Positions 1 through 64,000 of a stretch of 64,000 nucleotides of DNA are shown in pieces (within the stretch, counting starts at the first letter, position 1; the number at the start of each line of letters is the position of its first letter). The notes under the pieces are model-generated. The model saw only the letters and a program-made list of their open reading frames with translations, did no database searches and had not been told where the DNA came from. The stretch comes from Aureimonas phyllosphaerae (GTDB lineage Bacteria; Pseudomonadota; Alphaproteobacteria; Rhizobiales; Rhizobiaceae), in the NCBI RefSeq assembly GCF_900113065.1, contig NZ_FOOA01000001.1:558001-622000 (forward strand). Reading direction: 5' to 3'. The translations under genes were made by a program, and so were the position numbers.

Positions 1-762
1 TCGCTGGTCCGCCGCACGACGCGCAGCATGAGCCTGACCGAGGAAGGCGAGCGGCTGCGAGGCGAGATCGCCCCGGCCATCGCCGACATGCGGGCAGCGC
101 TGGACGGGGTTCGGGCCCATCGCTCCGCCGTGCGCGGACAGTTGCGGCTGGCCGTGTCCTCGATCGCCGAGAGCGTCCTATCCGGCCCGCTGCTGGCAGG
201 CTTCTGCGATGCCTGCCCCGACGTGCAGCTCGACGTCCTCGTCACCGACGAGGAGTTCGACATCGTGGCGCAGGGCTTCGACGCCGGTGTGCGGCTTGGC
301 GAGGTGATCGAGCAGGACATGATCGCCGTGCCGGTGTCGGGCGACCAGCGCCAGGTCGCAGTGGCCGCGCCTGTCTATCTCGAACGGGCTGGCACGCCCC
401 TGCACCCGCGCGAGTTGGCTGCCCACCGCTGCATCGGATGGCGTCCGGCACCACGCGCCGCGCCCTATCGCTGGGAATTTGCCGAAGACGAACGCGACTT
501 CACGGTCTCGGTCGAACCGGAAGTCACCACCAACGACATGCGCCTGATGGTGCAGCTGGCCCGCGCGGGAGCCGGCATCAGCTTTGGCATGGAGGACACG
601 TTCCACGAGGATCTCGAACGCGGAACCCTCGTGTCGGTGCTGGACGCCTTCTGCCCGCCCTTCCCCGGTTTCTTCCTCTACTATCCCAGCCGCCGCGACA
701 TGCCGATGCGCCTGCGCGCCTTCGTGGACCATATCTTGCGATACCGCCGCGAACGGGCCTGA
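1..762 (+). CDS. LysR-family transcriptional regulator, 5' truncated by window edge
   Basis: The reading frame is open from base 1. The first residues (SLVRRTTRSMSLTEEGERL) are the end of a LysR winged-HTH domain, so the true start lies outside the window. The rest, about 245 residues, is a periplasmic-binding-like effector domain of normal length ending in RYRRERA. LysR proteins are DNA-binding regulators that sense small molecules. No effector can be read from the sequence. It points toward the efflux operon downstream but is separated from it by about 300 bp, and the palindromes in that gap are short TetR-type dyads rather than a clear LysR box, so a link to the pump is unproven. Confidence 0.9.
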   Translation, partial: SLVRRTTRSMSLTEEGERLRGEIAPAIADMRAALDGVRAHRSAVRGQLRLAVSSIAESVLSGPLLAGFCDACPDVQLDVLVTDEEFDIVAQGFDAGVRLGEVIEQDMIAVPVSGDQRQVAVAAPVYLERAGTPLHPRELAAHRCIGWRPAPRAAPYRWEFAEDERDFTVSVEPEVTTNDMRLMVQLARAGAGISFGMEDTFHEDLERGTLVSVLDAFCPPFPGFFLYYPSRRDMPMRLRAFVDHILRYRRERA

Positions 763-1068
763 CGAGATGCCCGCAGTCCCCCTTCGGCATCTTTTATACT
801 CATCGGTAAAATATTCCGTTGACATCGAGGAGGGGAGCGTCTAGCTCTTTCCATACCGATCGGTAATCAACATCGGGACGGTGGCACCAAGATCGCCCAC
901 CCGATGTCCGAGACCGGACCCGATGCCGACGCACGTTCGTGCTGCGGCAGGGATGGGCGCGCGCTCTCCGCATGCGGCCTCCCGTTCCCAACCTTCCGAC
1001 CGCTTGTTCCGCGCGCCCCCGGCGTCGCGGCAGCGATCTCTTGCGACCTGTTTTCCGGAGACCAACCC
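763..1068 (+). promoter_or_regulatory. Efflux-operon promoter region with two TACCGATCGGTA-like operators
   Basis: This 306-bp gap contains a perfect 12-bp palindrome TACCGATCGGTA at 854-865 and a second copy with 10 of 12 matches (TACTCATCGGTA) at 797-808. Between them is a perfect -35 hexamer TTGACA at 819-824, with only a weak -10 candidate near 842-847. Short dyads of this kind are typical operators of TetR/AcrR-type efflux repressors. Their placement on both sides of a promoter suggests repression of the small secreted protein and the RND pump. No cognate repressor gene is adjacent, since the TetR at 6941-7537 has a different operator. I see no convincing gene in the gap. Confidence 0.6.
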
Positions 1069-1374
1069 ATGTCCCGCATTCTTTTCTCCGCCACCGCCGC
1101 CCTCCTGCTCTCTGCCGGCTTCGCCTCCGCCGCGGACCTCGTTCCGGGCTCCGATCTCGGCGTGCGCCAGGCGCAGGCTGCCGCCGACCACTCGGTGGTG
1201 ACCGGGACTGTGAAGAGCCGCGATCGTTCCGAGACCTCCTACGGCTACCAGTCCGGCCGCACCGTGCGCTCGGAGTCCTTCGTGCCGGCCGAACGGCCTG
1301 AGGTGCGCGAGAACGCCCGCAGCCAGTCCTTTGCCCGGGGCGGCGCGATCGTTCCCGGCTCCGACAGCTTCTGA
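1069..1374 (+). CDS. Small secreted protein of unknown function, 101 aa
   Basis: The start at 1069 is chosen because a GGAG site lies just upstream and the protein then begins with a clean Sec signal peptide (about residues 1-21, cleavage after ASA before ADLVPG). The mature part is about 80 residues, hydrophilic and rich in Ser, Arg and Glu. It opens with LVPGSDL and closes with IVPGSDSF, a near duplication of the same heptad at both ends. I recognise no family. It is the first gene after the paired operators and precedes the RND adaptor by 90 bp, so co-transcription with the pump is likely. The function is unknown; a periplasmic accessory of the pump is only one possibility. Confidence 0.7.
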   Translation: MSRILFSATAALLLSAGFASAADLVPGSDLGVRQAQAAADHSVVTGTVKSRDRSETSYGYQSGRTVRSESFVPAERPEVRENARSQSFARGGAIVPGSDSF

Positions 1375-1407
1375 GAAAGCGGCCTGCCGTCAGCGCCCCC
1401 GCGCGCC

Positions 1408-1425
1408 GGCGGGCCTCCCGCCTTT
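1408..1425 (+). terminator. Hairpin with short T run between small gene and RND adaptor
   Basis: GGCGGG-CCT-CCCGCC forms a perfect 6-bp stem with a 3-nt loop and is followed by TTT. It lies between the small secreted protein gene and the adaptor gene. With so short a U tract it would be a leaky terminator or mRNA 3' stabiliser, which could set a higher level of the small protein than of the pump. Confidence 0.4.
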
Positions 1426-1464
1426 CCCATCCGTCCGCCCCCCGCATCGATCGAGGAAGACCCC

Positions 1465-2694
1465 ATGTCCAAACTCCATTCCGTCCTGAACGGCGTCGCC
1501 GCGGTCATGGCAAGTTCCGTCGCGGCGGCCTTTGCCGTCACATTCCTTGGCCTCGGCGTGATCAGCCATGAGCCCCGGCCAGCGGCCGGCGCCGAAACGA
1601 GCGAAGCCGCGCCCCCAGCGGCCGTGCCGGCATCGGTCGCCCGGGTCGAGCGGCGTCCGGTCGAGCTCTGGTCGCGCCATTCGGGCCGGCTCGAGGCGGT
1701 CGAGCGGGTCGAGATCCGCTCGCGCGTCGCCGGTGCGGTCCTCGCGACGCATTTCGAGGAGGGTGCCCTGGTGGAAAAGGGTGCGCTTCTCGTCACCATC
1801 GATCCCGAGCCCTATCGCGCAGCGGTGGAGCGGTCCCGCTCCGACCTGCAGGCTGCGCAGGCGCGCCTCGCGTTTGCCGAAGGCGAACGCGATCGCGGCG
1901 CACAGCTTCAGGGGAACCGCACCATCGCAGGCTCCGAATACGAGCGCCGTGTCCAGGCCGCCGCCGAGGCGCAGGCCCAGCTCTCGGCTGCCGCCGCCAC
2001 TCTGCGCAGCGCCGAGCTCGATCTCTCCTATACCGAGATCCGGGCGCCGGTGTCCGGGCGTATCGGGCGGCTCCTCGTGACGAGCGGCAACCTCGTCTCG
2101 GCCGGGGCCGCCTCGCCGGTCCTGGCGCGGATGGTGTCGGTCGATCCCGTCTACGCCACGATCGACGCCGACGAGGGCAGCACGCAGCGCCTGCTGCAGT
2201 CCGCCGGCGGCATGGACGGCATCGGGCGCATTCCGGCTCGCCTCGATCTCCAGAACGGTGGCAGCGTCGAAGGCCATGTCCGCTTCGTCGATCCGACCGT
2301 CGACCCCGCCAACGGCACGGTCGCCATCCGCGTCGCCTTTCCGAACGCCGAGGGAGCGCTGATGCCGGGCCAGTTCGCCAAGGTCCGTCTTGGTGAACCC
2401 AAGGCGGAACCGGCCCTTCTCGTGTCCGAGCGGGCGGTCGGCACCGATCAGGACAAGCGCTATGTGCTGGTGGTCGACGAGACCGATACGGTGCAGTACC
2501 GCGAAGTGCATCTCGGCGCGGCGTCCGGCGACATGCGTGTCGTCGAAAGCGGCCTCGCCGTCGACGAGCGCGTCGTCGTCAATGGCCTGCAGCGTCTGCG
2601 CCCCGGCGCCAAGGTCGCCCCCCAGATGGTCTCGATGGAGACCGGCCGCAGCCTCGACCGACAGGCCAGCGCGGACGCCCCCGCCACGCGCTGA
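1465..2694 (+). CDS. RND efflux periplasmic adaptor (membrane fusion protein)
   Basis: This 409-aa HlyD/AcrA-type adaptor bridges an inner-membrane RND pump and an outer-membrane channel. An N-terminal membrane anchor or signal segment (about residues 10-32) is followed by a lipoyl half-motif (SGRLEAVERVEIRSRVAG), an alpha-helical hairpin rich in Ala and Gln (about 125-185), the second lipoyl half (YTEIRAPVSGRIG) and beta-barrel and membrane-proximal domains. GAGGAAG precedes the ATG. It sits 75 bp upstream of the pump gene, the usual MFP-RND order. No TolC-type outer-membrane factor follows, so the system probably uses a channel encoded elsewhere. Confidence 0.93.
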   Translation: MSKLHSVLNGVAAVMASSVAAAFAVTFLGLGVISHEPRPAAGAETSEAAPPAAVPASVARVERRPVELWSRHSGRLEAVERVEIRSRVAGAVLATHFEEGALVEKGALLVTIDPEPYRAAVERSRSDLQAAQARLAFAEGERDRGAQLQGNRTIAGSEYERRVQAAAEAQAQLSAAAATLRSAELDLSYTEIRAPVSGRIGRLLVTSGNLVSAGAASPVLARMVSVDPVYATIDADEGSTQRLLQSAGGMDGIGRIPARLDLQNGGSVEGHVRFVDPTVDPANGTVAIRVAFPNAEGALMPGQFAKVRLGEPKAEPALLVSERAVGTDQDKRYVLVVDETDTVQYREVHLGAASGDMRVVESGLAVDERVVVNGLQRLRPGAKVAPQMVSMETGRSLDRQASADAPATR

Positions 2695-2769
2695 GCCGAG
2701 GCCCCCGGCGGAGTCCCTCCCGCTCCGCCGGGGCCGTCCCTCGTCCTTCCCCTTCGAAAGCGTCAGCCC

Positions 2770-5700
2770 GTGAACATTTCCCGGTTCTTCGTGGACCGTC
2801 CCGTCTTTGCGGGCGTCCTGTCCGTCATGATCTTCCTTGGCGGCCTCCTGTCCATCTTCGCGCTGCCGATCTCGGAATATCCCGAGGTCGTGCCACCCTC
2901 GGTCGTCGTGCGCGCCGCCTATCCCGGCGCCAATCCGGCCGTGATCGCCGAGACGGTGGCGACGCCGCTCGAGGAGCAGATCAACGGCGTCGAGAACATG
3001 CTCTACATGTCGAGCCAGGCGACGACGGACGGCACGCTGCAGCTGACCGTCACCTTCCGCATCGGCACCGATCCCGACCAGGCGCAACAGCTCGTCCAGA
3101 ACCGCGTCGCGCAGGCCGAGCCGCGCCTGCCCGAGGAAGTCCGCCGCCTCGGCGTGTCGGTGGTGAAGTCCTCGCCCGACCTCATGCTGGTCGTTCACCT
3201 CACCTCGCCCAACGGGCGCTACGACCTCACCTATCTTCGCAACTACGCGCTTCTCAACGTGCGCGACCGCCTCGCGCGCATCGACGGCATGGGCCAGGTC
3301 CAGCTCTTCGGCTCGGGCGACTATTCCATGCGCATCTGGCTCGACCCCGAGAAGACCGCCGCCCGCGGCCTCTCGGCAAACGACGTCGTGACCGCGATCC
3401 GCGAGCAGAACGTGCAGGCCGCGGCCGGCGTCATCGGCGCCTCGCCGAGCGTCGCCGGCGTCGAGTTCCAGTTGTCCGTCAACGCGCAGGGGCGCCTGCG
3501 GGACGTCGAGGAATTCGCCGACATCATCGTTCGCACCGATCCCGAGACGGGCGCGATCACGCGCATCCGCGACATCGGCCGCGTCGAGCTCGGCGCCTCG
3601 GAATACGCCCTGCGCTCGCTCCTTTCCAACGAGCCGGCGGTCGCCGTCCCCGTCTTCCAGGCACCCGGCTCCAATGCCATCGCGATCGCCGACGAGGTGC
3701 GCCGCACAATGGCCGAGATCAAGCAGACGATGCCGGACGGCGTCGACTACGAGATCGTCTACGACACGACCCAGTTCGTGCGCGCCTCGATCGACGCCGT
3801 GGTCCACACCCTGCTCGAAGCCGTGGTGCTGGTCGTGATCGTCGTCGTGGTCTTCCTCCAGACCTGGCGCGCCTCGATCATCCCGCTTCTGGCCGTGCCC
3901 GTCTCGATCGTCGGCACCTTCGCGGTGATGCATCTCCTCGGCTTCTCGATCAACGCGCTGTCGCTCTTCGGCCTCGTCCTGGCCATCGGCATCGTGGTGG
4001 ACGACGCGATCGTCGTCGTCGAGAACGTCGAGCGCAACATCGAGAACGGCCTCTCGCCGCGCGAGGCGACCTATCAGGCGATGCGCGAGGTGTCGGGTCC
4101 GATCGTCGCGATCGCGCTGGTGCTCGTCGCCGTGTTCGTGCCGCTCGCCTTCATCTCCGGACTCACCGGCCAGTTCTACCGGCAGTTCGCGCTGACGTTG
4201 GCGATCTCGACCGTCATCTCGGCCTTCAACTCGCTCACCCTGTCGCCAGCGCTCGCCGCCCTCCTCCTGCGGGGCCACGATGCGCCGAAGGATCGTCTGA
4301 CGCGCATCCTCGACGGCGCGCTCGGCTGGTTCTTCCGCGGCTTCAACCGCTTCTTCGGCGCCTCGTCGCGCCGCTACGGCAACGGGCTGGGACGCCTGAT
4401 CACCCGCAAGGGGATGATGCTCGGCGTCTACATCGTGCTCGTCGCGCTGACGGTCGTGCTGTTCCAGAAGGTGCCCGGCGGCTTCGTGCCGGCGCAGGAC
4501 AAGCAGTATCTCGTCGGCTTCGCGCAGCTGCCCGACGGCGCCTCGCTCGACCGCACCGAAGCCGTGGCGAAGCGCATGGGCGAGATCGCCCTGAAGACGC
4601 CCGGCGTCGAATCGACGATCACCTTCCCGGGCCTCTCGATCAACGGTTTCACCAACTCCTCGAACGCCGCGGTCGTCTTCCTGACCCTCGCCCCGTTTGA
4701 GGACCGCAAGACGCCGGAGCTTTCGGCCGGCGCCATCGCGCAGGCGCTGAACGGACAGTTCGCTGGGATCGAGGAGGCCTTCACCGCCATCTTCCCGCCG
4801 CCGCCCGTCCAGGGCCTCGGCACCATCGGCGGCTTCAAGCTGCAGATCGAGGACCGCTCCGGCCAGGGCTACAAGGCGCTGGACGACGTGGTGAAGGGCT
4901 TCCTCGCGAAGGCCTATCAGGCGCCCGAACTGACCGGCATGTTCACGGGCTACGGCATTGACGTGCCGCAGCTCTTCGCCGACGTCGACCGCGCGCGCGC
5001 CCGGCAGCTGAACGTGCCGATCACCGAGATCTTCAACACGCTGCAGATCTATCTCGGCTCGCTCTACGTCAACGACTTCAACGAGTTCGGCCGTACCTAC
5101 TCGGTGCGGGTCCAGGCCGATGCGCCCTATCGCGCAAGGGCCGAGGACATCGGCAGCCTCAAGGTCCGCTCGACCACGGGCGAGATGATCCCGCTGTCGG
5201 CGCTCTTGTCGGTCGACACGGTGGCCGGGCCGGAGCGGGCGCTACGCTACAACGGCTTCCTCGCCGCCGACGTCAACGGCAACGCCGCGCCCGGCTTCTC
5301 GTCGGGGCAGGCGCAGGCCGCGGTGGAGCGGATCGCCGCCGAGACGCTGCCGCCGGGCTTCGCCTTCGAATGGACCGAGCTGACCTACCAAGAGATCATC
5401 GCGGGCAATTCCGGCATCGTGATCTTCCCCCTGGCGCTGCTCCTCGTCTTCCTGGTGCTCGCCGCGCAGTACGAAAGCCTGACGCTGCCGATCGCGATCC
5501 TCCTGATCGTGCCGGCCGGCCTGTTCTCGGCGCTGGCGGGCATCTGGCTGACGGCGGGCGACAACAACATCTTCACCCAGATCGGCCTGATCGTTCTGGT
5601 CGGCCTGTCGGCGAAGAACGCCATCCTGATCGTCGAGTTCGCCCGCGAACTGGAAGCCGAAGGGCGCACTCCGCGCGATGCGGCGATCGAGGCGGCGCGG

Positions 5701-5949
5701 CTGCGGTTGCGGCCGATCCTGATGACCTCGCTCGCCTTCATCATGGGCGTCCTGCCGCTGGTCCTGTCGACGGGTGCGGGTGCCGAGATGCGCTCGGCGA
5801 TGGGCGTCGCGGTCTTCTCCGGCATGCTCGGCGTCACCGTGTTCGGCCTGTTCCTGACGCCCCTGTTCTACGTCCTCGTGCGTCGGGGCGCCGCCAAGTC
5901 GGCGGCCGCCGGGCGGGAGCCACACGCCGCCCTCCCCCACGCCTCCTGA
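2770..5949 (+). CDS. RND multidrug efflux transporter, HAE-1 family
   Basis: This 1059-aa inner-membrane proton/drug antiporter has the typical AcrB/MexB length. It starts at a GTG with the canonical N-terminus MNISRFFVDRPVFAGVLS. Twelve membrane segments are expected. The proton-relay Asp pair is present in IGIVVDDAIVVVENVERN (D411-D412) and the TM10 lysine in GLSAKNAILIVEF (K949). The large periplasmic loops contain the conserved FPGLSINGFTNSSNAA region, suggesting broad hydrophobic or amphiphilic substrates. It forms an operon with the adaptor, likely controlled by the paired operators near 797-865. The gene that follows is convergent. Confidence 0.95.
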   Translation: MNISRFFVDRPVFAGVLSVMIFLGGLLSIFALPISEYPEVVPPSVVVRAAYPGANPAVIAETVATPLEEQINGVENMLYMSSQATTDGTLQLTVTFRIGTDPDQAQQLVQNRVAQAEPRLPEEVRRLGVSVVKSSPDLMLVVHLTSPNGRYDLTYLRNYALLNVRDRLARIDGMGQVQLFGSGDYSMRIWLDPEKTAARGLSANDVVTAIREQNVQAAAGVIGASPSVAGVEFQLSVNAQGRLRDVEEFADIIVRTDPETGAITRIRDIGRVELGASEYALRSLLSNEPAVAVPVFQAPGSNAIAIADEVRRTMAEIKQTMPDGVDYEIVYDTTQFVRASIDAVVHTLLEAVVLVVIVVVVFLQTWRASIIPLLAVPVSIVGTFAVMHLLGFSINALSLFGLVLAIGIVVDDAIVVVENVERNIENGLSPREATYQAMREVSGPIVAIALVLVAVFVPLAFISGLTGQFYRQFALTLAISTVISAFNSLTLSPALAALLLRGHDAPKDRLTRILDGALGWFFRGFNRFFGASSRRYGNGLGRLITRKGMMLGVYIVLVALTVVLFQKVPGGFVPAQDKQYLVGFAQLPDGASLDRTEAVAKRMGEIALKTPGVESTITFPGLSINGFTNSSNAAVVFLTLAPFEDRKTPELSAGAIAQALNGQFAGIEEAFTAIFPPPPVQGLGTIGGFKLQIEDRSGQGYKALDDVVKGFLAKAYQAPELTGMFTGYGIDVPQLFADVDRARARQLNVPITEIFNTLQIYLGSLYVNDFNEFGRTYSVRVQADAPYRARAEDIGSLKVRSTTGEMIPLSALLSVDTVAGPERALRYNGFLAADVNGNAAPGFSSGQAQAAVERIAAETLPPGFAFEWTELTYQEIIAGNSGIVIFPLALLLVFLVLAAQYESLTLPIAILLIVPAGLFSALAGIWLTAGDNNIFTQIGLIVLVGLSAKNAILIVEFARELEAEGRTPRDAAIEAARLRLRPILMTSLAFIMGVLPLVLSTGAGAEMRSAMGVAVFSGMLGVTVFGLFLTPLFYVLVRRGAAKSAAAGREPHAALPHAS

Positions 5950-5975
5950 GGCGCAAGAGTCCGGGCGCTCGCCTT

Positions 5976-6869
5976 TCAACCCACGCGGGCGAAGAAGGCG
6001 AGCGCCTCGCGGATGCTGCCGGGGATCGAGCCCATGTGATCGCCCGGCACGACGCGGTGTTCGGCGGTCTGCCCGGCGGCTCTGGCGCGCGCGACGGTCA
6101 GGTCGATCGCGCCGCTCGAGCGCGTTTCGCCGTCGCCGTGCGACATGAGGACCGGGCAGCGGAAGCCGGAGGCGAAGCACACGGCCGAACGCATCTCGAC
6201 CTCGCGCGGGTCCGATATGTCGAACGGGACCTCGTCGGCGAAGCGCCGGAAGAAGATGCGCGTGTCCGGCGACGGCGACAGGGCGGCCGCCGCGCGAAAA
6301 TCGCCGGCGAGCGCGCCGAGAAGCGTCAGCGTGCCGCCGATGCTGTGGCCGCTGATGTAGACGCGCTCTGGATCGACGTCGGGACGCGCCCGCAGAACCG
6401 CGGCGGCGGCGAGCACGTCGTCGGTCTCGTCGTAGAAGGCGGAGAAGTCGCCGGGCTGGCCGTTCTCGCCGCGCATCGTCGGCATCAGCGCATGAAAGCC
6501 TGCCGCAACAAAGGGCGCTGCGAGGTCCTGCCAGTGGCCGTGCCAGATCGCGTTGCCGCCGTGGAGAACGAGGACGGCCGGCTTGCGCGCCGAAGCGTCG
6601 CCCGGCGGGCTCGCCCAGGCGACGAGCTCGCGCGGGCCCGATGGGTAGCGGAGCGCCACCGCGCCGTCCGGGGCCGTCAGCGGATCGCCCTCGTCGGGTG
6701 CGGGTCCGCGCCGAAGGAGCCTGGTCCGGAAGCCGGCGCGGGCCGCCCGGTAGTCGCTGCCGAGAAGCGGCGGGTCGGAGAGAGGCTCCGGCGTCGCGGC
6801 GCGGGCGGACGCGAGGCCGAGGGGCGCAAGGGCAAGCGCCGCGAGCAGAGAACGACGATCGAGAACCAT
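5976..6869 (-). CDS. Secreted alpha/beta hydrolase (dienelactone-hydrolase/peptidase-like)
   Basis: A 297-aa alpha/beta hydrolase. The start at 6869 is preceded by GGGAG and gives an N-terminus MVLDRRSLLAALALAP with an arginine pair and hydrophobic stretch ending in ARA, so export by Tat or Sec is likely. The nucleophile elbow is GHSIGG; an oxyanion-type HGGNA motif lies upstream, and the catalytic His is probably in PGDHMGS near the C-terminus. The substrate is unknown. It is 71 bp downstream of a TetR gene on the same strand and may be controlled by that regulator. Confidence 0.85.
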   Translation of the reverse strand: MVLDRRSLLAALALAPLGLASARAATPEPLSDPPLLGSDYRAARAGFRTRLLRRGPAPDEGDPLTAPDGAVALRYPSGPRELVAWASPPGDASARKPAVLVLHGGNAIWHGHWQDLAAPFVAAGFHALMPTMRGENGQPGDFSAFYDETDDVLAAAAVLRARPDVDPERVYISGHSIGGTLTLLGALAGDFRAAAALSPSPDTRIFFRRFADEVPFDISDPREVEMRSAVCFASGFRCPVLMSHGDGETRSSGAIDLTVARARAAGQTAEHRVVPGDHMGSIPGSIREALAFFARVG

Positions 6870-6940
6870 GGGTGCACTCCCGAGATCGGAGCGAAGCCTA
6901 CGCCCGATCGGAGCGGCTGGGTAGCCATATGGCCCCGCGG

Positions 6941-7537
6941 TCAATCGGCGCGCAGGAGGCCCGAGCAGAGCTGCCGGAAAGCATCGACGGCCTTGCCGAG
7001 GACCGCGCGCGGATCTTCCGCAGCTGCGATCCAGAGCGCCGCGTTGAGGGCCGCGCCGTTGATCAGCCGCGCCGCGGCCTCCGGGTCGACGGGCTTCACG
7101 ACACGCGCGGCGATGAGGTCCTCCAGGGTGCGGATCGTCGTTCGCAGGCAGCTGTCCTGCGAGGGCCAGCGCGAGGGATCGCCGAGCACGGCGGGCCCGT
7201 CGAGAAGCACGATCCGCTGCACCTCGGGCTCCAGCGCCAGCTCGATATAGGCGATGCCCTCGGCGAGCAGCGCCTCGAAACCGCCGCCGGCCGCGGTCGC
7301 GTCGCGCTTCGCCCGCTCCGCCATCTCGCCGTCGATCTGGTCGACCACGGCCTGCAGCAGGCCCTTCTTGTCGCCGAAGTTGTGATAGAGCGCGCCGCGC
7401 GTCAGGCCGGCCTGCGCGGTGAGTTCGTCCATCGACGCCGCCGCATAGCCCTTCTCGGCAAAGGCCGCGCGCGCGGCCGCGATCAGCCTGGCGCGCGTCG
7501 CCTCCATCTGTTCCGCCCGTCGACCCGCTGCCGCCAT
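6941..7537 (-). CDS. TetR/AcrR-family transcriptional repressor
   Basis: A 198-aa TetR regulator with the N-terminal HTH at about residues 18-60 (ARAAFAEKGYAAASMDELTAQAGLTRGALYHNFGDKKGL, in pieces) and a ligand-binding C-terminal domain. The start at 7537 has AGGAG 10 nt upstream. A longer in-frame start at 7570 would lie inside the operator and is rejected. Two palindromes upstream (centres 7575 and 7605) fit autoregulation and control of the divergent RidA gene. The inducer is unknown. Confidence 0.92.
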   Translation of the reverse strand: MAAAGRRAEQMEATRARLIAAARAAFAEKGYAAASMDELTAQAGLTRGALYHNFGDKKGLLQAVVDQIDGEMAERAKRDATAAGGGFEALLAEGIAYIELALEPEVQRIVLLDGPAVLGDPSRWPSQDSCLRTTIRTLEDLIAARVVKPVDPEAAARLINGAALNAALWIAAAEDPRAVLGKAVDAFRQLCSGLLRAD

Positions 7538-7566
7538 CGCGAATGTTCTCCTGCCGCGAGCGCTTG

Positions 7567-7611
7567 ACATACGCTGCGTATGTGTGCGACCAATTCACAT
7601 ACGCCGCGTAT
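7567..7611 (+). promoter_or_regulatory. Double TetR operator in the tetR-ridA divergent promoter
   Basis: A perfect 17-bp dyad (ACATACGC-T-GCGTATGT, 7567-7583) and a perfect 13-bp dyad (ATACGC-C-GCGTAT, 7599-7611) share the core ATACGCNGCGTAT. Their centres are 30 bp apart, about three helical turns, so two TetR dimers could bind the same DNA face. TTGACA at 7564-7569 overlaps the first dyad as a possible -35 for the rightward gene, and TTGATA (7611-7616, minus strand) overlaps the second as a possible -35 for tetR. Confidence 0.75.
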
Positions 7612-7689
7612 ATCAAACCCGCGGGAGGAAGTGAAGCGCGCGCGAGCGCCTCCATGCTCGCCCCTCCTTATCCATTCAGGAACCGACCC

Positions 7690-8088
7690 ATGCTTCAGCG
7701 TCAGGCCATCATTCCCGCCAACCGTCACGCCCTCTACGACGCGCACCGCTATTCCGCGGCCATCCGCTCGGGCGACCTCCTGTTCGTGTCGGGTCAGGTC
7801 GGCAGCCGCGACGACGGCTCGCCCGAGCCCGACTTCGAGGCGCAGGTGCGGCGGGCCTTCGCCAACCTCGCCAACGTCCTCGCCGCCGCCGGCTGCACCT
7901 TCGACGACGTGATCGACGTGACCACCTTCCACACCGACCCGGAAGCCCAGTTCGAGACGATCATGACGGTGCGCGACGGCGTGATCGGCGCCGCGCCCTA
8001 TCCGAACTGGACGGCGGTCGGCGTCACCTGGCTGGCGGGCTTCGACTTCGAGATCAAGGTGATCGCACGCGTGCCGGCGAGCGCCTGA
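7690..8088 (+). CDS. RidA/YjgF family protein
   Basis: A 132-aa protein of the RidA (Rid/YER057c/UK114) family, trimeric enzymes that hydrolyse reactive enamine/imine intermediates or related compounds. The start at 7690 follows CAGGAAC; the open frame upstream is operator DNA. Motifs include YSAAIRSGDLLFVSGQVGSRDDG and a C-terminal VEIKVIARVPAS-like end (FEIKVIARVPASA). The archetypal catalytic Arg region near the C-terminus differs from canonical RidA, so this may be a paralogue of another Rid subgroup. It is divergent from a TetR gene and probably repressed by it. Confidence 0.85.
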   Translation: MLQRQAIIPANRHALYDAHRYSAAIRSGDLLFVSGQVGSRDDGSPEPDFEAQVRRAFANLANVLAAAGCTFDDVIDVTTFHTDPEAQFETIMTVRDGVIGAAPYPNWTAVGVTWLAGFDFEIKVIARVPASA

Positions 8089-8204
8089 CAGAGGCCGCCT
8101 TGCGGCAAACGCGATCGCAAGGGTTGCGCGCCGGGTCGCAGCCTCGCTAGACCCGGCCCGCAAACGCCAGCCTGCTTCGGCACGAGACCGGAAGGACCCA
8201 TTCC

Positions 8205-9005
8205 ATGAGCGAGACCGCCGAGGACGCGAAGACCGGGTTTGCAGCGTGGCGGGAGCGGCGGCTCGCCGATCTCGCCCGACCCGACGGGTGGCTCAACATC
8301 GTCGGCCGCTATCCGCTGGAGAACGGGCGGTTCCGCATCGGCAGCGGACAGGACAACGACATCGTGCTGCCGACCGGCCCCACCGAGGTCGGCACGCTCA
8401 CGCAGGACGAGACCGGCGTGCGCTTTCAGCCGGCCGGCGGCGGCGCGGAGCAGCGCCTTGCCCTGTCGAAGTCGGCGCCGCCACGCTTTTCGAGCGGCAA
8501 CCTCCTGCTCGAAGTCACGACGCTGAACGGCGAGAACGCGCTGCGCGTGCGCGACACGACGCCGCTCGAGGGCGAACGCCTGCCGAAACTGACCGCCTTC
8601 TCCTACGATCCGACCTGGCGGATCGTCGCCCGCTGGGAGCGGCTGGACACGCCCCACTCGGTCGAGATCGACACCAGCCGCAGCATACGCACTGAGGTGG
8701 AGGCGACGCACCGCGCCGTTTTTGAACGGGAAGGCCAGCAATACGAGTTGCTGGCCACGCACGGCACGCCCGAGCGCCCGCAGTTCGTGTTCCGGGACGC
8801 GACGGCAAAAACCGGCGAGACCTATCCCGCCGCGCGTTTTCTCTTCGGTGAGGACGTCGCGGACGAGACCATCGTTCTCGACTTCAACCACGCCGTCAGC
8901 CCGCCCTGCGCCTTCACCGACTTCGCGGTCTGCCCCCTGCCCCCGCCCGGCAACGTGCTGCCGATCCGCGTCGAGGCCGGGGAGCATGTGCCGCCGGCGC
9001 ATTGA
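8205..9005 (+). CDS. DUF1684 family protein
   Basis: A 266-aa soluble protein with the hallmarks of DUF1684: an N-terminal FAAWRERRLADLARPDGWLN-type segment, GSGQDNDIVLP, and the diagnostic C-terminal DFNHAVSPPCAFTDFAVCPLPPPGNVLPIRVEAGE region (given in part). No biochemical function is established that I can name; members are widespread in soil and marine bacteria. It is followed 38 bp later by an MBL-fold gene on the same strand, so a two-gene unit is plausible. Confidence 0.85.
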   Translation: MSETAEDAKTGFAAWRERRLADLARPDGWLNIVGRYPLENGRFRIGSGQDNDIVLPTGPTEVGTLTQDETGVRFQPAGGGAEQRLALSKSAPPRFSSGNLLLEVTTLNGENALRVRDTTPLEGERLPKLTAFSYDPTWRIVARWERLDTPHSVEIDTSRSIRTEVEATHRAVFEREGQQYELLATHGTPERPQFVFRDATAKTGETYPAARFLFGEDVADETIVLDFNHAVSPPCAFTDFAVCPLPPPGNVLPIRVEAGEHVPPAH

Positions 9006-9043
9006 GGGTTGACGGACCGAGCGGACGCGACGGGAGACGACCG

Positions 9044-9736
9044 ATGAAGATCACCTTCTACGCCCATGCCAGCTTTCGCCTGGAAGCGGACGGCCTTGCG
9101 GTCGTCACCGACCCTTATACGCCCGGCCCCGGCCAGAGCGGGTTCGACCCGATCGACGAGCCGGCCGACATCGTCCTGATGAGTTCGGCGACCGACCGTT
9201 TCCATTCCGATCCGAGCCATGTCCTCGGCGAACCGGTGGTGGTCAATACGCTGGAACTGCCGAGCGAGGGCACGGTGGTGAAGGGGCTCGCCGTCCGCGC
9301 CTTCCCGACCTACGAGAGCCTGACCTTCGACTTCCGGGCGGCGTCCAACCGCGACCCCGACGCCAATGCGCTCTACCTCTTCGAGCTCGGCGGGATCCGC
9401 GTTCTCCACATGGGGGACGTCGGCAACCCGATCGCCGACGACCAGCTCGACGCCCTCGCCGGTCAGGTCGATCTCCTGCTCGCGCTGACCGGCGAGCATG
9501 CGACGATCGCGCTCGACGATCTCGATCGCGCGATCGAGCGGATCCGCCCCGGCGCGATCATCCCGATGCACTACTACAGCGCGCGTGGCGTGCTCGCGAT
9601 CGAACCGGTCGAGCGCTTCCTCGACCGGTTCCCCTCTGGACGCGTCCACCGTGTCGGAGCGAGCAGCATGGAGCTGACGCGCGACATGCTGCGGCCGGAG
9701 GCGCCCCCGGTCTTCGTTTTGGAACAGTCGCGCTGA
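9044..9736 (+). CDS. MBL-fold metal-dependent hydrolase (UlaG-like)
   Basis: A 230-aa metallo-beta-lactamase-fold protein. The start at 9044 is preceded by GGGAGACGACCG. It begins MKITFYAHASFRLEADG, like the UlaG/YtxJ-type lactonase-like group (HASFRLE), followed by TDPYTPG, SATDRFHSD, HMGDVGN and a C-terminal PMHYYS. The canonical HxHxDH is degenerate (SSATDRFHSD), which is seen in this subgroup but leaves metal content uncertain. Substrate unknown. It probably forms a unit with the DUF1684 gene. Confidence 0.8.
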   Translation: MKITFYAHASFRLEADGLAVVTDPYTPGPGQSGFDPIDEPADIVLMSSATDRFHSDPSHVLGEPVVVNTLELPSEGTVVKGLAVRAFPTYESLTFDFRAASNRDPDANALYLFELGGIRVLHMGDVGNPIADDQLDALAGQVDLLLALTGEHATIALDDLDRAIERIRPGAIIPMHYYSARGVLAIEPVERFLDRFPSGRVHRVGASSMELTRDMLRPEAPPVFVLEQSR

Positions 9737-9775
9737 GGAGCATTCCCACGGAGCGGACCGCCCGGGTGCGCCACG

Positions 9776-10270
9776 CTACCAGCCCATGGTTCCCGGCTTG
9801 CCCTTGAACGGCCCGGCGACTTTCGAGGTGATCCAGCCGCCGTAGAAGCCGCCCGGCTGCGGCGAGACCGTCTCGCCGTCGACGAGGCAACGATCGAACG
9901 GCCGGGCGTAGAAGGCGACGTGGTCGCGCAGAATCTCGAAGGCCGGCGTCGGTGACGCGTAGCTCCAGCCGACCGAGGCGAGCACCTCCCCGTCGACGAC
10001 CACGTCCCAGTAGGTCGCGGCGCCCTTCCATTCGCATATGGACCGACCGACGCCGCGCCGCAGGATGCCGGGCGCGATGTCCTCGACCGGGATGTAGTAG
10101 GTCGGCGGGTGGCTGGTCTCGAGCGTGCGCACGGTGCGGCGGCTGTCGGCGATGCGGCGGCCCTTGTGCTCGATGACGACATGGGCGCTGCACCGTTCCG
10201 CGATCGCGGGTCGCGGATAGTCCCAGACGCTTTCCTGACCGTCGCGTGTCGGGTCGGGTGTCGGTCTCAT
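9776..10270 (-). CDS. DUF427 domain protein
   Basis: A 164-aa protein with the DUF427 core: HKGRRIADSRRTVRTLETSHPPTYYIPVEDI (in part), CEWKGAATYWDVVVDGE and FYARPFDRCLVDGE. Structures of this family are small beta-barrel folds of unknown function. The start at 10270 follows GGGAGAG, and its ATG overlaps the TGA of the DCC gene (ATGA). It is the last gene of a four-gene minus-strand operon with photolyase-like and spore-photoproduct-lyase-like proteins. Family members are often annotated next to photolyase-type genes, so a role in light or DNA damage response is inferred, not shown. Confidence 0.88.
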   Translation of the reverse strand: MRPTPDPTRDGQESVWDYPRPAIAERCSAHVVIEHKGRRIADSRRTVRTLETSHPPTYYIPVEDIAPGILRRGVGRSICEWKGAATYWDVVVDGEVLASVGWSYASPTPAFEILRDHVAFYARPFDRCLVDGETVSPQPGGFYGGWITSKVAGPFKGKPGTMGW

Positions 10271-10629
10271 GATCTCTCCCATCGCAAGGCCAGTCGCTGG
10301 AGGCGCGGGCGCAAGCGCAGGAAGGCCTGATACAGCACCTCCAGCACGGCCAGCGCGGGTCGGCTGCGAAACAGGAGGCCGAGCGGACGCAAGGCGGGGA
10401 TGGCGCGCCACATGGCGGCGAAGGCCGCCGCTCCGCTGAGGATGCGCCCGTCTTCGCGCGCATGGAAACGGGCGAGAAGCTCGGCCCGGTCGATCGGACA
10501 GTCAGCCCCCTCGCCGGCCGCGGCGTCCTCGAAGCGGATCGCACCGCGCCGGTCAAGACGCCGCATCAGCGCGATCTCGCGTCGGCAAAGGGGGCACGAG
10601 CCATCGTGCCAGACCGTCAGTTCGCTCAT
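10267..10629 (-). CDS. DCC-family (DUF393) thiol-disulfide-type protein
   Basis: A 120-aa DCC protein named for its N-terminal DxxCxxC signature, here WHDGSCPLCRREIALMRRLD. The thioredoxin-like family is thought to carry out thiol chemistry, but its substrates are not established. Both ends overlap neighbours by 4 bp (ATGA), showing tight translational coupling between the photolyase-like gene upstream and the DUF427 gene downstream. There is no signal peptide. The C-terminal half has hydrophobic helices (ALRPLGLLFRSRPALAVLEVLYQAFL region). Confidence 0.88.
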   Translation of the reverse strand: MSELTVWHDGSCPLCRREIALMRRLDRRGAIRFEDAAAGEGADCPIDRAELLARFHAREDGRILSGAAAFAAMWRAIPALRPLGLLFRSRPALAVLEVLYQAFLRLRPRLQRLALRWERS

Positions 10630-11762
10630 GGCACCCCGCAGGTGTCGAGGACGTCGGGGATCGCCGAGCGCAGCCGGGAGTAGCCACGCGTCGCGCGCGG
10701 CCAGGCCACTTCGTCCCACGGCCGGCGGACGCGCAGGCAGTCCGACGGCAGCGCGGCGGCGCTCGGTCCGCCGGGCGCCCACGGCGTGACGACCGGCAGG
10801 TCCGCGGCCCAGCCGTCTTCCAACGCGACCACTGGGCATCCGAAACGGGCCGCAGCGCGCTTCAGGCCGTCGTTCAGCGCCTCGCGGTCGGCCGCCTTCA
10901 CCCGGTCGGCCGCACCCTCGGCATGAACGAGGAGCCCCGCGACACGTCGGACCCCGTCGAGCGGAAGCGTCTCGACGGTGAGGTCGTCGAGATGGAGAAG
11001 CAGCGCGACCTCGCCGGCAGGCGCCTTGTGGGCCGCCGGCAAGGGCACCTCGGCGGGCGTGCGATCCTCTTCGAGCGACGTCGGGTTCTCGTCGAGGTCC
11101 TTGGCGTCGAAGCGCCCGTCGGTGTAGCGGCGGATGTTTTCGGCCCGCGCGACATAGTGCTTGCCGCGCGTGTGGAGCCCGGCGACCCAGCGCCAGGACA
11201 GGGTGTTGCTGGCCGGATCGCCGTCGAGGAGATGGCGCATGAAGAAGTCCGCCCCGAGCGCCCAGGGCAGGCGAAGCGTGAAGATCCAGATCGAGGCGAA
11301 CCACATGCGCGTGTGGTTGTGCAGCCAGTTCGTCTCGACGAGTTCGCGCGACCACGCGTCGAAGCAGTCGATGCCGGTGCGCCCGTCCGTCGCCGCCGCA
11401 TAGGCGCGCCGCAGGCCGGGCTCGGCGTCGAGCCGATCGTGGCCGGCGCGCGCGAGCGCCAGGCAATCGCTCCAGATGCCCGGATGCGTTTCGAGATAAC
11501 CCTTGAAGTAGGTCCGCCAGAACACCTCGGACACGAACTTCTCGGCACCCCGCTCGCCGAGCTTGGCACGGGCCGCCGCCACGACCTCCCGCTCGTCCAG
11601 CAGCCGCCGGCGGAGGAAGGGCGACAGGGCCGAGGTCGTCGGCCGGGCGTCGGGACCGTGGTCGGTGTTGCGCATCGCGGCGTAGTCTGCCGCATCCTCG
11701 CGCAGGAACGCAGCGAGGCGTTCGAGGCCGGCCTTGCGGGTGAGAGAAGTCCGTTCCGTCAT
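10626..11762 (-). CDS. Photolyase/cryptochrome-like FAD-binding protein lacking the N-terminal antenna domain
   Basis: This 378-aa protein has the photolyase FAD-binding helical domain right at its N-terminus (about residues 1-215): DHGPDARPTTSALSPFLRRR, FWRTYFKGYLETHPG, NWLHNHTRMWFASIW and NTLSWRWVAGLHTRGKHYVA. Normal photolyases start with a 200-residue alpha/beta antenna domain. Here such a domain is absent, and instead about 150 residues of alpha/beta-looking sequence follow the FAD domain (LLLHLDDLTVETLPLDGVRR...). Whether that is a permuted antenna domain is inference. The start at 11762 is chosen over 11792 as the first well-placed ATG. The protein is encoded between the SPL-like and DCC genes; light-dependent repair or signalling is likely, catalysis unproven. 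Confidence 0.87.
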   Translation of the reverse strand: MTERTSLTRKAGLERLAAFLREDAADYAAMRNTDHGPDARPTTSALSPFLRRRLLDEREVVAAARAKLGERGAEKFVSEVFWRTYFKGYLETHPGIWSDCLALARAGHDRLDAEPGLRRAYAAATDGRTGIDCFDAWSRELVETNWLHNHTRMWFASIWIFTLRLPWALGADFFMRHLLDGDPASNTLSWRWVAGLHTRGKHYVARAENIRRYTDGRFDAKDLDENPTSLEEDRTPAEVPLPAAHKAPAGEVALLLHLDDLTVETLPLDGVRRVAGLLVHAEGAADRVKAADREALNDGLKRAAARFGCPVVALEDGWAADLPVVTPWAPGGPSAAALPSDCLRVRRPWDEVAWPRATRGYSRLRSAIPDVLDTCGVP

Positions 11763-11829
11763 GCCACCGCTAGATGGCAAAGCATCCGGCATCGTCCATG
11801 CGACCGATGCGCCGACGGTGCCCGCCTTC

Positions 11830-12921
11830 TCATGTCCAGTAGAGGACGCGCATGGCCGGGAGCCTGGCGGCGATCTCGGTCTCGAAGAAGCGCCGCAACG
11901 CCGCCATCGTCGGCGCGTCGTAGACCTGCTTGACGGCGCCGAACCGCGTCCGCTTCTCGCGACGTTGCGCCCCGGTCATGTCGAGGTCGGACCCCGGATA
12001 CCAGCTTTCCAGAACCGCCTTCGACCCCGGCGTATAGCGATGGGTGATGAGTTCCACGGTCGGGTCGGCCGAGGCGGGAAGCTCGCCGAGCACGGCGGCG
12101 ATATCCGCGATCAGGCCGCCATAGGCGTCCTCCCAACCGTCCGCGGCGATGATCGGGGCGATGGTCAGCCCGATCGGGTAGCCGGCCTCCGCCATGCGCC
12201 GCAGCGCCTGCAGGCGCTCCGCGACGCGGCTGGTCCCGCCCTCGAACCGCGCGAAGGCATCGGGGTTCAGCGAGGCGCGCATGCGCGTGCGCCCGCGATG
12301 ATCGAGATCGAGTAGCGGATCGACGGACGCGAACTTGGTGGTGAAGCGCAGCTGCACCGGCGCGTCCCAGCGCCCGAACCACGAGATCAGCGCGGAGAGC
12401 GACCCCGTGACGGGCTCGATGCCTAAGGGATCGGTGTAGCAGGACGCTTCGAACGTCGTTCCCTCGGCAGCCCGCTCGGCGCTGCGGGACGTCACGACGC
12501 CCTGCCCGAGGTAGGACGGCAGCGCGCCGGTGATCTCGCTGAGATTGGCGTAGACGCGCGTGATGGGCGGTCCCTTCAGCGAGCCCGCCAAGTAGCAGTA
12601 GCTGCAATGGGCCGGGCAGCCTTCCGCCAGATCGACCCGCCAGTCGGCGCTCGGCGCGATGGGCTGGAGGCGGAGCTTCGAAGGCGGCGCGACCACGACC
12701 GCGAGCGTCGACTTGGCGCGCGCATAGGCTTTTCGCGGGTCCTCGCCGCGCTCGAGCGGAAGCCGGTCGGAGCGCAGGCGCTCCACGGTGAGCCCCAGCG
12801 CCTCCGCCCGCTCAGCGATCGAGCGCCCGTGCGGGTAGGCTTGCGCGGAGGCCGTGACGAGGACGCGCTTCGGACGCCAGATCGGTGTGGAGCGAAGGGC
12901 GGGGCGCGGGTCGTGAAGCAT
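11830..12921 (-). CDS. Spore photoproduct lyase-family radical SAM protein
   Basis: This 363-aa radical SAM protein carries CPAHCSYCY at about residues 102-110, a C-x3-C-x2-C cluster motif typical of spore photoproduct lyase rather than the usual C-x3-C-x2-C plus aromatic of other groups. Surrounding sequence (YLAGSLKGPPITRVYANL, FEASCYTDPLGIEPVTGSL, RFTTKFASVDPLL, RMRASLNPD) is also SPL-like. SPL reverses 5-thyminyl-5,6-dihydrothymine in spores, but alphaproteobacteria do not sporulate, so the substrate here is unknown. It is the first gene of the minus-strand cluster, 67 bp ahead of the photolyase-like gene. The start at 12921 is the ATG nearest the conserved region; longer in-frame starts lack support. 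Confidence 0.85.
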   Translation of the reverse strand: MLHDPRPALRSTPIWRPKRVLVTASAQAYPHGRSIAERAEALGLTVERLRSDRLPLERGEDPRKAYARAKSTLAVVVAPPSKLRLQPIAPSADWRVDLAEGCPAHCSYCYLAGSLKGPPITRVYANLSEITGALPSYLGQGVVTSRSAERAAEGTTFEASCYTDPLGIEPVTGSLSALISWFGRWDAPVQLRFTTKFASVDPLLDLDHRGRTRMRASLNPDAFARFEGGTSRVAERLQALRRMAEAGYPIGLTIAPIIAADGWEDAYGGLIADIAAVLGELPASADPTVELITHRYTPGSKAVLESWYPGSDLDMTGAQRREKRTRFGAVKQVYDAPTMAALRRFFETEIAARLPAMRVLYWT

Positions 12922-13122
12922 GTGTGGTAACGCAGGACGGCCTTGCGCGTTCACCCTGCCCGCCGCGGCAGATCGCACTTTACCGACGCGCCCGGTCCGA
13001 AGGTTCGAGGTTCGACCCACACCGGTCTTGCGCCGGATCGCCGGGCGGCTCAAGGAATGGGGCGGGAGAGGGAACGGCCGGGACCCATGCCGTGGCGTGG
13101 CCGGAGCGTGCGGGGGAGGTTC

Positions 13123-14160
13123 ATGGACGATCAAGGGCGGATCGGTGCCCCGACGCTACGCGATGTCGCGCGGCGCGCGGCGGTGAGCCTTGCCACGGCC
13201 GACCGGGTCGTGAACCGGCGGCCGGGCGTGCGCGCAGCGACGATTGAGCGCGTCGAGGCGGCGGTGCGCGAACTCGGCTTCGAGCGCCATGCGGGCGCGG
13301 CCGCCCTCGCCCGCCGCTCCGGCTTCCACGTCACCGCCATCCTGCCGCGCTTTGCCAATCCGTTCGTCGCAGGACTTGCGGAGGAACTCGCCGAGGCCTG
13401 CCGCGCCGAGGGACAGCGCCGCCTGACGCTCGCGCTCGACGAGGTCGACCGATTCTCGCCGACGATCCTTGTGGATGCGCTCGCTAGGGCTGCGCGCGGG
13501 AGCGACGCCGTGATCACGATGGGGCTCGACGATCCGCGCGTCGCCGAAGCCATCGACGCAGCCGTCGCCGATGGGGTGCCGGTGGTCACCTTGGTGTCGG
13601 ACGTGCCGGGGTCGAAGCGCCACCGCTATGTCGGCATCGACAACCGCGCGGCGGGCCGGGTCGCGGCGACGATCATCGGGCGGTTCGCGGCCGATCCGGC
13701 GGGACAGGTGCTGGTTGTCCTTGGCTCGCAAAACCTTCGCGACCATCGCGACCGGTTGGAAGGCTTCCGCGCGGCGCTCGGTGAGGGCTTTCCCGGGATG
13801 AGCGTCGCAGCCGTCCTCGAAGGCGCTGACGACATCGACCGGACGCGCGCGGTCGTCCACGACGCGCTCGCGGCGGGGGCAAGGCCCTGTGCGGTCTACA
13901 ACGCGGGCGCCGGCTCGTCGGGCGTCGCCGCGGCGATCCGGGAGGCGGGACTCGCGCCCGTGGTGATCGGCCACGAACTGACGTCGGAAACGCGGCCGCT
14001 TCTCGAGGAGGGCATCCTCGATGCGCTGATCGCGCAGGACCCCGGCCACGAGGCGCGCTCGGCCGTCCGCTGCCTGATGGCGGCCCTGACCGGGACTGTG
14101 CTCAACGAGAGCCAGGAGCGCATTCGCATCGAGGTGATCTTCCCCGACAACCTCCCCTGA
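13123..14160 (+). CDS. LacI-family transcriptional regulator
   Basis: A 345-aa LacI regulator with HTH at about residues 10-55 (TLRDVARRAAVSLATADRVVN, RPGVRAATIERVEAAVRELGFE) and a sugar-binding effector domain resembling the PurR/FruR group. The start at 13123 has a strong GGGGGAGG site. It is upstream and codirectional with the chvE-type gene, 291 bp apart, so regulation of that sugar-binding gene is the obvious hypothesis. The effector, presumably a monosaccharide, is not determined. It is divergent from the SPL-like cluster across 201 bp in which I find no clear operator. Confidence 0.93.
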   Translation: MDDQGRIGAPTLRDVARRAAVSLATADRVVNRRPGVRAATIERVEAAVRELGFERHAGAAALARRSGFHVTAILPRFANPFVAGLAEELAEACRAEGQRRLTLALDEVDRFSPTILVDALARAARGSDAVITMGLDDPRVAEAIDAAVADGVPVVTLVSDVPGSKRHRYVGIDNRAAGRVAATIIGRFAADPAGQVLVVLGSQNLRDHRDRLEGFRAALGEGFPGMSVAAVLEGADDIDRTRAVVHDALAAGARPCAVYNAGAGSSGVAAAIREAGLAPVVIGHELTSETRPLLEEGILDALIAQDPGHEARSAVRCLMAALTGTVLNESQERIRIEVIFPDNLP

Positions 14161-14206
14161 CCCCGGTTGCCACGCCACCCGTGTTGCGATACCCAGATCG
14201 AGGAGA

Positions 14207-14226
14207 TTTGAGGTACGTAGCTCAAA
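14207..14226 (+). promoter_or_regulatory. TTTGAG-N8-CTCAAA dyad upstream of chvE
   Basis: A 20-bp inverted repeat (TTTGAG at 14207-14212, CTCAAA at 14221-14226) lies just after the LacI gene and 226 bp before the chvE start. It is the clearest dyad in this 291-bp gap and could be an operator for the adjacent LacI protein, although it lacks the central CG typical of LacI sites. Downstream in the same gap are nested inverted repeats: GAGGTCCGG (14292-14300) with CCGGACCTC (14369-14377), enclosing ATCCGGG (14326-14332) with CCCGGAT (14351-14357). Confidence 0.35.
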
Positions 14227-14451
14227 GTGACGGGAACGGCAGCGTGGCGCGCAGGCCGAATGCGGGATGACGGGGTGGGCGTCGCCGGATGGAGGTCCGG
14301 GCCTTGGCGCTTCGCCGTCGCTCTCATCCGGGTTGCCGGGCGGCGCCCTGCCCGGATTGCCGCCGGCGCCGGACCTCGAGACAACAGGACTTTGTGCCGG
14401 GGGAGGACGGGTCGAGGGACCCGGCATCGGCACGCAGACGGGAGACACACG

Positions 14452-15516
14452 ATGAACCGCAGAACCATGCTTCTGGCCGCCACCATGCTCGGGCTCGGCC
14501 TTTCGACGCTCGGCGCGTCGGCGCAGGACAAGGGCACGGTCGGCGTCCTGATGCCGACGAAATCCTCGCAGCGCTGGATCCAGGACGGCGACAACATCGT
14601 CAAGCAGCTGCAGGAGCGCGGCTACAAGACCGACCTGCAGTATGCCGAGGACGACATCCCGACGCAGATCAGCCAGCTCGAGAACATGGTGGCCGCGGGC
14701 GTCCAGTCGCTGGTGATCGCCTCGATCGACGGCACGACGCTGACGGACGTGCTGCAGCAGGCGCACGACAAGGGCATCAAGGTCATCGCCTACGACCGCC
14801 TGATCCGCAACTCGCCGAACGTCGACTACTACACGACCTTCGACAACTTCAAAGTCGGCGTCCTGCAGGCGACCTCGATCGCCGACAAGCTCGACCTGAA
14901 GGGCGGCAAGGGTCCCTATGCCATCGAGCTCTTCGGCGGCTCGCCGGACGACAACAACGCGTTCTTCTTCTATAACGGCGCGATGAGCGTGCTGCAGCCC
15001 TATATCGACAGCGGCAAGCTGGTCGTGACGTCGGACGAGATGGGCATGGACAAGATCGGCACGCTGCGCTGGGATCCGGCGGTCGCCCAGGCCCGGATGG
15101 AGAACCTCCTGTCGTCCTACTACGGCAGCAAGCAGATCGACGCCGTCCTCTCGCCCAACGACAGCCTCGCGATCGGCATCATTTCGGCGCTCACCGCCAA
15201 CGGCTATGGCGGCAGCGGCAAGCCGATGCCGGTGATCTCCGGTCAGGACGCCGACCTCCCGTCGGTGAAGGCGATCCTGGCGGGCGAGCAGTATTCGACC
15301 GTCTTCAAGGACACCCGCGATCTTGCCAAGGTCACCGTCGACATGATCGACGCCATCGGCCAGGGCAAGGAGCCGGCCGTCAACGATACCAAGACCTACG
15401 AGAACGGGGTGAAGGTGGTGCCCGCCAACCTCCTGACGCCGGTGCTCGTGACCAGGGACGACATCCAGAAGACGATCGTCGAGAGCGGCTACTACACGGC
15501 CGACCAGCTGAAGTAA
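14452..15516 (+). CDS. chvE: ChvE-type multiple monosaccharide-binding periplasmic protein
   Basis: A 354-aa periplasmic sugar-binding protein with a signal peptide (about residues 1-24, ending GASAQD). It closely follows Agrobacterium ChvE along its whole length: [98 protein letters not shown]. ChvE binds aldoses for uptake through GguAB and, in Agrobacterium, presents sugars to VirA. No gguA/gguB-like ATPase or permease is adjacent, so this is an orphan binding protein here. The start at 14452 follows GGAGACACACG. A terminator follows. Confidence 0.88.
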
Positions 15517-15536
15517 GCCACACGCACGGAGCAAGC

Positions 15537-15586
15537 GGACGCCCGTCGATCCTGTCGGCGGGCGTCCTTGCGACCGCCCCCTTTTT
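15537..15586 (+). terminator. Intrinsic terminator after chvE
   Basis: GGACGCCCG (15537-15545) pairs perfectly with CGGGCGTCC (15559-15567) around a 13-nt loop. A run of six T lies at 15581-15586 after a C run, itself able to form CCCC-T6C-GGGG. The T run is not directly next to the first stem, so the exact stop point is uncertain, but the position 20 bp after the chvE stop fits a terminator. Confidence 0.6.
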
Positions 15587-15747
15587 TCGGGGCCCTGCGA
15601 GCGATTGGCCGCACGGCGCGGGGCGCGACTTTGGCCGAGGCGTCCCCATCTCACCTGCGACGACGGAACCGACGATCCGGCGTGGCCGCAGCGATCGTTC
15701 GCCGCGCGGCACACCGGCTTGGTCGGGCAGTGCAGGATGAGGAAGCG

Positions 15748-17070
15748 ATGAGCGGGTGGGACAACGGTTCGAAGGGCCGGTCGGTGCCGAGCGGTCGCCT
15801 GTCGCGGCTCGGGCAGTTCGGGCGGCTGGCGGGCGGGATCGCCGGCGGCATGCTCGCCGAGGGAGCGCGGCGCATCGCGGACGGCCAGCGTCCGAGGGTC
15901 GGCGACATGCTGCTGACGCCCGGCAATCTCGTGCGCGTCGCCGACCGCCTGTCGCACCTGCGCGGCGCGGCCATGAAGCTCGGCCAAATGATCTCGCTGG
16001 ATGCCGGCGACACGCTGCCACCGGAGCTTTCCGAGATTATGGCGCGGTTGCGCGCCGAGGCCGACCCTATGCCGCGCGTCCAGCTCGAGCGGGTGCTGAC
16101 GGCCGAGTGGGGCCGCGAGTGGCGCATTCGCTTCGAGCGCTTTGACGACCGTCCGATCGCAGCCGCCTCGATCGGACAGGTCCATCGCGCCCGGACGCTC
16201 GACGGCCGCGAGCTGGCGATCAAGGTCCAGTATCCCGGCGTGCGCGGCAGCATCGATGCGGATGTGGACAACGTCGCAACGCTTCTGCGCGTCTCCGGCC
16301 TCCTGCCGCCACAACTCGACATCACGGCCCTTCTCGCCGAGGCGAAGACGCAGCTGCACGAGGAAACCGACTACCGGCGGGAGGGCGCCGAGATGGAGGC
16401 CTACGGCCGCCTTCTCCAAGGCAACGACGCCTTCGTCGTGCCGACCGTCGCCGCCGACTTCACGACCGACAACGTGCTGGCCATGTCGTTCATCGAGGGC
16501 GTCCCGATCGAGACGACCGCGGGACGCTCGCAGGAGGAGCGCGATCGGATCGCCGCCCGCCTCATCGGTTTGACGCTCGACGAACTCTTCCGCTTCGGGC
16601 GGATGCAGACCGATCCGAACTTTGCCAATTTCCGCTACCAGCCGGCGACCGGCCGGATCGTGCTTCTCGACTTCGGTGCCGTGCGCGCCGTCACGGCCGA
16701 GACGTCCGAAGCCTACCGCCGGCTTCTGGCTGCCGGCCTTTCGGAAGATCGCGAGGCGGTGAAGCGCGCCGCGGTCGAGGCTGGCTTCCTCGGCGAGGCG
16801 GCGGTGCGGCGCCATGGAGATCTCGTCGATCGCATCATCGACCTGATCGTGACGGAAGCGTCGCGCGGGGGACCGTTCGACTTCGCGGACCGACGCCTCG
16901 TCCCGATCATCCGCGAGCACGCGACCGCGATGGCGAGCGACCGGGCGACCTGGCACATCCCGCCGACCGACACGCTTTTCGTCCAGCGCAAGGTCAGCGG
17001 CATGGCGCTGCTGGCGGCTCGCCTCCAGGCCAAAGTCGATGTCCGCTCGATGGTGCCGGCCTATCTCTGA
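15748..17070 (+). CDS. ABC1/AarF/UbiB-family atypical kinase (COQ8/ADCK subgroup)
   Basis: A 440-aa UbiB-like protein kinase-fold ATPase, a family that supports quinone-lipid metabolism. Motifs are complete: the KxGQ extension (LRGAAMKLGQMISLDAGD), the Ala-rich loop AAASIGQVHRA, the Lys strand AIKVQYPGV, the acidic EETDYRREG helix and LLDFGAVR for the DFG element. The catalytic loop reads MQTDPNFANF instead of HADPHPGN, as in eukaryotic COQ8/ADCK3. No C-terminal membrane helix pair is evident, unlike E. coli UbiB. The start at 15748 is preferred (GAGGAAGCG); the frame is open further upstream. It probably has its own promoter after the chvE terminator. Confidence 0.88.
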   Translation: MSGWDNGSKGRSVPSGRLSRLGQFGRLAGGIAGGMLAEGARRIADGQRPRVGDMLLTPGNLVRVADRLSHLRGAAMKLGQMISLDAGDTLPPELSEIMARLRAEADPMPRVQLERVLTAEWGREWRIRFERFDDRPIAAASIGQVHRARTLDGRELAIKVQYPGVRGSIDADVDNVATLLRVSGLLPPQLDITALLAEAKTQLHEETDYRREGAEMEAYGRLLQGNDAFVVPTVAADFTTDNVLAMSFIEGVPIETTAGRSQEERDRIAARLIGLTLDELFRFGRMQTDPNFANFRYQPATGRIVLLDFGAVRAVTAETSEAYRRLLAAGLSEDREAVKRAAVEAGFLGEAAVRRHGDLVDRIIDLIVTEASRGGPFDFADRRLVPIIREHATAMASDRATWHIPPTDTLFVQRKVSGMALLAARLQAKVDVRSMVPAYL

Positions 17071-17088
17071 CCGGCCGGCAGGCCTGCC

Positions 17089-17892
17089 CTAGAGCGCCGC
17101 CTCGCGTTTGCGCCGCCACTGCGATGGCAGCGCCCACCAGGGCACCCATGGCTGGTCATGGTGCTCGTGGTGGTAGCCGAAATGGAAGCAGGACAGGAGC
17201 GAGGCGAGGTAACCGAACTCGTTGGAGCGCGCATTGTGGCCATCCACGAAGCCGCTTTCCTCGTGGCGGTGCGGGCGGAACGTCCCGAAGTAGAAGAGTT
17301 GGATCGACGAAAGGAGCGAGGGCATCCCGTAAAACAGGACGACGTTGGCGACCGATGCCCCGAAGACGACGATGTAGAGCGTCACGACGGTGCTGACGAA
17401 GAGGATCGACCGCCGGCCGAAGTAGCGCATGAAGAAGGTGCGGAACCAAGGCCAGAAGCGGTCGGGCTCATCCGCGAAGAAGTCGGGATCGTCGATCGTG
17501 CCCGGCGCGTCGTGGTGGGCCATGTGGGCGGCGCGGATGCGCGCCCAGGCGAAGCCCGCATAGATCGTCAGGATAAACGTGCCGATCGCCGCGTTCAGCC
17601 GCGGCCATCCGGGCACGAGCGAGCCGTGCATCGCATCGTGCGCCACGATGAAGAGCCCGACGGTGAGCCAGCACTGGACGGCCACGAGCAGCGGGACGAA
17701 CGGCGCGGTCGTCCAATTCAGTTCGAGAAAGAACACCGCCCCGAAATGGATCGTCAGCCAGGACACGAGGATCGCGGCCGCCAGGGTGAGCCCGATCGCC
17801 GCCTGGAACGGGCGAAGCGTCGGGCGCGCGGACGCGGCCGGCGCGCGCCGGGCGATCGTCTTCATCTCGGTCAGGGCGGTGTATTCGTGCAT
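17089..17892 (-). CDS. crtW: Beta-carotene ketolase CrtW (fatty-acid-hydroxylase/desaturase superfamily)
   Basis: A 267-aa integral membrane di-iron oxygenase. Three histidine boxes are present: HDAMHG, HMAHHD and HHEHHDQPWVPWWALP, with GTIDDPDF in between, the CrtW pattern. It introduces 4-keto groups into beta-ionone rings, giving canthaxanthin and, with CrtZ, astaxanthin. Four membrane segments are visible. The start at 17892 has GAGG upstream; an internal Met at 17865 would give 258 aa, nearer the usual CrtW length. It is divergent from crtZ across 321 bp. The upstream crtEBIY genes are not in the window. Confidence 0.88.
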   Translation of the reverse strand: MHEYTALTEMKTIARRAPAASARPTLRPFQAAIGLTLAAAILVSWLTIHFGAVFFLELNWTTAPFVPLLVAVQCWLTVGLFIVAHDAMHGSLVPGWPRLNAAIGTFILTIYAGFAWARIRAAHMAHHDAPGTIDDPDFFADEPDRFWPWFRTFFMRYFGRRSILFVSTVVTLYIVVFGASVANVVLFYGMPSLLSSIQLFYFGTFRPHRHEESGFVDGHNARSNEFGYLASLLSCFHFGYHHEHHDQPWVPWWALPSQWRRKREAAL

Positions 17893-18213
17893 CACGCTCA
17901 ACCTACCTCGATCGCCCCGCCCGAACAGCACCATGCGGCACTATGCCAGTCGATTGCGGCTGTTTGCCGATCTTACGACATCGGCTCCCGCGTCCTGCCA
18001 CCGGTTGGCGCGGGAAGGAAGTCGGCTCGTTGCCGCGCGGGGATCGGCGATCACGAAGCGGAGAGCCGACGCCGCCGATCCGCGCCGGACCCGCGTCGCC
18101 TCCTGTGGCGATAGGGCGCGATCGGGAAATGCTTGGCAGCGGCGCGGTCCCTTGCCATACCCTAGCCCCGTTCGGCATCGAAACACGTGTGGAACCCATT
18201 CAGCGAAGCGGCC
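17893..18213 (+). promoter_or_regulatory. Divergent crtW-crtZ intergenic region
   Basis: These 321 bp hold the promoters of both carotenoid genes and no convincing gene. For crtZ a candidate is TTGGCA (18133-18138), 17 bp, CATACC (18156-18161). I see no PpsR, FNR or other recognisable operator. The crtW-side promoter is not identifiable by eye. Confidence 0.35.
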
Positions 18214-18756
18214 ATGACCCTCGACTTCCTCCTCTACGCCCTGATCGTTCTGGTGACCGTGGTCGCGATGGAGGGGTTCGCCTGGGGCGCCCATAAATAC
18301 GTCATGCATGGGCGCAGCGGCTGGGGCTGGCACAAGTCGCACCATGAGGAGACCGAAGGGCTGTTCGAGAAGAACGACCTCTACGCGGTCGTCTTCAGCG
18401 TCTTCGCCGTCGCCCTGTTCTTCGTCGGCCATTACCTGTCGCCGATCCTCCTCGCCATCGGCTGGGGGATCACGATCTACGGTCTTCTCTACTTCGTCGC
18501 CCATGACGGGCTGGTGCATCAGCGCTGGCCGTTCCACTACGTGCCGCATCGCGGCTACGCCAAGCGCCTCGTGCAGGCGCACCGCCTGCACCATGCGGTC
18601 GAAGGCCGCGACCACTGCGTCTCGTTCGGCTTCCTCTACGCGCCGCCGATCGACAAGCTGAAGGCGGAACTGCGCCGCTCGGGCGTGCTCGACCGCGAGC
18701 GCATCGAGCGCTCGGTCGTCGCGCAAGGCGCGGCGCACGCCCCCGTCCGCGACTGA
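18214..18756 (+). CDS. crtZ: Beta-carotene hydroxylase CrtZ
   Basis: A 180-aa membrane di-iron hydroxylase that adds the 3/3'-hydroxyl groups in zeaxanthin and astaxanthin formation. The four His boxes of CrtZ are all present: HKYVMHG, GWHKSHH, HDGLVH and HRLHH, after an N-terminal membrane helix (LVTVVAMEGFAWGAHKY). The start at 18214 matches the usual CrtZ N-terminus (MTLDFLLY); a GTG at 18187 is a less likely alternative. The gene is divergent from crtW. Together they indicate ketocarotenoid synthesis, pathway completeness assumed. Confidence 0.92.
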   Translation: MTLDFLLYALIVLVTVVAMEGFAWGAHKYVMHGRSGWGWHKSHHEETEGLFEKNDLYAVVFSVFAVALFFVGHYLSPILLAIGWGITIYGLLYFVAHDGLVHQRWPFHYVPHRGYAKRLVQAHRLHHAVEGRDHCVSFGFLYAPPIDKLKAELRRSGVLDRERIERSVVAQGAAHAPVRD

Positions 18757-18765
18757 GCGCGACGG

Positions 18766-18780
18766 GACCGGCTTCCGGTC
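18766..18780 (+). terminator. Short hairpin after crtZ
   Basis: GACCGG-CTT-CCGGTC forms a perfect 6-bp stem with a 3-nt loop 9 bp after the crtZ stop. No T run follows, so it is a weak or factor-dependent terminator candidate. Confidence 0.35.
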
Positions 18781-18852
18781 GGCTTGACGCCCCTTGAGGG
18801 TCGTGAAAGACCGTTCGCTCTCGACCCGACCGTCATACGCCCTGGAGGCTTC

Positions 18853-19551
18853 ATGCAGGACTTCGCGAGCGCCGGACCGGGCAACGATCTGGCGGCGCTG
18901 ATCGACCATACGATCCTGAAGCCCGAGGCGTCCCGCGCGGACGTCGCGCGGCACTGCGACGAGGCGGTGGCGAACGGGTTCGCCTCGGTGTGCGTCAACG
19001 GTGTCCATGTCGCCTTCGTCGCCGAGCGGCTGCGGGGCACGCCGGTGAAGACCTGCGCCGTGCTCGGGTTCCCGCTCGGCGCGGGCGGCGCCGGGGCCAA
19101 GGCGGCGGAAGCCGCCTGGCTGGTCGGCGAGGGCGCCGATGAACTCGACATGGTGCTGGATATTGGAGCCCTGCGCGAGGGTGACCTCGACCGGGTGTGC
19201 GCCGACATCGCGGCGGTGCGCGAGGCCTTCAAGGGTCGCGTCCTGAAGGTGATCCTGGAGACGTGCCTGCTGAACGAAGCGCAGATCACGGCAGCATGCC
19301 GGATCGCGGCCGAAGCCGGCGCGGACTTCGTGAAGACCTCCACCGGCTTTTCGACCGGGGGCGCAAGCGTCGAGGTGGTGGAACTCATGCGCCGCACGGT
19401 CGGCCCGGACGTCGGCGTCAAGGCATCGGGCGGCATCCGTACCGCAGAGACCGCGCGGGCGATGGTCGCAGCCGGTGCGAACCGCATCGGCGCGAGCGCC
19501 AGCGTCGCGATCGTCGGGGCAGCGAAGGAGAGCGCTTCGGGCGGCTACTGA
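18853..19551 (+). CDS. deoC: Deoxyribose-phosphate aldolase
   Basis: A 232-aa class I aldolase that splits 2-deoxyribose 5-phosphate to glyceraldehyde 3-phosphate and acetaldehyde in nucleoside salvage. [12 protein letters not shown] at the N-terminus, the Schiff-base lysine in [16 protein letters not shown], the second lysine in [10 protein letters not shown] and the acidic [13 protein letters not shown] are all present. The start at 18853 follows CTGGAGGCTTC. No other deo genes adjoin it. A hairpin terminator follows. Confidence 0.94.
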
Positions 19552-19567
19552 AGCGCCATGTCGTAGG

Positions 19568-19589
19568 CCCACCCCGATGGTGGGGTGGG
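19568..19589. terminator. Strong hairpin between deoC and convergent OMP fragment
   Basis: CCCACCCC and GGGGTGGG form a perfect 8-bp stem around a 6-nt loop, 16 bp after the deoC stop. A second imperfect hairpin (GCTCCGGGC ... GCCCTGGAGC) lies at about 19608-19632. Both fit a bidirectional terminator between convergent genes, although T runs are short. Confidence 0.55.
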
Positions 19590-19651
19590 TCGTCTAGCCG
19601 GCCGAAGCTCCGGGCTCACCGCCCTGGAGCCCGAACGGGACTCGCTCCCGA

Positions 19652-19860
19652 TCAGAACGAGTAGGCGAGGCCGATGCGGCCGATGAAGCCGTCGTTGTCG
19701 AAGCCGTAGGAGATCCGCTGCCCCGGGAAGGCGACCGGATCGGACGCGTAGACGGTCGTGTTCTCGAGATCGTAGTACAGGCCTTTGGCCCGCACGCTGA
19801 TCGACTGCGTCAGCTTGTGCTCGATGCCGCCGCCCACGACATAGCCGTAGAGCGTGTCTC
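19652..19860 (-). pseudogene. 3' fragment of an outer-membrane beta-barrel (Omp25/31-type) gene
   Basis: The last about 69 residues read as the end of a porin-like beta-barrel: TLYGYVVGGGIEHKLTQSIS, VRAKGLYYDLENTTVYA, SYGFDNDGFIGRIGLAYSF, finishing with the terminal Phe expected of BAM substrates. Further upstream on this strand the sequence stops resembling any barrel and becomes the antisense of a GGDEF domain. The gene has therefore lost its signal peptide and most strands at about 19855-19865. It cannot make a functional barrel as it stands. Confidence 0.8.
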
Positions 19861-20775
19861 GGGGCGTCCTGCGGCCTCGTCCGCCTGTCGCCCGCGTTCG
19901 CCGACGCCGACGTCGACGAAGCCCTGAACGCTGCCGATACCGCAATGTACGCGGCCAAGGCCGACGGCAAGGGAAAGGTGAAGGTGTTCTATCCGGCGAT
20001 GCTGGAAGAGCGCCGGACCCGCCGCATCCTCGAGATGGACCTGCGCCATGCGGTTCAGGACGGCTGCCTCGAACTCAACTTCCAGCCGCTGTTCGACGCC
20101 CAGACCGCCAGACTCAAGTCGTTCGAGGCTCTGGTTCGCTGGCATCACCCGATGCAGGGGACCATCGCTCCCGACCAGTTCATCCCGCTGGCCGAGGAAA
20201 CCGGGCTGATCGTGGCGCTCGGCGACTGGGTCCTTCGTGAAGCGTGCGCGGAGGCCGCCCAATGGCCTGCCGATATCGGCATCGCCGTGAACGTCTCGGC
20301 GCTCCAGGTCGGGCACGGCGAGATGCTGCCGGTCCTCGTCAACACGCTGGCGGCGACGGGGCTCGATCCGAGCCGCCTCGAGCTCGAGATCACCGAGAGC
20401 TCGCTCCTGGCCCTCAAGCCGGAGACGGTCGGCTTCCTGCGCTCCGTGCAGGAACTGGGGGTGCGCGTGTCGATCGACGACTTCGGCACGGGCTACTCGT
20501 CGATGAGTTCGCTGCAGAACTTCCGGTTCGACAAGATCAAGATCGACCGGAGCTTCGTGCAGGCGATCAACGGCGACGCCAAGAGCGTGGCGATCATCAA
20601 GTCGATCCTCGAGTTGTCGTCGAAGATCGGCGTGACGACCACGGCCGAAGGCGTCGAGACCTCGGCCCAGCTCGACTACATCACCGCCAACGGCTGCACC
20701 GAAGCGCAGGGGTTCCTGTTCGCTAAGCCGATGAGCAAGGAAGCCGCGCGCGAGTTCATCCGCCAGAACGCCTGA
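19858..20775 (+). pseudogene. 5'-truncated GGDEF-EAL gene; intact EAL domain remains
   Basis: From about 19858 the frame reads LGASCGLVRLSPAFADADVD, then EALNAADTAMYAAKADGKG, the C-terminal tail of a GGDEF domain. This continues into a complete EAL phosphodiesterase domain (FEALVRWHHP, PLAEETGLI, NVSALQ, ELEITES, IDDFGTGYSS, KIDRSFV, AEGVET, QGFLFAKPM). Sequence 5' of this is the antisense of the OMP fragment, so the diguanylate-cyclase half and any sensor are missing. An internal ATG at 19945 could still make a 276-aa EAL protein that degrades c-di-GMP. The 3' end overlaps the convergent GntR gene by 20 bp. Confidence 0.8.
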
Positions 20776-21490
20776 CGAGGGCTCGACGACGGCGAAGGCT
20801 CAAGGCGCTGGCAAGGTCCGACGCGGGCGGCGGACTGGATGTCAGGTCGAGATCGGCCAGAAGCGTCTCAACATGGCGCTTCATCAGCCCGGACGCGTCG
20901 TCGCCGGCCCCGCGCACCAGGGCGTCGAGAAGCGCGAGATGGGCGGCGTTGTCGCAAAGCGTCGCCGTCTGCCGCCAGTAGAGCGCGATCACCAGCGAGG
21001 AGCGGGACAGGAGCCCATCCACGATCGCGGCGAGGACGCCGTGGCCGGATAGCGCGGCGATCCTGCGATGGAAGTCGGCGGAGTGGTAGACGGCCTCGCG
21101 CGGGTTGTCGGCGTTCAGCGCGTCATGCTCGGCGTCGATCGCGGCGCGCAGCCTCGCGGCGTCGTCCGGCCCCATGCGCTCGGCCGCAAGGGCGGCGAGC
21201 GGCGGCTCGATCACGGCCCGCGCCTCGAAGATCTCGCGCGCCTCGCGCGGCGTCGGATGGGCGATGCGGGCGCCCTTGTTGCGCTGGAGGATGACGACGC
21301 CGTCGCGCGCCAGCGCCTGCAGGGCGGCCCGCACCACCGTGCGACTGACGCCATAGATTTCGGCGATCTCCTCCTCGACCAGCTTGGCGCCCGGCCCGAG
21401 GCGGTGACGCGCGATCGCATGCATGATGCCGTCGCAGATCGGCTCCCATGAGGCCGTGACGTCTCCGGGGGAAGCGGGATCGGGGGGCAC
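20756..21490 (-). CDS. GntR-family regulator, FadR/FCD subfamily
   Basis: A 244-aa regulator with a winged HTH (LVEEEIAEIYGVSRTVVRAALQALARDGVV region, about residues 35-75) and a helical FCD effector domain whose metal/ligand His residues are likely in HSADFHRRI and MKRHVETLL. It starts at a GTG with GGAG upstream. It is divergent from the ABC importer operon, with a dyad ATACA-N5-TGTAT in between. The likely role is control of that importer and racemase operon in response to a small organic acid or amino-acid-like ligand. Confidence 0.9.
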   Translation of the reverse strand: MPPDPASPGDVTASWEPICDGIMHAIARHRLGPGAKLVEEEIAEIYGVSRTVVRAALQALARDGVVILQRNKGARIAHPTPREAREIFEARAVIEPPLAALAAERMGPDDAARLRAAIDAEHDALNADNPREAVYHSADFHRRIAALSGHGVLAAIVDGLLSRSSLVIALYWRQTATLCDNAAHLALLDALVRGAGDDASGLMKRHVETLLADLDLTSSPPPASDLASALSLRRRRALVRRSGG

Positions 21491-21580
21491 GCGTCGTCTC
21501 CGTTCTGGGCGGCCGCCGGCTGCCGACGTGTTTCATGCAGGAACCGTGCCACGCCGACCGAGTGACGATCAGCGGATCGG

Positions 21581-21595
21581 ATACACAAATTGTAT
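21581..21595 (+). promoter_or_regulatory. GntR operator candidate
   Basis: ATACACAAATTGTAT is a 15-bp dyad (ATACA-N5-TGTAT) in an AT-rich island of an otherwise GC-rich divergent promoter region. FCD-type GntR operators often contain TNGTANNAC-like cores, so this is the best candidate site for the adjacent regulator. Confidence 0.5.
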
Positions 21596-21761
21596 ACGCT
21601 TTAGGCAGGAAACGAGAGGCGGCGCTTCGTCCATGGGCATCGGGCGCCGCCCATGGATGCGTTGCCTTCCCTCCCCGCTGCCGAAGCCGCGCGTTTCCGG
21701 CCAGCCTCGATGTGGCACGCTTCCTGCATCCGTCTCCTGCGAGAGAAGCGGAGACGGACGC

Positions 21762-22751
21762 ATGGCCCCTGGAGACCTCGAACTCGTCAAACTGACCAAG
21801 CGCTACGGCGCGACGACGGCGGTGGACGCGATCGACCTGCGCGTGCCGGCCGGCACCTATTGTTGCTTCCTTGGACCCTCGGGCTGCGGCAAGTCCTCGA
21901 CCATGCGCATGATCGCCGGCCACGAAAGCGCATCGGGCGGCGACATCATCCTGGGCGCCAACAACGTCACCGATCTGCCGCCAGCCCGGCGCGGCACCGC
22001 GATGATGTTCCAGTCCTACGCGCTGTTTCCGCACCTCACCGTTCTCGACAACGTCGCCTTCTCCCTGAAGATGAAGGGCGCCTCGAAGGACGAGCGATAC
22101 CGCAAGGCGCGCGCCGTCATGGAGCTCGTCGACCTCGCGCGCTTCGAGGCGCGCATGCCCGCCCAGTTGTCCGGCGGCCAGCAGCAGCGCGTGGCGCTCG
22201 CGAGAGCCCTCGTCACCGATCCCGGCATCCTTCTCCTCGACGAGCCGCTGTCGGCGCTCGACCCGTTCCTGCGCCTTCGCGTGCGCACCGAGCTGAAGCG
22301 GCTCCAGCGCGAACTCGGCATCTCCTTCCTCCACGTCACGCACGGGCAGGACGAGGCGATGGCCCTCGCCGATCTCGTGGTCATCATGCGGGACGGCCGC
22401 ATCGAGCAGGCGGGCAGCCCTCAGGACGTCTTCCACCGCCCGGCCACCGGCTTCGTCGCGCGCTTCATGGGCGGCCATAACGTCCTGCAGCTCGACGGCC
22501 GGCCCGTCTCGGTGCGCGCCGACCGGGTGCGCATCGGCGAGGGCAGCGCCGACGCGCGCTCCGTCTCCGGCGAGGTGCGCGGCGTCGAATACGGCGGCGC
22601 CACCGTCACCGTGGTCGTCCATGCCGGCGACGCCGGCGAGATCACCGCCGTGATCCCCGAAGAGCAGTTCAACGCGACCCCGGCCGAACTCGGGCAGACG
22701 CGTGCCGTCCACTGGTCGCGCGGCGACGAGTTCGTGCTCGAAGCCGCCTGA
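21762..22751 (+). CDS. ABC importer ATP-binding protein (PotA/spermidine-putrescine type)
   Basis: A 329-aa ATPase with Walker A GPSGCGKSST, Q-loop FQSYALFPHLTV, signature LSGGQQQRV, Walker B ILLLDEPLSALD and the switch His in HVTHGQDEA, followed by a TOBE regulatory domain from about residue 240. The start at 21762 gives the expected short N-terminus MAPGDLELVKLTKRYG. It is the first gene of an operon with a Tat-exported binding protein, two permeases and a racemase. The substrate is likely a small nitrogen compound given the neighbouring rut cluster, by inference. Confidence 0.93.
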   Translation: MAPGDLELVKLTKRYGATTAVDAIDLRVPAGTYCCFLGPSGCGKSSTMRMIAGHESASGGDIILGANNVTDLPPARRGTAMMFQSYALFPHLTVLDNVAFSLKMKGASKDERYRKARAVMELVDLARFEARMPAQLSGGQQQRVALARALVTDPGILLLDEPLSALDPFLRLRVRTELKRLQRELGISFLHVTHGQDEAMALADLVVIMRDGRIEQAGSPQDVFHRPATGFVARFMGGHNVLQLDGRPVSVRADRVRIGEGSADARSVSGEVRGVEYGGATVTVVVHAGDAGEITAVIPEEQFNATPAELGQTRAVHWSRGDEFVLEAA

Positions 22752-22792
22752 TCCGCAGCCGCCTCCAGCCCCCGACCCAAGGAGACCACCTC

Positions 22793-24088
22793 ATGAGCGA
22801 CACCCCCAAGACCACCGGGCTCGACCGCCGCGCCTTCCTGAAGTCCGGGGCGGTCTTCGCCGCCGGCGCGGTCGTGACCACCAAGGTCACCGGCTTTCCC
22901 TTCGTGTCCGGCGCGCGGGCGCAGGAGGCCAAGACGCTGCGCTATCTCGGCACGGCGGTGAACCAGTCGACCGAGATCGCCGCCAAGGTGAAGGAGGATC
23001 TCGGAATCACGATCGAGTACGTGCCTGTCACGACCGACGAGGTGACGAAGCGCATCATCACCCAGCCCAACACGTTCGACATCGTCGACACCGAATACTT
23101 CTCGCTGAAGAAGTTCGTGCCGACCGGCAACCTGATGGGCATGGACGCCAAGCGCATCAAGGAATTCGACAACATCACGACGGTGTTCACCAAAGGCGAG
23201 ATCGACGGCAAGAAGATCGGCGACCAGGGCACCGCGCCGTGGAAGGTGCTCTATCTCGAGGCCAACAAGTCCAAGGCCTTCTCGGCGACGCCGACGGAGT
23301 GGATCTCGCTGATCCCGACCACCTACAACGCCGATACGCTCGGCATCCGGCCCGACCTCATCAAGCGCCCGATCGAGAGCTGGGCGGAACTCCTGAACCC
23401 CGAGTTCAAGGGTCGCGCCTCGATCCTCAACATCCCCTCGATCGGCATCATGGACGCCGCCATGGCGATCGAGGCGTCGGGCAAGTACAAGTATCCCGAC
23501 AAGGGCAACATGACCCGCGACGAGATCGACCTGACGATCGACGCGCTGATCGAGGCCAAGCAGGGCGGCCAGTTCCGAGCCCTGTGGTCGGACTTCAACG
23601 AGAGCGTCAACCTCATGGCCTCCGGCGAGACCGTGATCCAGTCCATGTGGTCGCCCGCCGTCACCGCCGTGCGCGCCAAGGGCATCGACTGCCGCTTCCA
23701 GCCGCTGAAGGAGGGCTACCGCGCCTGGGCCTCGGGCTTCGCCCTGCCCGCGACGCTCGAGGGCCCGAAGCTCGACGCCGCCTACGAGTTCGTCAACTGG
23801 TTCCTGTCCGGCTGGGCCGGCGCCTTCCTCAACCGCCAGGGCTACTACTCCGGCGTCCTGTCGACTGCCAAGTCCGCCATGCAGCCCTACGAATGGGCCT
23901 ACTGGATGGAGGGCAAGCCGGCCGAGAAGGACATTCTTTCCCCGCAGGGCCAGGTCATCGCCAAGACCGGCGACGTGCGCGACGGCGGCTCCTTCAACGA
24001 GCGCATGGGCGCCGTCGCCTGCTGGAACGCAGTGATGGACGAGGACGCCTACATGGTCCGCAAATGGAACGAGTTCGTCGCGGCATAA
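22793..24088 (+). CDS. ABC transporter periplasmic substrate-binding protein (PotD-like), Tat signal
   Basis: A 431-aa extracellular binding protein (family 1, PotD-like). The N-terminus has a twin-arginine motif DRRAFLKSG followed by a hydrophobic stretch and GARAQEA, indicating Tat export of the folded protein. The body includes IPTTYNADTLGIRPD, GRASILNIPSIGIMDAA and SPAVTAVRAKG. PotD-like proteins bind polyamines, but the group also covers other cationic or heterocyclic solutes; the ligand is not determined. It lies 41 bp after the ATPase gene and is followed by an unusually structured 216-bp spacer. Confidence 0.92.
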   Translation: MSDTPKTTGLDRRAFLKSGAVFAAGAVVTTKVTGFPFVSGARAQEAKTLRYLGTAVNQSTEIAAKVKEDLGITIEYVPVTTDEVTKRIITQPNTFDIVDTEYFSLKKFVPTGNLMGMDAKRIKEFDNITTVFTKGEIDGKKIGDQGTAPWKVLYLEANKSKAFSATPTEWISLIPTTYNADTLGIRPDLIKRPIESWAELLNPEFKGRASILNIPSIGIMDAAMAIEASGKYKYPDKGNMTRDEIDLTIDALIEAKQGGQFRALWSDFNESVNLMASGETVIQSMWSPAVTAVRAKGIDCRFQPLKEGYRAWASGFALPATLEGPKLDAAYEFVNWFLSGWAGAFLNRQGYYSGVLSTAKSAMQPYEWAYWMEGKPAEKDILSPQGQVIAKTGDVRDGGSFNERMGAVACWNAVMDEDAYMVRKWNEFVAA

Positions 24089-24104
24089 GGCGCGGCGGTT
24101 GTCG

Positions 24105-24256
24105 CAGGGGACATGATGTCCCCTGGCCCCTCCTCATTTGATGAGGTGTCCGAAGATCGAGAGGGCCAGCGGCCCTCCCGATCTTCGGAAAGGTCCCAAA
24201 CGAAAAGAAGGGTTCGGGAATTCCTTCCCGAGCGGGGCTCGGGGCGGCAGCCCCGC
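24105..24256 (+). repeat. Five consecutive inverted repeats between binding-protein and permease genes
   Basis: The spacer carries, in order: a 21-bp dyad with a single central G (24105-24125, arms CAGGGGACAT/ATGTCCCCTG); CCTCAT-TTG-ATGAGG (24132-24146); a 19-bp stem with one mismatch and loop AGC (24149-24189); TCGGGAA-TTCC-TTCCCGA (24214-24231); and GCGGGGCT-N9-AGCCCCGC (24232-24256). In RNA these would give a row of stable stem-loops. Such REP/RIME-like arrays commonly protect upstream mRNA from 3' exonucleases or attenuate transcription, allowing more binding protein than permease. Not followed by a T run. Confidence 0.8.
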
Positions 24257-24304
24257 CACATCCACGCGGCCCCACGCTGCAACGTTCCCACCCACGGAGG
24301 CCGC

Positions 24305-25189
24305 ATGGCAGCGACCGATCGCACGGGGCTTGCGCCCTATCTCCAGGCGGCGCCGCTGGCGCTAGTGTTCCTGTTGTTTCTGGTGGTGCCGCTCGCCTTC
24401 ATCGTGATGGTGAGCTTCTGGACCTACGACAACTACCAGATCCAGCCGGCCTTCACGCTGCAGAACTATGCCGACGTCTTCGACCGCTGCATCACGCGGC
24501 TACCGGTGCTCTGCACGACCTTCCGCACCTATCTGTCGACGCTCGGCTTCGCGCTCCGGGTCTGGGTGCTGACGCTCGGGATCGGCTTCACGATCGCCTA
24601 TTTTCTCGCCTTCGAGGTGCGCTCGAAGGCGGTGCAGTCGATGCTGTTCCTGGTCTGCACGATCCCGTTCTGGACCTCCAACGTCATCCGCATGATCTCG
24701 TGGATCCCGCTCCTCGGCCGCGAGGGTCTGGTGAACCGGACCCTGATGGGCATCGGGGCGATCGACCAGCCGATCGACTGGCTCTTGTATTCCTCCTTCT
24801 CGGTGACGCTGACCTTCGTCCACCTCTTCACCTTCTTCATGGTGGTGCCGATCTACAATTCGATGCTGCGCATCGACCGCTCGCTGATCGAGGCGGCACG
24901 GGATGCCGGTGCCTCCGGCTGGCAGATCCTGTGGAACGTCATCGTGCCGCTGTCGAAGACCGGCATCGCCATCGGCTCGATCTTCGTCCTCACCATCGTC
25001 ATGGGCGACTTCGTGACCGTCGGCCTGATGGGCGGCCAGCAGATCGCCTCGGTCGGCAAGACGATCCAGACGGAGATCAGCTACCTCCAGTTCCCGATCG
25101 CCGCCGCCAACGCCGTCGTGCTGCTCGCCACCGTCCTCCTCATCGTCTTCGCGCTCCTGCGCGTCGTCGACATCCGCAAGGAGCTATAG
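24305..25189 (+). CDS. ABC importer permease 1 (PotB-like)
   Basis: A 294-aa inner-membrane permease with about six transmembrane helices. The EAA coupling loop is EAARDAGASGWQILWNVIVPLS. The start at 24305 has GGAGG eight bases upstream; the frame is open further upstream only through the hairpin array. It ends with RVVDIRKEL, and its stop codon lies at the outer edge of the 163-bp palindrome that separates it from the second permease. It partners the second permease and the ATPase of this operon. Confidence 0.92.
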   Translation: MAATDRTGLAPYLQAAPLALVFLLFLVVPLAFIVMVSFWTYDNYQIQPAFTLQNYADVFDRCITRLPVLCTTFRTYLSTLGFALRVWVLTLGIGFTIAYFLAFEVRSKAVQSMLFLVCTIPFWTSNVIRMISWIPLLGREGLVNRTLMGIGAIDQPIDWLLYSSFSVTLTFVHLFTFFMVVPIYNSMLRIDRSLIEAARDAGASGWQILWNVIVPLSKTGIAIGSIFVLTIVMGDFVTVGLMGGQQIASVGKTIQTEISYLQFPIAAANAVVLLATVLLIVFALLRVVDIRKEL

Positions 25190-25350
25190 AGTGTCCTTCG
25201 ACGATGCGGGGGTCGGCAGGCCGGTCCTGCTTCCCCTCCGCAGCGTCCCGGATGCTCGACGATGCCGCCGGCATCGACTGCGCTCCGCTCCTCGCGGCCG
25301 GGGAAGCATCCCTCGCCCCGCCTCCGCCCCGCATCATCGAAGGACACTCT
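25188..25350 (+). repeat. 163-bp near-complete palindrome between the two permease genes
   Basis: Outer arms of 24 bp (25188-25211 and 25327-25350) match with one difference. Inside them TGCTTCCCC (25228-25236) pairs with GGGGAAGCA (25300-25308), and at the centre CGATGCCG-C-CGGCATCG (25260-25276) pairs with itself. The arms on each side are 80 and 82 nt, so the whole element folds concentrically. The left arm begins within the stop codon of permease 1; the right arm contains AAGGA, the only ribosome binding site for the GTG start of permease 2 at 25354. It looks like a palindromic mobile repeat (RIME/MITE-like) or a translational switch; no target duplication is evident. Confidence 0.85.
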
Positions 25351-25353
25351 GAC

Positions 25354-26238
25354 GTGTCGGAAAAACGCTCCCGCGCCTTCTGGCCGCTCGCGATCTTCTT
25401 CTCACTCTTCGTCCTGTTCCTCTACGGGCCGACGCTGACCGTCCTCGTCCTCTCCTTCCAGGGGCCGCAGGGCGGGTTGACGTTCCCGATGAACGGGTTC
25501 TCGACCCACTGGTTCGGCGTGCTGTGGCAGGGGCTCGGCGTCGTCGACGTCTGGGCCGCGTTCGGACGCTCGTTCCGGCTGGGCCTCGTGGTGACCGTCC
25601 TGACGGTCGTCATCTCGGTGCTGGCGGGCCTCGCCTTCCGGCGGCGGTTCCGAGGCTCGACGCTCCTGTTCTACACGGCGATCGCAAGCCTCATCCTGCC
25701 GTCGATCGCGGTCTCGCTCGGCATCGCGCTGGAGTTTCGCATCTTCGACGACGTCGTGAAAGCCTACGGCCTCGGCGGCGATGGCTACCAGTCGGCGATG
25801 GGCCTCTTCACCTCGGCGCTCGGCGCTCACCTCACCTGGACCCTGCCCTTCGGCATGCTCGTGATGTTCGCCGTCTTCAACCGCTTCGACCCCGCCTACG
25901 AGGAAGCCGCCCGCGATCTCGGCGCAACGCCATGGCAGACCTTCCGCCATGTCGTCCTGCCGATCATCGCACCCTATCTCGTCGGCGTGGCGCTCTTCGG
26001 CTTCACCCTGTCGTGGGACGAGATCGCCCGTACCTCCCAGGCGATCGGCGGCCCGAATACGCTGCCACTGGAACTCCAAGGCCTGACGACGACGGTCACC
26101 ACCCCGGCGATCTACGCGCTCGGCACGCTGACGACGGCAGTGTCCTTCCTCGTCATTGCCCTCACGCTCGGCACCGGCTTGTTCCTTCGTGCGCGTCGCA
26201 TGCGCGGCGCCTCCGACGCCGGCAAGGGTACGCTCTGA
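25354..26238 (+). CDS. ABC importer permease 2 (PotC-like)
   Basis: A 294-aa permease with about six membrane helices and the coupling loop EEAARDLGATPWQTFRHVVLPIIAPYL. The start is taken as GTG at 25354 (MSEKRSRAFWPLAIFF), because AAGGA lies 9-10 nt upstream and the in-frame sequence before it is the palindromic spacer. The ribosome binding site sits inside the right arm of that palindrome, so translation may depend on unfolding. It pairs with permease 1. Confidence 0.9.
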   Translation: MSEKRSRAFWPLAIFFSLFVLFLYGPTLTVLVLSFQGPQGGLTFPMNGFSTHWFGVLWQGLGVVDVWAAFGRSFRLGLVVTVLTVVISVLAGLAFRRRFRGSTLLFYTAIASLILPSIAVSLGIALEFRIFDDVVKAYGLGGDGYQSAMGLFTSALGAHLTWTLPFGMLVMFAVFNRFDPAYEEAARDLGATPWQTFRHVVLPIIAPYLVGVALFGFTLSWDEIARTSQAIGGPNTLPLELQGLTTTVTTPAIYALGTLTTAVSFLVIALTLGTGLFLRARRMRGASDAGKGTL

Positions 26239-26246
26239 AAGCCGCC

Positions 26247-26897
26247 ATGCGCATCCTTTTCATCAATCCCAACGCCACCGTCTCGATGACGCACAAGATC
26301 GGGGCGGCGGCCCGGGCCGCGGCCTCGCCCGGCACGTTCATCCTCTCCGCCACCAACCATGCCGGTCCGGCGTCGATCCAAGGACCGGCTGATGGCGAGG
26401 CGGCCGAGCCCGGCCTCCTCGCGTTGATCGCGGAGCGGGACGCGGACGCCGATGCCTTCGTGATCGCCTGCTTCGACGACACGGGATTGGAGACGGCGAG
26501 AACGCTCACGGGCAAGCCGGTCATCGGGATCGGCGAGGCCGCCATGCGGGCCGCCGCCGACGGGAATCGCGCGTTCAGCGTGGTGACGACGCTGTCGGTC
26601 TCGATTCCGGTGATCGAGGAGAACGTGCGGGCCTATGGGCTCGGCAGCCTCTGCCGGCGGGTGCGCGCCTCCGAGGTGCCGGTGCTGGCTCTGGAAGAGC
26701 CCGGCAGCGCCGCACGCGAGACGGTGGCGGCCGAGATCGCGGCGGCGCTCGGCGAGGACCAGCCCGGTGCCGTCGTCCTCGGCTGCGCCGGCATGGCCGA
26801 TCTCGCCGAGACGTTCGCCGCCCGGTTCGGCGTGCCCGTGTTCGACGGTGTGGTCTGCGCGGTCAAGGCGCTGGAAGCGCAGTCGCGAGATGCCTGA
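26247..26897 (+). CDS. Asp/Glu/hydantoin racemase family protein
   Basis: A 216-aa protein of the HyuE/aspartate racemase family. The two catalytic Cys regions are AFVIACFDDTGL and AVVLGCAGMADL, and the N-terminus MRILFINPNATVSMT is typical of hydantoin/allantoin racemases. It starts 8 bp after permease 2 and ends the importer operon. It suggests that the imported compound is a chiral nitrogen compound such as a hydantoin, allantoin-like ureide or amino-acid derivative, an inference from context. Confidence 0.88.
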   Translation: MRILFINPNATVSMTHKIGAAARAAASPGTFILSATNHAGPASIQGPADGEAAEPGLLALIAERDADADAFVIACFDDTGLETARTLTGKPVIGIGEAAMRAAADGNRAFSVVTTLSVSIPVIEENVRAYGLGSLCRRVRASEVPVLALEEPGSAARETVAAEIAAALGEDQPGAVVLGCAGMADLAETFAARFGVPVFDGVVCAVKALEAQSRDA

Positions 26898-27061
26898 CCT
26901 TGGTCCGGAGCCCTCCGGCTGCTGCTGAAGGATGGGTCAGGCGGCAGTTGCGAAGAAGCGGCTCCGACGGCGGGCGCGCGGATCGACGAAGACATCCTCG
27001 GAACCCGTTGCCAACGCAGTAACCATGGGTTGCCGCGGTTTTCGGCATCTCCCTCTCGAAT

Positions 27062-27077
27062 TTGTCCATTTGGTCAG
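27062..27077 (+). promoter_or_regulatory. RutR operator candidate
   Basis: TTGTCCATTTGGTCAG matches the known E. coli RutR site TTGACCANNTGGTCAA at 12 of 14 defined positions and keeps the dyad. It lies 91 bp upstream of the sigma-54 -24 element and 140 bp before rutA, and a rutR gene closes this cluster. The rest of the 319-bp gap (26898-27216) has no gene. A short CCGGA-N4-TCCGG hairpin at 26905-26918 follows the racemase stop. I do not see a clear NtrC site. Confidence 0.75.
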
Positions 27078-27152
27078 TTTTCCCGGCCACCCTCGGACAC
27101 CTGGCTATCGCCTTTCCTTACAAGCCATTGCAATCAATTATGAAAATGTCTC

Positions 27153-27168
27153 TGGCACGCGTCTTGCT
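27153..27168 (+). promoter_or_regulatory. Sigma-54 (-24/-12) promoter of the rut operon
   Basis: TGGCACGCGTCTTGCT matches the sigma-54 consensus TGGCACG-N4-TTGCW at every defined base, with the GG (27154-27155) and GC (27166-27167) dinucleotides in the right spacing. Transcription would start near 27178, about 40 nt ahead of rutA. The E. coli rut operon is known to be sigma-54/NtrC dependent, so nitrogen-limitation control is likely here too. Confidence 0.85.
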
Positions 27169-27216
27169 GTGCATTCGGTGCGGTGCTGATGCCGCATTGC
27201 TGGAGCAAGAGGACGG

Positions 27217-28304
<1,088 letters not shown>

Positions 28305-28308
<4 letters not shown>

Positions 28309-29048
28309 GCGCGCTTCCCGCTGCCGGACACGTGCCCCGGCCGCAGACGCGCGAGAGCGTCACCCTGCCCGCCCGCCCGGAGCCGCTGTCGCTGAAGCTC
28401 CACGAGACCGCAGTCGTCGTGGTCGACATGCAGAACGCCTATGCGACGCCCGGCGGCTACGTGGACCTCGCCGGCTTTGACATCTCCGGCGCCGCCGGCA
28501 CGATCGGAGCGATCGGCAGGGCGCTCTCGGCGGCGCGCGACGCCGGCGTCCTCGTGGTCTATCTTCAGAACGGCTGGGACAAGGACTACCTGGACGCCGG
28601 CGGTCCCGGCTCGCCGAACTGGCACAAGTCGAACGCTTTGAAAACCATGCGCCGCCGGCCGGAACTTGCCGGCACGCTGCTGGCCAAGGGCACCTGGGAC
28701 TACGCGATCGTCGACGCGCTCCAGCCGCGCCCAGGCGACCTTCTGGTGCCGAAGACGCGCTACAGTGGCTTCTTCAACTCGACCCTCGACAGCACCTTGC
28801 GTGCGCGCGGCATCCGCAATCTCGTCTTCGTCGGCATCGCCACCAATGTCTGCGTGGAGAGCACGCTGCGCGACGCCTTCCACCTCGAATATTTCGCGGT
28901 GATGCTGGAGGACGCCACGCATCAGCTCGGTCCCGCCTTCATTCAGGAGGCGGCGGCCTACAATGTCGAGACCTTCTTCGGCTGGGTCTCGACGGTCGCC
29001 GACTTCTGCGGCGCCGTCTCGCAAGCCGCCCCCTCCCCCTCGATCTGA
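28305..29048 (+). CDS. rutB: Ureidoacrylate amidohydrolase RutB
   Basis: A 247-aa isochorismatase-like (cysteine hydrolase) protein. The triad regions are [15 protein letters not shown] (Asp), [16 protein letters not shown] (Lys) and [15 protein letters not shown] (Cys). RutB releases carbamate from ureidoacrylate, giving aminoacrylate. The start overlaps the rutA stop (ATGA), showing translational coupling. Length matches known RutB proteins. Confidence 0.95.
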
Positions 29049-29061
29049 TCCAGGAGCCGGC

Positions 29062-29451
29062 ATGCCGAAATCCATCGTCGTCCCCGAGGGCACGTCGAAG
29101 CCGATCGCCCCGTTCTCGCCCGGCACATTGGCCGACGGGATCGTCTACGTCTCGGGAACGCTCCCCTTCGACGCCAACAACGACGTCGTGCATGTCGGCG
29201 ACGCCGGGGCCCAGACGCGCCATGTCCTCGAAACCATCAAGTCCGTCATCACGACCGCCGGCGGCACGATGGAGGACGTGACCATGAACCACATCTTCAT
29301 CACCGACTGGGCGAACTACGCCGCGGTCAACGCGGTCTATGCCGAGTATTTTCCGGGCGACAAGCCGGCGCGCTACTGCATTCTCTGCGGCCTCGTGAAG
29401 CCCGATGCACTGGTGGAGATCGCCACCGTCGCGCATATCGGCCGCCCATGA
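29062..29451 (+). CDS. rutC: Aminoacrylate deaminase RutC (RidA family)
   Basis: A 129-aa RidA-family protein that speeds hydrolysis of 3-aminoacrylate to malonic semialdehyde. The RutC-specific N-terminus [20 protein letters not shown] is present, with the active-site regions [13 protein letters not shown] and [15 protein letters not shown]. It starts 13 bp after rutB with CAGGAGCC upstream and overlaps rutD by 4 bp. It is distinct from the other RidA protein at 7690-8088. Confidence 0.95.
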
Positions 29452-30242
29452 CGCTGCATCACGACGTCTTTGGGCGCGCCGACGGCGGCGCGCCGACGCT
29501 CATCCTTTCGTCCGGCCTCGGGGGCTCCGGCGGCTACTGGGCCCCGCAGATCGAGGCGCTGGCGCCGCATTTTCGCGTCGTCACCTACGATCATCGCGGC
29601 ACGAACCGCAGCGGTGGTGCGGGGCAGGACATGATCGCCGCCATGGCCGACGACGTCCTCGAGATGGCCGAGGCGATCGGCGCCGAGCACTTCCACTTCA
29701 TGGGTCACGCGCTGGGCGGCCTGATCGGCCTCGATCTCGCCCTGCGGCCTGCCTCGCCGATCCGGAGCCTCGTCCTTGTCAACGCCTGGGGTCGCGCCGA
29801 TCCCCATTCCGGCCGTTGCTTCGATACGCGGATCACGCTTCTGGAAAGGGCGGGGGTCGAGGCCTTCGTCAACGCCCAGCCGCTGTTCCTCTACCCCGCT
29901 GCCTGGATGGCCGAGAACGCTGCGCGTCTTGAAGCCGAAGTCGCGCACGGGATCGCCCATTTCCAGGGACGCGAGACCGTCCTGTCCCGCATCAAGGCCC
30001 TGCGCGCCTTCGACATGGAAGCCCGGCTCGGCGAGGTCGCGGTGCCGACGCTGGTGGTGGCCGCAAAGGACGATCTCCTCGTCACCTATACGCGCTCCGT
30101 AAATCTCGCGGAACGGATCGGAGGGGCGCGGCTCGCCCTGGCGGACCACGGCGCCCATGCGGTCAACATCACCGAGGCCGCCTGGTTCGATGCGGCCGTC
30201 GTCTCGTTCTTTGCGTCGCTGGAAGGGACACGATCGCCATGA
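29448..30242 (+). CDS. rutD: Alpha/beta hydrolase RutD
   Basis: A 264-aa alpha/beta hydrolase. It has the RutD pattern [34 protein letters not shown] and [14 protein letters not shown], with Ala in place of the nucleophile Ser of the elbow (as in E. coli RutD), so it is not a standard serine hydrolase. It is thought to promote carbamate or aminoacrylate breakdown in the Rut pathway. Both ends overlap neighbours by 4 bp. Confidence 0.93.
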
Positions 30243-30757
30243 GTGCCGCCGCAGCATCGCCTGTTCTCCCGAACGACGCCGAACCTGTCGACCGCTCCGC
30301 ATTCCGCGACGCGATGGCACGGCTCGGGGCGGCCGTGACCATTGTGACGACCGACGGGCCCGGCGGGCGCACCGGCTTCGCGGCGACCGCGGTTTGCAGT
30401 GTCACCGACGACCCGCCGACGCTTCTCGTCTGCATCAACCGGGCGTCCTCCGCCTATCAGCCGGTGCGGTGGAACGGCCGGGTCTGCGTCAACGTCCTCG
30501 GCGACGAGCAGGCGGAGGTCAGCCGCGTGTTCGGCGGCCGGACGCCGGCCGACGAGCGCTTTGCTGCCGCATCGTGGCGTTCGAACGCTTCAGGCACGCC
30601 CGAACTTGAGGGCGCTTTGGTCTCGATCGGCTGCGAGATCGAGACGGTCACGGAGGCGGGAACGCATGATGTCCTCTTCTGCCGGGTCGTCTCGATCCGC
30701 TCGCGCGAGGACGGCGGCGCGCTCATTTATTTCGATCGGACCTATCACCGCCTGTGA
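30239..30757 (+). CDS. rutF: Flavin reductase RutF
   Basis: A 172-aa flavin:NAD(P)H reductase-like protein that supplies reduced FMN to RutA. Motifs: FRDAMARLGAAVTIVTTDGPGG, GFAATAVCSVTDDPPTLLVCINR and the C-terminal LIYFDRTYHRL. It is the last gene of the rut operon, as rutE (malonic semialdehyde reductase) and rutG (uracil permease) are absent. It is convergent with rutR, 46 bp apart. Confidence 0.93.
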   Translation: MSAAAASPVLPNDAEPVDRSAFRDAMARLGAAVTIVTTDGPGGRTGFAATAVCSVTDDPPTLLVCINRASSAYQPVRWNGRVCVNVLGDEQAEVSRVFGGRTPADERFAAASWRSNASGTPELEGALVSIGCEIETVTEAGTHDVLFCRVVSIRSREDGGALIYFDRTYHRL

Positions 30758-30803
30758 TCTCGGCCGGATTGGCTGAAGGCTTTCGCAGGTGAGGCGCTCC
30801 CTC

Positions 30804-31457
30804 TCAGCGAGGCCGTACGCCGTCGAGGATGATCGCGAGGACGGACTGGGTGACCGACGAGCGGAAATCGGGGCTCTCCGCCTTGGGACCGAGGATGGCG
30901 CGGATCTGCGCGTCGAAGTCGGCGTAGTGCTGCGTCGTCGCCCAGATCGCGAAGATCAGGTGGACGGGATCGACCGGAGCCAGCCGTCCTTGCGCGATCC
31001 ACGCCCGGATGACGGCCGTCTTCTTCGACACGAGATCGCGCAGCGTCGTCTCGAGGCTGGGCATCATGACCGGCGCGCCGGCGATGATTTCGTTGGCGAA
31101 GAGCCGGGAGGCTTCCGGCCGCTCGGCCGACAGCGCGAGCTTCGCCGTGATGTAGCGGCGAAGCTCCTCCGCCGGATCACCCTCGACCGTCAGTTCCTCC
31201 AGCGGCTGCAGCCAGTCGGCCAGCGTGCGCTCGAGGACGGCCTCGTAGAGATCCTGCTTGCGGCGGTAGTAGTAGAGAAGGTTCGCCTTGGACATGCCGG
31301 CGCGGGCTGCGATCTCGTCCACCGTCGATCCGCGCAGACCGTGGCGGGAGAAGATGTCCAGCGCGGCGTCGAGGATCAGGGCACGCGTCATCGTCTGGAT
31401 GCGGGTCGCCGGCACTGCGGGCGCAGGAACCGGTCGATCTAACTCCTTCTCGGCCAT
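30804..31457 (-). CDS. rutR: Pyrimidine-responsive TetR regulator RutR
   Basis: A 217-aa TetR protein closely resembling RutR: HTH FSRHGLRGSTVDEIAARAG followed by MSKANLLYYYRRKQDLYEAV, then the RutR-type C-terminal domain (SRLFANEIIAGAPVM, PVDPVHLIFAIWATTQHYADF). RutR is released from DNA by uracil or thymine. The start at 31457 has GGGGAAGGGG upstream; an open frame before it lacks homology. It is convergent with rutF and probably acts on the site at 27062-27077. Confidence 0.93.
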   Translation of the reverse strand: MAEKELDRPVPAPAVPATRIQTMTRALILDAALDIFSRHGLRGSTVDEIAARAGMSKANLLYYYRRKQDLYEAVLERTLADWLQPLEELTVEGDPAEELRRYITAKLALSAERPEASRLFANEIIAGAPVMMPSLETTLRDLVSKKTAVIRAWIAQGRLAPVDPVHLIFAIWATTQHYADFDAQIRAILGPKAESPDFRSSVTQSVLAIILDGVRPR

Positions 31458-31641
31458 CCCCTTCCCCCGACGATTGCGACCCACGCTCCCCGAAACGTCC
31501 GTCCCAGTCGTAGAGCGCGTGGCGCCGAAAAGCCAACGGGCGGGCTGTGGATTGTCCCGCGCCTGCCGCAGAAAACGCGAAAGGCGGGCCATGCGCCCGC
31601 CTTCTGCATCTTTCCCTGGGCCCGTCGCTCGGCGAAGCGCG

Positions 31642-33447
31642 TCAGTGCGCCATCATCTCGCTGACGATCTGCGTCGGCGTCAGCGTCGATGGATAATAGG
31701 TCGGCCAGTTCGTGACCTCCTCGAGCAGGGCGGCGCGATCGTTGCCCCAGTAGAGGTGATAGTGGTCGGCCTTCGCCGGTGCGATCCCATGGTCGCTGAA
31801 CTGGATGAACTGCGGGGCATCGGCGTCGCCGTCCATCTTCCGGAAGATGAAGCGGACGCCGCGGTTGCCCTTCTTGTAGGTCAGGGTCTCACGGCCGTCG
31901 GACGCGTATGTCCCCTTCATCGGCTTGCCGTCCCTATAGAAGGTCACGACATCGCCCTCGATCGTGATCCGTTCGACGTCCGTCCGGTAGCCGGTTTCAT
32001 ACTCGGCCTTGTACCCAGCCGCATCCATCGGGCCCTTCTCCGCCTTGTGCTGCCAGACGGGATCGAGCGTGCCGTCCTGGAGGTATGGGTAGACCGACTG
32101 CCAGTCGCCGGCATAGTCCGACAGCGGCCGGTCCTGGATCTGGCTGTCCTCGAAGTAGCCGGCATAGATCTTCGGGTCGCCGTGGGAATGGGCGTGGCCC
32201 GCATGGTCGTGGCCGTCGCCCTCGTGGACGACCCCGCTGCCGCCAACGACGGCGATATTGTAGGGCACCCCCTCGACGGGAACCGTACCAGCCTCTTCCA
32301 GCGTGTCCTTGGCGATGCGGCGGACCAGCCCGGCCTTCGGGTCGCTCATGACGACCTCGTCGCCGGCCATCGCGAGTCGGGGACGCTGATCGTTCCAGTG
32401 GCCGTCCATCGAATAGGGCTCGGTGACCCGGGCACTTTGCGCGATCTTGCCATCGAGGACATCGATCCGGTGCAGGGTGCCGTCCTCGGTCAGCACGTAG
32501 CCGAAGCGGGCGTTGGCGGGGTCGAGCGCGAAGTCGATACGCCGGAACGGAAGTTCGATATGCTGGATATGCGGCTCGCCCGCAGGATCGACCACGAGGA
32601 GGCCCTTGGCGCCAAAGTTGCCGAGGAAGACCTGCAGGCTCTTCGAGCCGAGCAGCGTTCCCGTGCTCTCGCCGGCCGGAAGATCGGCGGGGTAAGGCAG
32701 CATCCGGAACTCGGGGCCCTCCTTCCCGGCCGTCACCGTCAGGATGCCTTCGTCGCAGCCCGTCGCGAGATAGGCGCCGGAGAAGGCCTCGCCGTGGATC
32801 CCGGTGCAGGGCTGCATCTCGCCGACGGGCATCCCGTCCGCTTCGACCTGCCGAAGGCCGAGGCGCTTAGGAGCAGCACTGCCCTCGACGGATGCGTCGG
32901 ACGCGACCGTCGTCACCCAGGCCTTTCCGATCGGCGCGGCATAGCCGTGGTGAGCAAGTCCCTGCGCAAGCCGGGTCGCCTCCAACCTGCCCTCTCCGAG
33001 CGCATGCGCGTCGAGAACCTCGGCATAGCCCCCTCGATCGAAGTTGATGACGACCTTGCCGCCGTGGTCGATCAGGTGGAACGGGCGGGGTCCGGTGAGC
33101 GCCTCGCGCACGGCGGCCGGCTCGGCGATCGATATGTCCGAGTGGTCGCCATGGGAGTGAAGGGAAATGCCGCTGCGGATGATGTCGACCCTGTCGTCTT
33201 CGGACTGGACGACAACGACCGCCGAGCCGTTGTCGACGCCGTAGAGTCTAGCTTGACCGGTCGTCTCGAACGACCAGCGCTTGGCTGGATCGCCAAGGTC
33301 GAAGGCCGTGACCTTGGGAGCGTCGTGGTCGCCCACGAACACGCGGTAAAGCGTCGTCGCCTTACGTTCCCGTGCGGCGTCTTCCGCCATGGCGCCCGAC
33401 CACGGAACCAGTATGAGGCCTGTGGCGCAGGCAAGTTGGCGCAGCAT
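31642..33447 (-). CDS. Fusion of AztD-type zinc chaperone and ZinT domain
   Basis: A 601-aa periplasmic protein. Residues about 1-21 are a signal peptide (ending GAMAED). Residues about 25-400 form a beta-propeller like AztD, the chaperone that hands zinc to the AztC binding protein. Then comes a His-rich linker (HEGDGHDHAGHAHSHGD, about 405-425). The last 176 residues are a complete ZinT/YodA domain (YAGYFEDSQIQDRPLSDYAG, DHGIAPAKADHYHLYWG with the zinc His residues). AztD and ZinT are normally separate proteins. The start at 33447 is chosen because GGAG lies 6 nt upstream; 33459 is the alternative. No aztABC genes adjoin it. Confidence 0.88.
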   Translation of the reverse strand: MLRQLACATGLILVPWSGAMAEDAARERKATTLYRVFVGDHDAPKVTAFDLGDPAKRWSFETTGQARLYGVDNGSAVVVVQSEDDRVDIIRSGISLHSHGDHSDISIAEPAAVREALTGPRPFHLIDHGGKVVINFDRGGYAEVLDAHALGEGRLEATRLAQGLAHHGYAAPIGKAWVTTVASDASVEGSAAPKRLGLRQVEADGMPVGEMQPCTGIHGEAFSGAYLATGCDEGILTVTAGKEGPEFRMLPYPADLPAGESTGTLLGSKSLQVFLGNFGAKGLLVVDPAGEPHIQHIELPFRRIDFALDPANARFGYVLTEDGTLHRIDVLDGKIAQSARVTEPYSMDGHWNDQRPRLAMAGDEVVMSDPKAGLVRRIAKDTLEEAGTVPVEGVPYNIAVVGGSGVVHEGDGHDHAGHAHSHGDPKIYAGYFEDSQIQDRPLSDYAGDWQSVYPYLQDGTLDPVWQHKAEKGPMDAAGYKAEYETGYRTDVERITIEGDVVTFYRDGKPMKGTYASDGRETLTYKKGNRGVRFIFRKMDGDADAPQFIQFSDHGIAPAKADHYHLYWGNDRAALLEEVTNWPTYYPSTLTPTQIVSEMMAH

Positions 33448-33487
33448 CGTCGTCTCCATGCAGCGAGGCTCGAAATCGCCTCAGTTT

Positions 33488-33500
33488 GTAATGTTATTAC
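33488..33500 (-). promoter_or_regulatory. Zur-like operator upstream of aztD-zinT
   Basis: GTAATGTTATTAC is a 13-bp AT-rich dyad (GTAAT-GTT-ATTAC), 41 bp upstream of the fusion gene. It resembles the bacterial Zur core TGTTATNNNATAACA (here TGTAATGTTATTACG). An overlapping dyad GTTA-N5-TAAC (33493-33505) extends it. Zinc-starvation induction would fit the gene product. Confidence 0.6.
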
Positions 33501-33630
33501 GTAACGATCTAGAGCTGCGCAAGGGGGCTCGCCTATGGGCAATTTCTCGACGCGGCGCACTCCGCGCTTGCGCTGCGGCAAACGGGATGGTTTGAGGCAG
33601 CACCTTCCCCTGCCGACCTGGAATTTTCGC

Positions 33631-35253
33631 ATGATCCGCCTTGAGAGCATCGGCAAGCAGAACGGCAAGCAGATCATCTTCATTGAGGCGTCGGCCGCGC
33701 TCCAGCGCGGCGAGAAGATCGGTCTCGTCGGCCCGAACGGTGCGGGCAAGACGACCCTGTTCCGCATGATCACGGGTTCGGAACTGCCCGACGAAGGCCA
33801 GGTCTCGGTCGATCGCGGCGTGACGATCGGCTATTTCAGCCAGGACGTCGGCGACATGGCGGGCCGCAGCGCGGTGGTCGAGGTGATGGACGGCGTCGGT
33901 CCCGTCAGCGCTCTGGCTGCCGAGATGGCCGAACTCGAAGCCGCCATGGCAGACCCCGACCGTGCCGACGAGATGGACCAGATCATCGCCCGCTACGGCG
34001 AGGTGCAGGGCAGCTACGACGAACTCGACGGTTATGCCCTCGACGGCCGCGCCCGCGAGGTGCTCGACGGTCTCGGCTTCACCCAGTCGATGATGGACGG
34101 GGATGTCGCCAAGCTCTCGGGCGGCTGGAAGATGCGCGTCGCGCTCGCCAAGATCCTCCTCATGCGCCCCGATATCATGCTCCTCGACGAGCCGTCGAAC
34201 CATCTCGACATCGAGAGCCTGATCTGGCTCGAAAGCTTCCTCAAGGGGTTCGACGGCGCCGTCCTGATGACCTCGCACGACCGCGAGTTCATGAACCGCA
34301 TCGTCAACAAGATCATCGAGATCGACGGCGGCGCGCTGACCTCCTATTCCGGCGACTACGAGTTCTATCGTCAGCAGCGCGCCATCGCCGAGGTGCAGCA
34401 GCAGGCGCAGTTCGAGCGCCAGCAGGCGATGCTGGCGAAGGAGATCGCCTTCATCGAGCGCTTCAAGGCGCGCGCCAGCCATGCCGCGCAGGTGCAGAGC
34501 CGGGTGAAGAAGCTCGACAAGATCGACCGCGTCGAGCCCCCGAAGCGCCAGCAGACGGTGCGCTTCGAATTCCTGCCGGCGCCGCGCTCGGGCGAGGATG
34601 TCGCGACGGTCAAGGCAGTCTCCAAGCGCTATGGCACGCGCACGATCTACGACGCGCTCGACTTCCAGGTGCGCCGGCGCGAGCGCTGGTGCGTCATGGG
34701 CGTGAACGGCGCGGGCAAGTCGACGCTGCTCAAGCTGATCGCCGGCACGTCGGAACCGGACTCCGGCACGGTGACCCGGGGTCCGAGCGTCAAGATGGGC
34801 TATTTCGCCCAGCATTCGATGGAAGTCCTCGACGGCGAGCGGACGGTGCTCCAGTCCCTGGAGGACAGTTTCCCGCAGGCGGGACAGGCTCCCCTGCGCG
34901 CGCTCGCCGGCTGCTTCGGCTTTTCCGGCGACGAGGTCGAGAAGAAGTGCCGGGTTCTGTCGGGCGGCGAGAAGGCGCGTCTCGTGATGGCGCGCATGCT
35001 GTTCGACCCGCCGAACTTCCTCGTCCTCGACGAGCCGACCAACCATCTCGACATCGCCACCAAGCAGATGCTGGTCGAGGCGCTCTCCCGCTTCGAGGGC
35101 GCGATGCTCTTCGTCAGCCACGACCGCCACTTCCTGGCGGCGCTGTCGAACCGCGTGCTGGAACTGACGCCGGAAGGCCCGCATCTCTACGGCGGCGGCT
35201 ACAGCGAATATGTCGAGCGCACCGGCCAGGAAGCGCCGGGGCTTCGCAACTAG
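33631..35253 (+). CDS. ABC-F family ATPase (ribosome-associated type)
   Basis: A 540-aa protein with two ABC ATPase domains and no membrane segment. First domain: Walker A GPNGAGKTT, signature LSGGWKMR, Walker B IMLLDEPSNHLD. Second domain: GVNGAGKST, LSGGEKAR, FLVLDEPTNHLD. Between them is a charged P-site tRNA interaction-type linker (VQQQAQFERQQAMLAKEIAF..., RVKKLDKIDRVEPPKR). ABC-F proteins act on the ribosome in translation or antibiotic protection. The start at 33631 matches the family N-terminus MIRLESIGKQNGKQ; the upstream open frame is not conserved-looking. Confidence 0.93.
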   Translation: MIRLESIGKQNGKQIIFIEASAALQRGEKIGLVGPNGAGKTTLFRMITGSELPDEGQVSVDRGVTIGYFSQDVGDMAGRSAVVEVMDGVGPVSALAAEMAELEAAMADPDRADEMDQIIARYGEVQGSYDELDGYALDGRAREVLDGLGFTQSMMDGDVAKLSGGWKMRVALAKILLMRPDIMLLDEPSNHLDIESLIWLESFLKGFDGAVLMTSHDREFMNRIVNKIIEIDGGALTSYSGDYEFYRQQRAIAEVQQQAQFERQQAMLAKEIAFIERFKARASHAAQVQSRVKKLDKIDRVEPPKRQQTVRFEFLPAPRSGEDVATVKAVSKRYGTRTIYDALDFQVRRRERWCVMGVNGAGKSTLLKLIAGTSEPDSGTVTRGPSVKMGYFAQHSMEVLDGERTVLQSLEDSFPQAGQAPLRALAGCFGFSGDEVEKKCRVLSGGEKARLVMARMLFDPPNFLVLDEPTNHLDIATKQMLVEALSRFEGAMLFVSHDRHFLAALSNRVLELTPEGPHLYGGGYSEYVERTGQEAPGLRN

Positions 35254-35288
35254 CTCGCACGGCATTTCGCCGGGCGGCGGGAATGACA

Positions 35289-35303
35289 GGCTCGTCGCGA
35301 GCC
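35289..35303. terminator. Hairpin between convergent ABC-F and GMC genes
   Basis: GGCTCG-TCG-CGAGCC forms a 6-bp stem with a 3-nt loop in the 62-bp gap between convergent genes. There is no T run, so termination is only suggested by position. Confidence 0.35.
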
Positions 35304-35315
35304 GTGGCCCGACTT

Positions 35316-36944
35316 TCAGGTGTCCGCGCGCATCATCTCGGCGGCCTTCTCCGCGATCATCACGGCCGGAGCGTGGGTATTGCCGGAAACGATCGTCGGC
35401 ATGATCGAGCAATCCGCGACCCGCAGGCCTTCGAGGCCGCGCAGGCGCAGTTGCGGGTCGACCACGGCATCGGGATCGACGCCCATGCGTGCGGTACCGA
35501 CGGGATGGAAGATCGTCGTGGCGATGTCGCCGGCCGCTTCCGCCAGTTCCGCGTCGCTCTGCAGGTGGGCGCCCGGCTTGAACTCTTCCGGCCGGTAGCG
35601 TTCGAGACGCCTCGTCGCCATCAGCCGGCGTGCGGCCCGGATCGAAGCGGCGGCGACCTCCCGGTCGCCCTCGGTCGACAGGTAGTTCGGCTGGATCGCG
35701 GGCGCGGCGAAGGGATCGGCGCTTGCGATCCGGACATGACCGCGAGATTCCGGACGCAGGTTGCAGACCGAGACCGTGATCGCGGGGAAGGAATGCAGCG
35801 GCTCTCCGAAGCGGTCGAGCGACAGTGGCTGGACGTGGAACTCGATATTGGCGGTCTCGAACCGCGGATCCGATTTCATGAAGATGCCGAGCTGGCTCGG
35901 CGCCATCGCCATCGGCCCCGAGCGCTTCAGTGCATATTGCAGGCCGATCTGCGCCTTGCCGAGGAGCGTCGCCTGCCATTCGTTCAAGGTTCGCGCTCCC
36001 TCGATGCGGAAGGCGGTGCGGATCTGGAGATGGTCCTGCAGGTTGGCGCCGACGCCCGGCCGGTCGAGCACGACGTCGATACCGTATCGCCGGAGAAGGT
36101 CGCCCGGACCAATGCCGGACAGTTGCAGAAGCTGCGGCGTGCCGATCGCGCCGGCGGACAAGACGACGTCGCCGTGCGCCGTGGCGGGCCGGCCGTCGAG
36201 ACGCAAGTCGAGGCCGACCGCTCGCCCGTTCTCGATGCGGATGCGCTCGGCCTGGGCCTTGGTCAGGATGCGCAGGTTCCCGCGATGCCGGATCGGTCCG
36301 AGAAAGGCCCGCACGGCGTTGAAGCGCAGGCCGGACTTCTGCGTCACCTCGAAATAGGACGAGCCGAGATTGTCACCGGCGTTGAAGTCGTCGATCTGCG
36401 GCACGCCGAGCTCCTCGGCAGCCTCCCGGATCGCGTCGAGGATCGGCCAGGACAGGCGCTGCTTCTCGACCCGCAACTCGCCGCTCTGGCCGTGGAATGG
36501 TTCGTCCATCGCATGATGGTTTTCGGAGCGGCGAAACAGCGGCAGGACGTCGTCCCACCCCCAGCCGACATTGCCGAGTTGGCGCCAGCCGTCGTAGTCG
36601 GCCGCCTGCCCGCGCATGTAGATCATGCCGTTGATCGAGGAGCAGCCGCCCATGACCTTGCCGCGGGGATAGGCGAGCCTGCGCCCGTTCAGCCCGGCCT
36701 CGGCTTCGGTCGAGTAGCCCCAGTCGGTCCGCGGGTTGCCCATGCAGTAGAGGTAGCCGACCGGAATGTGGATCCAGTGGTATCGATCGGAGCCGCCGGC
36801 TTCGAGCAGGAGCACCGTGTTCTTCGGATCGGCGCTCAGCCGGTTGGCAAGGACGCAACCGGCCGAGCCCGCGCCGACGACGATATGGCTGTAGCGGCCG
36901 AGATCGAGGCGGCCGCCGTCGGAAACTCTCCTTATCGTCGTCAA
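35316..36944 (-). CDS. GMC-family FAD-dependent oxidoreductase (choline/alcohol dehydrogenase type)
   Basis: A 542-aa GMC flavoprotein. The FAD-binding dinucleotide motif HIVVGAGSAGCVLANRLS and LLEAGG are near the N-terminus; PRGKVMGGCSSINGMIYMRG and the GMC signature GAIGTPQLLQLSGIGP follow; the C-terminal catalytic His/Asn region is FHPVGTARMG and SGNTHAPAVMIAEK. Substrates are alcohols such as choline or polyethylene-glycol-like compounds. I take TTG at 36944 as the start because GGGGAGG lies 10 nt upstream; an ATG at 36998 lacks a site. There is no clear operon partner. Confidence 0.88.
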   Translation of the reverse strand: MTTIRRVSDGGRLDLGRYSHIVVGAGSAGCVLANRLSADPKNTVLLLEAGGSDRYHWIHIPVGYLYCMGNPRTDWGYSTEAEAGLNGRRLAYPRGKVMGGCSSINGMIYMRGQAADYDGWRQLGNVGWGWDDVLPLFRRSENHHAMDEPFHGQSGELRVEKQRLSWPILDAIREAAEELGVPQIDDFNAGDNLGSSYFEVTQKSGLRFNAVRAFLGPIRHRGNLRILTKAQAERIRIENGRAVGLDLRLDGRPATAHGDVVLSAGAIGTPQLLQLSGIGPGDLLRRYGIDVVLDRPGVGANLQDHLQIRTAFRIEGARTLNEWQATLLGKAQIGLQYALKRSGPMAMAPSQLGIFMKSDPRFETANIEFHVQPLSLDRFGEPLHSFPAITVSVCNLRPESRGHVRIASADPFAAPAIQPNYLSTEGDREVAAASIRAARRLMATRRLERYRPEEFKPGAHLQSDAELAEAAGDIATTIFHPVGTARMGVDPDAVVDPQLRLRGLEGLRVADCSIMPTIVSGNTHAPAVMIAEKAAEMMRADT

Positions 36945-37189
36945 ATCGGCGTTGCCTCCCCGCCTTGCATCGCACCGTCGCGGCGGGCAAACGCCCATGA
37001 ACAGGGCCCGACGCCCATGCGGCCCGCAACGCGGCTTCGCGCCCCGCATAGATCCGCCCCATCAATCTCGATGGCTCTCCCGGCGGTTCCGAAATGCAGG
37101 ATGCACGAGCCGGGGCCACCGCGTCGAGCCCCATCGCGCAATCCTGAGTGACCCGTCTCGGACAGCAGGGAGGCGCCGAGCGGAAAGCC

Positions 37190-38473
37190 TTAGAGAGCGC
37201 GGACCACAGGCGGCTCGTCGATCGCCAAATCGACGCCGCCGATCAGCGATAGCGCCGTCTCCAAGAGAACGGTTGCGCCCGCGAGCACGTGACGGGGCTC
37301 CACATATTCCGCTTCGTTGTGGCTGATCCCGTCTCGGCACGGGCAGAAGATCATCGCGACGGGCGCGCACCGCGCGAGGTAAAGCGCATCATGGAACGCG
37401 CCGGAGACGATCCGGCGGGATCGGAGGCCGGCGCGCCGAGCGCTCGCCTCGACCCGCTCCAGCATCAGTTCGGGAAAGGCGGTCGGCGGCATATCGACGA
37501 GGCGGCGGATCGAGAGCTGGCAGCCGCCCTCCTTGGCGACGTCCCGCAGCACGTCTTCGATCCGTCCGGCGAGTGAGGCGAGGACGGCCGCATCGGGGTG
37601 GCGCAGGTCGATCGTCAAGCGCACGCGCTCGGGAACCGCGTTGACCGAGCCGGGCTCGGACGCGATGCGGCCGATGGTGAAGCGCGCCTCGGGATCCGAC
37701 GGCATGATGGTCCGATAGAACGCCGCCATGGCGGCGGCCGCCGTGCGCATCGGGTCGCGGCGGAACTCGAGAGGGGTCGTCCCCGCATGAGCCGCCTGCC
37801 CCTCGATCTCGACATCCAGCCAGAGCGTCCCCTGAATGCCGGTGACGACGCCGACGGGAATGTCCTCGCGCTCGAGGACCGGCCCCTGCTCGATATGGAG
37901 TTCGAGATAGGCGGCGATCGGAAACCCGAGCGGGACGATCGGCACCGGAAGGGCTGCGACTGTCGCCGCAAGTTCGTCACCGAGGCGTGCGCCGTCGGGC
38001 GAGCGCGCATCGCGCCATGCCGCCGGAAGCGAGCCGCCGGCAAAGGCCTGCGACCCCATGGCGCCGGGCGCGAAACGGCTGCCCTCCTCGTTGGTCCAGA
38101 CGACGACCTCCTGCGCCCGTTCGCACACGACGCTCGCGTCCTCCAGCGCCTCCAGCACTTCGAAAGCGGCCAGAACGCCGAGCGCCCCGTCGAAGCGCCC
38201 GCCGGTCGGCTGCGTATCGAGATGGCTGCCGAGGAGCAGCGGCGACAAGGCGGTATCGGTGCCGTCGCGGCGCAGGAAGAGGTTGGCCGCTTCATCCTGC
38301 CGGACATGGAAGCCGCGCGCCCCGGCAAGCTCGGTCAGGAGGGCGCGGGCCTGCCGGTCGCCTTCGGTAAGGGCCTGGCGGTTGACCCCGCCCCTTGCCG
38401 TCGCGCCGATCGCCGCGAAACGATCGAGACGCTCCAGAAGACGCTCGGACCGGATCGCGGGTCGCCCGATCAT
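37190..38473 (-). CDS. M20-family amidohydrolase (N-carbamoyl amino acid/allantoate amidohydrolase type)
   Basis: A 427-aa metal-dependent amidase. The conserved set of the HyuC/AllC/beta-ureidopropionase group is present: GSHLDTQPTGGRFDGALGV, NEEGSRFAPGAMGS, LELHIEQGPVLE, GAFHDALYLAR and GISHNEAEYVEP. Such enzymes hydrolyse N-carbamoyl or ureido groups, releasing ammonia and CO2. It is the last gene of the eight-gene minus-strand operon and overlaps the BtpA gene by 4 bp. It could also act on ureides made near the rut region, but operon context favours the sugar-type pathway. Confidence 0.9.
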   Translation of the reverse strand: MIGRPAIRSERLLERLDRFAAIGATARGGVNRQALTEGDRQARALLTELAGARGFHVRQDEAANLFLRRDGTDTALSPLLLGSHLDTQPTGGRFDGALGVLAAFEVLEALEDASVVCERAQEVVVWTNEEGSRFAPGAMGSQAFAGGSLPAAWRDARSPDGARLGDELAATVAALPVPIVPLGFPIAAYLELHIEQGPVLEREDIPVGVVTGIQGTLWLDVEIEGQAAHAGTTPLEFRRDPMRTAAAAMAAFYRTIMPSDPEARFTIGRIASEPGSVNAVPERVRLTIDLRHPDAAVLASLAGRIEDVLRDVAKEGGCQLSIRRLVDMPPTAFPELMLERVEASARRAGLRSRRIVSGAFHDALYLARCAPVAMIFCPCRDGISHNEAEYVEPRHVLAGATVLLETALSLIGGVDLAIDEPPVVRAL

Positions 38474-39312
38474 CGACCGAGCCTAGCCGTGAACGCCTTC
38501 ACGCGGCCCGGATCGACTTGGTTCCACCAGACGCCGTCGTATTTCAGCGAGCTCGCGACGATCACCCCGTCGGCGACCGAGAGGATGTCGCCGACGTTCT
38601 CGGGCGTCACGCCGCTGCCGACCAGCGTCGGCAGGTTCGCCGCCTCCTTGATCATCCGGATGTAGGACAGCTCTGCCACATGTCCGGTGCGCTGGCCGGT
38701 TGCGATCACGACGTCGGCGTCGAAGAAGACGAGGTCCTTGACCTGTTCCTCGACCGGCCGATCGGCGACGATGGCGTGCGCGCCGTGCTTCACATGCGCG
38801 TCGGCGAAGATGCGGATGCCCTTGGCCCGAAGCCGCGCGCGGTAGCGCATGGCGCGCGCCGCCTCGCCTTCCACGAAGCCTTCGTTGGCGACATAGGCAT
38901 TGGCCCACTGGTTGACGCGCACGAAGGCGGCGCCGGCGGCGCTGGCGATGGCGAGCGCGGGGATCGCGGCATTGGCGAGGACGTTGATGCCGATCGGGCG
39001 GCCGAGTTCGCGCCGGATGCGGTCGGCGACCACCGACATGTGCGCGGCGGTCTCGGGGCCGATCGCATCGGGCTTGGAAAAGGGTACGTCGCCATGGTTC
39101 TCGACGATCACCCCGTTGCAGCCGCCCTCCAGATAGGCGCGCGCGTCGTCGAGCCCGCGCTGGTAGATCGTCTCGACCGCCTCGCCGTCATGGCGCGGGC
39201 TTCCGGGCAGCGGTGCGAGGTGCACGACGCCGATAATGGCGCGGCGGCTGCCGAAGATGTCGTGGAGCGCATCGCCGGATGCCTGTCCGATGGGCTTGGA
39301 TGGGGTGCTCAT
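38470..39312 (-). CDS. BtpA/SgcQ family TIM-barrel protein
   Basis: A 280-aa BtpA-family protein (COG0434, SgcQ). Typical motifs are IGVVHLAPLPGSPRHDG, NGVIVENHGDVPFSK, GINVLANAAIPALAIA, FVRVNQWANAYVANEG and LVGSGVTPENVGDILS. BtpA was named for photosystem I biogenesis in cyanobacteria, but bacterial members lie in sugar operons and are predicted phosphosugar or nucleosidase-like enzymes. The start at 39312 overlaps the PfkB stop (ATGA). Its partnership with a PfkB kinase suggests it acts on the phosphorylated product. Confidence 0.88.
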   Translation of the reverse strand: MSTPSKPIGQASGDALHDIFGSRRAIIGVVHLAPLPGSPRHDGEAVETIYQRGLDDARAYLEGGCNGVIVENHGDVPFSKPDAIGPETAAHMSVVADRIRRELGRPIGINVLANAAIPALAIASAAGAAFVRVNQWANAYVANEGFVEGEAARAMRYRARLRAKGIRIFADAHVKHGAHAIVADRPVEEQVKDLVFFDADVVIATGQRTGHVAELSYIRMIKEAANLPTLVGSGVTPENVGDILSVADGVIVASSLKYDGVWWNQVDPGRVKAFTARLGR

Positions 39313-40214
39313 GCGCTCTCTCTCGTATGCCATGCGTGAAACTCGTCGCGGCTGGGGCCGCAGCCGAAGGTGCCGGCCCGCGTGACGGCCACCGCCGCCG
39401 CCCGGGCCGCGAGGTGAAGGGCCGGTTCGAACGCGTCGCCGAGCAACAGCCGGGCGGCCAGCGTGCCGCAGAAGACGTCGCCCGCACCGCTGGTGTCGAG
39501 GGCCTTTGCGGGAACGGCCGGATGGAATCGGGGCGCCGCGGCGTGGTCCCGCAGTGCGACATACCCGTCGGCGCCGAGCGTGACCACCGCGGCGCCGCCG
39601 CTCGTGCGCGCGAGGCGTTCCGCGATCCGGCCGGGATCGCGCTGCCCGGTGAGGGCCTCGCCCTCGCCGCGGTTGACCACGGTGACGGCCGGCGCGCCGG
39701 GAAGTCCGTCGGCGCGCTCGCCTAGCGGACTGGCGTTCAGCACCGTCAGGAGGCCGAGCGCGCGCCCCGCCTCGAGCGCGGCGCGCGTCGCAGCCGGGGT
39801 GAGGTTGCCCTGCAGGACGAGCGCGTCGCCCGGCCGTGCCGCGGCCAGCCAGCCGCTCGCCGCTGGGTCGAAGGCCCGCGCGCAGGCGACGGCGCTCACG
39901 ATCTGGTTCTCGCCCCCCGCGTCCACGAGAATGGCGGAGCGGTCGGTCGGCAGCGGCAGCACCGTGAGGCCGTGATCCGACAGGCCGGCCTCGACGAGCC
40001 CCCGGCGGACGAGCGTCGCCTCCGCATCCGAGCCGATGGCCGACCAGAGGTGGACCTCGGCGTCCGCACGCCACGCGGCGAGCGCCTGGTTGGCGCCCTT
40101 GCCGCCGAGCGCGACGCTGCAATCGATCGCATTCAGCGTCTCGCCGGGCTCCGGAAAGCGGGCGAGGCGGAATGTCGTGTCGAGACAGACGTTGCCGACG
40201 ACATGCACGGGCAT
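39309..40214 (-). CDS. PfkB-family carbohydrate kinase (ribokinase-like)
   Basis: A 301-aa ribokinase-fold kinase. Signature 1 is in NAIDCSVALGGKGANQALAAWR and the anion-hole/catalytic Asp motif is ALDTSGAGDVFCGTLAARLL. The start at 40214 gives MPVHVVGNVCLDTTFRL. It phosphorylates a sugar or nucleoside; which one is unknown. It is located between the GATase-like and BtpA genes, overlapping the latter by 4 bp. Confidence 0.92.
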   Translation of the reverse strand: MPVHVVGNVCLDTTFRLARFPEPGETLNAIDCSVALGGKGANQALAAWRADAEVHLWSAIGSDAEATLVRRGLVEAGLSDHGLTVLPLPTDRSAILVDAGGENQIVSAVACARAFDPAASGWLAAARPGDALVLQGNLTPAATRAALEAGRALGLLTVLNASPLGERADGLPGAPAVTVVNRGEGEALTGQRDPGRIAERLARTSGGAAVVTLGADGYVALRDHAAAPRFHPAVPAKALDTSGAGDVFCGTLAARLLLGDAFEPALHLAARAAAVAVTRAGTFGCGPSRDEFHAWHTRESA

Positions 40215-40227
40215 GCGGCCGCGCTCC

Positions 40228-40995
40228 CTACTTCGCGGTCGCCCAGTCGAGCATGGCGGAGAACAGCTTGGCATAGCCGTCCCAACGGATGAACTCGCCC
40301 GGCAGCCAGTGCGGGCCGACGTCCGAGGTCCAGACCACCGAGCGGCCTTGCCCATACGTGCCGGTGACGAGGAGCGGCTGCGAGCCGTAGTCGGCCGAGA
40401 CCGTTGCCAGCACCTCGGCGCCGGGTTTCAATTCCACCTCATTGTAGCCGAGGAGCACCGGCCATTCGGTGCCGAGACCGTTCAGGATCGGATGCGAGGC
40501 CTCGCCGGTGACCACGGGCGAGAAGCCCTCGGGCACCTCGACGCGGTCGTCGAAGCGCAGGCACGTGACGGGCAGGACGTCCTCGACCGGCGTCCGGGCG
40601 TAGCGCGCGCCGCCGTTGATGCCCTGGAAGGAATAGTAGCCGCCGAACATCAGGAGAGCGCCGCCCCCATCGACGTAGTCGCGCAGGAGCTTCAGGCGGT
40701 TCGGCGTCGTCTTGGAGTGGATCCAGGTGTCGGGATGCAGCAGCAGCGTGTTGGCGCCGATGTCGGAGAGGATCACCGCATCGTACTCGCGCAGGGCCTC
40801 CATAGTCTGCGGGAAGTCCTTCTGCGCCGCATGGGCGGGCATGAAGGTGATGTCGTAGGCGCTGTCCTTCAGCGCGGCCAGAAGCTCGTCGGCGCCCTGG
40901 TGGTAGGTCACGGTCGGGAACTGATCGAAGCCCTTGATGTGGGTCGCGGTCGACACCCAGCTTTCGCCGGCGAGGAGCACCTTCTTGCGGGTCAT
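40228..40995 (-). CDS. ThuA/class-I glutamine-amidotransferase-like protein (COG5426)
   Basis: A 255-aa flavodoxin/GATase-fold protein: KKVLLAGESWVSTATHIKGFD at the N-terminus, YDAVILSDIGANTLLLHPD, GGALLMFGGYYSFQGINGG and GQGRSVVWTSDVGPHWLP. It resembles COG5426 (STM3548-like) proteins, which lack a clear catalytic Cys triad, as does this one (no Cys at the nucleophile turn, GGYYSF). The role in sugar operons is unknown; it may be a structural enzyme analogous to ThuA. It lies 30 bp after the phosphotriesterase-like gene. Confidence 0.8.
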   Translation of the reverse strand: MTRKKVLLAGESWVSTATHIKGFDQFPTVTYHQGADELLAALKDSAYDITFMPAHAAQKDFPQTMEALREYDAVILSDIGANTLLLHPDTWIHSKTTPNRLKLLRDYVDGGGALLMFGGYYSFQGINGGARYARTPVEDVLPVTCLRFDDRVEVPEGFSPVVTGEASHPILNGLGTEWPVLLGYNEVELKPGAEVLATVSADYGSQPLLVTGTYGQGRSVVWTSDVGPHWLPGEFIRWDGYAKLFSAMLDWATAK

Positions 40996-41025
40996 ATCGA
41001 ATTTCCTTGAGCGAAGGGAAAAGGA

Positions 41026-42120
41026 TCAGGCGGCCGCGAAGACGGCGCGCGGATTGTCGGTCATGATGGCGTCGATCACCGCTCCCGGCACGCCATGGCG
41101 CTTCAGGCGCGGCACGAAATGGCGCAGCACGTGGGCGTAGCCGAAGCCGCCGTAGCGGGTAAGCATCATCTTCAGGAAGACGTCCTGGCTGAGGAGGATG
41201 CGGTCGGCGAAACCCTCGTCCACCAAGGTGCGGATCGCGCGCGCGTTCTCCTCGTCGGAGGGGCACTGGGCGTCCTGGTCGGCATAGTAGTAGTCCATGC
41301 CGATCATGTCGTATTCCAGAAACGCGCCGCGCCGCGCCAGGCTCGTCTGGTAGGGGATGTCGTCGTGGCTCGGGTTCATGTGGCAGAGGACGGTGTGCCG
41401 AAGATCGGCGCCCTCGCCTTCCACGACGTCCAGCACCTCGTGCGCCAGACGCTCCCAGCCCGGCAGATGGATCGAGAGCGGCACGCCGGTACGCGCCGAG
41501 GCCCGCGCCGCGCCGCGCAGCGACTTGCGCTCCTCGGGCGTGAAGTCCTTGGACACGCCGACCTCGCCGATGATGCCGGCCATGATCTCGGGCCGGTCCT
41601 CGGTGCCGCCGACGTCGCGCACGATCAGTTCGGCGACCTCGTCGACGTCCATGCCCTTCAGCCAGTCGGGATGGCTGAACTCGAGGTAGAAGCCCGAGCC
41701 CATCACGATCTTCAGTCCGCTCATGCGCTGGATGCGCCGCAGCCCTTCCGGGTCCCGCCCGATGCCGAAGTTCGTCGGGTCCACCACCGTGTGGCCGCCG
41801 AGCGCCTGGAACATCCTCAGTTCCGATAGCGCGAGGTCGCCGTCGTCGAGCGAGACGTTGTCGCGGTTCATGTAGGGGTTCATGCGCAGCTCGCCGATGA
41901 TCTCGATGCGCACGGGGCCTTCGTGTCGCACCGGATCGGGCGGGTGGCACGGACAGCGCCAGGACTTGGCGCCTTCGAGGAAGACGTGCTCATGCATCAG
42001 CGTCACGCCCATGTCGGACACGGGGGACGGTCCGTCCACCGTCATCACATGGCCGGAGTGCACGCCGATGCCCGATGGCACCCCGCGCCGGCCTGCCGGA
42101 TCCCGGAAGTCGAGCGCCAT
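41026..42120 (-). CDS. Phosphotriesterase-family (PTE-like) amidohydrolase/lactonase
   Basis: A 364-aa TIM-barrel metal enzyme. Metal ligands are visible as TLMHEHVFLEG, GIIGEVGVSKDFTPEE (Glu in place of the carboxylated Lys, as in the PHP/PTE-like subgroup), LSIHLPGW, LCHMNPSH and ILLSQDVFLKMM. PTE-like proteins in sugar operons often act as sugar lactonases or phosphodiesterases. The reaction here is unknown. It follows the permease gene by 4 bp and belongs to the same operon. Confidence 0.9.
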   Translation of the reverse strand: MALDFRDPAGRRGVPSGIGVHSGHVMTVDGPSPVSDMGVTLMHEHVFLEGAKSWRCPCHPPDPVRHEGPVRIEIIGELRMNPYMNRDNVSLDDGDLALSELRMFQALGGHTVVDPTNFGIGRDPEGLRRIQRMSGLKIVMGSGFYLEFSHPDWLKGMDVDEVAELIVRDVGGTEDRPEIMAGIIGEVGVSKDFTPEERKSLRGAARASARTGVPLSIHLPGWERLAHEVLDVVEGEGADLRHTVLCHMNPSHDDIPYQTSLARRGAFLEYDMIGMDYYYADQDAQCPSDEENARAIRTLVDEGFADRILLSQDVFLKMMLTRYGGFGYAHVLRHFVPRLKRHGVPGAVIDAIMTDNPRAVFAAA

Positions 42121-42124
42121 CGGA

Positions 42125-43150
42125 TCAGCGCCCGCGCGAGGCGCCGCGGAACAGGCGGAAGTTCAGCCAGATCGCGACGAGGATAATGCAGCCGGTGATG
42201 ATCGGCGTCAGGAACGGCGACATGTGGGCGAGGATCAGGCCGTTGGCGATGACGGCGACCGTCAGCGCGCCGAGCACGGTGCCGACCATCGTCCCGCGTC
42301 CGCCGAAGAGCGACGTTCCGCCGAGCACCACGGCCGCGATGACGTCGAGCTCGAACCCCTGGCCGGAGTTCGACGAGCCGGAGCCGAGCCGCCCGGCGAG
42401 GACGACGCCGGCGAGCGCGGCTGCCGTCGACGAGAGCATGTAGACGCTGAGGAGCGTGCGCCGGACGTCGACGCCCGCGCGCCGCACCGCCTCCTTGTTG
42501 GCGCCGATGCCCGTGACGTAGCGGCCGAAACGCGTGCCGTTGAAGGCGAGATAGGCCGCCAGCAGCACGGCGAGCGCGATCCAGGCCGGGATGGGCACGC
42601 CGAGGAACCAGCCGCGGCCGAGCGTCACGAACATGCTGTCGGGCTCGATCGGGATCGAGTAGCCGCCGGTGATCAGGAGCGCGACGCCACGGATTACCGA
42701 GAGGCCGGCGAGCGTCACGATGAAGGCGGGAATTCCCTCGTAGGCGATGAAGAAGCCCTGCAGCGCGCCGATCAGGGCGCCGAGCACCAGCATGGCGAGG
42801 ATCGTCAGCGGCCAGGGCAGGCCCCACTGGAGGAGCGCGGCCGAGAGGGCGCAGACGAGGGCCAGCACGGAGCCGACCGAGAGGTCGATGCCGCCGGTTG
42901 TGATGACGAAGGTCATCGACGCCGCGACGATGAGGAGCGGCGCGGACTGGCGGACGATGTTCAGGAGATTGGGCGCGGACAGGAAGGCGCCGGTGGTCAG
43001 GCTGAACAGGAGGCAGACCAGGATGAAGAAGATCGCGATCGAGCCCACCGCGCCGTTGGCGATGAAGCGGTCGCGAAAGGTGGCCTTGCGCACCCGCGGG
43101 GGTGCCGCCGCATGGAGATGGGCGCTGCCGCCCGCGATCCCGGAACTCAT
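42125..43150 (-). CDS. Ribose-type ABC sugar permease (RbsC-like)
   Basis: A 341-aa inner-membrane permease of the BPD_transp_2 family with about 8-10 helices. The signature FVITTGGIDLSVGSVLAL is present, as is GGTSLFGGRGTMVGTVLGAL. The start at 43150 overlaps the ATPase stop by 4 bp. It partners the ATPase and binding protein upstream to import a sugar or sugar-like solute. Confidence 0.93.
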   Translation of the reverse strand: MSSGIAGGSAHLHAAAPPRVRKATFRDRFIANGAVGSIAIFFILVCLLFSLTTGAFLSAPNLLNIVRQSAPLLIVAASMTFVITTGGIDLSVGSVLALVCALSAALLQWGLPWPLTILAMLVLGALIGALQGFFIAYEGIPAFIVTLAGLSVIRGVALLITGGYSIPIEPDSMFVTLGRGWFLGVPIPAWIALAVLLAAYLAFNGTRFGRYVTGIGANKEAVRRAGVDVRRTLLSVYMLSSTAAALAGVVLAGRLGSGSSNSGQGFELDVIAAVVLGGTSLFGGRGTMVGTVLGALTVAVIANGLILAHMSPFLTPIITGCIILVAIWLNFRLFRGASRGR

Positions 43151-43941
43151 GCCCGTGCTCCTTGCCCGTCTTCGCCGCGCGCCGAGCGCGCCTGGAACTT
43201 GCGCCCGACGATGAGGTTCACGACCTCCTCGATATTGGTGTCCGCGATGCGCCGCTCGGCGACGTTGCGGCCCTCGTACATGACCTGGATGCGGTCGCAG
43301 ACGAGGAAGAGGTCCTGCAGCCGGTGGGTGATCAGGATCACCGAGACGCCGCGCGCCGAGACCGTGCGGATGAGCTCGAGCACGGCCTCCACCTCGGCGA
43401 CGGCGAGCGCGGCCGTCGGCTCGTCCATGATGAGGACCTTCGGCTCGAACGAGGCGGCACGGCCGATCGCGATCGACTGGCGCTGCCCGCCCGACAGGTT
43501 CTCGACCATGAGGCGCGTGTCGGCGATGACGATCCCGAGCGTCTCCAGCATGGCCCTCGCCTCGTCGTGCATCCGCCGCTTGTCGAGGAGGTTGAGGCCC
43601 GCCAGCCGCCGCCGCGGCTCGCGGCCGAGGAAGATGTTGCCGGCGACATCGACCGTGTCGCAGAGCGAGAGGTCCTGGTAGACCATTTCGACCCTTGCGG
43701 CGCGTGCGTCCGCCGGCGAGGCGAAGGCGACCGCCTGCCCGTCGATCTCGATCGTGCCGCTGTCGGGCACAACCGCGCCGGACAGGACCTTGGAGAGGGT
43801 CGACTTGCCGGCCCCGTTGTCGCCGACAAGTCCGAGCACCTCGCCCGGCGCCAGATGCAGCGATACGTCGCTGAGCGTCTGGATCGGACCGTAGCGCTTG
43901 GAGATGCCGGTCATCCGGACACGGTCGGGGGTGGCTGGCAT
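43147..43941 (-). CDS. ABC sugar importer ATP-binding protein, single-domain (FrcA-like)
   Basis: A 264-aa ATPase with one nucleotide-binding domain: Walker A GDNGAGKST, Q-loop YQDLSLCDTVDV, signature LSGGQRQS, Walker B VLIMDEPTAALAV. Ribose-type importers usually have a double-domain ATPase; single-domain forms such as FrcA occur in rhizobia. The start at 43941 follows GGAGCGGCGTC. It overlaps the permease gene by 4 bp. Confidence 0.92.
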   Translation of the reverse strand: MPATPDRVRMTGISKRYGPIQTLSDVSLHLAPGEVLGLVGDNGAGKSTLSKVLSGAVVPDSGTIEIDGQAVAFASPADARAARVEMVYQDLSLCDTVDVAGNIFLGREPRRRLAGLNLLDKRRMHDEARAMLETLGIVIADTRLMVENLSGGQRQSIAIGRAASFEPKVLIMDEPTAALAVAEVEAVLELIRTVSARGVSVILITHRLQDLFLVCDRIQVMYEGRNVAERRIADTNIEEVVNLIVGRKFQARSARGEDGQGARA

Positions 43942-44019
43942 GACGCCGCTCCGTCTGGAGGAACACGGGAAGCGGACGGGCCGGAGCCCGTCCATCGGGC
44001 CGCTTTCGCGGCGGCAGCC

Positions 44020-44958
44020 TTACTTGAACATGCCCCGGAACTGGTCGACGTTCGCCTTGGTCACGATTGTCACCGGGATGTTAATGATCGGCTCGACGCT
44101 CTCGCCCTTCTTCAGCTTGGCCAGCGCCTCGACGGCGGCCTTGCCTTCGCCGGCGGGGTCCTGCTGGACGACGGCGGCGACCCAGCCCTCATCGATGCCC
44201 TTGACGGCCTGTGCGGTGAGATCCCAGCCGAAGACCTTCACGTCGCTCTGGCGGCCCTGGCTCTCGACCGCCGAGACCGAGCCGATCAGCGCCGGCTCGC
44301 CGGTCGCGTAGAGCGTCGTCATCGTGGGGTTGGCGGTCATCAGGTTCTCGGCGGCGCCGAGCGCCACGTCCTGCACGTTCTGGCCGTCGACCGTATCGAG
44401 GAACTCGACCTTCGCGCCGCTGTCGCCGACGGCCTTCTTGAAGCCGTCGAGGCGCTGGTTCTGGATGAAGGAGTTCAGCGCGCCGACGACGCCGACCGTC
44501 GCCTCGCCCTTCATCTGCGACTTGACGTAGTCGGCGTAGAACTTGCCGATCTCCTCGCCCGCCTTCATGTTGTCGACGCCGACGAAGGCGACATTGTCGC
44601 CGTTCGGGATCTGCGCGTCGATCGCGATCACCGGGATGCCGGCCTTCTTGGCCTCGGAAATGGCGGGCTTCACGCCGTTCACGTCGATGGCGATCAGTAT
44701 GATGCCGTCGACCTTCTGCGTGATATAGTTCTCGATCGCCGTGTTCTGCGCGGCCGGCACGTTGTTGGCGTCGAAGATCACGAGTTCGGCGCCGGCGGCC
44801 TTGGCCGCGGCCTTCGCGCCGTCGTTGATCTGGTTGAAGAACAGGGCCTGCTGGTTGATCGTCACCAGGGCGTAGGTGTCGGCGAGCGCCGCCGAGGCGT
44901 TGCCGGCCAGAACCGTCAGGGCGACGGCGGTGCCGGCGAGGAAATGGGAAAGGCGCAT
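44020..44958 (-). CDS. Periplasmic sugar-binding protein (RbsB-like)
   Basis: A 312-aa Peripla_BP_4 protein with a signal peptide (about residues 1-26, ending ASAALADTYA). It shows the ribose-binding pattern FFNQINDGAKAAAKAAGAELV, DVNGVKPAISEAKKAGIPVIAID and TLYATGEPALIGSV. The ligand is unknown. The start at 44958 has GGAGAATCGG upstream; starts at 44973 and 45006 are alternatives. It is the first gene of the eight-gene operon; its promoter carries the XRE-type operator. Confidence 0.93.
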   Translation of the reverse strand: MRLSHFLAGTAVALTVLAGNASAALADTYALVTINQQALFFNQINDGAKAAAKAAGAELVIFDANNVPAAQNTAIENYITQKVDGIILIAIDVNGVKPAISEAKKAGIPVIAIDAQIPNGDNVAFVGVDNMKAGEEIGKFYADYVKSQMKGEATVGVVGALNSFIQNQRLDGFKKAVGDSGAKVEFLDTVDGQNVQDVALGAAENLMTANPTMTTLYATGEPALIGSVSAVESQGRQSDVKVFGWDLTAQAVKGIDEGWVAAVVQQDPAGEGKAAVEALAKLKKGESVEPIINIPVTIVTKANVDQFRGMFK

Positions 44959-45023
44959 TTTCCGATTCTCCATGATCGAGGGCCCGATCCAGGGGGGCCA
45001 TGCCATCGTCGGCAGTGGGAGAA

Positions 45024-45048
45024 TTCAAGAGACTTGAACGCTTGTCAA
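45024..45048 (-). promoter_or_regulatory. Promoter and operator of the sugar-catabolic operon
   Basis: On the minus strand a perfect -35 TTGACA (45043-45048) precedes the dyad TTCAAG-TCT-CTTGAA (45024-45038), which falls in the -35/-10 spacer. The same operator (14 of 15 bases) occurs upstream of the XRE-cupin gene. Binding there would block RNA polymerase, so repression of the operon is inferred. The rest of the 225-bp spacer holds no gene. Confidence 0.7.
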
Positions 45049-45183
45049 CAGAATTGCGCAGCCCTTCGCCAATCTCGGAATGTGCATTCGTTTTGTGCAG
45101 CGCCGCATCGGATTTGCGCGCCGCAAACGTCAGGCGGATCAGGACGTCGCCCAATGCCCGCTGGACTGAAGCCTCTATCGTGC

Positions 45184-45804
45184 TCAGAACGTCGGCGGTG
45201 TGTTGACCCAGAAGATGCTCGCGCGCTTCGTCCCGTTGTTGCGATAGTGATGGGGTCGCTCGGATTGGAAGGCGAACGAATCGCCCTCCCGGAGGTGAAA
45301 CGAGCGATCGTCGACGATCAGCTCGACCTCGCCCGACACCACATACCCGACCTCTTCGCCCGCGTGCCGGATCGGACCGGCGCTCGCGCCGCCGACGTCG
45401 ATATGGTGGATGTTGCACTGGAGGAGATGGCCTGCCGAGTAGGGTATGACGCGCTCCAGCGTGATCCCGTCCCCCTGGCGGAGCGGGTCGAGCGTGATGA
45501 GCGGTCGTCGGCCGGCGCGGAAGACGATGCCCTCCTCACCGTCCACCTCTTCGAACATGCGGCCTATATTGGTTCCGAGCGCCTCGACCAGGCGATGGAG
45601 CATCGGCAGCGAGGGGGACGCCTTGCCGTTCTCGATCTTGGACAGAAGGCTCTCCGAGCAGCCCGCGGATACGGCGAGACCCTTCAGGGTCATCCCCTTG
45701 GTCTGCCGTGCGAGCTTCAAGCGAACGCCGAGCATGCTCGAGAGCGCGACGCCGCCAGGTTGAGGATCGGACACCGTAGTGACCGACTTGGGTTCCGAAC
45801 TCAC
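45184..45804 (-). CDS. XRE-family regulator with C-terminal cupin domain
   Basis: A 206-aa XRE-cupin regulator. The HTH spans about residues 28-80 (LKLARQTKGMTLKGLAVSAG followed by CSESLLSKIENGKASPSLP). The cupin (about 125-200) includes RHAGEEVGYVVSGEVELIVDD and SFAFQSERPHHYRNNG. I take GTG at 45804 as the start because GAGG lies 8 nt upstream; an ATG at 45864 would place the operator on the start codon. It probably regulates itself and the downstream importer operon via TTCAASAGACTTGAA sites. The cupin presumably senses the pathway substrate. Confidence 0.9.
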   Translation of the reverse strand: MSSEPKSVTTVSDPQPGGVALSSMLGVRLKLARQTKGMTLKGLAVSAGCSESLLSKIENGKASPSLPMLHRLVEALGTNIGRMFEEVDGEEGIVFRAGRRPLITLDPLRQGDGITLERVIPYSAGHLLQCNIHHIDVGGASAGPIRHAGEEVGYVVSGEVELIVDDRSFHLREGDSFAFQSERPHHYRNNGTKRASIFWVNTPPTF

Positions 45805-45859
45805 CAGCGCGCCTCGCTTCGATCCATGCAGCGACAAGAGAGCGGAACCCACTCCGCTT

Positions 45860-45874
45860 TTCAAGTCTGTTGAA
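45860..45874 (-). promoter_or_regulatory. XRE-cupin autoregulatory operator
   Basis: TTCAAGTCTGTTGAA (minus-strand reading TTCAACAGACTTGAA) differs from the site at 45024-45038 by one base. It lies 56 bp upstream of the GTG start of the regulator. Two near-identical 15-bp dyads within 850 bp are unlikely by chance in this GC-rich sequence. Confidence 0.7.
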
Positions 45875-45930
45875 TAAACTGCAAGTCGAGGTTTCCCATT
45901 GCTACTGATGGATCATGCCGTTTGCCGTGT

Positions 45931-46821
45931 TCAGACCGAGTCCGCCGGTGCAGTCCGCTTTCCGGTCTGGATCAGCACCACACCTGTGAGGATCAGCGCG
46001 AGCGCAAGGAGTTCGATACCGGCGATGCGCTCGCCGATCAGGGCACCGATCGCAACGGCGACGACGGGCGCGATGTAGGTCGCACCGGCCGCACGGACGG
46101 GGCCGAGCGTGCCGATGATGAAGTAATAGATGAGGAACGCCCCGCCTGTCCCGACGATGCCGAGCCCGACGACGGCACCCAGCAGCGCGTGCGGGTTCGA
46201 GACGATCGCGCCGATGCCGTGAAAATCGGTGAGGGCCGCGATCGTCACCACCGCCAGCCCGGTCTGCCACGTGGCGAGCGTCAGGGGCTTGAGGTTCAGC
46301 GGCGTGAGGAAGCGTCGGGCGTAGACGAAGGAGCAGCCGACGCTCGAGGTTCCGGCGAGCATCCACAGGACGCCGGCCAGCGGAATGTCCGCGGACGCGT
46401 TCCATGGCTGGGCGCTGAGCACGATGCCGACGAAGCCGAGCGCGACGCCGGCCGCCATCTGCCCGGTCGGGCGATCCTCGCGCAGGAAAAGCGCGGCGCC
46501 GAGGAACGTGAAGATCGGGATGGAGCCGCTGAGGAGGCCCGCGACGCTCGTCGGCAGGAGGGCCGTGCCGGCGACGAAGCCGTAGTAGTAGAACGTCGTC
46601 GCCATCACCGACATGACGGCGAAATGCGGCAGGTGCCGCAGCTGGGCCCGCGTGATCGCGCCCGTTCTCCACGCCATCAGGCCGAGCGGCAGGAAGCCGA
46701 AGAGGACGCGCAGGAATACGGTCTGAGCGGGCGAGATGAGCCCTGTCGCCATCTTCATGGAGATGAAGTTCGTGCCCCAGATGAAGCCGAGGGTGACGAG
46801 CGCGGCATAGGCGCGGGCCAT
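45931..46821 (-). CDS. EamA/DMT-superfamily transporter
   Basis: A 296-aa inner-membrane protein with ten predicted helices in two EamA repeats (LGFIWGTNFISMKMATG in the first; GPVRAAGATYIAPVVAVAIGALIGERI in the second). DMT family members export amino acids, metabolites or drugs. The start has GGTGGGA upstream. It is divergent from a LysR gene, which is the likely regulator. Confidence 0.9.
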   Translation of the reverse strand: MARAYAALVTLGFIWGTNFISMKMATGLISPAQTVFLRVLFGFLPLGLMAWRTGAITRAQLRHLPHFAVMSVMATTFYYYGFVAGTALLPTSVAGLLSGSIPIFTFLGAALFLREDRPTGQMAAGVALGFVGIVLSAQPWNASADIPLAGVLWMLAGTSSVGCSFVYARRFLTPLNLKPLTLATWQTGLAVVTIAALTDFHGIGAIVSNPHALLGAVVGLGIVGTGGAFLIYYFIIGTLGPVRAAGATYIAPVVAVAIGALIGERIAGIELLALALILTGVVLIQTGKRTAPADSV

Positions 46822-46967
46822 GGCAATCCCACCTTTTCGAACGGAGGATCGACCGGCATTGACGCGAGGTGCCGCAACCGGTTGTGACGAAGCCGAAAGA
46901 CGCTCGCCACCCGATGCCTATCGCATCGATGGGGGAACCGGACTAAGGAGAAGTCCTGTCTCGATGC

Positions 46968-46982
46968 AGTAGGAAATCTACT
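46968..46982 (+). promoter_or_regulatory. Dyad just upstream of the LysR start
   Basis: AGTAG-GAAAT-CTACT is a 15-bp inverted repeat (17 bp with the flanking C and G) ending 2 bp before the LysR start codon, in the divergent EamA-LysR region. It could be an autoregulatory LysR site. It also leaves no room for a normal ribosome binding site, so leaderless or weak translation is possible. Confidence 0.4.
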
Positions 46983-46984
46983 GG

Positions 46985-47875
46985 ATGAGGTCCTCGTCCC
47001 ATCGTCTTCCGCCGCTCAATGCCCTTCGCGCCTTCGAGGCGTCAGCGCGACACCTGAACTTCCGGCTCGCCGCCGAGGAGCTTGGGGTGACGCAGGCCGC
47101 CGTGGCCCAGCACGTGCGCGGGCTGGAGGCCGATCTCGGCATCCGACTGTTCGAACGGCTGCCGCGCTCCCTCGCGCTGACGGCACCGGGGCGCAGCTAT
47201 GCGGCGCAACTGCGCCGGGCGTTCGAGGTGATGAACGAGGCGACAGCGGCGCTACGCCCGGAGCCCGAGCGCCTGACGATCAGCGTCACGCCGACCTTCG
47301 CGTCGAAATGGCTTCTGCCGCGACTTCCCGCTTTCGCAGAGGCGCATCCCGGGATCGAACTGCGCATCCTCGCAACGGAAAGCCTGTCGAATTTCCAGAG
47401 CGACGGCGTCGACATCGCCGTTCGCCAGAGCCGCACCGGGTTCGGGCCCGGCCTCGTCGCCGACCTTCTGTTCGAGCAGGAGGTGGTGGCCGTGTGCAGC
47501 CCCGCGATGCTGGACGACGGGTCGTCCGAAATCCGTGCGTCGAGCCTCGACCGCCTGACCTTCCTCAGCGATGCGCACGACCTCTGGCCGGAGTTCACGG
47601 AGCGCGTCCTCGGGCAGGCCTTTCCGGCATCGGCCCGGCAGATGCGGTTCAGCCAGACGTCGCTCGCGATCGATGCCGCGGCCGCCGGTCAGGGTATCGC
47701 CGTCGCCAGCCGCTTCCTGGTGACGAGCGACATCGAGGCCGGGCGCCTGGTTCAGGCGTTCCCCGACACGATGGACGGTGGGCTGAACGCCTACGTCGTC
47801 ACGCTGCGCAGGCCCCGTCGCCCCGTACCCACCGCGGCCGTGCGGGAGTGGCTCCTCGACGCGCGCCGACCATGA
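46985..47875 (+). CDS. LysR-family regulator (GcvA-like)
   Basis: A 296-aa LysR regulator with N-terminal HTH (LPPLNALRAFEASARHLNFR, AAEELGVTQAAVAQHVRGLE, DLGIRLFERL) and a GcvA-like substrate domain (TISVTPTFASKWLLPRLPAF, FQSDGVDIAVRQSRTGFG). It is divergent from the EamA transporter gene, a common regulator-exporter arrangement. The ligand is unknown. Confidence 0.93.
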   Translation: MRSSSHRLPPLNALRAFEASARHLNFRLAAEELGVTQAAVAQHVRGLEADLGIRLFERLPRSLALTAPGRSYAAQLRRAFEVMNEATAALRPEPERLTISVTPTFASKWLLPRLPAFAEAHPGIELRILATESLSNFQSDGVDIAVRQSRTGFGPGLVADLLFEQEVVAVCSPAMLDDGSSEIRASSLDRLTFLSDAHDLWPEFTERVLGQAFPASARQMRFSQTSLAIDAAAAGQGIAVASRFLVTSDIEAGRLVQAFPDTMDGGLNAYVVTLRRPRRPVPTAAVREWLLDARRP

Positions 47876-48052
47876 ATGTGCCCCTCACCGTCTGACCGGC
47901 CGGCCGAGGTCGGCAGGTTCCAACCTTGAACTTCGTTCCGAGGCGACGCCTTCCGCCCTTCGCTCCGAAGGGTCGTCCGCTATATCGCTCAAGGCATCGA
48001 TCGCGGAGGCGCGATTGTCGATCCATCCGGAGCGGCGCGACGGCTGCGGGGC

Positions 48053-48706
48053 ATGCAGTCCGGCGGTGTCCCCCGTGCCCTGTCGAGGACCAGAGCGATC
48101 GAGACCTTCATCGCCCAATACGGCCTGCCCGCCATCTTCCTCGGAGCGGGGCTCGAGGGCGAAACCGTCGCCATCCTCGCCGGCGTCATCGCGCATTCGG
48201 GAACGCTCGGGTTCTGGCCGGTCGTCCTCGCGGTGGCGCTTGGATCCTTCGTCGCCGATCAGGTCTGGTTCGCCTGCGGCCGCCATTTCCGCAGCTCCCG
48301 CTTCGTGCGACGCGTCAGCGCCCGCCCCTTCTTCGCCAAGGCGCTGAAGGCTTTCGAGGAGCGGCCTGTCCTCTTCACCTTCGGCTTTCGCTTCGTCTAC
48401 GGGTTCCGGACGGTCAGTCCGATCGCGATCGGCACGACCCGGCTTTCGACATCGCGCTTCGTCCTGATCAATGCCGCGGCGGCGGCGACATGGGCGCTCG
48501 TCTTCGTGTCCGCGGGATACTGGTTCGGGCATGCCATCGAAGCGGCCTTCGGCGCGCTGCGCGCGAACCACCGTCTCCTCCTCGGAGCGGCCGGGGCACT
48601 CCTCCTGGTCGGCGCCCTTGCCTTCTGGACGCGCCGCAGGTGGATGCCGGAAGGGCTGACCTCCCCTCCGCCGGTCGGCGCGGATCGCGTCAACCCGGAC
48701 GCATGA
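48053..48706 (+). CDS. DedA-family membrane protein
   Basis: A 217-aa DedA/SNARE-associated family protein with about five hydrophobic segments. The conserved E and R/D-containing motifs are present: FLGAGLEGETVAILAGVIAH, SFVADQVWFACGRHF and FRFVYGFRTVSPIAIGTTRL. DedA proteins are lipid scramblase- or flippase-like and support membrane homeostasis. The next gene starts 132 bp downstream. Confidence 0.9.
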   Translation: MQSGGVPRALSRTRAIETFIAQYGLPAIFLGAGLEGETVAILAGVIAHSGTLGFWPVVLAVALGSFVADQVWFACGRHFRSSRFVRRVSARPFFAKALKAFEERPVLFTFGFRFVYGFRTVSPIAIGTTRLSTSRFVLINAAAAATWALVFVSAGYWFGHAIEAAFGALRANHRLLLGAAGALLLVGALAFWTRRRWMPEGLTSPPPVGADRVNPDA

Positions 48707-48838
48707 AACCCCTCGCGGGTGCGAACCATGCGCGCTACGAGAGGGGCTTGGAATGCCCCAGCGAGCGCGCCCGATGATCGACCCCTCTCCCCTCGCCCCA
48801 ACCCCGTGCCGCCGCGACCCGCCCGAAGGGAACCGCCG

Positions 48839-49513
48839 GTGATCCCCTGGGAAGCGCTCGGCACCGCAGCCATCCCGAACGGCGGCGAACTGCGCCTCAT
48901 GCGGCGCGGCACGGAATATTCCATTATGATCGGTGGGACGGAGTTGATGAACAGCCGCCTCAGCGGATCGGAGGAAGCGCTGGCGACGATCGCGGCCGAG
49001 CGGATCGGAGCGCGGCCGGCTGCGCGCATCCTGATCGGCGGTCTCGGCCTGGGGTTCACGCTGCGCGCCGCCCTGGCGAGCCTTGCGCCGGATGCGGCAG
49101 TGACGGTCGCCGAGCTGGTGCCGGGCGTCGTCGCGTGGGCAAAAGGACCGATGGCCGAGGTCTTCGGCACCTCGCTGTCCGACCCGCGCGTGACCGTGGT
49201 CGTGGAAGACGTGGCCGAGACGATCGGCCGCGCGAGCAACGCCTTTGATGCCATCCTGCTCGATGTCGACAACGGACCCGGCGGCCTGACGCGAGACAGC
49301 AACGATCGCCTTTACGGACCGGCGAGCCTCGGCGCGTCTCGCCGGGCACTGACGCCGGGCGGCATCCTCGGCATCTGGTCGCAAGGAGCAGACCCGGCCT
49401 TCACCGCTCGGCTCGGGCGCTCCGGTTTCGAGGTGGAGGAGATGCGCGTCAAGGCCGGACGCGGGCGCGGAACGAAGCACGTGCTCTGGTTCGCCGCGAA
49501 GCCGGATCGTTAG
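48839..49513 (+). CDS. Spermidine-synthase-like methyltransferase-fold protein
   Basis: A 224-aa Rossmann-fold protein of the SpeE/spermidine synthase superfamily. The SAM/dcSAM loop is RILIGGLGLGFTLRAALASL and the acidic strand is AILLDVDNGPGGLT, but the protein is shorter than SpeE and the polyamine-site residues are not evident, so a SAM-dependent enzyme of unknown substrate is as likely. I use GTG at 48839 (AAGGG 8 nt upstream, MIPWEALGTA); an ATG at 48719 is the alternative. Confidence 0.75.
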   Translation: MIPWEALGTAAIPNGGELRLMRRGTEYSIMIGGTELMNSRLSGSEEALATIAAERIGARPAARILIGGLGLGFTLRAALASLAPDAAVTVAELVPGVVAWAKGPMAEVFGTSLSDPRVTVVVEDVAETIGRASNAFDAILLDVDNGPGGLTRDSNDRLYGPASLGASRRALTPGGILGIWSQGADPAFTARLGRSGFEVEEMRVKAGRGRGTKHVLWFAAKPDR

Positions 49514-49544
49514 GCACCGAGGTCGGCGACGCGGCGCGCGTCGC

Positions 49545-50465
49545 TCAGTCGATAGGCTCGCCCGCATGTCCCGAAGCATCGGCCTCGCGGAATGCACGCA
49601 AGTGCCGCTTCATGTCCGCGACCCGTTCCTTGTGGCTGGGGGCGCGCGTCATCGCGACGCTCGTCGACAGGATGTCGATGACGACCAGTGCGGCGATCCG
49701 AGACGTGGTCGGCGTGAAGGCATTGGTGTTGTCGTGGGTGCGCACGACGAGGGCGACATCGCAACACTCGACGAGCGGCGAGTCCGCTCCGACCAGCCCG
49801 ATGACCTTCGCGCCGGCCGTGCGGGCGGTCTCGGCCACGCGCAGGATCGCCTGCGTCCGCCCGGTATTCGAGATCACGAAGGCCACGTCGTCCGGCCCCA
49901 TCATGGAAGCGGCGATGAACTGCTGGTGCGGATCGACCTGCGCGCCGCAGGGCACACCGAACAGCGGAAACTTCTGCTGCGCGTCGCGCGCGACGATGCC
50001 GGAGGCGCCGAGGCCGAAGAACTCGATCGAGCGCGCGCGGCCGAGCAGCCTGACGCTCTCGTTGAGGGCAGCGCGGTCGAGATGGGTGCGCGCCCAGTCG
50101 AGGCTGGTCATCGTATAGTCGAAGATCTTCTCCGCCACCGCCTCCGGCGGATCGCTGTCGAGCAGCACCGAATGCGTCGCGGGCACGCCGAGCGCCAGCG
50201 CCTGCGCCAGCCTCAGCTTGAAGTCCGAGAAGCCGTCGCAGCCGACCGCGGTCGAAAAGCGCACCACGGTCGGCTGGCTCACCGAGGCCAGGGCTGAAAG
50301 CTCCGCGATCGTCGCGCCGAGGACCGAGCGCGGATCGGACAGGACGGCGTCGGCGACCTTGCGCTCCGACTTGCGCAGATCGGGACGCGCGGCGCGCACG
50401 ACCTCGATGATGTTGGCGGCCGACACCTCCCGCGTCTCCCTGCGATCCTCGCGCTGCATCGCCAT
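49545..50465 (-). CDS. RpiR-family transcriptional regulator (HexR-like), copy 1
   Basis: A 306-aa RpiR regulator: N-terminal HTH (about residues 40-80, IAELSALASVSQPTVVRFST, VGCDGFSDFKLRLA) and a SIS phosphosugar-binding domain (about 130-270, FFGLGASGIVARDAQQKF, VAFVISNTGRTQAILRVAE). It follows the AroE-like gene on the same strand by 66 bp and likely controls phosphosugar-responsive promoters such as those with TARTWTTRCTAYRT sites. Confidence 0.93.
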   Translation of the reverse strand: MAMQREDRRETREVSAANIIEVVRAARPDLRKSERKVADAVLSDPRSVLGATIAELSALASVSQPTVVRFSTAVGCDGFSDFKLRLAQALALGVPATHSVLLDSDPPEAVAEKIFDYTMTSLDWARTHLDRAALNESVRLLGRARSIEFFGLGASGIVARDAQQKFPLFGVPCGAQVDPHQQFIAASMMGPDDVAFVISNTGRTQAILRVAETARTAGAKVIGLVGADSPLVECCDVALVVRTHDNTNAFTPTTSRIAALVVIDILSTSVAMTRAPSHKERVADMKRHLRAFREADASGHAGEPID

Positions 50466-50531
50466 CCCACCTGCCGCCCCCGATCGCCGGCCCCCGAAAG
50501 CTGCCGTCCCGGCGAACAGTCTCGCCCCGCC

Positions 50532-51482
50532 TTAGGCCTTCGCCGCCCGGATCGCGATATCGGAGATGGCGTCGAAGCCCGCGCCCGACGTCGGGATCGG
50601 CGTCTCGAACACTTCGGCGATCACCTGCGTCCAGCCGTGGAGGAAATAGGTCCATCCGTCCTCGACGCGCAAGGCGCGCTCGGCCGCCTGCCGCCGCGCC
50701 TGCTCGAGGAAGACGAGGTCGCCCCGATAGTTGAGGTCCCAGGCGATCGCCTCGTGGGGGAAGAGCGCCCGGTCGGTGAGCGGCGAGCCCGGCGCATCCT
50801 TGCCAAGGCCCGTGGCGTTGACGACGAACGAGCCCGGTTTCAAGGCTCGCAAGACCTCGTCGTTGGTGGTCGACGTGTCGACCAGCACGTACTCGACCGG
50901 CATCGCGGGCGCCATCTGCCGGTGAACCGCGCGGATCTCGTCGAGGCGATGGGCACTGCGGTCGGAGACCACGACGCGCGAGGGCACGTCCCGGCCCCGG
51001 TCGGCGCGCATCAGGTGCCATGTCATGGCGATCGTGGAGCCGCCTGTCCCCATCGCGAAGAACTCCGCCCCCGTGCGGGCGAAATGGCCGGGCTCGAGAA
51101 AGCCGTCGATGGCGAGCCCCGACGAGATCGGATCCTTGGCATGGCAGACGAGCTTGCCGTCCCGCTTCGAGATGCAACTCGTCTCGCCCATCAGGCTCGC
51201 ATGCGGATCGACGACGTCGAAGAGGTCCCGCGCGGCCTGGAACAGGTCGATCTTGTGCGTCGTGACCAGCGCGCCGAGCGAAAGCGGATCGTCGCGGATG
51301 AACTCGACGGCATCCCGGTAGGCGGACGCCTCGGCATGAGGCGGGAAATCGATGCCCCGGATCGCCGCGTCGCGAAGGCCGAGATGCGCGGCCCAGGCCG
51401 GAAACACCTTAATGATCGAGCTCTGGCCCGTCGTGACGCCGATGAAGTGGAGCGTGGGCCGGGTCGCGGGTGCGTAGGTCAT
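50532..51482 (-). CDS. Shikimate/quinate dehydrogenase-like protein
   Basis: A 316-aa protein of the AroE superfamily. The substrate-domain lysine motif is LGALVTTHKIDLFQAARDLF (cf. VTxPxK), and the NADP-binding loop is FFAMGTGGSTIAMTWHLM with NATGLGKDAPGSPL downstream. The catalytic context differs from housekeeping AroE, and the gene sits between a cupin phosphoglucose isomerase and an RpiR regulator, so a sugar-acid or cyclitol dehydrogenase role is more likely. The start at 51482 overlaps the isomerase stop by 4 bp. Confidence 0.82.
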   Translation of the reverse strand: MTYAPATRPTLHFIGVTTGQSSIIKVFPAWAAHLGLRDAAIRGIDFPPHAEASAYRDAVEFIRDDPLSLGALVTTHKIDLFQAARDLFDVVDPHASLMGETSCISKRDGKLVCHAKDPISSGLAIDGFLEPGHFARTGAEFFAMGTGGSTIAMTWHLMRADRGRDVPSRVVVSDRSAHRLDEIRAVHRQMAPAMPVEYVLVDTSTTNDEVLRALKPGSFVVNATGLGKDAPGSPLTDRALFPHEAIAWDLNYRGDLVFLEQARRQAAERALRVEDGWTYFLHGWTQVIAEVFETPIPTSGAGFDAISDIAIRAAKA

Positions 51483-52102
51483 GCCGCGGCCCCCATCAGG
51501 GCCTGGACCTCCGACGGCGTCCGCGGTCGATACGCCGCGTTCTCCGCGAGGCGCCAGCCGCCGCCTTCGCCACGCAGCACCCGGTGGCGCATTCCGCCGG
51601 ATCGCTCGATGATGCCGTAGTCCTGCCCGGCATCTGCGGGATAGGCGAACATCATCACGAAATCCCCCTCGCCCGTATTGATCGAGCGGTGGATCCAAAA
51701 CGGCGGGACGTAGCAGATCGTCTGGGGTCCGATCTCGACGATGCGCGTCTCGCCCTCCGGCGACTCCAGTTGCATCAGTCCTTGGCCCGCCTGGCCGTAG
51801 TAGATTTCGGGACGGTCGGCCTTTGCGTGGATGTGGCCGCGGGTCAGAAAGAATTCCTCGCCGACCAACCCGGGGGACATCCGGGTCAGGCCAAAGATCA
51901 TGTCGCCGGCCGCGGCGGACGGGCGGAAATCTCCCACGTCGTAGACCACGGCATCGCCAGTGCGCGTCACAAGGTCACGATGGGCGTCGGCGTCGAGATA
52001 CAGGCCCGTGAGGTCGCTTAGCCGCTTCTGGTAACGTCCGCCCGCCCCGCCCATCGTCCCGGCAGCGAGGTCGACATGACAGCTTGCAGGCTCGGTCAGC
52101 AT
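51479..52102 (-). CDS. Cupin-type phosphoglucose isomerase-like protein
   Basis: A 207-aa cupin resembling archaeal-type glucose-6-phosphate isomerase. Metal ligands are in RGHIHAKADRPEIYYGQAGQG (HxH...E) and the later His in PPFWIHRSIN; GDMIFGLTRMSPGLVGEEFFLT precedes them. Archaeal cPGI interconverts glucose 6-phosphate and fructose 6-phosphate; a paralogous aldose/ketose substrate is possible here. It is the first gene of a three-gene minus-strand unit with the AroE-like and RpiR genes, 37 bp downstream of operator A. Confidence 0.85.
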   Translation of the reverse strand: MLTEPASCHVDLAAGTMGGAGGRYQKRLSDLTGLYLDADAHRDLVTRTGDAVVYDVGDFRPSAAAGDMIFGLTRMSPGLVGEEFFLTRGHIHAKADRPEIYYGQAGQGLMQLESPEGETRIVEIGPQTICYVPPFWIHRSINTGEGDFVMMFAYPADAGQDYGIIERSGGMRHRVLRGEGGGWRLAENAAYRPRTPSEVQALMGAAA

Positions 52103-52138
52103 GGATACTGCTCCTCAATGTCGGCATCGTATAAGAGG

Positions 52139-52153
52139 TAATTTTGCTACATA
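52139..52153 (-). promoter_or_regulatory. RpiR-regulon motif, site A
   Basis: TAATTTTGCTACATA, in the divergent region between the cupin-PGI unit and the FGGY kinase. It matches sites B, C and D at 11 or more of 15 positions (shared form TARTWTTRCTAYRTW). It is flanked symmetrically by CATCGT (52125-52130) and ACGATG (52155-52160). Confidence 0.6.
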
Positions 52154-52285
52154 GACGATGATCAAGGGCATACGCAACGGGGCAAAACTACAGGCGATCA
52201 TGGGTTCCGTAGCCCTCTTGGGCCAACGGCTGGCGGTTGACCGCCCAGTTTTCAGTACCTAAGCTACACAGCTTGGAGGCCGATC

Positions 52286-52381
52286 ATGCACATCAACCTC
52301 GCCGCAGCTGTCGCAGGAATGCTTGGCGACGTCTCATGCTTCCGCGCTTCCGGTCGATCCCGCATGACGCGCCGAGACTGA
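52286..52381 (+). CDS. 31-aa leader ORF upstream of the FGGY kinase
   Basis: ATG at 52286 has a strong GGAGG site (GGAGGCCGATC-ATG) and runs 31 codons (MHINLAAAVAGMLGDVSCFR...MTRRD) to a TGA at 52379-52381, 9 nt before the kinase start. The kinase's own ribosome binding site (GAGG, 52380-52383) overlaps this stop, so translation of the two may be coupled. No function is recognisable; it may be a chance ORF that serves as a translated leader. A dyad AAGCT-ACAC-AGCTT (52261-52274) precedes it. Confidence 0.4.
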   Translation: MHINLAAAVAGMLGDVSCFRASGRSRMTRRD

Positions 52382-52390
52382 GGCACGCTC

Positions 52391-53893
52391 ATGCGCAGCG
52401 ACGATCTCATCCTTGCCATCGACGTCGGAACCGGCAGCGTCCGGGCCGCGCTGGTCGACGCCTCGGGTCACATCGTCTCGATCGTCGCGCGCGAGCATGA
52501 TCAGATCGTGCCGCAGTTCGGCTGGTCGGAGCAGCGGCCCGCCGACTGGTGGGAGGGTGTCGTCACGGCCGTCCGCGGCGTTCTCTCCGCCGTCCCGGAC
52601 GCCGCCGGTCGCATTGAGGCGATCTGCGCCTGCGGCCAGATGCATGGCACCGTCCTCGTCGATGCCGACGGACAACCGACGCGCGACACCGTCCCCCTGT
52701 GGAACGACAAGCGCACGGCCGGTCTCGTCGGCGCATTCGAGGAGGCCAACGCGGCGCAGACCTATCTTGCCCGCACCGGCAACCCGCCGACGCCCGCCTG
52801 GCCCGCCTTCAAGCTGCAATGGATCCGGGATGCCGATCCCGACGCCTACCGGCGCGCCGCTGCCGTGATCATGCCGAAGGACTACGTCAACTTCCGCCTG
52901 ACCGGCGAGATCGAGATGGATCGGACGGAAGCGGCCTGCTCCTTCCTGATGGACCCACGCACCGGCGACTGGTCGCCCGAAATGGTGGATCGGCTCGGCC
53001 TCGACCTCCAGAAGCTCGTGCCGATCCGCGGGGCGATGGAGGTGCTGGGGCGCGTCACACGCCAAGCCGCCATGCAGACGGGACTGCGCGAGGGAACGCC
53101 GGTGCTGGTCGGCGGCGGCGACTATCCCGTGGCCCTCGCCGGATCCGGCGTCCTCGCGCCGGGGCTGGGCTCCGAGATGATCGGCACCTCCTGCATCGTC
53201 ACGACGATTGCCGACCGGCCGATCCTCGCCCCCGAAATCTCGAATGTCGGGACGGTGGACGGCGCGTGGGGCGCATTCATGCTGCTGGAAAGCGGCGGCG
53301 ACGCGATGCGCTGGGCGCGCCGGGCACTGCACGAAGGCACAGTCTCCTACGAGACCATCGTCGAGCGAGCGGCGGAAGCGCCGCCCGGTTCCGACCGGCT
53401 GTTCTTCGTCCCGTACCTCACCGGCGAGCGCTTCGGCCGCCATCGCAACGCCCGTGCGCAGTTCTTCGGGCTCGCCGCCGGCCACGGCCTCACGCACCTC
53501 CACCGCGCCGTCCTCGAGGGCGTCGCCTTCGCGGTCAAGCGGCACATCGACGTCATGGAGGCGAACGGCGGGCCGCGCGTGGAACGGCTCGTCGCCTCCG
53601 GAGGCGGCGCGCGCACCGACCTGTGGCTGCGGATCAAGGCCAGCTGCTACGGCATCCCGATCCTCGTGCCGCAGGAAGCCGAATGCGGGATCGTCGGTTG
53701 CGCCGCCATGGCCGCAACGGCGATGGGTCGGTTTCCCAGCCTCACCAATGCGGCCGCAGCCTACGTTTCCTTCGAGCGCGAGGTGAGCCCCGAGCCGCGC
53801 TGGGCGGAGACCTACCAGCGCATGCAGCCGGTGTTCGAACGCCTCTACCATCATTCGCAGGCGCTCTACGACGACCTCGACGCGCTCGCCTGA
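52391..53893 (+). CDS. FGGY-family carbohydrate kinase
   Basis: A 500-aa sugar kinase with the two-domain actin-like fold: N-terminal LAIDVGTGSVRAALVDASG, PLWNDKRTAGL, the catalytic Asp region VGGGDYPVALAGSGV, and the C-terminal FGGY signature region RLVASGGGARTDLWLRIKA. Xylulose, ribulose, erythritol or glycerol are all possible substrates. It is divergent from the cupin-PGI/AroE-like/RpiR unit and shares operator A. Its start has GAGG 7 nt upstream. Confidence 0.9.
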   Translation: MRSDDLILAIDVGTGSVRAALVDASGHIVSIVAREHDQIVPQFGWSEQRPADWWEGVVTAVRGVLSAVPDAAGRIEAICACGQMHGTVLVDADGQPTRDTVPLWNDKRTAGLVGAFEEANAAQTYLARTGNPPTPAWPAFKLQWIRDADPDAYRRAAAVIMPKDYVNFRLTGEIEMDRTEAACSFLMDPRTGDWSPEMVDRLGLDLQKLVPIRGAMEVLGRVTRQAAMQTGLREGTPVLVGGGDYPVALAGSGVLAPGLGSEMIGTSCIVTTIADRPILAPEISNVGTVDGAWGAFMLLESGGDAMRWARRALHEGTVSYETIVERAAEAPPGSDRLFFVPYLTGERFGRHRNARAQFFGLAAGHGLTHLHRAVLEGVAFAVKRHIDVMEANGGPRVERLVASGGGARTDLWLRIKASCYGIPILVPQEAECGIVGCAAMAATAMGRFPSLTNAAAAYVSFEREVSPEPRWAETYQRMQPVFERLYHHSQALYDDLDALA

Positions 53894-53942
53894 TGGCAAG
53901 CGCCGCGAGATGGGTCGCAGTGCCCCGCCTGCCTGACGGGCG

Positions 53943-56354
53943 TCAGGCTCGACGACGCGCGTCGCTCGGGAAGGAAGGGCTTGCGCCGAGCCGTTGATCC
54001 GTCGGCGCGATCGCCTCACGGAAGCGCGCGAGCGGCATCGGCTTGCCGAAGAGATAGCCCTGCCCCTCGCTCATGCGATCGCGGAGATAATCCGCCTGCG
54101 CCTGCGTCTCGATGCCCTCCGCGATGACGTCGAGATCGCATCCGCGTGCCATTCGAACGACGGCGTCGACGATGCCCTGATCCTTCCCGTCGATCGTGAT
54201 GTCGCGCACGAAGGACCGGTCGATCTTCAGGCGCGTGATGTCGAGCTGCTTCAGGAAGGTCAGTGAAGCGTAGCCCGTTCCGAAATCGTCGAAGGCAATG
54301 CCGACATTCATGCGGCGCAGACGCGCAAGGTGATTGGCGATCGTGCGCTCGTTGCGCAGGACCGTGTTCTCGGTGATCTCGAGCTCCAGCGCCTCGGCGG
54401 GCAGCCCGCTCGCCCGCAGCGCCTCCTCGACGCGCTCCACGAGATCGGGTGCGCGAAGCTGCGCGGCGAAGAGGTTCACCCCGATGCGGAAGTCGCCATG
54501 CCCGGCCCGCCGGATCGCCACCGCATCCTGGCAGGCCTTCGACAGGATCCAGTCGCCGACGGGCAGCGTCAGCGGACCCGCTTCGAGCACCGGAAGGAAG
54601 GATACGGGCGACAGGACGCCGAGATAGGCGTGGTTCCAGCGGATCAGTGCCTCGGCACCGACGACACGATCGTCGGCGAGGCGGACCTGCGGCTGGTAGT
54701 AGAGTTCGAAATTGCGCTCCTCCCATGCCTCGCGCAGATCCTCGGCGACGCTGAGGCGGTCCTTGGCGGCCTTTCGAAGCTCGGGCGTGAAGAGGCGGAG
54801 CCGCGCGCGGCCGTTGGCCTTCGCGTCGAACAGCGCAAGATCCGCGGCGAGCATGAGTTCGTCCGCCGACATGGCCTGCAACTGGGAAGGCATCAGCCCG
54901 CCGCTGGCGGACAGGTGCACGATCTCGTCACCGAGGGCGATCGGAAGCTCGGTCGCCTCGATCAGCCGTTGGCCGAGCCGCGAGACCTCGATCGGATCGG
55001 CGGTTCCCCGCACGACCACCGCGAACTCGTCACCGCCAAGACGGGCGACGAGGTGATCGGCACCGACGACCTCGCGCATGCGCCGCGCTACGACCCGCAG
55101 AACCTCGTCGCCGCCCGCATGCCCGAAGGCGTCGTTGACGTCCTTGAAGCCGTCGAGATCGAACAGCATCAGGCTGAAGGGGGTGCGCGCCTTGCCATGC
55201 TCCTCGATGCAGGTCGCGATGGCCTCCTGGAACCGGGCCCGGTTCGACAGGCCCGTCAGGGTATCGGTGTAGGCGAGCGTTCGAATGCGCTCCTCGGCGG
55301 ACAGGCGCTCGCTCTGGTCACGAAAGGCGATGACCGTCTGGAGGCTGCCGGCGAGGCGCACGTCGCTGCGCAAAACGCGCACCGGCACGAACGGCCCGAG
55401 GCGCGTGGCCAGCCTGGCGTCGATCTCCTCGCGCTCCGGCAGGGCGGCGAGGTCGAGGCCCGGCAGCAGCTCGGACAACTCGCGCCCCGCAAGGTCGTCG
55501 CGCGACAGGCCGGTCAGGCGCGCCAGGCTGTCGTTCGCGGTGACGATCCGGCTTCCTTCGCAGATCGCGAGCCCCTCCAGCCCGAGATTGGCCAGTTCGC
55601 CGAGACGCCGCCGCTCGTAGCGCAGCTTCGCCTTGGCCGCGATCGTGAGCCGGAGGCCGATGACCGCGATGATTGCCAGCCCCGACGACATCGTGGCGAC
55701 GAGCGGCGCGAGAAGTTCGGGCGGCACCGTCCAGGCCGGAAGCTGCACGCGCGGATCGAACTCCAGCGTCATCGCGACCATGCCGCCGATATGCAGGATG
55801 CCGATGGCCAAAACGAGAAGCGGGGCGCCGGTCAGGTTGATCCACCGTGTCCGCTCGACGGAGGCCAGCGTCGCGAGACCGAAGAGCGGGAGGCTGGCGA
55901 GGATGGTGGTCCAGACGATCGCAAGGTCCCAGTGGACGTGGCCGCGCACCACATAGGCGGCCTGCCCGACATAATGCAGCACGGCAACGCCGAGGCCGAT
56001 CACCACGCCGCCGACGAACCGCCTCCAGCGCTCGCGCCGTCCGAGCGTCAGCATCAGGCCGGCGCCGATCCCGACGATTGCCAGGAGAAGCGAGAGCGCC
56101 GTCGTGACGGGCTCGAAACCCGCCTCCATTCCCGGACGGAAGGCGAGCAGTGCGACCATATGGGTGGCCCAGGCGGTGCAACCGGCGGTGACCAGCGACA
56201 GGATCGCCCATTGCCGCCGGGCCGCGCCGTCGCGTCGACCGGCATGCCGCGCGACGGAAAACGAGCCGTAGACGCCGATCAGGCACACCAGGGCCGCCAG
56301 CGTCAGCAGCTTTGGATCGTTCAGGACACCGAGGCAGGTCAGCAGGACGTTCAT
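53943..56354 (-). CDS. MHYT-GGDEF-EAL cyclic-di-GMP signalling protein
   Basis: An 803-aa membrane protein. Residues about 8-230 form an MHYT sensor with seven helices (motif variants WATHMVALL, LHYVGQ, LHIGGMVAM). A PAS-like segment (about 245-345) follows, then GGDEF (about 355-520, active site RLGGDEFAVV intact) and EAL (about 535-785, VVGAEALIRWN, ELEITENTV, FDDFGTGYASL). It can in principle both make and degrade c-di-GMP; MHYT domains are proposed to bind copper and sense gases. AGGAGGAGCG precedes the ATG. Confidence 0.93.
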   Translation of the reverse strand: MNVLLTCLGVLNDPKLLTLAALVCLIGVYGSFSVARHAGRRDGAARRQWAILSLVTAGCTAWATHMVALLAFRPGMEAGFEPVTTALSLLLAIVGIGAGLMLTLGRRERWRRFVGGVVIGLGVAVLHYVGQAAYVVRGHVHWDLAIVWTTILASLPLFGLATLASVERTRWINLTGAPLLVLAIGILHIGGMVAMTLEFDPRVQLPAWTVPPELLAPLVATMSSGLAIIAVIGLRLTIAAKAKLRYERRRLGELANLGLEGLAICEGSRIVTANDSLARLTGLSRDDLAGRELSELLPGLDLAALPEREEIDARLATRLGPFVPVRVLRSDVRLAGSLQTVIAFRDQSERLSAEERIRTLAYTDTLTGLSNRARFQEAIATCIEEHGKARTPFSLMLFDLDGFKDVNDAFGHAGGDEVLRVVARRMREVVGADHLVARLGGDEFAVVVRGTADPIEVSRLGQRLIEATELPIALGDEIVHLSASGGLMPSQLQAMSADELMLAADLALFDAKANGRARLRLFTPELRKAAKDRLSVAEDLREAWEERNFELYYQPQVRLADDRVVGAEALIRWNHAYLGVLSPVSFLPVLEAGPLTLPVGDWILSKACQDAVAIRRAGHGDFRIGVNLFAAQLRAPDLVERVEEALRASGLPAEALELEITENTVLRNERTIANHLARLRRMNVGIAFDDFGTGYASLTFLKQLDITRLKIDRSFVRDITIDGKDQGIVDAVVRMARGCDLDVIAEGIETQAQADYLRDRMSEGQGYLFGKPMPLARFREAIAPTDQRLGASPSFPSDARRRA

Positions 56355-56583
56355 CGCTCCTCCTGCCTTGAGCGGTAGAGTCGGGACGTTAATGACCGTG
56401 CATCACCGGCCCGTGAAATCCGATGTTTTGCCAATGGAACCGCTGCGGTTTCAGTAGCTGACCACCAGACGATCCCGGCCCGGTCTGTGCCAGCGGTCGT
56501 GCCGCAAGTCTTCGCGGAAAGGGTTTGCTGCGCGGACTTCTGTTCATCGAGCGTAATGCCAGGAGTCACACGCGAGCAAACCT

Positions 56584-56611
56584 CAACCTCGGGTTGACAA
56601 CAAAATCAACC
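56584..56611. promoter_or_regulatory. Overlapping CAACC/GGTTG dyads between MHYT and SDR genes
   Basis: CAACC-TCG-GGTTG (56584-56596) overlaps GGTTGA-N8-TCAACC (56592-56611), giving three alternating half-sites in 28 bp. The block is just beyond the SDR stop codon and in the 287-bp gap upstream of the MHYT-GGDEF-EAL gene. It could be an operator for that gene or a terminator for the SDR gene. The rest of the gap shows no gene. Confidence 0.35.
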
Positions 56612-56641
56612 TGCAACGTTTATTACCTGGGAACTGAAGAC

Positions 56642-57415
56642 CTACCAGGCCGTATAGCCGCCGTCCGCCAGAACGATGGAGCCCGTCAGGAGGCTGGCCG
56701 CATCGGAGGCGAGAAAGAGCACGGTGGCGGCGATCTCGTCCGTCCGGCCCATGCGGCCCATGGGCGTACCGCCGATCCAGTGCTTCATCATCTCCGGGTC
56801 GTCGTAGACGAAGCTGGTCAGCGCGGTCTCGATATAGGTCGGCGCCACCGCGTTGACCCGCACGCCCCGGCCGCCCCACTCGGCGGCGAGCGACTTGGTC
56901 AGGTGATGCACCGCCGCCTTGGATGCATTGTACTGGGCCTGCTCCTGCGGCCGGTTGACGACGAAGCCCGACATCGAGCCGACATTGACGATGGCGCCCT
57001 GCCCGCGCTCCAGCATGGATTTGCCGAAGGCACGGCAGCACCAGAAGACACCGTTGAGGTTGACGTCGAGAACCTTCAGCCACACCGCGTCGGACATGGT
57101 TTCCGCCGGCTCGTTGCTGATCGCGATGCCGGCATTGTTGACGAGGACGTCGAGCCGGCCGTGCCGGGCGAGAACGTCGTCGCGCAGGGCGTCGACCGCT
57201 TGGGGCGACGTCACGTCGAGCCGGACACCCTCCGCGCTGCGGCCGTCGGCCATCAGGCGCTCGGCCGCCTCCTCGGCCTTCTCGACCGCAAGATCGGCGA
57301 GGATGACGTGGGCGCCGGCCTCGGTCAGGGCTTCGGCCGTCGAGAATCCGATCCCCTGTGCAGCACCCGTGACGAGGGCGATGCGGCCGTCGAGGCGGAA
57401 GCGTTCAAGATACAT
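56642..57415 (-). CDS. Short-chain dehydrogenase/reductase (polyol or sugar dehydrogenase type)
   Basis: A 257-aa classical SDR: cofactor motif LVTGAAQGIGFSTAEAL, Asp after strand 2 (VILADLAVEKA) indicating NAD preference, NNAGIAISN, catalytic Ser in VNVGSMSGFV and YNASK. It resembles polyol dehydrogenases of rhizobia. It is divergent from the ALDH operon across 532 bp, and site B lies in its promoter region. The likely role is the oxidation step of the same pathway. Confidence 0.92.
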   Translation of the reverse strand: MYLERFRLDGRIALVTGAAQGIGFSTAEALTEAGAHVILADLAVEKAEEAAERLMADGRSAEGVRLDVTSPQAVDALRDDVLARHGRLDVLVNNAGIAISNEPAETMSDAVWLKVLDVNLNGVFWCCRAFGKSMLERGQGAIVNVGSMSGFVVNRPQEQAQYNASKAAVHHLTKSLAAEWGGRGVRVNAVAPTYIETALTSFVYDDPEMMKHWIGGTPMGRMGRTDEIAATVLFLASDAASLLTGSIVLADGGYTAW

Positions 57416-57693
57416 GGTGGTCTCCCAATTGGACCCGAGGCGTCAGGACAGGATGTCGTGCGGCGGCTCGCCGCGAGGGCGCAGGCGCCCTACTCCGCCG
57501 CCATCGCGCATCAGCACAGGCTCGACGCGGAAGAAACGTGAGATCGGCACAAGCGGACCAAGAGCTCGCATGTCTGGACCCGACGCGGAATGGAAGGCGA
57601 CCCGGCACGAGCAAACGGTCCCTGAGGCCTGGATGCCATGCTCCGCCGTTCGGCTTGGCACTCTTCGCGTTTTCTGAGAGCATCGAAAGCATT

Positions 57694-57708
57694 TACGTAG
57701 CAAAACTA
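57694..57708 (-). promoter_or_regulatory. RpiR-regulon motif, site B
   Basis: Minus-strand TAGTTTTGCTACGTA (57694-57708), oriented toward the SDR gene. It differs from site A by two bases. Confidence 0.6.
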
Positions 57709-57871
57709 TTCCAAGACAGCTTTCGATAGCGGCGCGCGGGTCGACGCGCAAGCGCGCGCCGAAAGCCGAATCAAGTCGTCGCACATAGACTTGCGCAGCA
57801 TTCGCTCGAGGAGCTTGGCATTGGCAGTCCGCGCCTGACCAAGGAAGTCCTGATTTCCCGCTTGCGGTATC

Positions 57872-57886
57872 TAGTATTGCTATATT
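57872..57886 (+). promoter_or_regulatory. RpiR-regulon motif, site C
   Basis: TAGTATTGCTATATT, 61 bp upstream of the ALDH start and oriented toward it. It differs from site D by two bases. Confidence 0.6.
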
Positions 57887-57947
57887 AGATCGGATCGAAG
57901 GTGGCCGGCTGCGGCGTGGGCCGCCGGACACGGTGCCAGGACGTCCC

Positions 57948-59405
57948 ATGCTTGCAGCCTACGATTCCCAGCTCTTCATTGCCGGCCAGTGGCAACGCGG
58001 CTCCGGCCGCGCGCTTCCCGTCGAGAACCCGGCGACCGGCGAGGTCATCGGCCACATCGCGGCGGCGACCGCGGGAGAAGTGGACGCCGCCGTCGCCGCC
58101 GCCCGCAGGGCCTTTCGCCCTTGGGCGCGCCTCGCCCCCAAGGAGCGCGGTGCCGCGCTCCACCGCCTCGGTGACGCGATCTCGGCCCGAGCCGATGCCA
58201 TGGCGCGCATCATGACGAGCGAACAGGGCAAGCCGCTCAATGAGGCGCGCGGCGAAATCCTGAAGCTTGCGGAGGCCTGCCATTTCTACGCCGAGGAAGC
58301 CGAGCGCGTGCATGGCGAGATCGTGCCGGGAGCGACCACCGACCATGAGAGCATGGTGGTGCGTGAGCCGATCGGCGTCGTCGGGGCGATCACGCCCTGG
58401 AACTATCCGGCCGAGCTGATCGGCTGGAAGCTCTGCGGTGCGCTGGCCGCGGGCTGCACCATCGTCATCAAGCCGGCGGAACTGACGCCCTTCACGGCGC
58501 TCGCGATCGCCGAAGCCTGCATGGAGGCGAAGATCCCCGCTGGCGTCGTCAATATCGTCACCGGCAAGGGGTCCGAGGTCGGTCAGGCGCTGGTCGAGCA
58601 TCGCGACATCGACAAGATCGCCTTCACGGGCTCCAGCGCGGTCGGTCTTCACATTCAGCGCACGACGCCGATCGTGCGCCGCATGTCGCTGGAGCTCGGC
58701 GGCAACTGCCCGCTGATCGTCGCCCCGTCGGCCGACCTCGACGCCGCGGCCAAGGGCGCGGCGCGTCGCGGGTTCCGCAACATGGGCCAGATCTGCATCG
58801 CGGTGAACCGCATCTACGTCGCGCGCCCGCATTACGAGAGCTTCCTCGACAGGCTGAAGGGCGCGGTCGAGAGGCTCACCATCGCCAACGGATTGGAGCG
58901 GCCCGATGCCGATCTCGGCGCCATGGCCTCGGCCGAGCCGCTGGAGAAGACCAAGGCGCACCTCGCAGACGCTTTGGACAAGGGCGCGCGGCTCGTCGCG
59001 GGCGGCTCGGCGCCGGAGGGCGAAACCTTCGCGCGCGGGCACTTCTTCCGCCCGACCGTCGTCGCCGACTGCACGCACGAGATGAAGGTGATGACGGAGG
59101 AGACCTTCGGCCCGCTGGTCGGCGTCGCGCCCTTCGACACGCTGGACGAGGCGGCGGACCTTGCCAACGACACGCCCTATGGGCTCGCCTCCTATGTCTA
59201 CGCCCGCGACCTGAACGAGGTGCGCGCCCTGTCGCAAAGGCTCGACTACGGCAACGTGGCGGTCAACAACGTCGACGCCGGCGTGATGAACGCCCCCTAC
59301 GGTGGGCGCAAGCAGAGCGGCGTCGGCTACGAGCACGGCCGCGAGGGAATGCTCGAATACCTGAACTTCAAGCACATCCGCATCCGCTACGACGAGGCGC
59401 GGTGA
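57948..59405 (+). CDS. NAD(P)-dependent aldehyde dehydrogenase
   Basis: A 485-aa ALDH. Key residues: PWNYPAELIGWKL, KPAELTPFTAL, FTGSSAVG, catalytic Glu in MSLELGGNCPL and catalytic Cys in RNMGQICIAVNRIYV. It resembles lactaldehyde/succinate-semialdehyde dehydrogenases. The start at 57948 has AGGA 7 nt upstream (a GTG at 57933 is an alternative). It is the first gene of the operon ALDH-xylulokinase-HAD-RpiR-RpiA. Confidence 0.92.
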   Translation: MLAAYDSQLFIAGQWQRGSGRALPVENPATGEVIGHIAAATAGEVDAAVAAARRAFRPWARLAPKERGAALHRLGDAISARADAMARIMTSEQGKPLNEARGEILKLAEACHFYAEEAERVHGEIVPGATTDHESMVVREPIGVVGAITPWNYPAELIGWKLCGALAAGCTIVIKPAELTPFTALAIAEACMEAKIPAGVVNIVTGKGSEVGQALVEHRDIDKIAFTGSSAVGLHIQRTTPIVRRMSLELGGNCPLIVAPSADLDAAAKGAARRGFRNMGQICIAVNRIYVARPHYESFLDRLKGAVERLTIANGLERPDADLGAMASAEPLEKTKAHLADALDKGARLVAGGSAPEGETFARGHFFRPTVVADCTHEMKVMTEETFGPLVGVAPFDTLDEAADLANDTPYGLASYVYARDLNEVRALSQRLDYGNVAVNNVDAGVMNAPYGGRKQSGVGYEHGREGMLEYLNFKHIRIRYDEAR

Positions 59406-59409
59406 TCCC

Positions 59410-60930
59410 ATGACCGAGTGCCTTCTCGGGATCGACATCGGCACCTCCGGCTGCAAGGCGCTTCTCGCCGGGCTGGACGGAACGGTACTCGCGAGCCGGA
59501 CCGAAACCTATCCCCTGTCCCAGCCGCGCCCCGGCTGGAGCGAGCAGGATCCGGCGGACTGGGTGGACGCGACGCGCCGCGCGGTCGGAGCGTTGCAGGC
59601 CGAACGTCCCGGTCTCGTCGTAAAGGCGATCGGCCTGTCCGGCCAGATGCATGGCCTGACGCCGCTCGACGCGGCCCATCGCGTGTTACGCCCAGCGATC
59701 CTCTGGAACGATCAGCGCAACGGGCCGGAATGCGCCGAGGCGACGGAGCGGGCCGGCGGCGAGGAGGCTCTCCTTGCGCTCACCAACAACCGGATGCTGG
59801 TCGGCTATACCGGCGGCAAGATTCTCTGGATGCGTCGGCACGAGCCCGAACTCTTCACCCGCCTCGCCCACGTCCTGAACCCCAAGGACTATCTGCGCCT
59901 CGTCCTCACCGGCGAGCGCGCGAGCGAGGTGTCGGATGCCTCCGGCACTGGCCTTTTCGACACGCGCGCGCGACGCTGGTCGGACGAGCTGCTGCGCCGG
60001 CTCGACCTTTCGCCGGACCTCCTGCCGCCGGTCCATGAATCCGCCGAGATCACGGGCCGCCTCAGCGCATCCGGCGCAGCGCTCCTCGGCCTTCCCGAAG
60101 GCGTGCCGGTCGTCGGCGGCGGCGGCGACGCGGTGATCCAGACGCTCGGCTCGGGCGTCATCGCACCGGGCGAGATCCAGACCACGATCGGCACCGCCGG
60201 GATCGTCGCCTGCGCGCTCGATCGCCCGAGCGACAATCCGGGCGGCCGGCTCCAAGTCTTCTGCAACGTCGATCCCGCCAAGTGGCACTGCATGGGCGTT
60301 TCGCTCAACGCGGGCGGCGCCATGAGCTGGTTCCGCGGCCTTGCGGCCGACTTCGCGGGCGGCGACGCTCCATCCTTCGACGCGCTGGTGGCGCGGGCGG
60401 AGGCAAGCCCGGCCGGGGCGCGCGGCCTTCTGTTCCTGCCCTACCTCTTCGGCGAGCGCTGCCCGCATCCCGATCCCGCCGCGCGCGGCGCCTTCGTCGG
60501 GCTGACCGCCCGCCATGGCGCGGCCGACCTCACAAGGGCGGTGATGGAGGGGGTCGCCCACGGACTGCGCGACATCTTCGCCGTCATGGAAGAGGCCGGC
60601 ATCGCACCCGGCATCGTGAAGGCGTCGGGCGGCGGCGCGCGCTCGCGCCTGTGGCGGCAGATGCAGGCCGACCTTTTCGGCTGCGACGTCGTCACCACCG
60701 AGGGTGCGGCCGAGGGCGGAGCCTACGGGGCCGCGCTTCTCGCTGGCGTCGGCATCGGCGTCTGGCCGGATGCCGCGACCGCTGCCACCGTCTGTCGCCC
60801 GGTGACGCGCGAGACGCCGGATCCGGAAGCCGGTGCCGTCCTCGGGGCGGCCAACCGCATCTATCGCACCCTTCATTCCGCCCTCGCGCAGGCCTCGGCC
60901 GATCTCGGCCACCCGCGGCTGGACCCATGA
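59410..60930 (+). CDS. xylB: Xylulokinase-like FGGY kinase
   Basis: A 506-aa FGGY kinase most like XylB: LLGIDIGTSGCKALLAGLDG, GWSEQDPADWVDA, IGLSGQMHGLTPLD, ILWNDQRN and the catalytic Asp in VVGGGGDAVIQTLGSG. The C-terminal ATP region is VKASGGGARSRLWRQMQAD. It phosphorylates D-xylulose or a related ketose. It starts 4 bp after the ALDH stop and overlaps the HAD gene by 4 bp. A different FGGY kinase (52391) lies in the same regulon. Confidence 0.85.
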   Translation: MTECLLGIDIGTSGCKALLAGLDGTVLASRTETYPLSQPRPGWSEQDPADWVDATRRAVGALQAERPGLVVKAIGLSGQMHGLTPLDAAHRVLRPAILWNDQRNGPECAEATERAGGEEALLALTNNRMLVGYTGGKILWMRRHEPELFTRLAHVLNPKDYLRLVLTGERASEVSDASGTGLFDTRARRWSDELLRRLDLSPDLLPPVHESAEITGRLSASGAALLGLPEGVPVVGGGGDAVIQTLGSGVIAPGEIQTTIGTAGIVACALDRPSDNPGGRLQVFCNVDPAKWHCMGVSLNAGGAMSWFRGLAADFAGGDAPSFDALVARAEASPAGARGLLFLPYLFGERCPHPDPAARGAFVGLTARHGAADLTRAVMEGVAHGLRDIFAVMEEAGIAPGIVKASGGGARSRLWRQMQADLFGCDVVTTEGAAEGGAYGAALLAGVGIGVWPDAATAATVCRPVTRETPDPEAGAVLGAANRIYRTLHSALAQASADLGHPRLDP

Positions 60931-61640
60931 CATTCTTCGGGAGTGCCCTGCCGATGTCCGCATCGCCCAACACCGCCGATGTCCTGATCTTCGATCTCGA
61001 CGGCACGCTGATCGACAGCGCCCACGACATCGCGGCGGCGGTGAACGAATACCTCGCGTCCAAGGGGTGGCCGGAACAGGACCCGGCCTTCGTCGAGGGC
61101 TTCATCGGCAATGGTCCGCGCCGGCTGTTGCTCGACCTCCTGCTGGCGGTCGGCCTGCCGCACGACGACGCGACGGTCGACGAGGCCGTGCCCACCTATA
61201 TCGCCAACTACGAGCGCAGCCCGGCGCGTCACACGCGCTTCTACGCGCATGTGAAGGAGGACCTGCACCGCCTCCGCGAAGCCGGATTCCGGCTGGGGCT
61301 GTGCACCAACAAGCCGCACGCGCTGACGTTGAAGGTCCTTGATCTCCTCGGCATCGCCCCGCTCTTCGAGGCCGTGGTCGGCGCCGACGCCGCGCCGGCC
61401 TGCAAGCCCGACCCCGCCCATCTCCTGGCGGTCTGCGAGCGCATGGGCGCGCCGCCCGCGAGCGTCGCCTATGTCGGCGACACGGCCGTCGATCAGGCGA
61501 CGGCGGCGGCAGCCGGGATTTCCTTTCACGTCGTGCCCTGGGGCGGCGGATCGCTGCTGAAGGTCGACGAGGCCTTCCGGCTCGACCGGCTGGCCGACCT
61601 GATGGCGCTGAAGCCCGCTGCCGCGCGCCGGACCGCCTGA
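60927..61640 (+). CDS. HAD-family phosphatase (phosphoglycolate-phosphatase-like)
   Basis: A 237-aa HAD hydrolase with motif I LIFDLDGTLIDS, motif II LCTNKPHAL, the conserved Lys in PACKPDPAH and motif IV YVGDTAVDQATA. It resembles Gph. In an operon with kinases it may remove a phosphate from a dead-end sugar phosphate or 2-phosphoglycolate. The ATG at 60927 overlaps the kinase stop; an ATG at 60954 with GGGAG upstream is equally plausible. Confidence 0.9.
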   Translation: MTFFGSALPMSASPNTADVLIFDLDGTLIDSAHDIAAAVNEYLASKGWPEQDPAFVEGFIGNGPRRLLLDLLLAVGLPHDDATVDEAVPTYIANYERSPARHTRFYAHVKEDLHRLREAGFRLGLCTNKPHALTLKVLDLLGIAPLFEAVVGADAAPACKPDPAHLLAVCERMGAPPASVAYVGDTAVDQATAAAAGISFHVVPWGGGSLLKVDEAFRLDRLADLMALKPAAARRTA

Positions 61641-61645
61641 CGCCG

Positions 61646-62485
61646 ATGACCACGAGCCTTCTGCAGCGCATTCTGTCGGAGCGCGAGGCCATGGGCGCGG
61701 CGGAGCGGCGCGTCGCCGACGTGGTGGCCACCGATCCGGGCGCGGTGATCCACATGAGCATGGCCTCGCTCTCGCAGAAGTCGGGCGTCAGCGATCCGAC
61801 GATCATGCGCTTCTGCCGACGCTTCGGCTTCGAGGGCTACGGCGACTTCAAGCTCTTCCTGGCGCAGAGCCTCGTCCCGTCCGCGCCCTTCGCCTACGAG
61901 CAGATCATTTCGGGCGACTCCATCGCCAACATCGTGCGCAAGACCGCGCGCAACTCGCTGAACGCCATCCAGCGCGCGCTGGAGGACCTCGAGCCGCCGC
62001 AACTGGAAGAGGCCGCAAGGCGCCTTCAGGCCGCGACCTGGATCGGCATCTATGCCTCCGGCATCTCGGAGATCACGGCACTCGACGCCGAGCACAAGTT
62101 CCAGCGCCTCGGGATCCGCTGCGAGGCGCTGATCGGGCGCAAGAAGCAGTGGCTGCACGCCGAGACCTCGCGGCCCGGCGAGGTCGCGCTGATCTTCTCG
62201 CAGTCCGGCCACACCAAGCAGATGGTCGATATCGCGACGGCGGCGCGCGCGGGCGGCGCACAGGTCGTCTCCGTCACGGCAGCGGACAGCCCGCTCTCGG
62301 CCGTCACCGACGCGCTCGTCGCCGTCGTGCCCTACGACCGGACCGAGCTTCTGACGCCGCTCGCCTCGCGGCTCAATCACCATCTCGTCGTCAACATGCT
62401 CGTCACCTCGATCGCGATGATCGGTGGCAGCGAGTTCCCGGACCAGTTGCCGGCGCTCGATTCCTGGCAGACCGAAAAGATCTGA
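61646..62485 (+). CDS. RpiR-family transcriptional regulator, copy 2
   Basis: A 279-aa RpiR regulator: HTH MASLSQKSGVSDPTIMRFCR followed by RFGFEGYGDFKLFLAQSL, then a SIS domain (GIYASGISEITALDAEHKF, VALIFSQSGHTKQMVDIA). It is embedded in the pentose-type operon between the HAD phosphatase and rpiA, so it is the prime candidate to bind the TARTWTTRCTAYRT sites and sense a pathway phosphosugar. It starts 5 bp after the HAD stop. Confidence 0.93.
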   Translation: MTTSLLQRILSEREAMGAAERRVADVVATDPGAVIHMSMASLSQKSGVSDPTIMRFCRRFGFEGYGDFKLFLAQSLVPSAPFAYEQIISGDSIANIVRKTARNSLNAIQRALEDLEPPQLEEAARRLQAATWIGIYASGISEITALDAEHKFQRLGIRCEALIGRKKQWLHAETSRPGEVALIFSQSGHTKQMVDIATAARAGGAQVVSVTAADSPLSAVTDALVAVVPYDRTELLTPLASRLNHHLVVNMLVTSIAMIGGSEFPDQLPALDSWQTEKI

Positions 62486-62560
62486 CGGCGGACACCCCCT
62501 TTCCGCGCCGCGGCAGAAGGCCCGCGAGCGCAAACAGCTGACGCGCATGGAGGATCTACG

Positions 62561-63274
62561 ATGAGCGCACAGGACGAAGCGAAGCGGGTGGCCGGGCGCC
62601 GCGTCATCGAGGAATTCGTGCGGGACGGGATGAAGCTCGGACTGGGCTCCGGCACCACGTCGCACTTCTTCGTCCGCGAGCTCGGCAAGCACGTCGCCGA
62701 CGGGATGCGCCTCACCTGCACCACGACCTCGCGCGCCACCAATCAGGTGGCGCAGGAATCCGGCATCAAGCTGACCGATCCCAACGAGATCGGCGAGCTC
62801 GACCTGACGATCGACGGGCCGGACGAGATCGATCGCCAGTTCAACATGATCAAGGGCGGCGGCGCCTGCCTTCTCTGGGAGAAGATCATCGCCCACGCTT
62901 CGAAGCGGATGATCACGATCTGCGACGAGACCAAGATCGTTGATCGCCTCGGCAGCTTCCCGCTGCCGGTCGAGGTCGTCCAGTTCGCCTGGAAGCAGAC
63001 GCAGCGCATGGTGGAGGCGACGCTCGGCCACCACGGCATCGGGAACGCGGTGATCGAGCGACGTATGCGCGACGGCCAGCCCGTCGTCACCGACAGCGGA
63101 AACTTCATCCTGGATTGCCGGTGCGGCCCCGTGCTCGACGAGCCGGCGCCTCTCGAGATCGCCCTGAACCGCATCCCCGGCGTCGTCGAGAACGGCCTCT
63201 TCACGCGCGAGTCGTCCGGGATGGTGATCGGCAAGTTCGACGGCACGTCCGACGTGCATCTGCGCAAAATCTAG
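62561..63274 (+). CDS. rpiA: Ribose-5-phosphate isomerase A
   Basis: A 237-aa RpiA: phosphate loop LGLGSGTTSHFFVRELG, TTSRATNQVAQESGI, catalytic Asp/Glu region TIDGPDEIDRQFNMIKGGG and LLWEKIIAHAS. It interconverts ribose 5-phosphate and ribulose 5-phosphate, or a related pair. Location in a catabolic operon suggests a dedicated paralogue beside the housekeeping enzyme. The last gene of the operon; stop TAG at 63272. A 187-bp spacer follows. Confidence 0.9.
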   Translation: MSAQDEAKRVAGRRVIEEFVRDGMKLGLGSGTTSHFFVRELGKHVADGMRLTCTTTSRATNQVAQESGIKLTDPNEIGELDLTIDGPDEIDRQFNMIKGGGACLLWEKIIAHASKRMITICDETKIVDRLGSFPLPVEVVQFAWKQTQRMVEATLGHHGIGNAVIERRMRDGQPVVTDSGNFILDCRCGPVLDEPAPLEIALNRIPGVVENGLFTRESSGMVIGKFDGTSDVHLRKI

Positions 63275-63419
63275 TAAAGCAAGATTTTCGGTCGCCCGCT
63301 GCGATCTCGGGCATTGCCGGAAAAATCGACCGGCCTATCCGCCGAACCGCCCTTATCGACAAGCCTTTTGGGATTTCCACCCCCAACCACGGGACTGCTT
63401 GACGGCCCGCCGAAACGGC

Positions 63420-63434
63420 TAGTATTACTACATT
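63420..63434 (+). promoter_or_regulatory. RpiR-regulon motif, site D
   Basis: TAGTATTACTACATT, 28 bp before the sugar-binding protein start. Its core TAGTATTACTA is a near-perfect dyad. TTGACG (63399-63404) could be a -35, in which case TAGTAT at 63420 would be the -10, so a bound regulator would cover the -10. Confidence 0.6.
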
Positions 63435-63461
63435 CATCGCTCTGGGAGGAGAGAAGAGCCC

Positions 63462-64000
63462 ATGCCACAGATCAATCGACGCCATCTCTTGCAGGCCGGC
63501 GCGGCGCTCGGCGCCACGGCCCTCGTCGGCGGCCGGGCCGCCTTCGCGCAGGAAGGGCTCTTCGTGCCCTACAGCAACAAGAGCCTCGACTACTATTTCT
63601 TCGTGATCCAGGAAGAGGCGGTGAAGCGGGCGGTCGAGGCGCAGAAGTGGCGCTTCCAGGCGACCAACGCGAGCTTCGACAACACGCGCCAGCTCGAGCA
63701 GTGGCAGAGCCTGATGCTGAGCCAGCCGAGCGCCATCGTCTCCGATCCGATCGACAGCCAGGCCATCGTCAGCGCCATCCGCCGCTACAACGGGCGCAAG
63801 ATCCCCGTCGCCATCATCGACACGCCGGCCGACGGCGGCGATGTCGCGATCACCGTCTCCTTCGACAACAAGCTCGGCGGCGTCATGGCGGCGCAGGAGA
63901 TCATCAAGCGCCTGACCGAAAAGCACGGTAGCCCGAAGGGCACGGTGCTGAACTGCTTCGGCGCGCTGCAGAGCGTCGCCTGGCGCCAGCGCAAGGAGGG
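63462..64000 (+). CDS. Periplasmic sugar-binding protein, 3' end outside window
   Basis: ATG at 63462 with GGAGGAGAGAAGAGCCC upstream begins a frame open to the window end (179 codons). The N-terminus MPQINRRHLLQAGAALGATA has a twin-arginine motif and signal ending RAAFAQEG. The rest is a Peripla_BP_4/RbsB-like fold: LMLSQPSAIVSDPIDSQAIV, IPVAIIDTPADGG, VSFDNKLGGVMAAQEI and KGTVLNCFGALQSVAWRQR. It is the binding component of a sugar ABC importer whose remaining genes presumably lie just beyond the window. It is preceded by site D, tying it to the pentose-type regulon. Confidence 0.9.
   Translation, partial: MPQINRRHLLQAGAALGATALVGGRAAFAQEGLFVPYSNKSLDYYFFVIQEEAVKRAVEAQKWRFQATNASFDNTRQLEQWQSLMLSQPSAIVSDPIDSQAIVSAIRRYNGRKIPVAIIDTPADGGDVAITVSFDNKLGGVMAAQEIIKRLTEKHGSPKGTVLNCFGALQSVAWRQRKE

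What the first reader, a model, noticed from the sequence alone, without database searches (positions are those of the whole stretch)
49545..64000. A candidate RpiR regulon: one 15-bp motif in three promoter regions of an unassigned sugar pathway
TAATTTTGCTACATA (52139), TAGTTTTGCTACGTA (57694, minus), TAGTATTGCTATATT (57872) and TAGTATTACTACATT (63420) share TARTWTTRCTAYRTW and stand out in GC-rich DNA. They precede cupin-PGI/AroE-like/RpiR, FGGY kinase, SDR, the ALDH-XylB-HAD-RpiR-RpiA operon and a Tat-exported sugar-binding protein. The combination of an AroE-like dehydrogenase, cupin isomerase, two FGGY kinases, SDR, ALDH, HAD phosphatase and RpiA does not match any textbook pentose or polyol route I can name. 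It suggests an undescribed catabolic system for a pentose, polyol or branched sugar.
Basis: partly seen in the sequence, partly recalled or inferred. Interest (0 to 1): 0.85.

Follow-up and report, generated by a model that had tools for sequence, protein, structure and literature searches.

The report
Two sister sugar-gene switches, related operators
A short DNA signal found four times in this bacterium's genome is probably the landing site for two related sugar-sensing repressors that control two neighbouring sugar-use gene sets, one of which also occurs in many other bacteria and has no known sugar.

Summary
In detail: all four 15-mers are where stated and are the only exact matches in the 4.7-Mb genome. 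The motif belongs to a 15-bp palindrome, TGTAGY-N3-RCTACA. This is the 15-bp operator measured for the RpiR-family protein RccR of Pseudomonas (PMC5489143, passages), and RccR is the closest solved relative of both window RpiR proteins. The box lies ahead of orthologous operons far beyond the genus and depends on its 3-bp spacer (108 hits against 0-8 for 13 other spacers).

The single motif is really two dialects. RpiR1 goes with symmetric boxes at a cupin-PGI/AroE-like/FGGY module; RpiR2 with asymmetric boxes at the ALDH-XylB-HAD-RpiR-RpiA-importer module. Each module occurs without the other, usually with its box. Each regulator has its own fixed residues where RccR holds KDPG.

Module 1 is an uncharacterised cluster (at least 570 AroE-like stretches). 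Module 2 looks like a pentulose route. Protein-DNA binding, effectors and substrates are untested.

The parts
49545..50465 (-). RpiR1: RccR-like RpiR regulator (HTH_6 + SIS), module 1
   Evidence: Pfam; 44% identical to RccR 8k3b; 30/30 aligned members have Q148, L/M152, H164, K270, R277 in RccR numbering
50532..51482 (-). AroE-like (shikimate-dehydrogenase-fold) dehydrogenase, module 1 core
   Evidence: No Pfam match, weak AroE hits below cut-off; model pLDDT 90, best PDB folds are shikimate dehydrogenases and 5-ketofructose reductase 7cok; Lys/Asp pair invariant 28/28
51479..52102 (-). Cupin-type phosphoglucose isomerase, module 1 core
   Evidence: Pfam GPI 177 bits; H90, H92, E99 in 76/76 and H138 in 75/75 aligned relatives
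52137..52151 (+). Operator box, RpiR1 dialect: GGTAATTTTGCTACA (9 of 12)
   Evidence: 34 bases from the cupin start codon
52178..52192 (-). Degenerate second box: TGTAGTTTTGCCCCG (8 of 12)
52391..53893 (+). FGGY sugar kinase, module 1 core
   Evidence: Pfam FGGY; XylB model 340.6 bits, below its 380.25 cut-off
56642..57415 (-). SDR polyol dehydrogenase-like; ortholog in G018 ends the FAH-SerA-like-SDR set divergent to ALDH
   Evidence: closest solved relatives 3awd putative polyol dehydrogenase (1.4e-87) and 2wdz galactitol dehydrogenase (1.6e-68)
57696..57710 (-). Operator box, RpiR2 dialect: AATAGTTTTGCTACG (8 of 12)
   Evidence: boxes in the same gap in L041-L045
57870..57884 (+). Operator box, RpiR2 dialect: TCTAGTATTGCTATA (9 of 12), overlapping a GCTATAT -10-like sequence ahead of ALDH
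57933..59405 (+). Aldehyde dehydrogenase (SSADH-type superfamily)
59410..60930 (+). Xylulokinase-type FGGY kinase
   Evidence: TIGR01312 496.9 bits, cut-off 380.25
60927..61640 (+). HAD phosphatase, phosphoglycolate-phosphatase-like
   Evidence: TIGR01449 175.1 bits, just under its cut-off 180
61646..62485 (+). RpiR2: RccR-like RpiR regulator, module 2
   Evidence: 34% identical to RccR; 18/18 aligned members have H148, R152, D270, I/L277
62561..63274 (+). Ribose-5-phosphate isomerase A
   Evidence: TIGR00021 256.1 bits, cut-off 126.4
63418..63432 (+). Operator box, RpiR2 dialect: GCTAGTATTACTACA (10 of 12); a TTGAC lies 16 nt before its TAGT
63462..64000 (+). Sugar-binding protein of an Rbs-type ABC importer (continues past the window, then ATPase and permease)
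   Evidence: L011 ORFs; PDB hits to ribose-binding proteins

Best explanation
The four sites are operators of two RccR/HexR-type RpiR regulators encoded in the locus. RpiR1 acts at the box between cupin-PGI/AroE-like/RpiR1 and the FGGY kinase. RpiR2 acts at three asymmetric boxes: ahead of the ALDH-XylB-HAD-RpiR2-RpiA operon, on its divergent SDR side, and ahead of the sugar importer. Without sugar the repressor sits on the box, which probably overlaps the promoter core, so the genes and rpiR2 itself are kept low. A phosphorylated pathway intermediate bound in the SIS domain releases it. By this model module 2 imports a pentitol or ketopentose and turns it, via SDR, xylulokinase and RpiA, into pentose phosphates; module 1 phosphorylates a ketose or polyol-derived sugar (FGGY), isomerises it (cupin PGI) and uses an AroE-fold sugar oxidoreductase. 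Shown by sequence comparison: sites, conservation, spacer dependence, dialects, residue signatures. Inferred: binding, repression, effectors, substrates.
For: Four exact genome-wide sites, all here. Half-sites and linker equal RccR's measured 15-bp site TGTAGT-N3-ACTACA (PMC5489143, passages); RccR (8K3B, named in PMC10810197, passages) is the best or second-best solved match of both proteins, with near-identical 8ju9 the other. Box within 1 mismatch upstream of cupin-PGI in 49 of 76 loci (reversed word 1 of 76, shuffles 0.7%, context-swapped shuffles 6.6%), of ALDH in 14 of 17 (0; 0.3%; 3.5%), of the sugar-binding protein in 11 of 15 (0; 0.7%; 4.0%). Only a 3-bp spacer works: 108 against 0-8 at 13 others; RpiR2-type 37 against 0-5 at nine others. 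RpiR2-only loci: 5 of 6 have a box; AroE-only loci: 14 of 15. In the genus, the 6 of 21 genomes with RpiR2 are the six that show these site groups; G006 has module 1, two boxes and no RpiR2. Five Mesorhizobium loci with no RpiR1 in the fetched stretch have no box within 2 mismatches (one of them, L197, is a short stretch). Six of seven Burkholderiales loci carry an exact GATAGY-N3-RCTATC palindrome instead, five of them ahead of cupin-PGI. Dialect: outer G in 53 of 55 module-1 boxes, 3 of 30 module-2 boxes. TTGAC 13-16 nt before the TAG of the box in 15 of 16 binding-protein promoters; box ending in GCTATA at 12 of 18 ALDH promoters.
Against: No binding or expression data. The window's own sites match only 8-10 of 12 consensus positions, and a palindrome search misses three of the four. 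At the cupin gene 14 of 69 loci that have RpiR1 show no box within 2 mismatches and 7 more only at 2: of the 14, seven have a box at an upstream operon start instead, six are Burkholderiales, and L170 is unexplained. L140 has RpiR2 and no box. L145 has an exact box but no RpiR1 in the stretch. Reversed words are common over whole stretches: 43 at spacer 3 and 9-112 at others, 22 against 37, 115 against 10 per strand in the own genome, so position and spacer, not raw counts, carry the case. The RpiR2-type pattern also occurs 21 times in the 80 module-1 loci (reversed 132). In RccR, S139A, H148A and H164A abolish DNA binding (PMC10810197, passages), yet RpiR1 has Q148 and RpiR2 lacks H164. The D270/I277 assignment rests on a MAFFT alignment of a diverged tail that phmmer left unaligned. 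The promoter scan found no sigma-70 promoter at the sites. Sequences are related, so counts are not independent, and cross-binding of both regulators is not excluded.
Confidence: 0.74

Rival explanations
1. One regulon: a single RpiR (or both interchangeably) controls all four sites.
For: The sites share a TAAT/TAGT-N3-RCTA core, and the recognition-helix residues V46, S47, P49, T50, R53, F54 are invariant in both regulators, so cross-binding is plausible. The modules are neighbours in the window and in G004.
Against: Each module occurs with its own box in genomes lacking the marker of the other. Boxes split at the outer base (53/55 against 3/30), matched by helix differences at positions 48 and 56.
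Confidence: 0.2
2. A different DNA-binding protein (for example one of the two other RpiR proteins of the genome, or an unlinked regulator) owns the box.
For: The genome has two more RpiR homologs on other contigs.
Against: The 7-kb stretches around those two carry no box within 1 mismatch. In the Mesorhizobium stretches without RpiR1 the box is missing too.
Confidence: 0.06
3. The sites are promoter elements of AT-rich promoters that look alike, not operators.
For: At RpiR2 sites the box overlaps -10-like sequence (GCTATA) or follows TTGAC.
Against: Palindromy with a strict 3-bp spacer, only four exact sites in 4.7 Mb, and a changed half-site in the lineage with a changed regulator.
Confidence: 0.04

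Closest known systems
RccR of Pseudomonas (RpiR family, KDPG sensor; PMC5489143, PMC10810197, passages)
   Same: HTH_6+SIS architecture, closest solved match of both proteins, same 15-bp half-sites and 3-bp linker, Ser/Thr at the phosphate-contact positions
   Different: RpiR1 lacks H148 and R152, RpiR2 lacks K270 and R277 (R152, K270, R277 are needed for KDPG binding in RccR); no 28-bp box class (2 hits); boxes stand at peripheral sugar operons; RpiR2 boxes are asymmetric
HexR (NCBIfam PRK11302)
   Same: Top NCBIfam hit for both (246.3 and 181.6 bits)
   Different: Both below the 296-bit cut-off; Pseudomonas HexR site is TTGT-N7-8-ACAA (PMC5489143, passages)
Shikimate dehydrogenase (AroE) family, including 5-ketofructose reductase of Gluconobacter (PDB 7cok)
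   Same: Predicted fold, invariant Lys/Asp pair
   Different: No Pfam match, 14-21% identity in the 50 structural alignments shown, encoded with a sugar kinase and isomerase
Pentitol/pentulose catabolic operons (SDR, xylulokinase, RpiA, Rbs-type importer; recalled)
   Same: Module 2 enzymes meet the XylB and RpiA models
   Different: Added ALDH and HAD; divergent Dld or FAH-SerA-like-SDR genes in relatives; binding protein differs from E. coli RbsB at several recalled contact positions

Membership tests
RpiR family | HTH_6 plus SIS domains | tested here: met
   both proteins above gathering scores
RccR | 15-bp TGTAGT-N3-ACTACA operator | tested here: inconclusive
   Comparative evidence strong; binding itself not testable here
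RccR | 28-bp operator class with the same half-sites | tested here: not met
   spacer 16 gives 2 hits, no more than other spacers (module-1 loci, symmetric pattern)
RccR | Nine KDPG-contact residues | tested here: not met
   RpiR1: Q148 and L/M152 in 30/30; RpiR2: D270 and I/L277 in 18/18, position 164 variable
RccR | KDPG as effector | not testable with these tools
   needs binding assays
RccR | Glyoxylate-shunt and aceE targets | not tested
   no exact motif outside this locus, but target promoters were not examined one by one
HexR (PRK11302) | NCBIfam curated score | tested here: not met
   246.3 and 181.6 against 296
AroE shikimate dehydrogenase | Fold and catalytic Lys/Asp | tested here: met
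   the pair was assigned by eye from recalled AroE residues
AroE shikimate dehydrogenase | Curated AroE model scores | tested here: not met
   best hit 36.6 bits against 413
Cupin PGI | GPI domain with metal ligands His-His-Glu-His | tested here: met
   ligand positions recalled from P. furiosus PGI
Xylulokinase TIGR01312 | curated score, protein 59410-60930 | tested here: met
   496.9 against 380.25
Xylulokinase TIGR01312 | curated score, protein 52391-53893 | tested here: not met
   340.6 against 380.25
RpiA TIGR00021 | curated score | tested here: met
   256.1 against 126.4

The most novel reading that the evidence does not exclude
Module 1 is an undescribed, widespread alpha/betaproteobacterial sugar pathway whose smallest form is importer + FGGY kinase + cupin PGI + AroE-fold sugar oxidoreductase. 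One candidate substrate is a keto-hexose such as 5-ketofructose, reduced by the AroE-like enzyme, phosphorylated, and isomerised to an aldose phosphate for the Entner-Doudoroff route. It is controlled by an RccR-derived repressor whose ligand pocket was rebuilt from KDPG to a new phosphosugar, while the operator drifted by single bases between paralogs (outer G to A/C) and lineages (TGTAG to GATAG).
Probability: 0.45. Interest if true: 0.75.

Novelty: new variant of a known kind. Interest (0 to 1): 0.6.

Why it matters
It turns an anonymous sugar locus into a testable pair of regulons with named operators, regulators and predicted changes of the effector pocket. It links an operator measured in Pseudomonas to regulators of peripheral sugar operons in Alphaproteobacteria, where central carbon metabolism is reported to be under CceR and GluR (PMC5507952, passages). 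It offers a natural series (two paralogs, two bacterial classes) for studying how operator and effector specificity diverge. It also flags a catabolic cluster, present in at least 570 genome stretches by its AroE-like gene, for which I found no substrate assignment.

Tried and rejected
Strict palindrome search in the own genome was uninformative: it finds one window site and fewer hits than its reversed control, because the window's sites are degenerate in one half. The sigma-70 scan found nothing at the sites, so promoter overlap rests on the conserved TTGAC and GCTATA sequences. The 28-bp RccR box was looked for and not found. D-ribose as the module-2 substrate is not favoured: several recalled ribose contacts of RbsB are replaced in the binding protein (alignment). 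Erythritol/threitol, apiose and galactitol routes were considered from memory and set aside, not tested. I looked for remnants of FAH, SerA-like and Dld genes between the SDR and the 57694 box and found none.

Absence in print rests on ten searches of an open-licence library. None of the listed papers is on this gene set, but lists were capped (20 of 90 papers shown, 8 of 139, 12 of 13) and only passages of four papers were read (PMC5489143, PMC5343134, PMC10810197, PMC5507952). The 5-ketofructose reductase is known to me here only from a PDB title.

The 2-mismatch site at window 33489 was set aside: it reads TTGTAATGTTATTACGTAAC and looks like a Zur box (recalled). Only 80 of 570 confirmed AroE-like stretches were examined (one search keeps the best 80, biased to close relatives). 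Rows dropped before counts: one search used 76 of 80 loci upstream of cupin-PGI (four without a cupin hit), 17 ALDH and 15 binding-protein regions from 17 module-2 loci (window not among them); one search used 16 of those 17 (L140 left out). The GATAG palindrome was first seen by eye in the same seven loci in which it was then counted; its reversed word occurs once there, and one of eight alphaproteobacterial loci checked (L153) also has one. RpiR2 and AroE absence calls rest on score thresholds and on the best 5-6 candidates scored per genome.
Full report
WHAT IS THERE. A scan of the whole genome (4,709,078 bases, 60 contigs; the window is C43:558001-622000) finds no other exact match; at two mismatches the total is 9 against 18 for the reversed pattern. 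Same-genus genomes G004, G008, G014, G015 and G018 show the same grouping. Reading those loci places two sites in the gap ahead of ALDH in all five and one ahead of the sugar-binding protein in four of five; in G018 the binding-protein promoter has a variant, CTAGTAATCCTACAT, outside the pattern. G015 and G018 also have one at cupin-PGI. G004 has a contig of the same length as one of Aureimonas sp. AU22, so the genus is probably Aureimonas.

WHAT THE MOTIF IS. In annotated plasmids of Rhizobium, Pararhizobium, Sinorhizobium, Marinovum and Paracoccus the site is visibly a palindrome, ATGTAGY-N3-RCTACAT (two of the twelve plasmid loci, L059 and L064, show no clear box, and L066 only a 3-mismatch one). 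This is the 15-bp site found by ChIP-seq and confirmed by SPR and footprinting for RccR of Pseudomonas fluorescens, TGTAGT-N3-ACTACA (PMC5489143, passages). The closest solved structures to RpiR1 and RpiR2 are 8ju9 and 8k3b, whose aligned sequences are the same; 8K3B is the RccR/KDPG complex (PMC10810197, passages). Identity to RccR is 44% and 34%, and between the two window proteins 30%.

CONTROLS. In 80 named loci with the AroE-like gene (the best 80 of 570 confirmed stretches), 60 have a box within one mismatch, 26 of them exact. In the 350 bp upstream of cupin-PGI the rate is 49 of 76, against 1 of 76 for the reversed word, 0.7% for shuffles and 6.6% for context-swapped shuffles. For ALDH it is 14 of 17 and for the binding protein 11 of 15, with 0 for the reversed word and 3.5% and 4.0% for context-swapped shuffles. 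Across the 80 loci a 3-bp spacer gives 108 hits and 13 other spacers 0-8. The reversed word is itself frequent over whole stretches (43 at spacer 3, 9-112 at the others), so spacer dependence and position carry the argument. The asymmetric RpiR2-type pattern gives 37 at spacer 3 and 0-5 at nine other spacers in 16 module-2 loci (reversed 22 at spacer 3). The 28-bp RccR class is absent (2 hits).

WHO BINDS IT. Of 397 order genomes, own included, 11 have an RpiR2 ortholog and 20 the AroE-like marker of module 1; five have both. Boxes within one mismatch occur in 5 of 6 RpiR2-only loci and 14 of 15 AroE-only loci; the misses are L140 and L130, and L130 shows no RpiR1 either. In the genus RpiR2 is in 6 of 21 genomes, the same six that show the site groups. 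G006 has module 1 with two boxes and no RpiR2. Five Mesorhizobium loci with cupin-PGI, AroE-like and FGGY but no RpiR1 in the fetched stretch have no box within two mismatches (L197 is short). Seven Burkholderiales loci with 53-58% identical RpiR1 have no TGTAG box within one mismatch; six carry an exact GATAGY-N3-RCTATC palindrome, five of them ahead of cupin-PGI, the sixth (L202) near the edge of its stretch. Against this: of 69 loci with RpiR1 and cupin-PGI, 48 have a box within one mismatch at the cupin gene, 7 only at two, 14 none; of the 14, seven have the box at an upstream operon start (SDR or GldA), six are Burkholderiales, and L170 (Paracoccus) is unexplained. L145 has an exact box without RpiR1 in its stretch. 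The two other RpiR homologs of the genome have no box in the 7-kb stretches around them.

TWO DIALECTS. Module-1 boxes keep the outer G in 53 of 55 cases; module-2 boxes in 3 of 30, with A or C otherwise (Fisher p 1e-16, sequences not independent). The window follows the split: 52139 has G there, the other three have A or C. The recognition-helix region differs too: RccR position 48 is Q or E in 30 of 30 RpiR1 and D in 18 of 18 RpiR2; position 56 is T, N, A or S in at least 26 of 30 RpiR1 and R in 18 of 18 RpiR2. At the effector positions RpiR1 has Q148 and L/M152 but keeps H164, K270 and R277; RpiR2 keeps H148 and R152 but has D270 and I/L277 (the RpiR2 tail is alignment-dependent). In RccR, R152A, K270A and R277A abolish KDPG binding, while S139A, H148A and H164A abolish DNA binding (PMC10810197, passages). 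So neither is expected to be a plain KDPG sensor, and the natural changes at 148 and 164 must be tolerated if these proteins bind DNA. This is prediction, not measurement.

HOW IT WORKS. TTGAC stands 13-16 nt before the TAG of the box in 15 of 16 binding-protein promoters, and the box ends in GCTATA at 12 of 18 ALDH promoters. The box therefore probably covers the promoter core, 42-77 bp from the binding-protein start, which fits repression; since rpiR2 lies in the ALDH operon, also autoregulation. No consensus sigma-70 promoter was detected by the scan.

THE PATHWAYS. Module 1 in relatives is cupin-PGI, (Eda-type aldolase), AroE-like, (SerA-like), (MBL hydrolase), RpiR1, usually divergent to importer, FGGY, (HAD), SDR and GldA-like genes. 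Of 80 loci, cupin-PGI is in 76, ABC ATPase hits in 73, FGGY in 70, RpiR1 in 70, MBL in 68, SerA in 57, Eda in 47 (some loci are cut by contig ends, and ABC, FGGY and SDR hits may be paralogs). Small versions (Phyllobacterium L186/L191, Inquilinus L180) show importer genes, FGGY, cupin-PGI, AroE-like and RpiR1 without Eda, SerA or MBL hits. The window holds this core without an importer beside it; the own genome has no close MBL ortholog (26%) and no close module-1 binding protein (best 30-32%). The AroE-like enzyme has the shikimate-dehydrogenase fold (pLDDT 90) with an invariant Lys/Asp pair. 5-ketofructose reductase (7cok) is among its top matches, a precedent for an AroE-family enzyme acting on a sugar, though shikimate dehydrogenases score equally. 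Cupin-PGI keeps its His/Glu metal ligands.

Module 2 is conserved as ALDH-XylB-HAD-RpiR2-RpiA plus importer. The divergent side varies: Dld (D-lactate dehydrogenase, PRK11183 842.7 bits) in G014, G015 and G004; FAH-SerA-like-SDR in G018 and in two Paracoccus. The window keeps only the SDR of the latter set. XylB and RpiA suggest a pentulose or pentitol; ALDH, HAD and Dld suggest clean-up of two- or three-carbon side products (inference).

VERDICT. A real, well-supported pair of regulons using a known operator type in new settings, next to a widespread module whose substrate is unknown. The motif is not a new kind; the combination, the two dialects and module 1 are what is new, as far as the ten searches listed under Tried and rejected can tell.

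Noticed in passing
window 33485-33504: TTGTAATGTTATTACGTAAC ahead of a His-rich 605-aa ZinT-like protein (31642-33459, minus; likeness recalled): looks like a Zur operator (recalled), unrelated to the RpiR box.
   Followed up: partly
window 53943-56354 (-): MHYT-GGDEF-EAL signalling protein sits between the FGGY kinase and the SDR in the window; in G004 this stretch between the modules holds other genes.
   Followed up: partly
L044 5114-6814, L043 5383-7074, L041 15690-17453: E. coli-type D-lactate dehydrogenase (Dld) divergent to ALDH in three Aureimonas relatives; not in this place in the window. The own genome has a 55% homolog on contig C34, where no motif within 2 mismatches is listed.
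   Followed up: partly
L045 6384-9308, L055 3194-6070, L061 2171-5050: FAH-hydrolase / SerA-like / SDR set divergent to ALDH with RpiR2-type boxes in the gap: an optional branch of module 2, of which the window keeps only the SDR.
   Followed up: partly
L202, L212, L213, L215, L217, L218: Burkholderiales versions of module 1 carry an exact AACGATAGT-N3-RCTATC palindrome in place of the TGTAG box.
   Followed up: partly
L190 7913-8461 (-): A Mesorhizobium module-1 locus without RpiR1 has a 182-aa ORF near its importer, possibly a SIS-type isomerase without a DNA-binding domain (guess, not tested).
   Followed up: no
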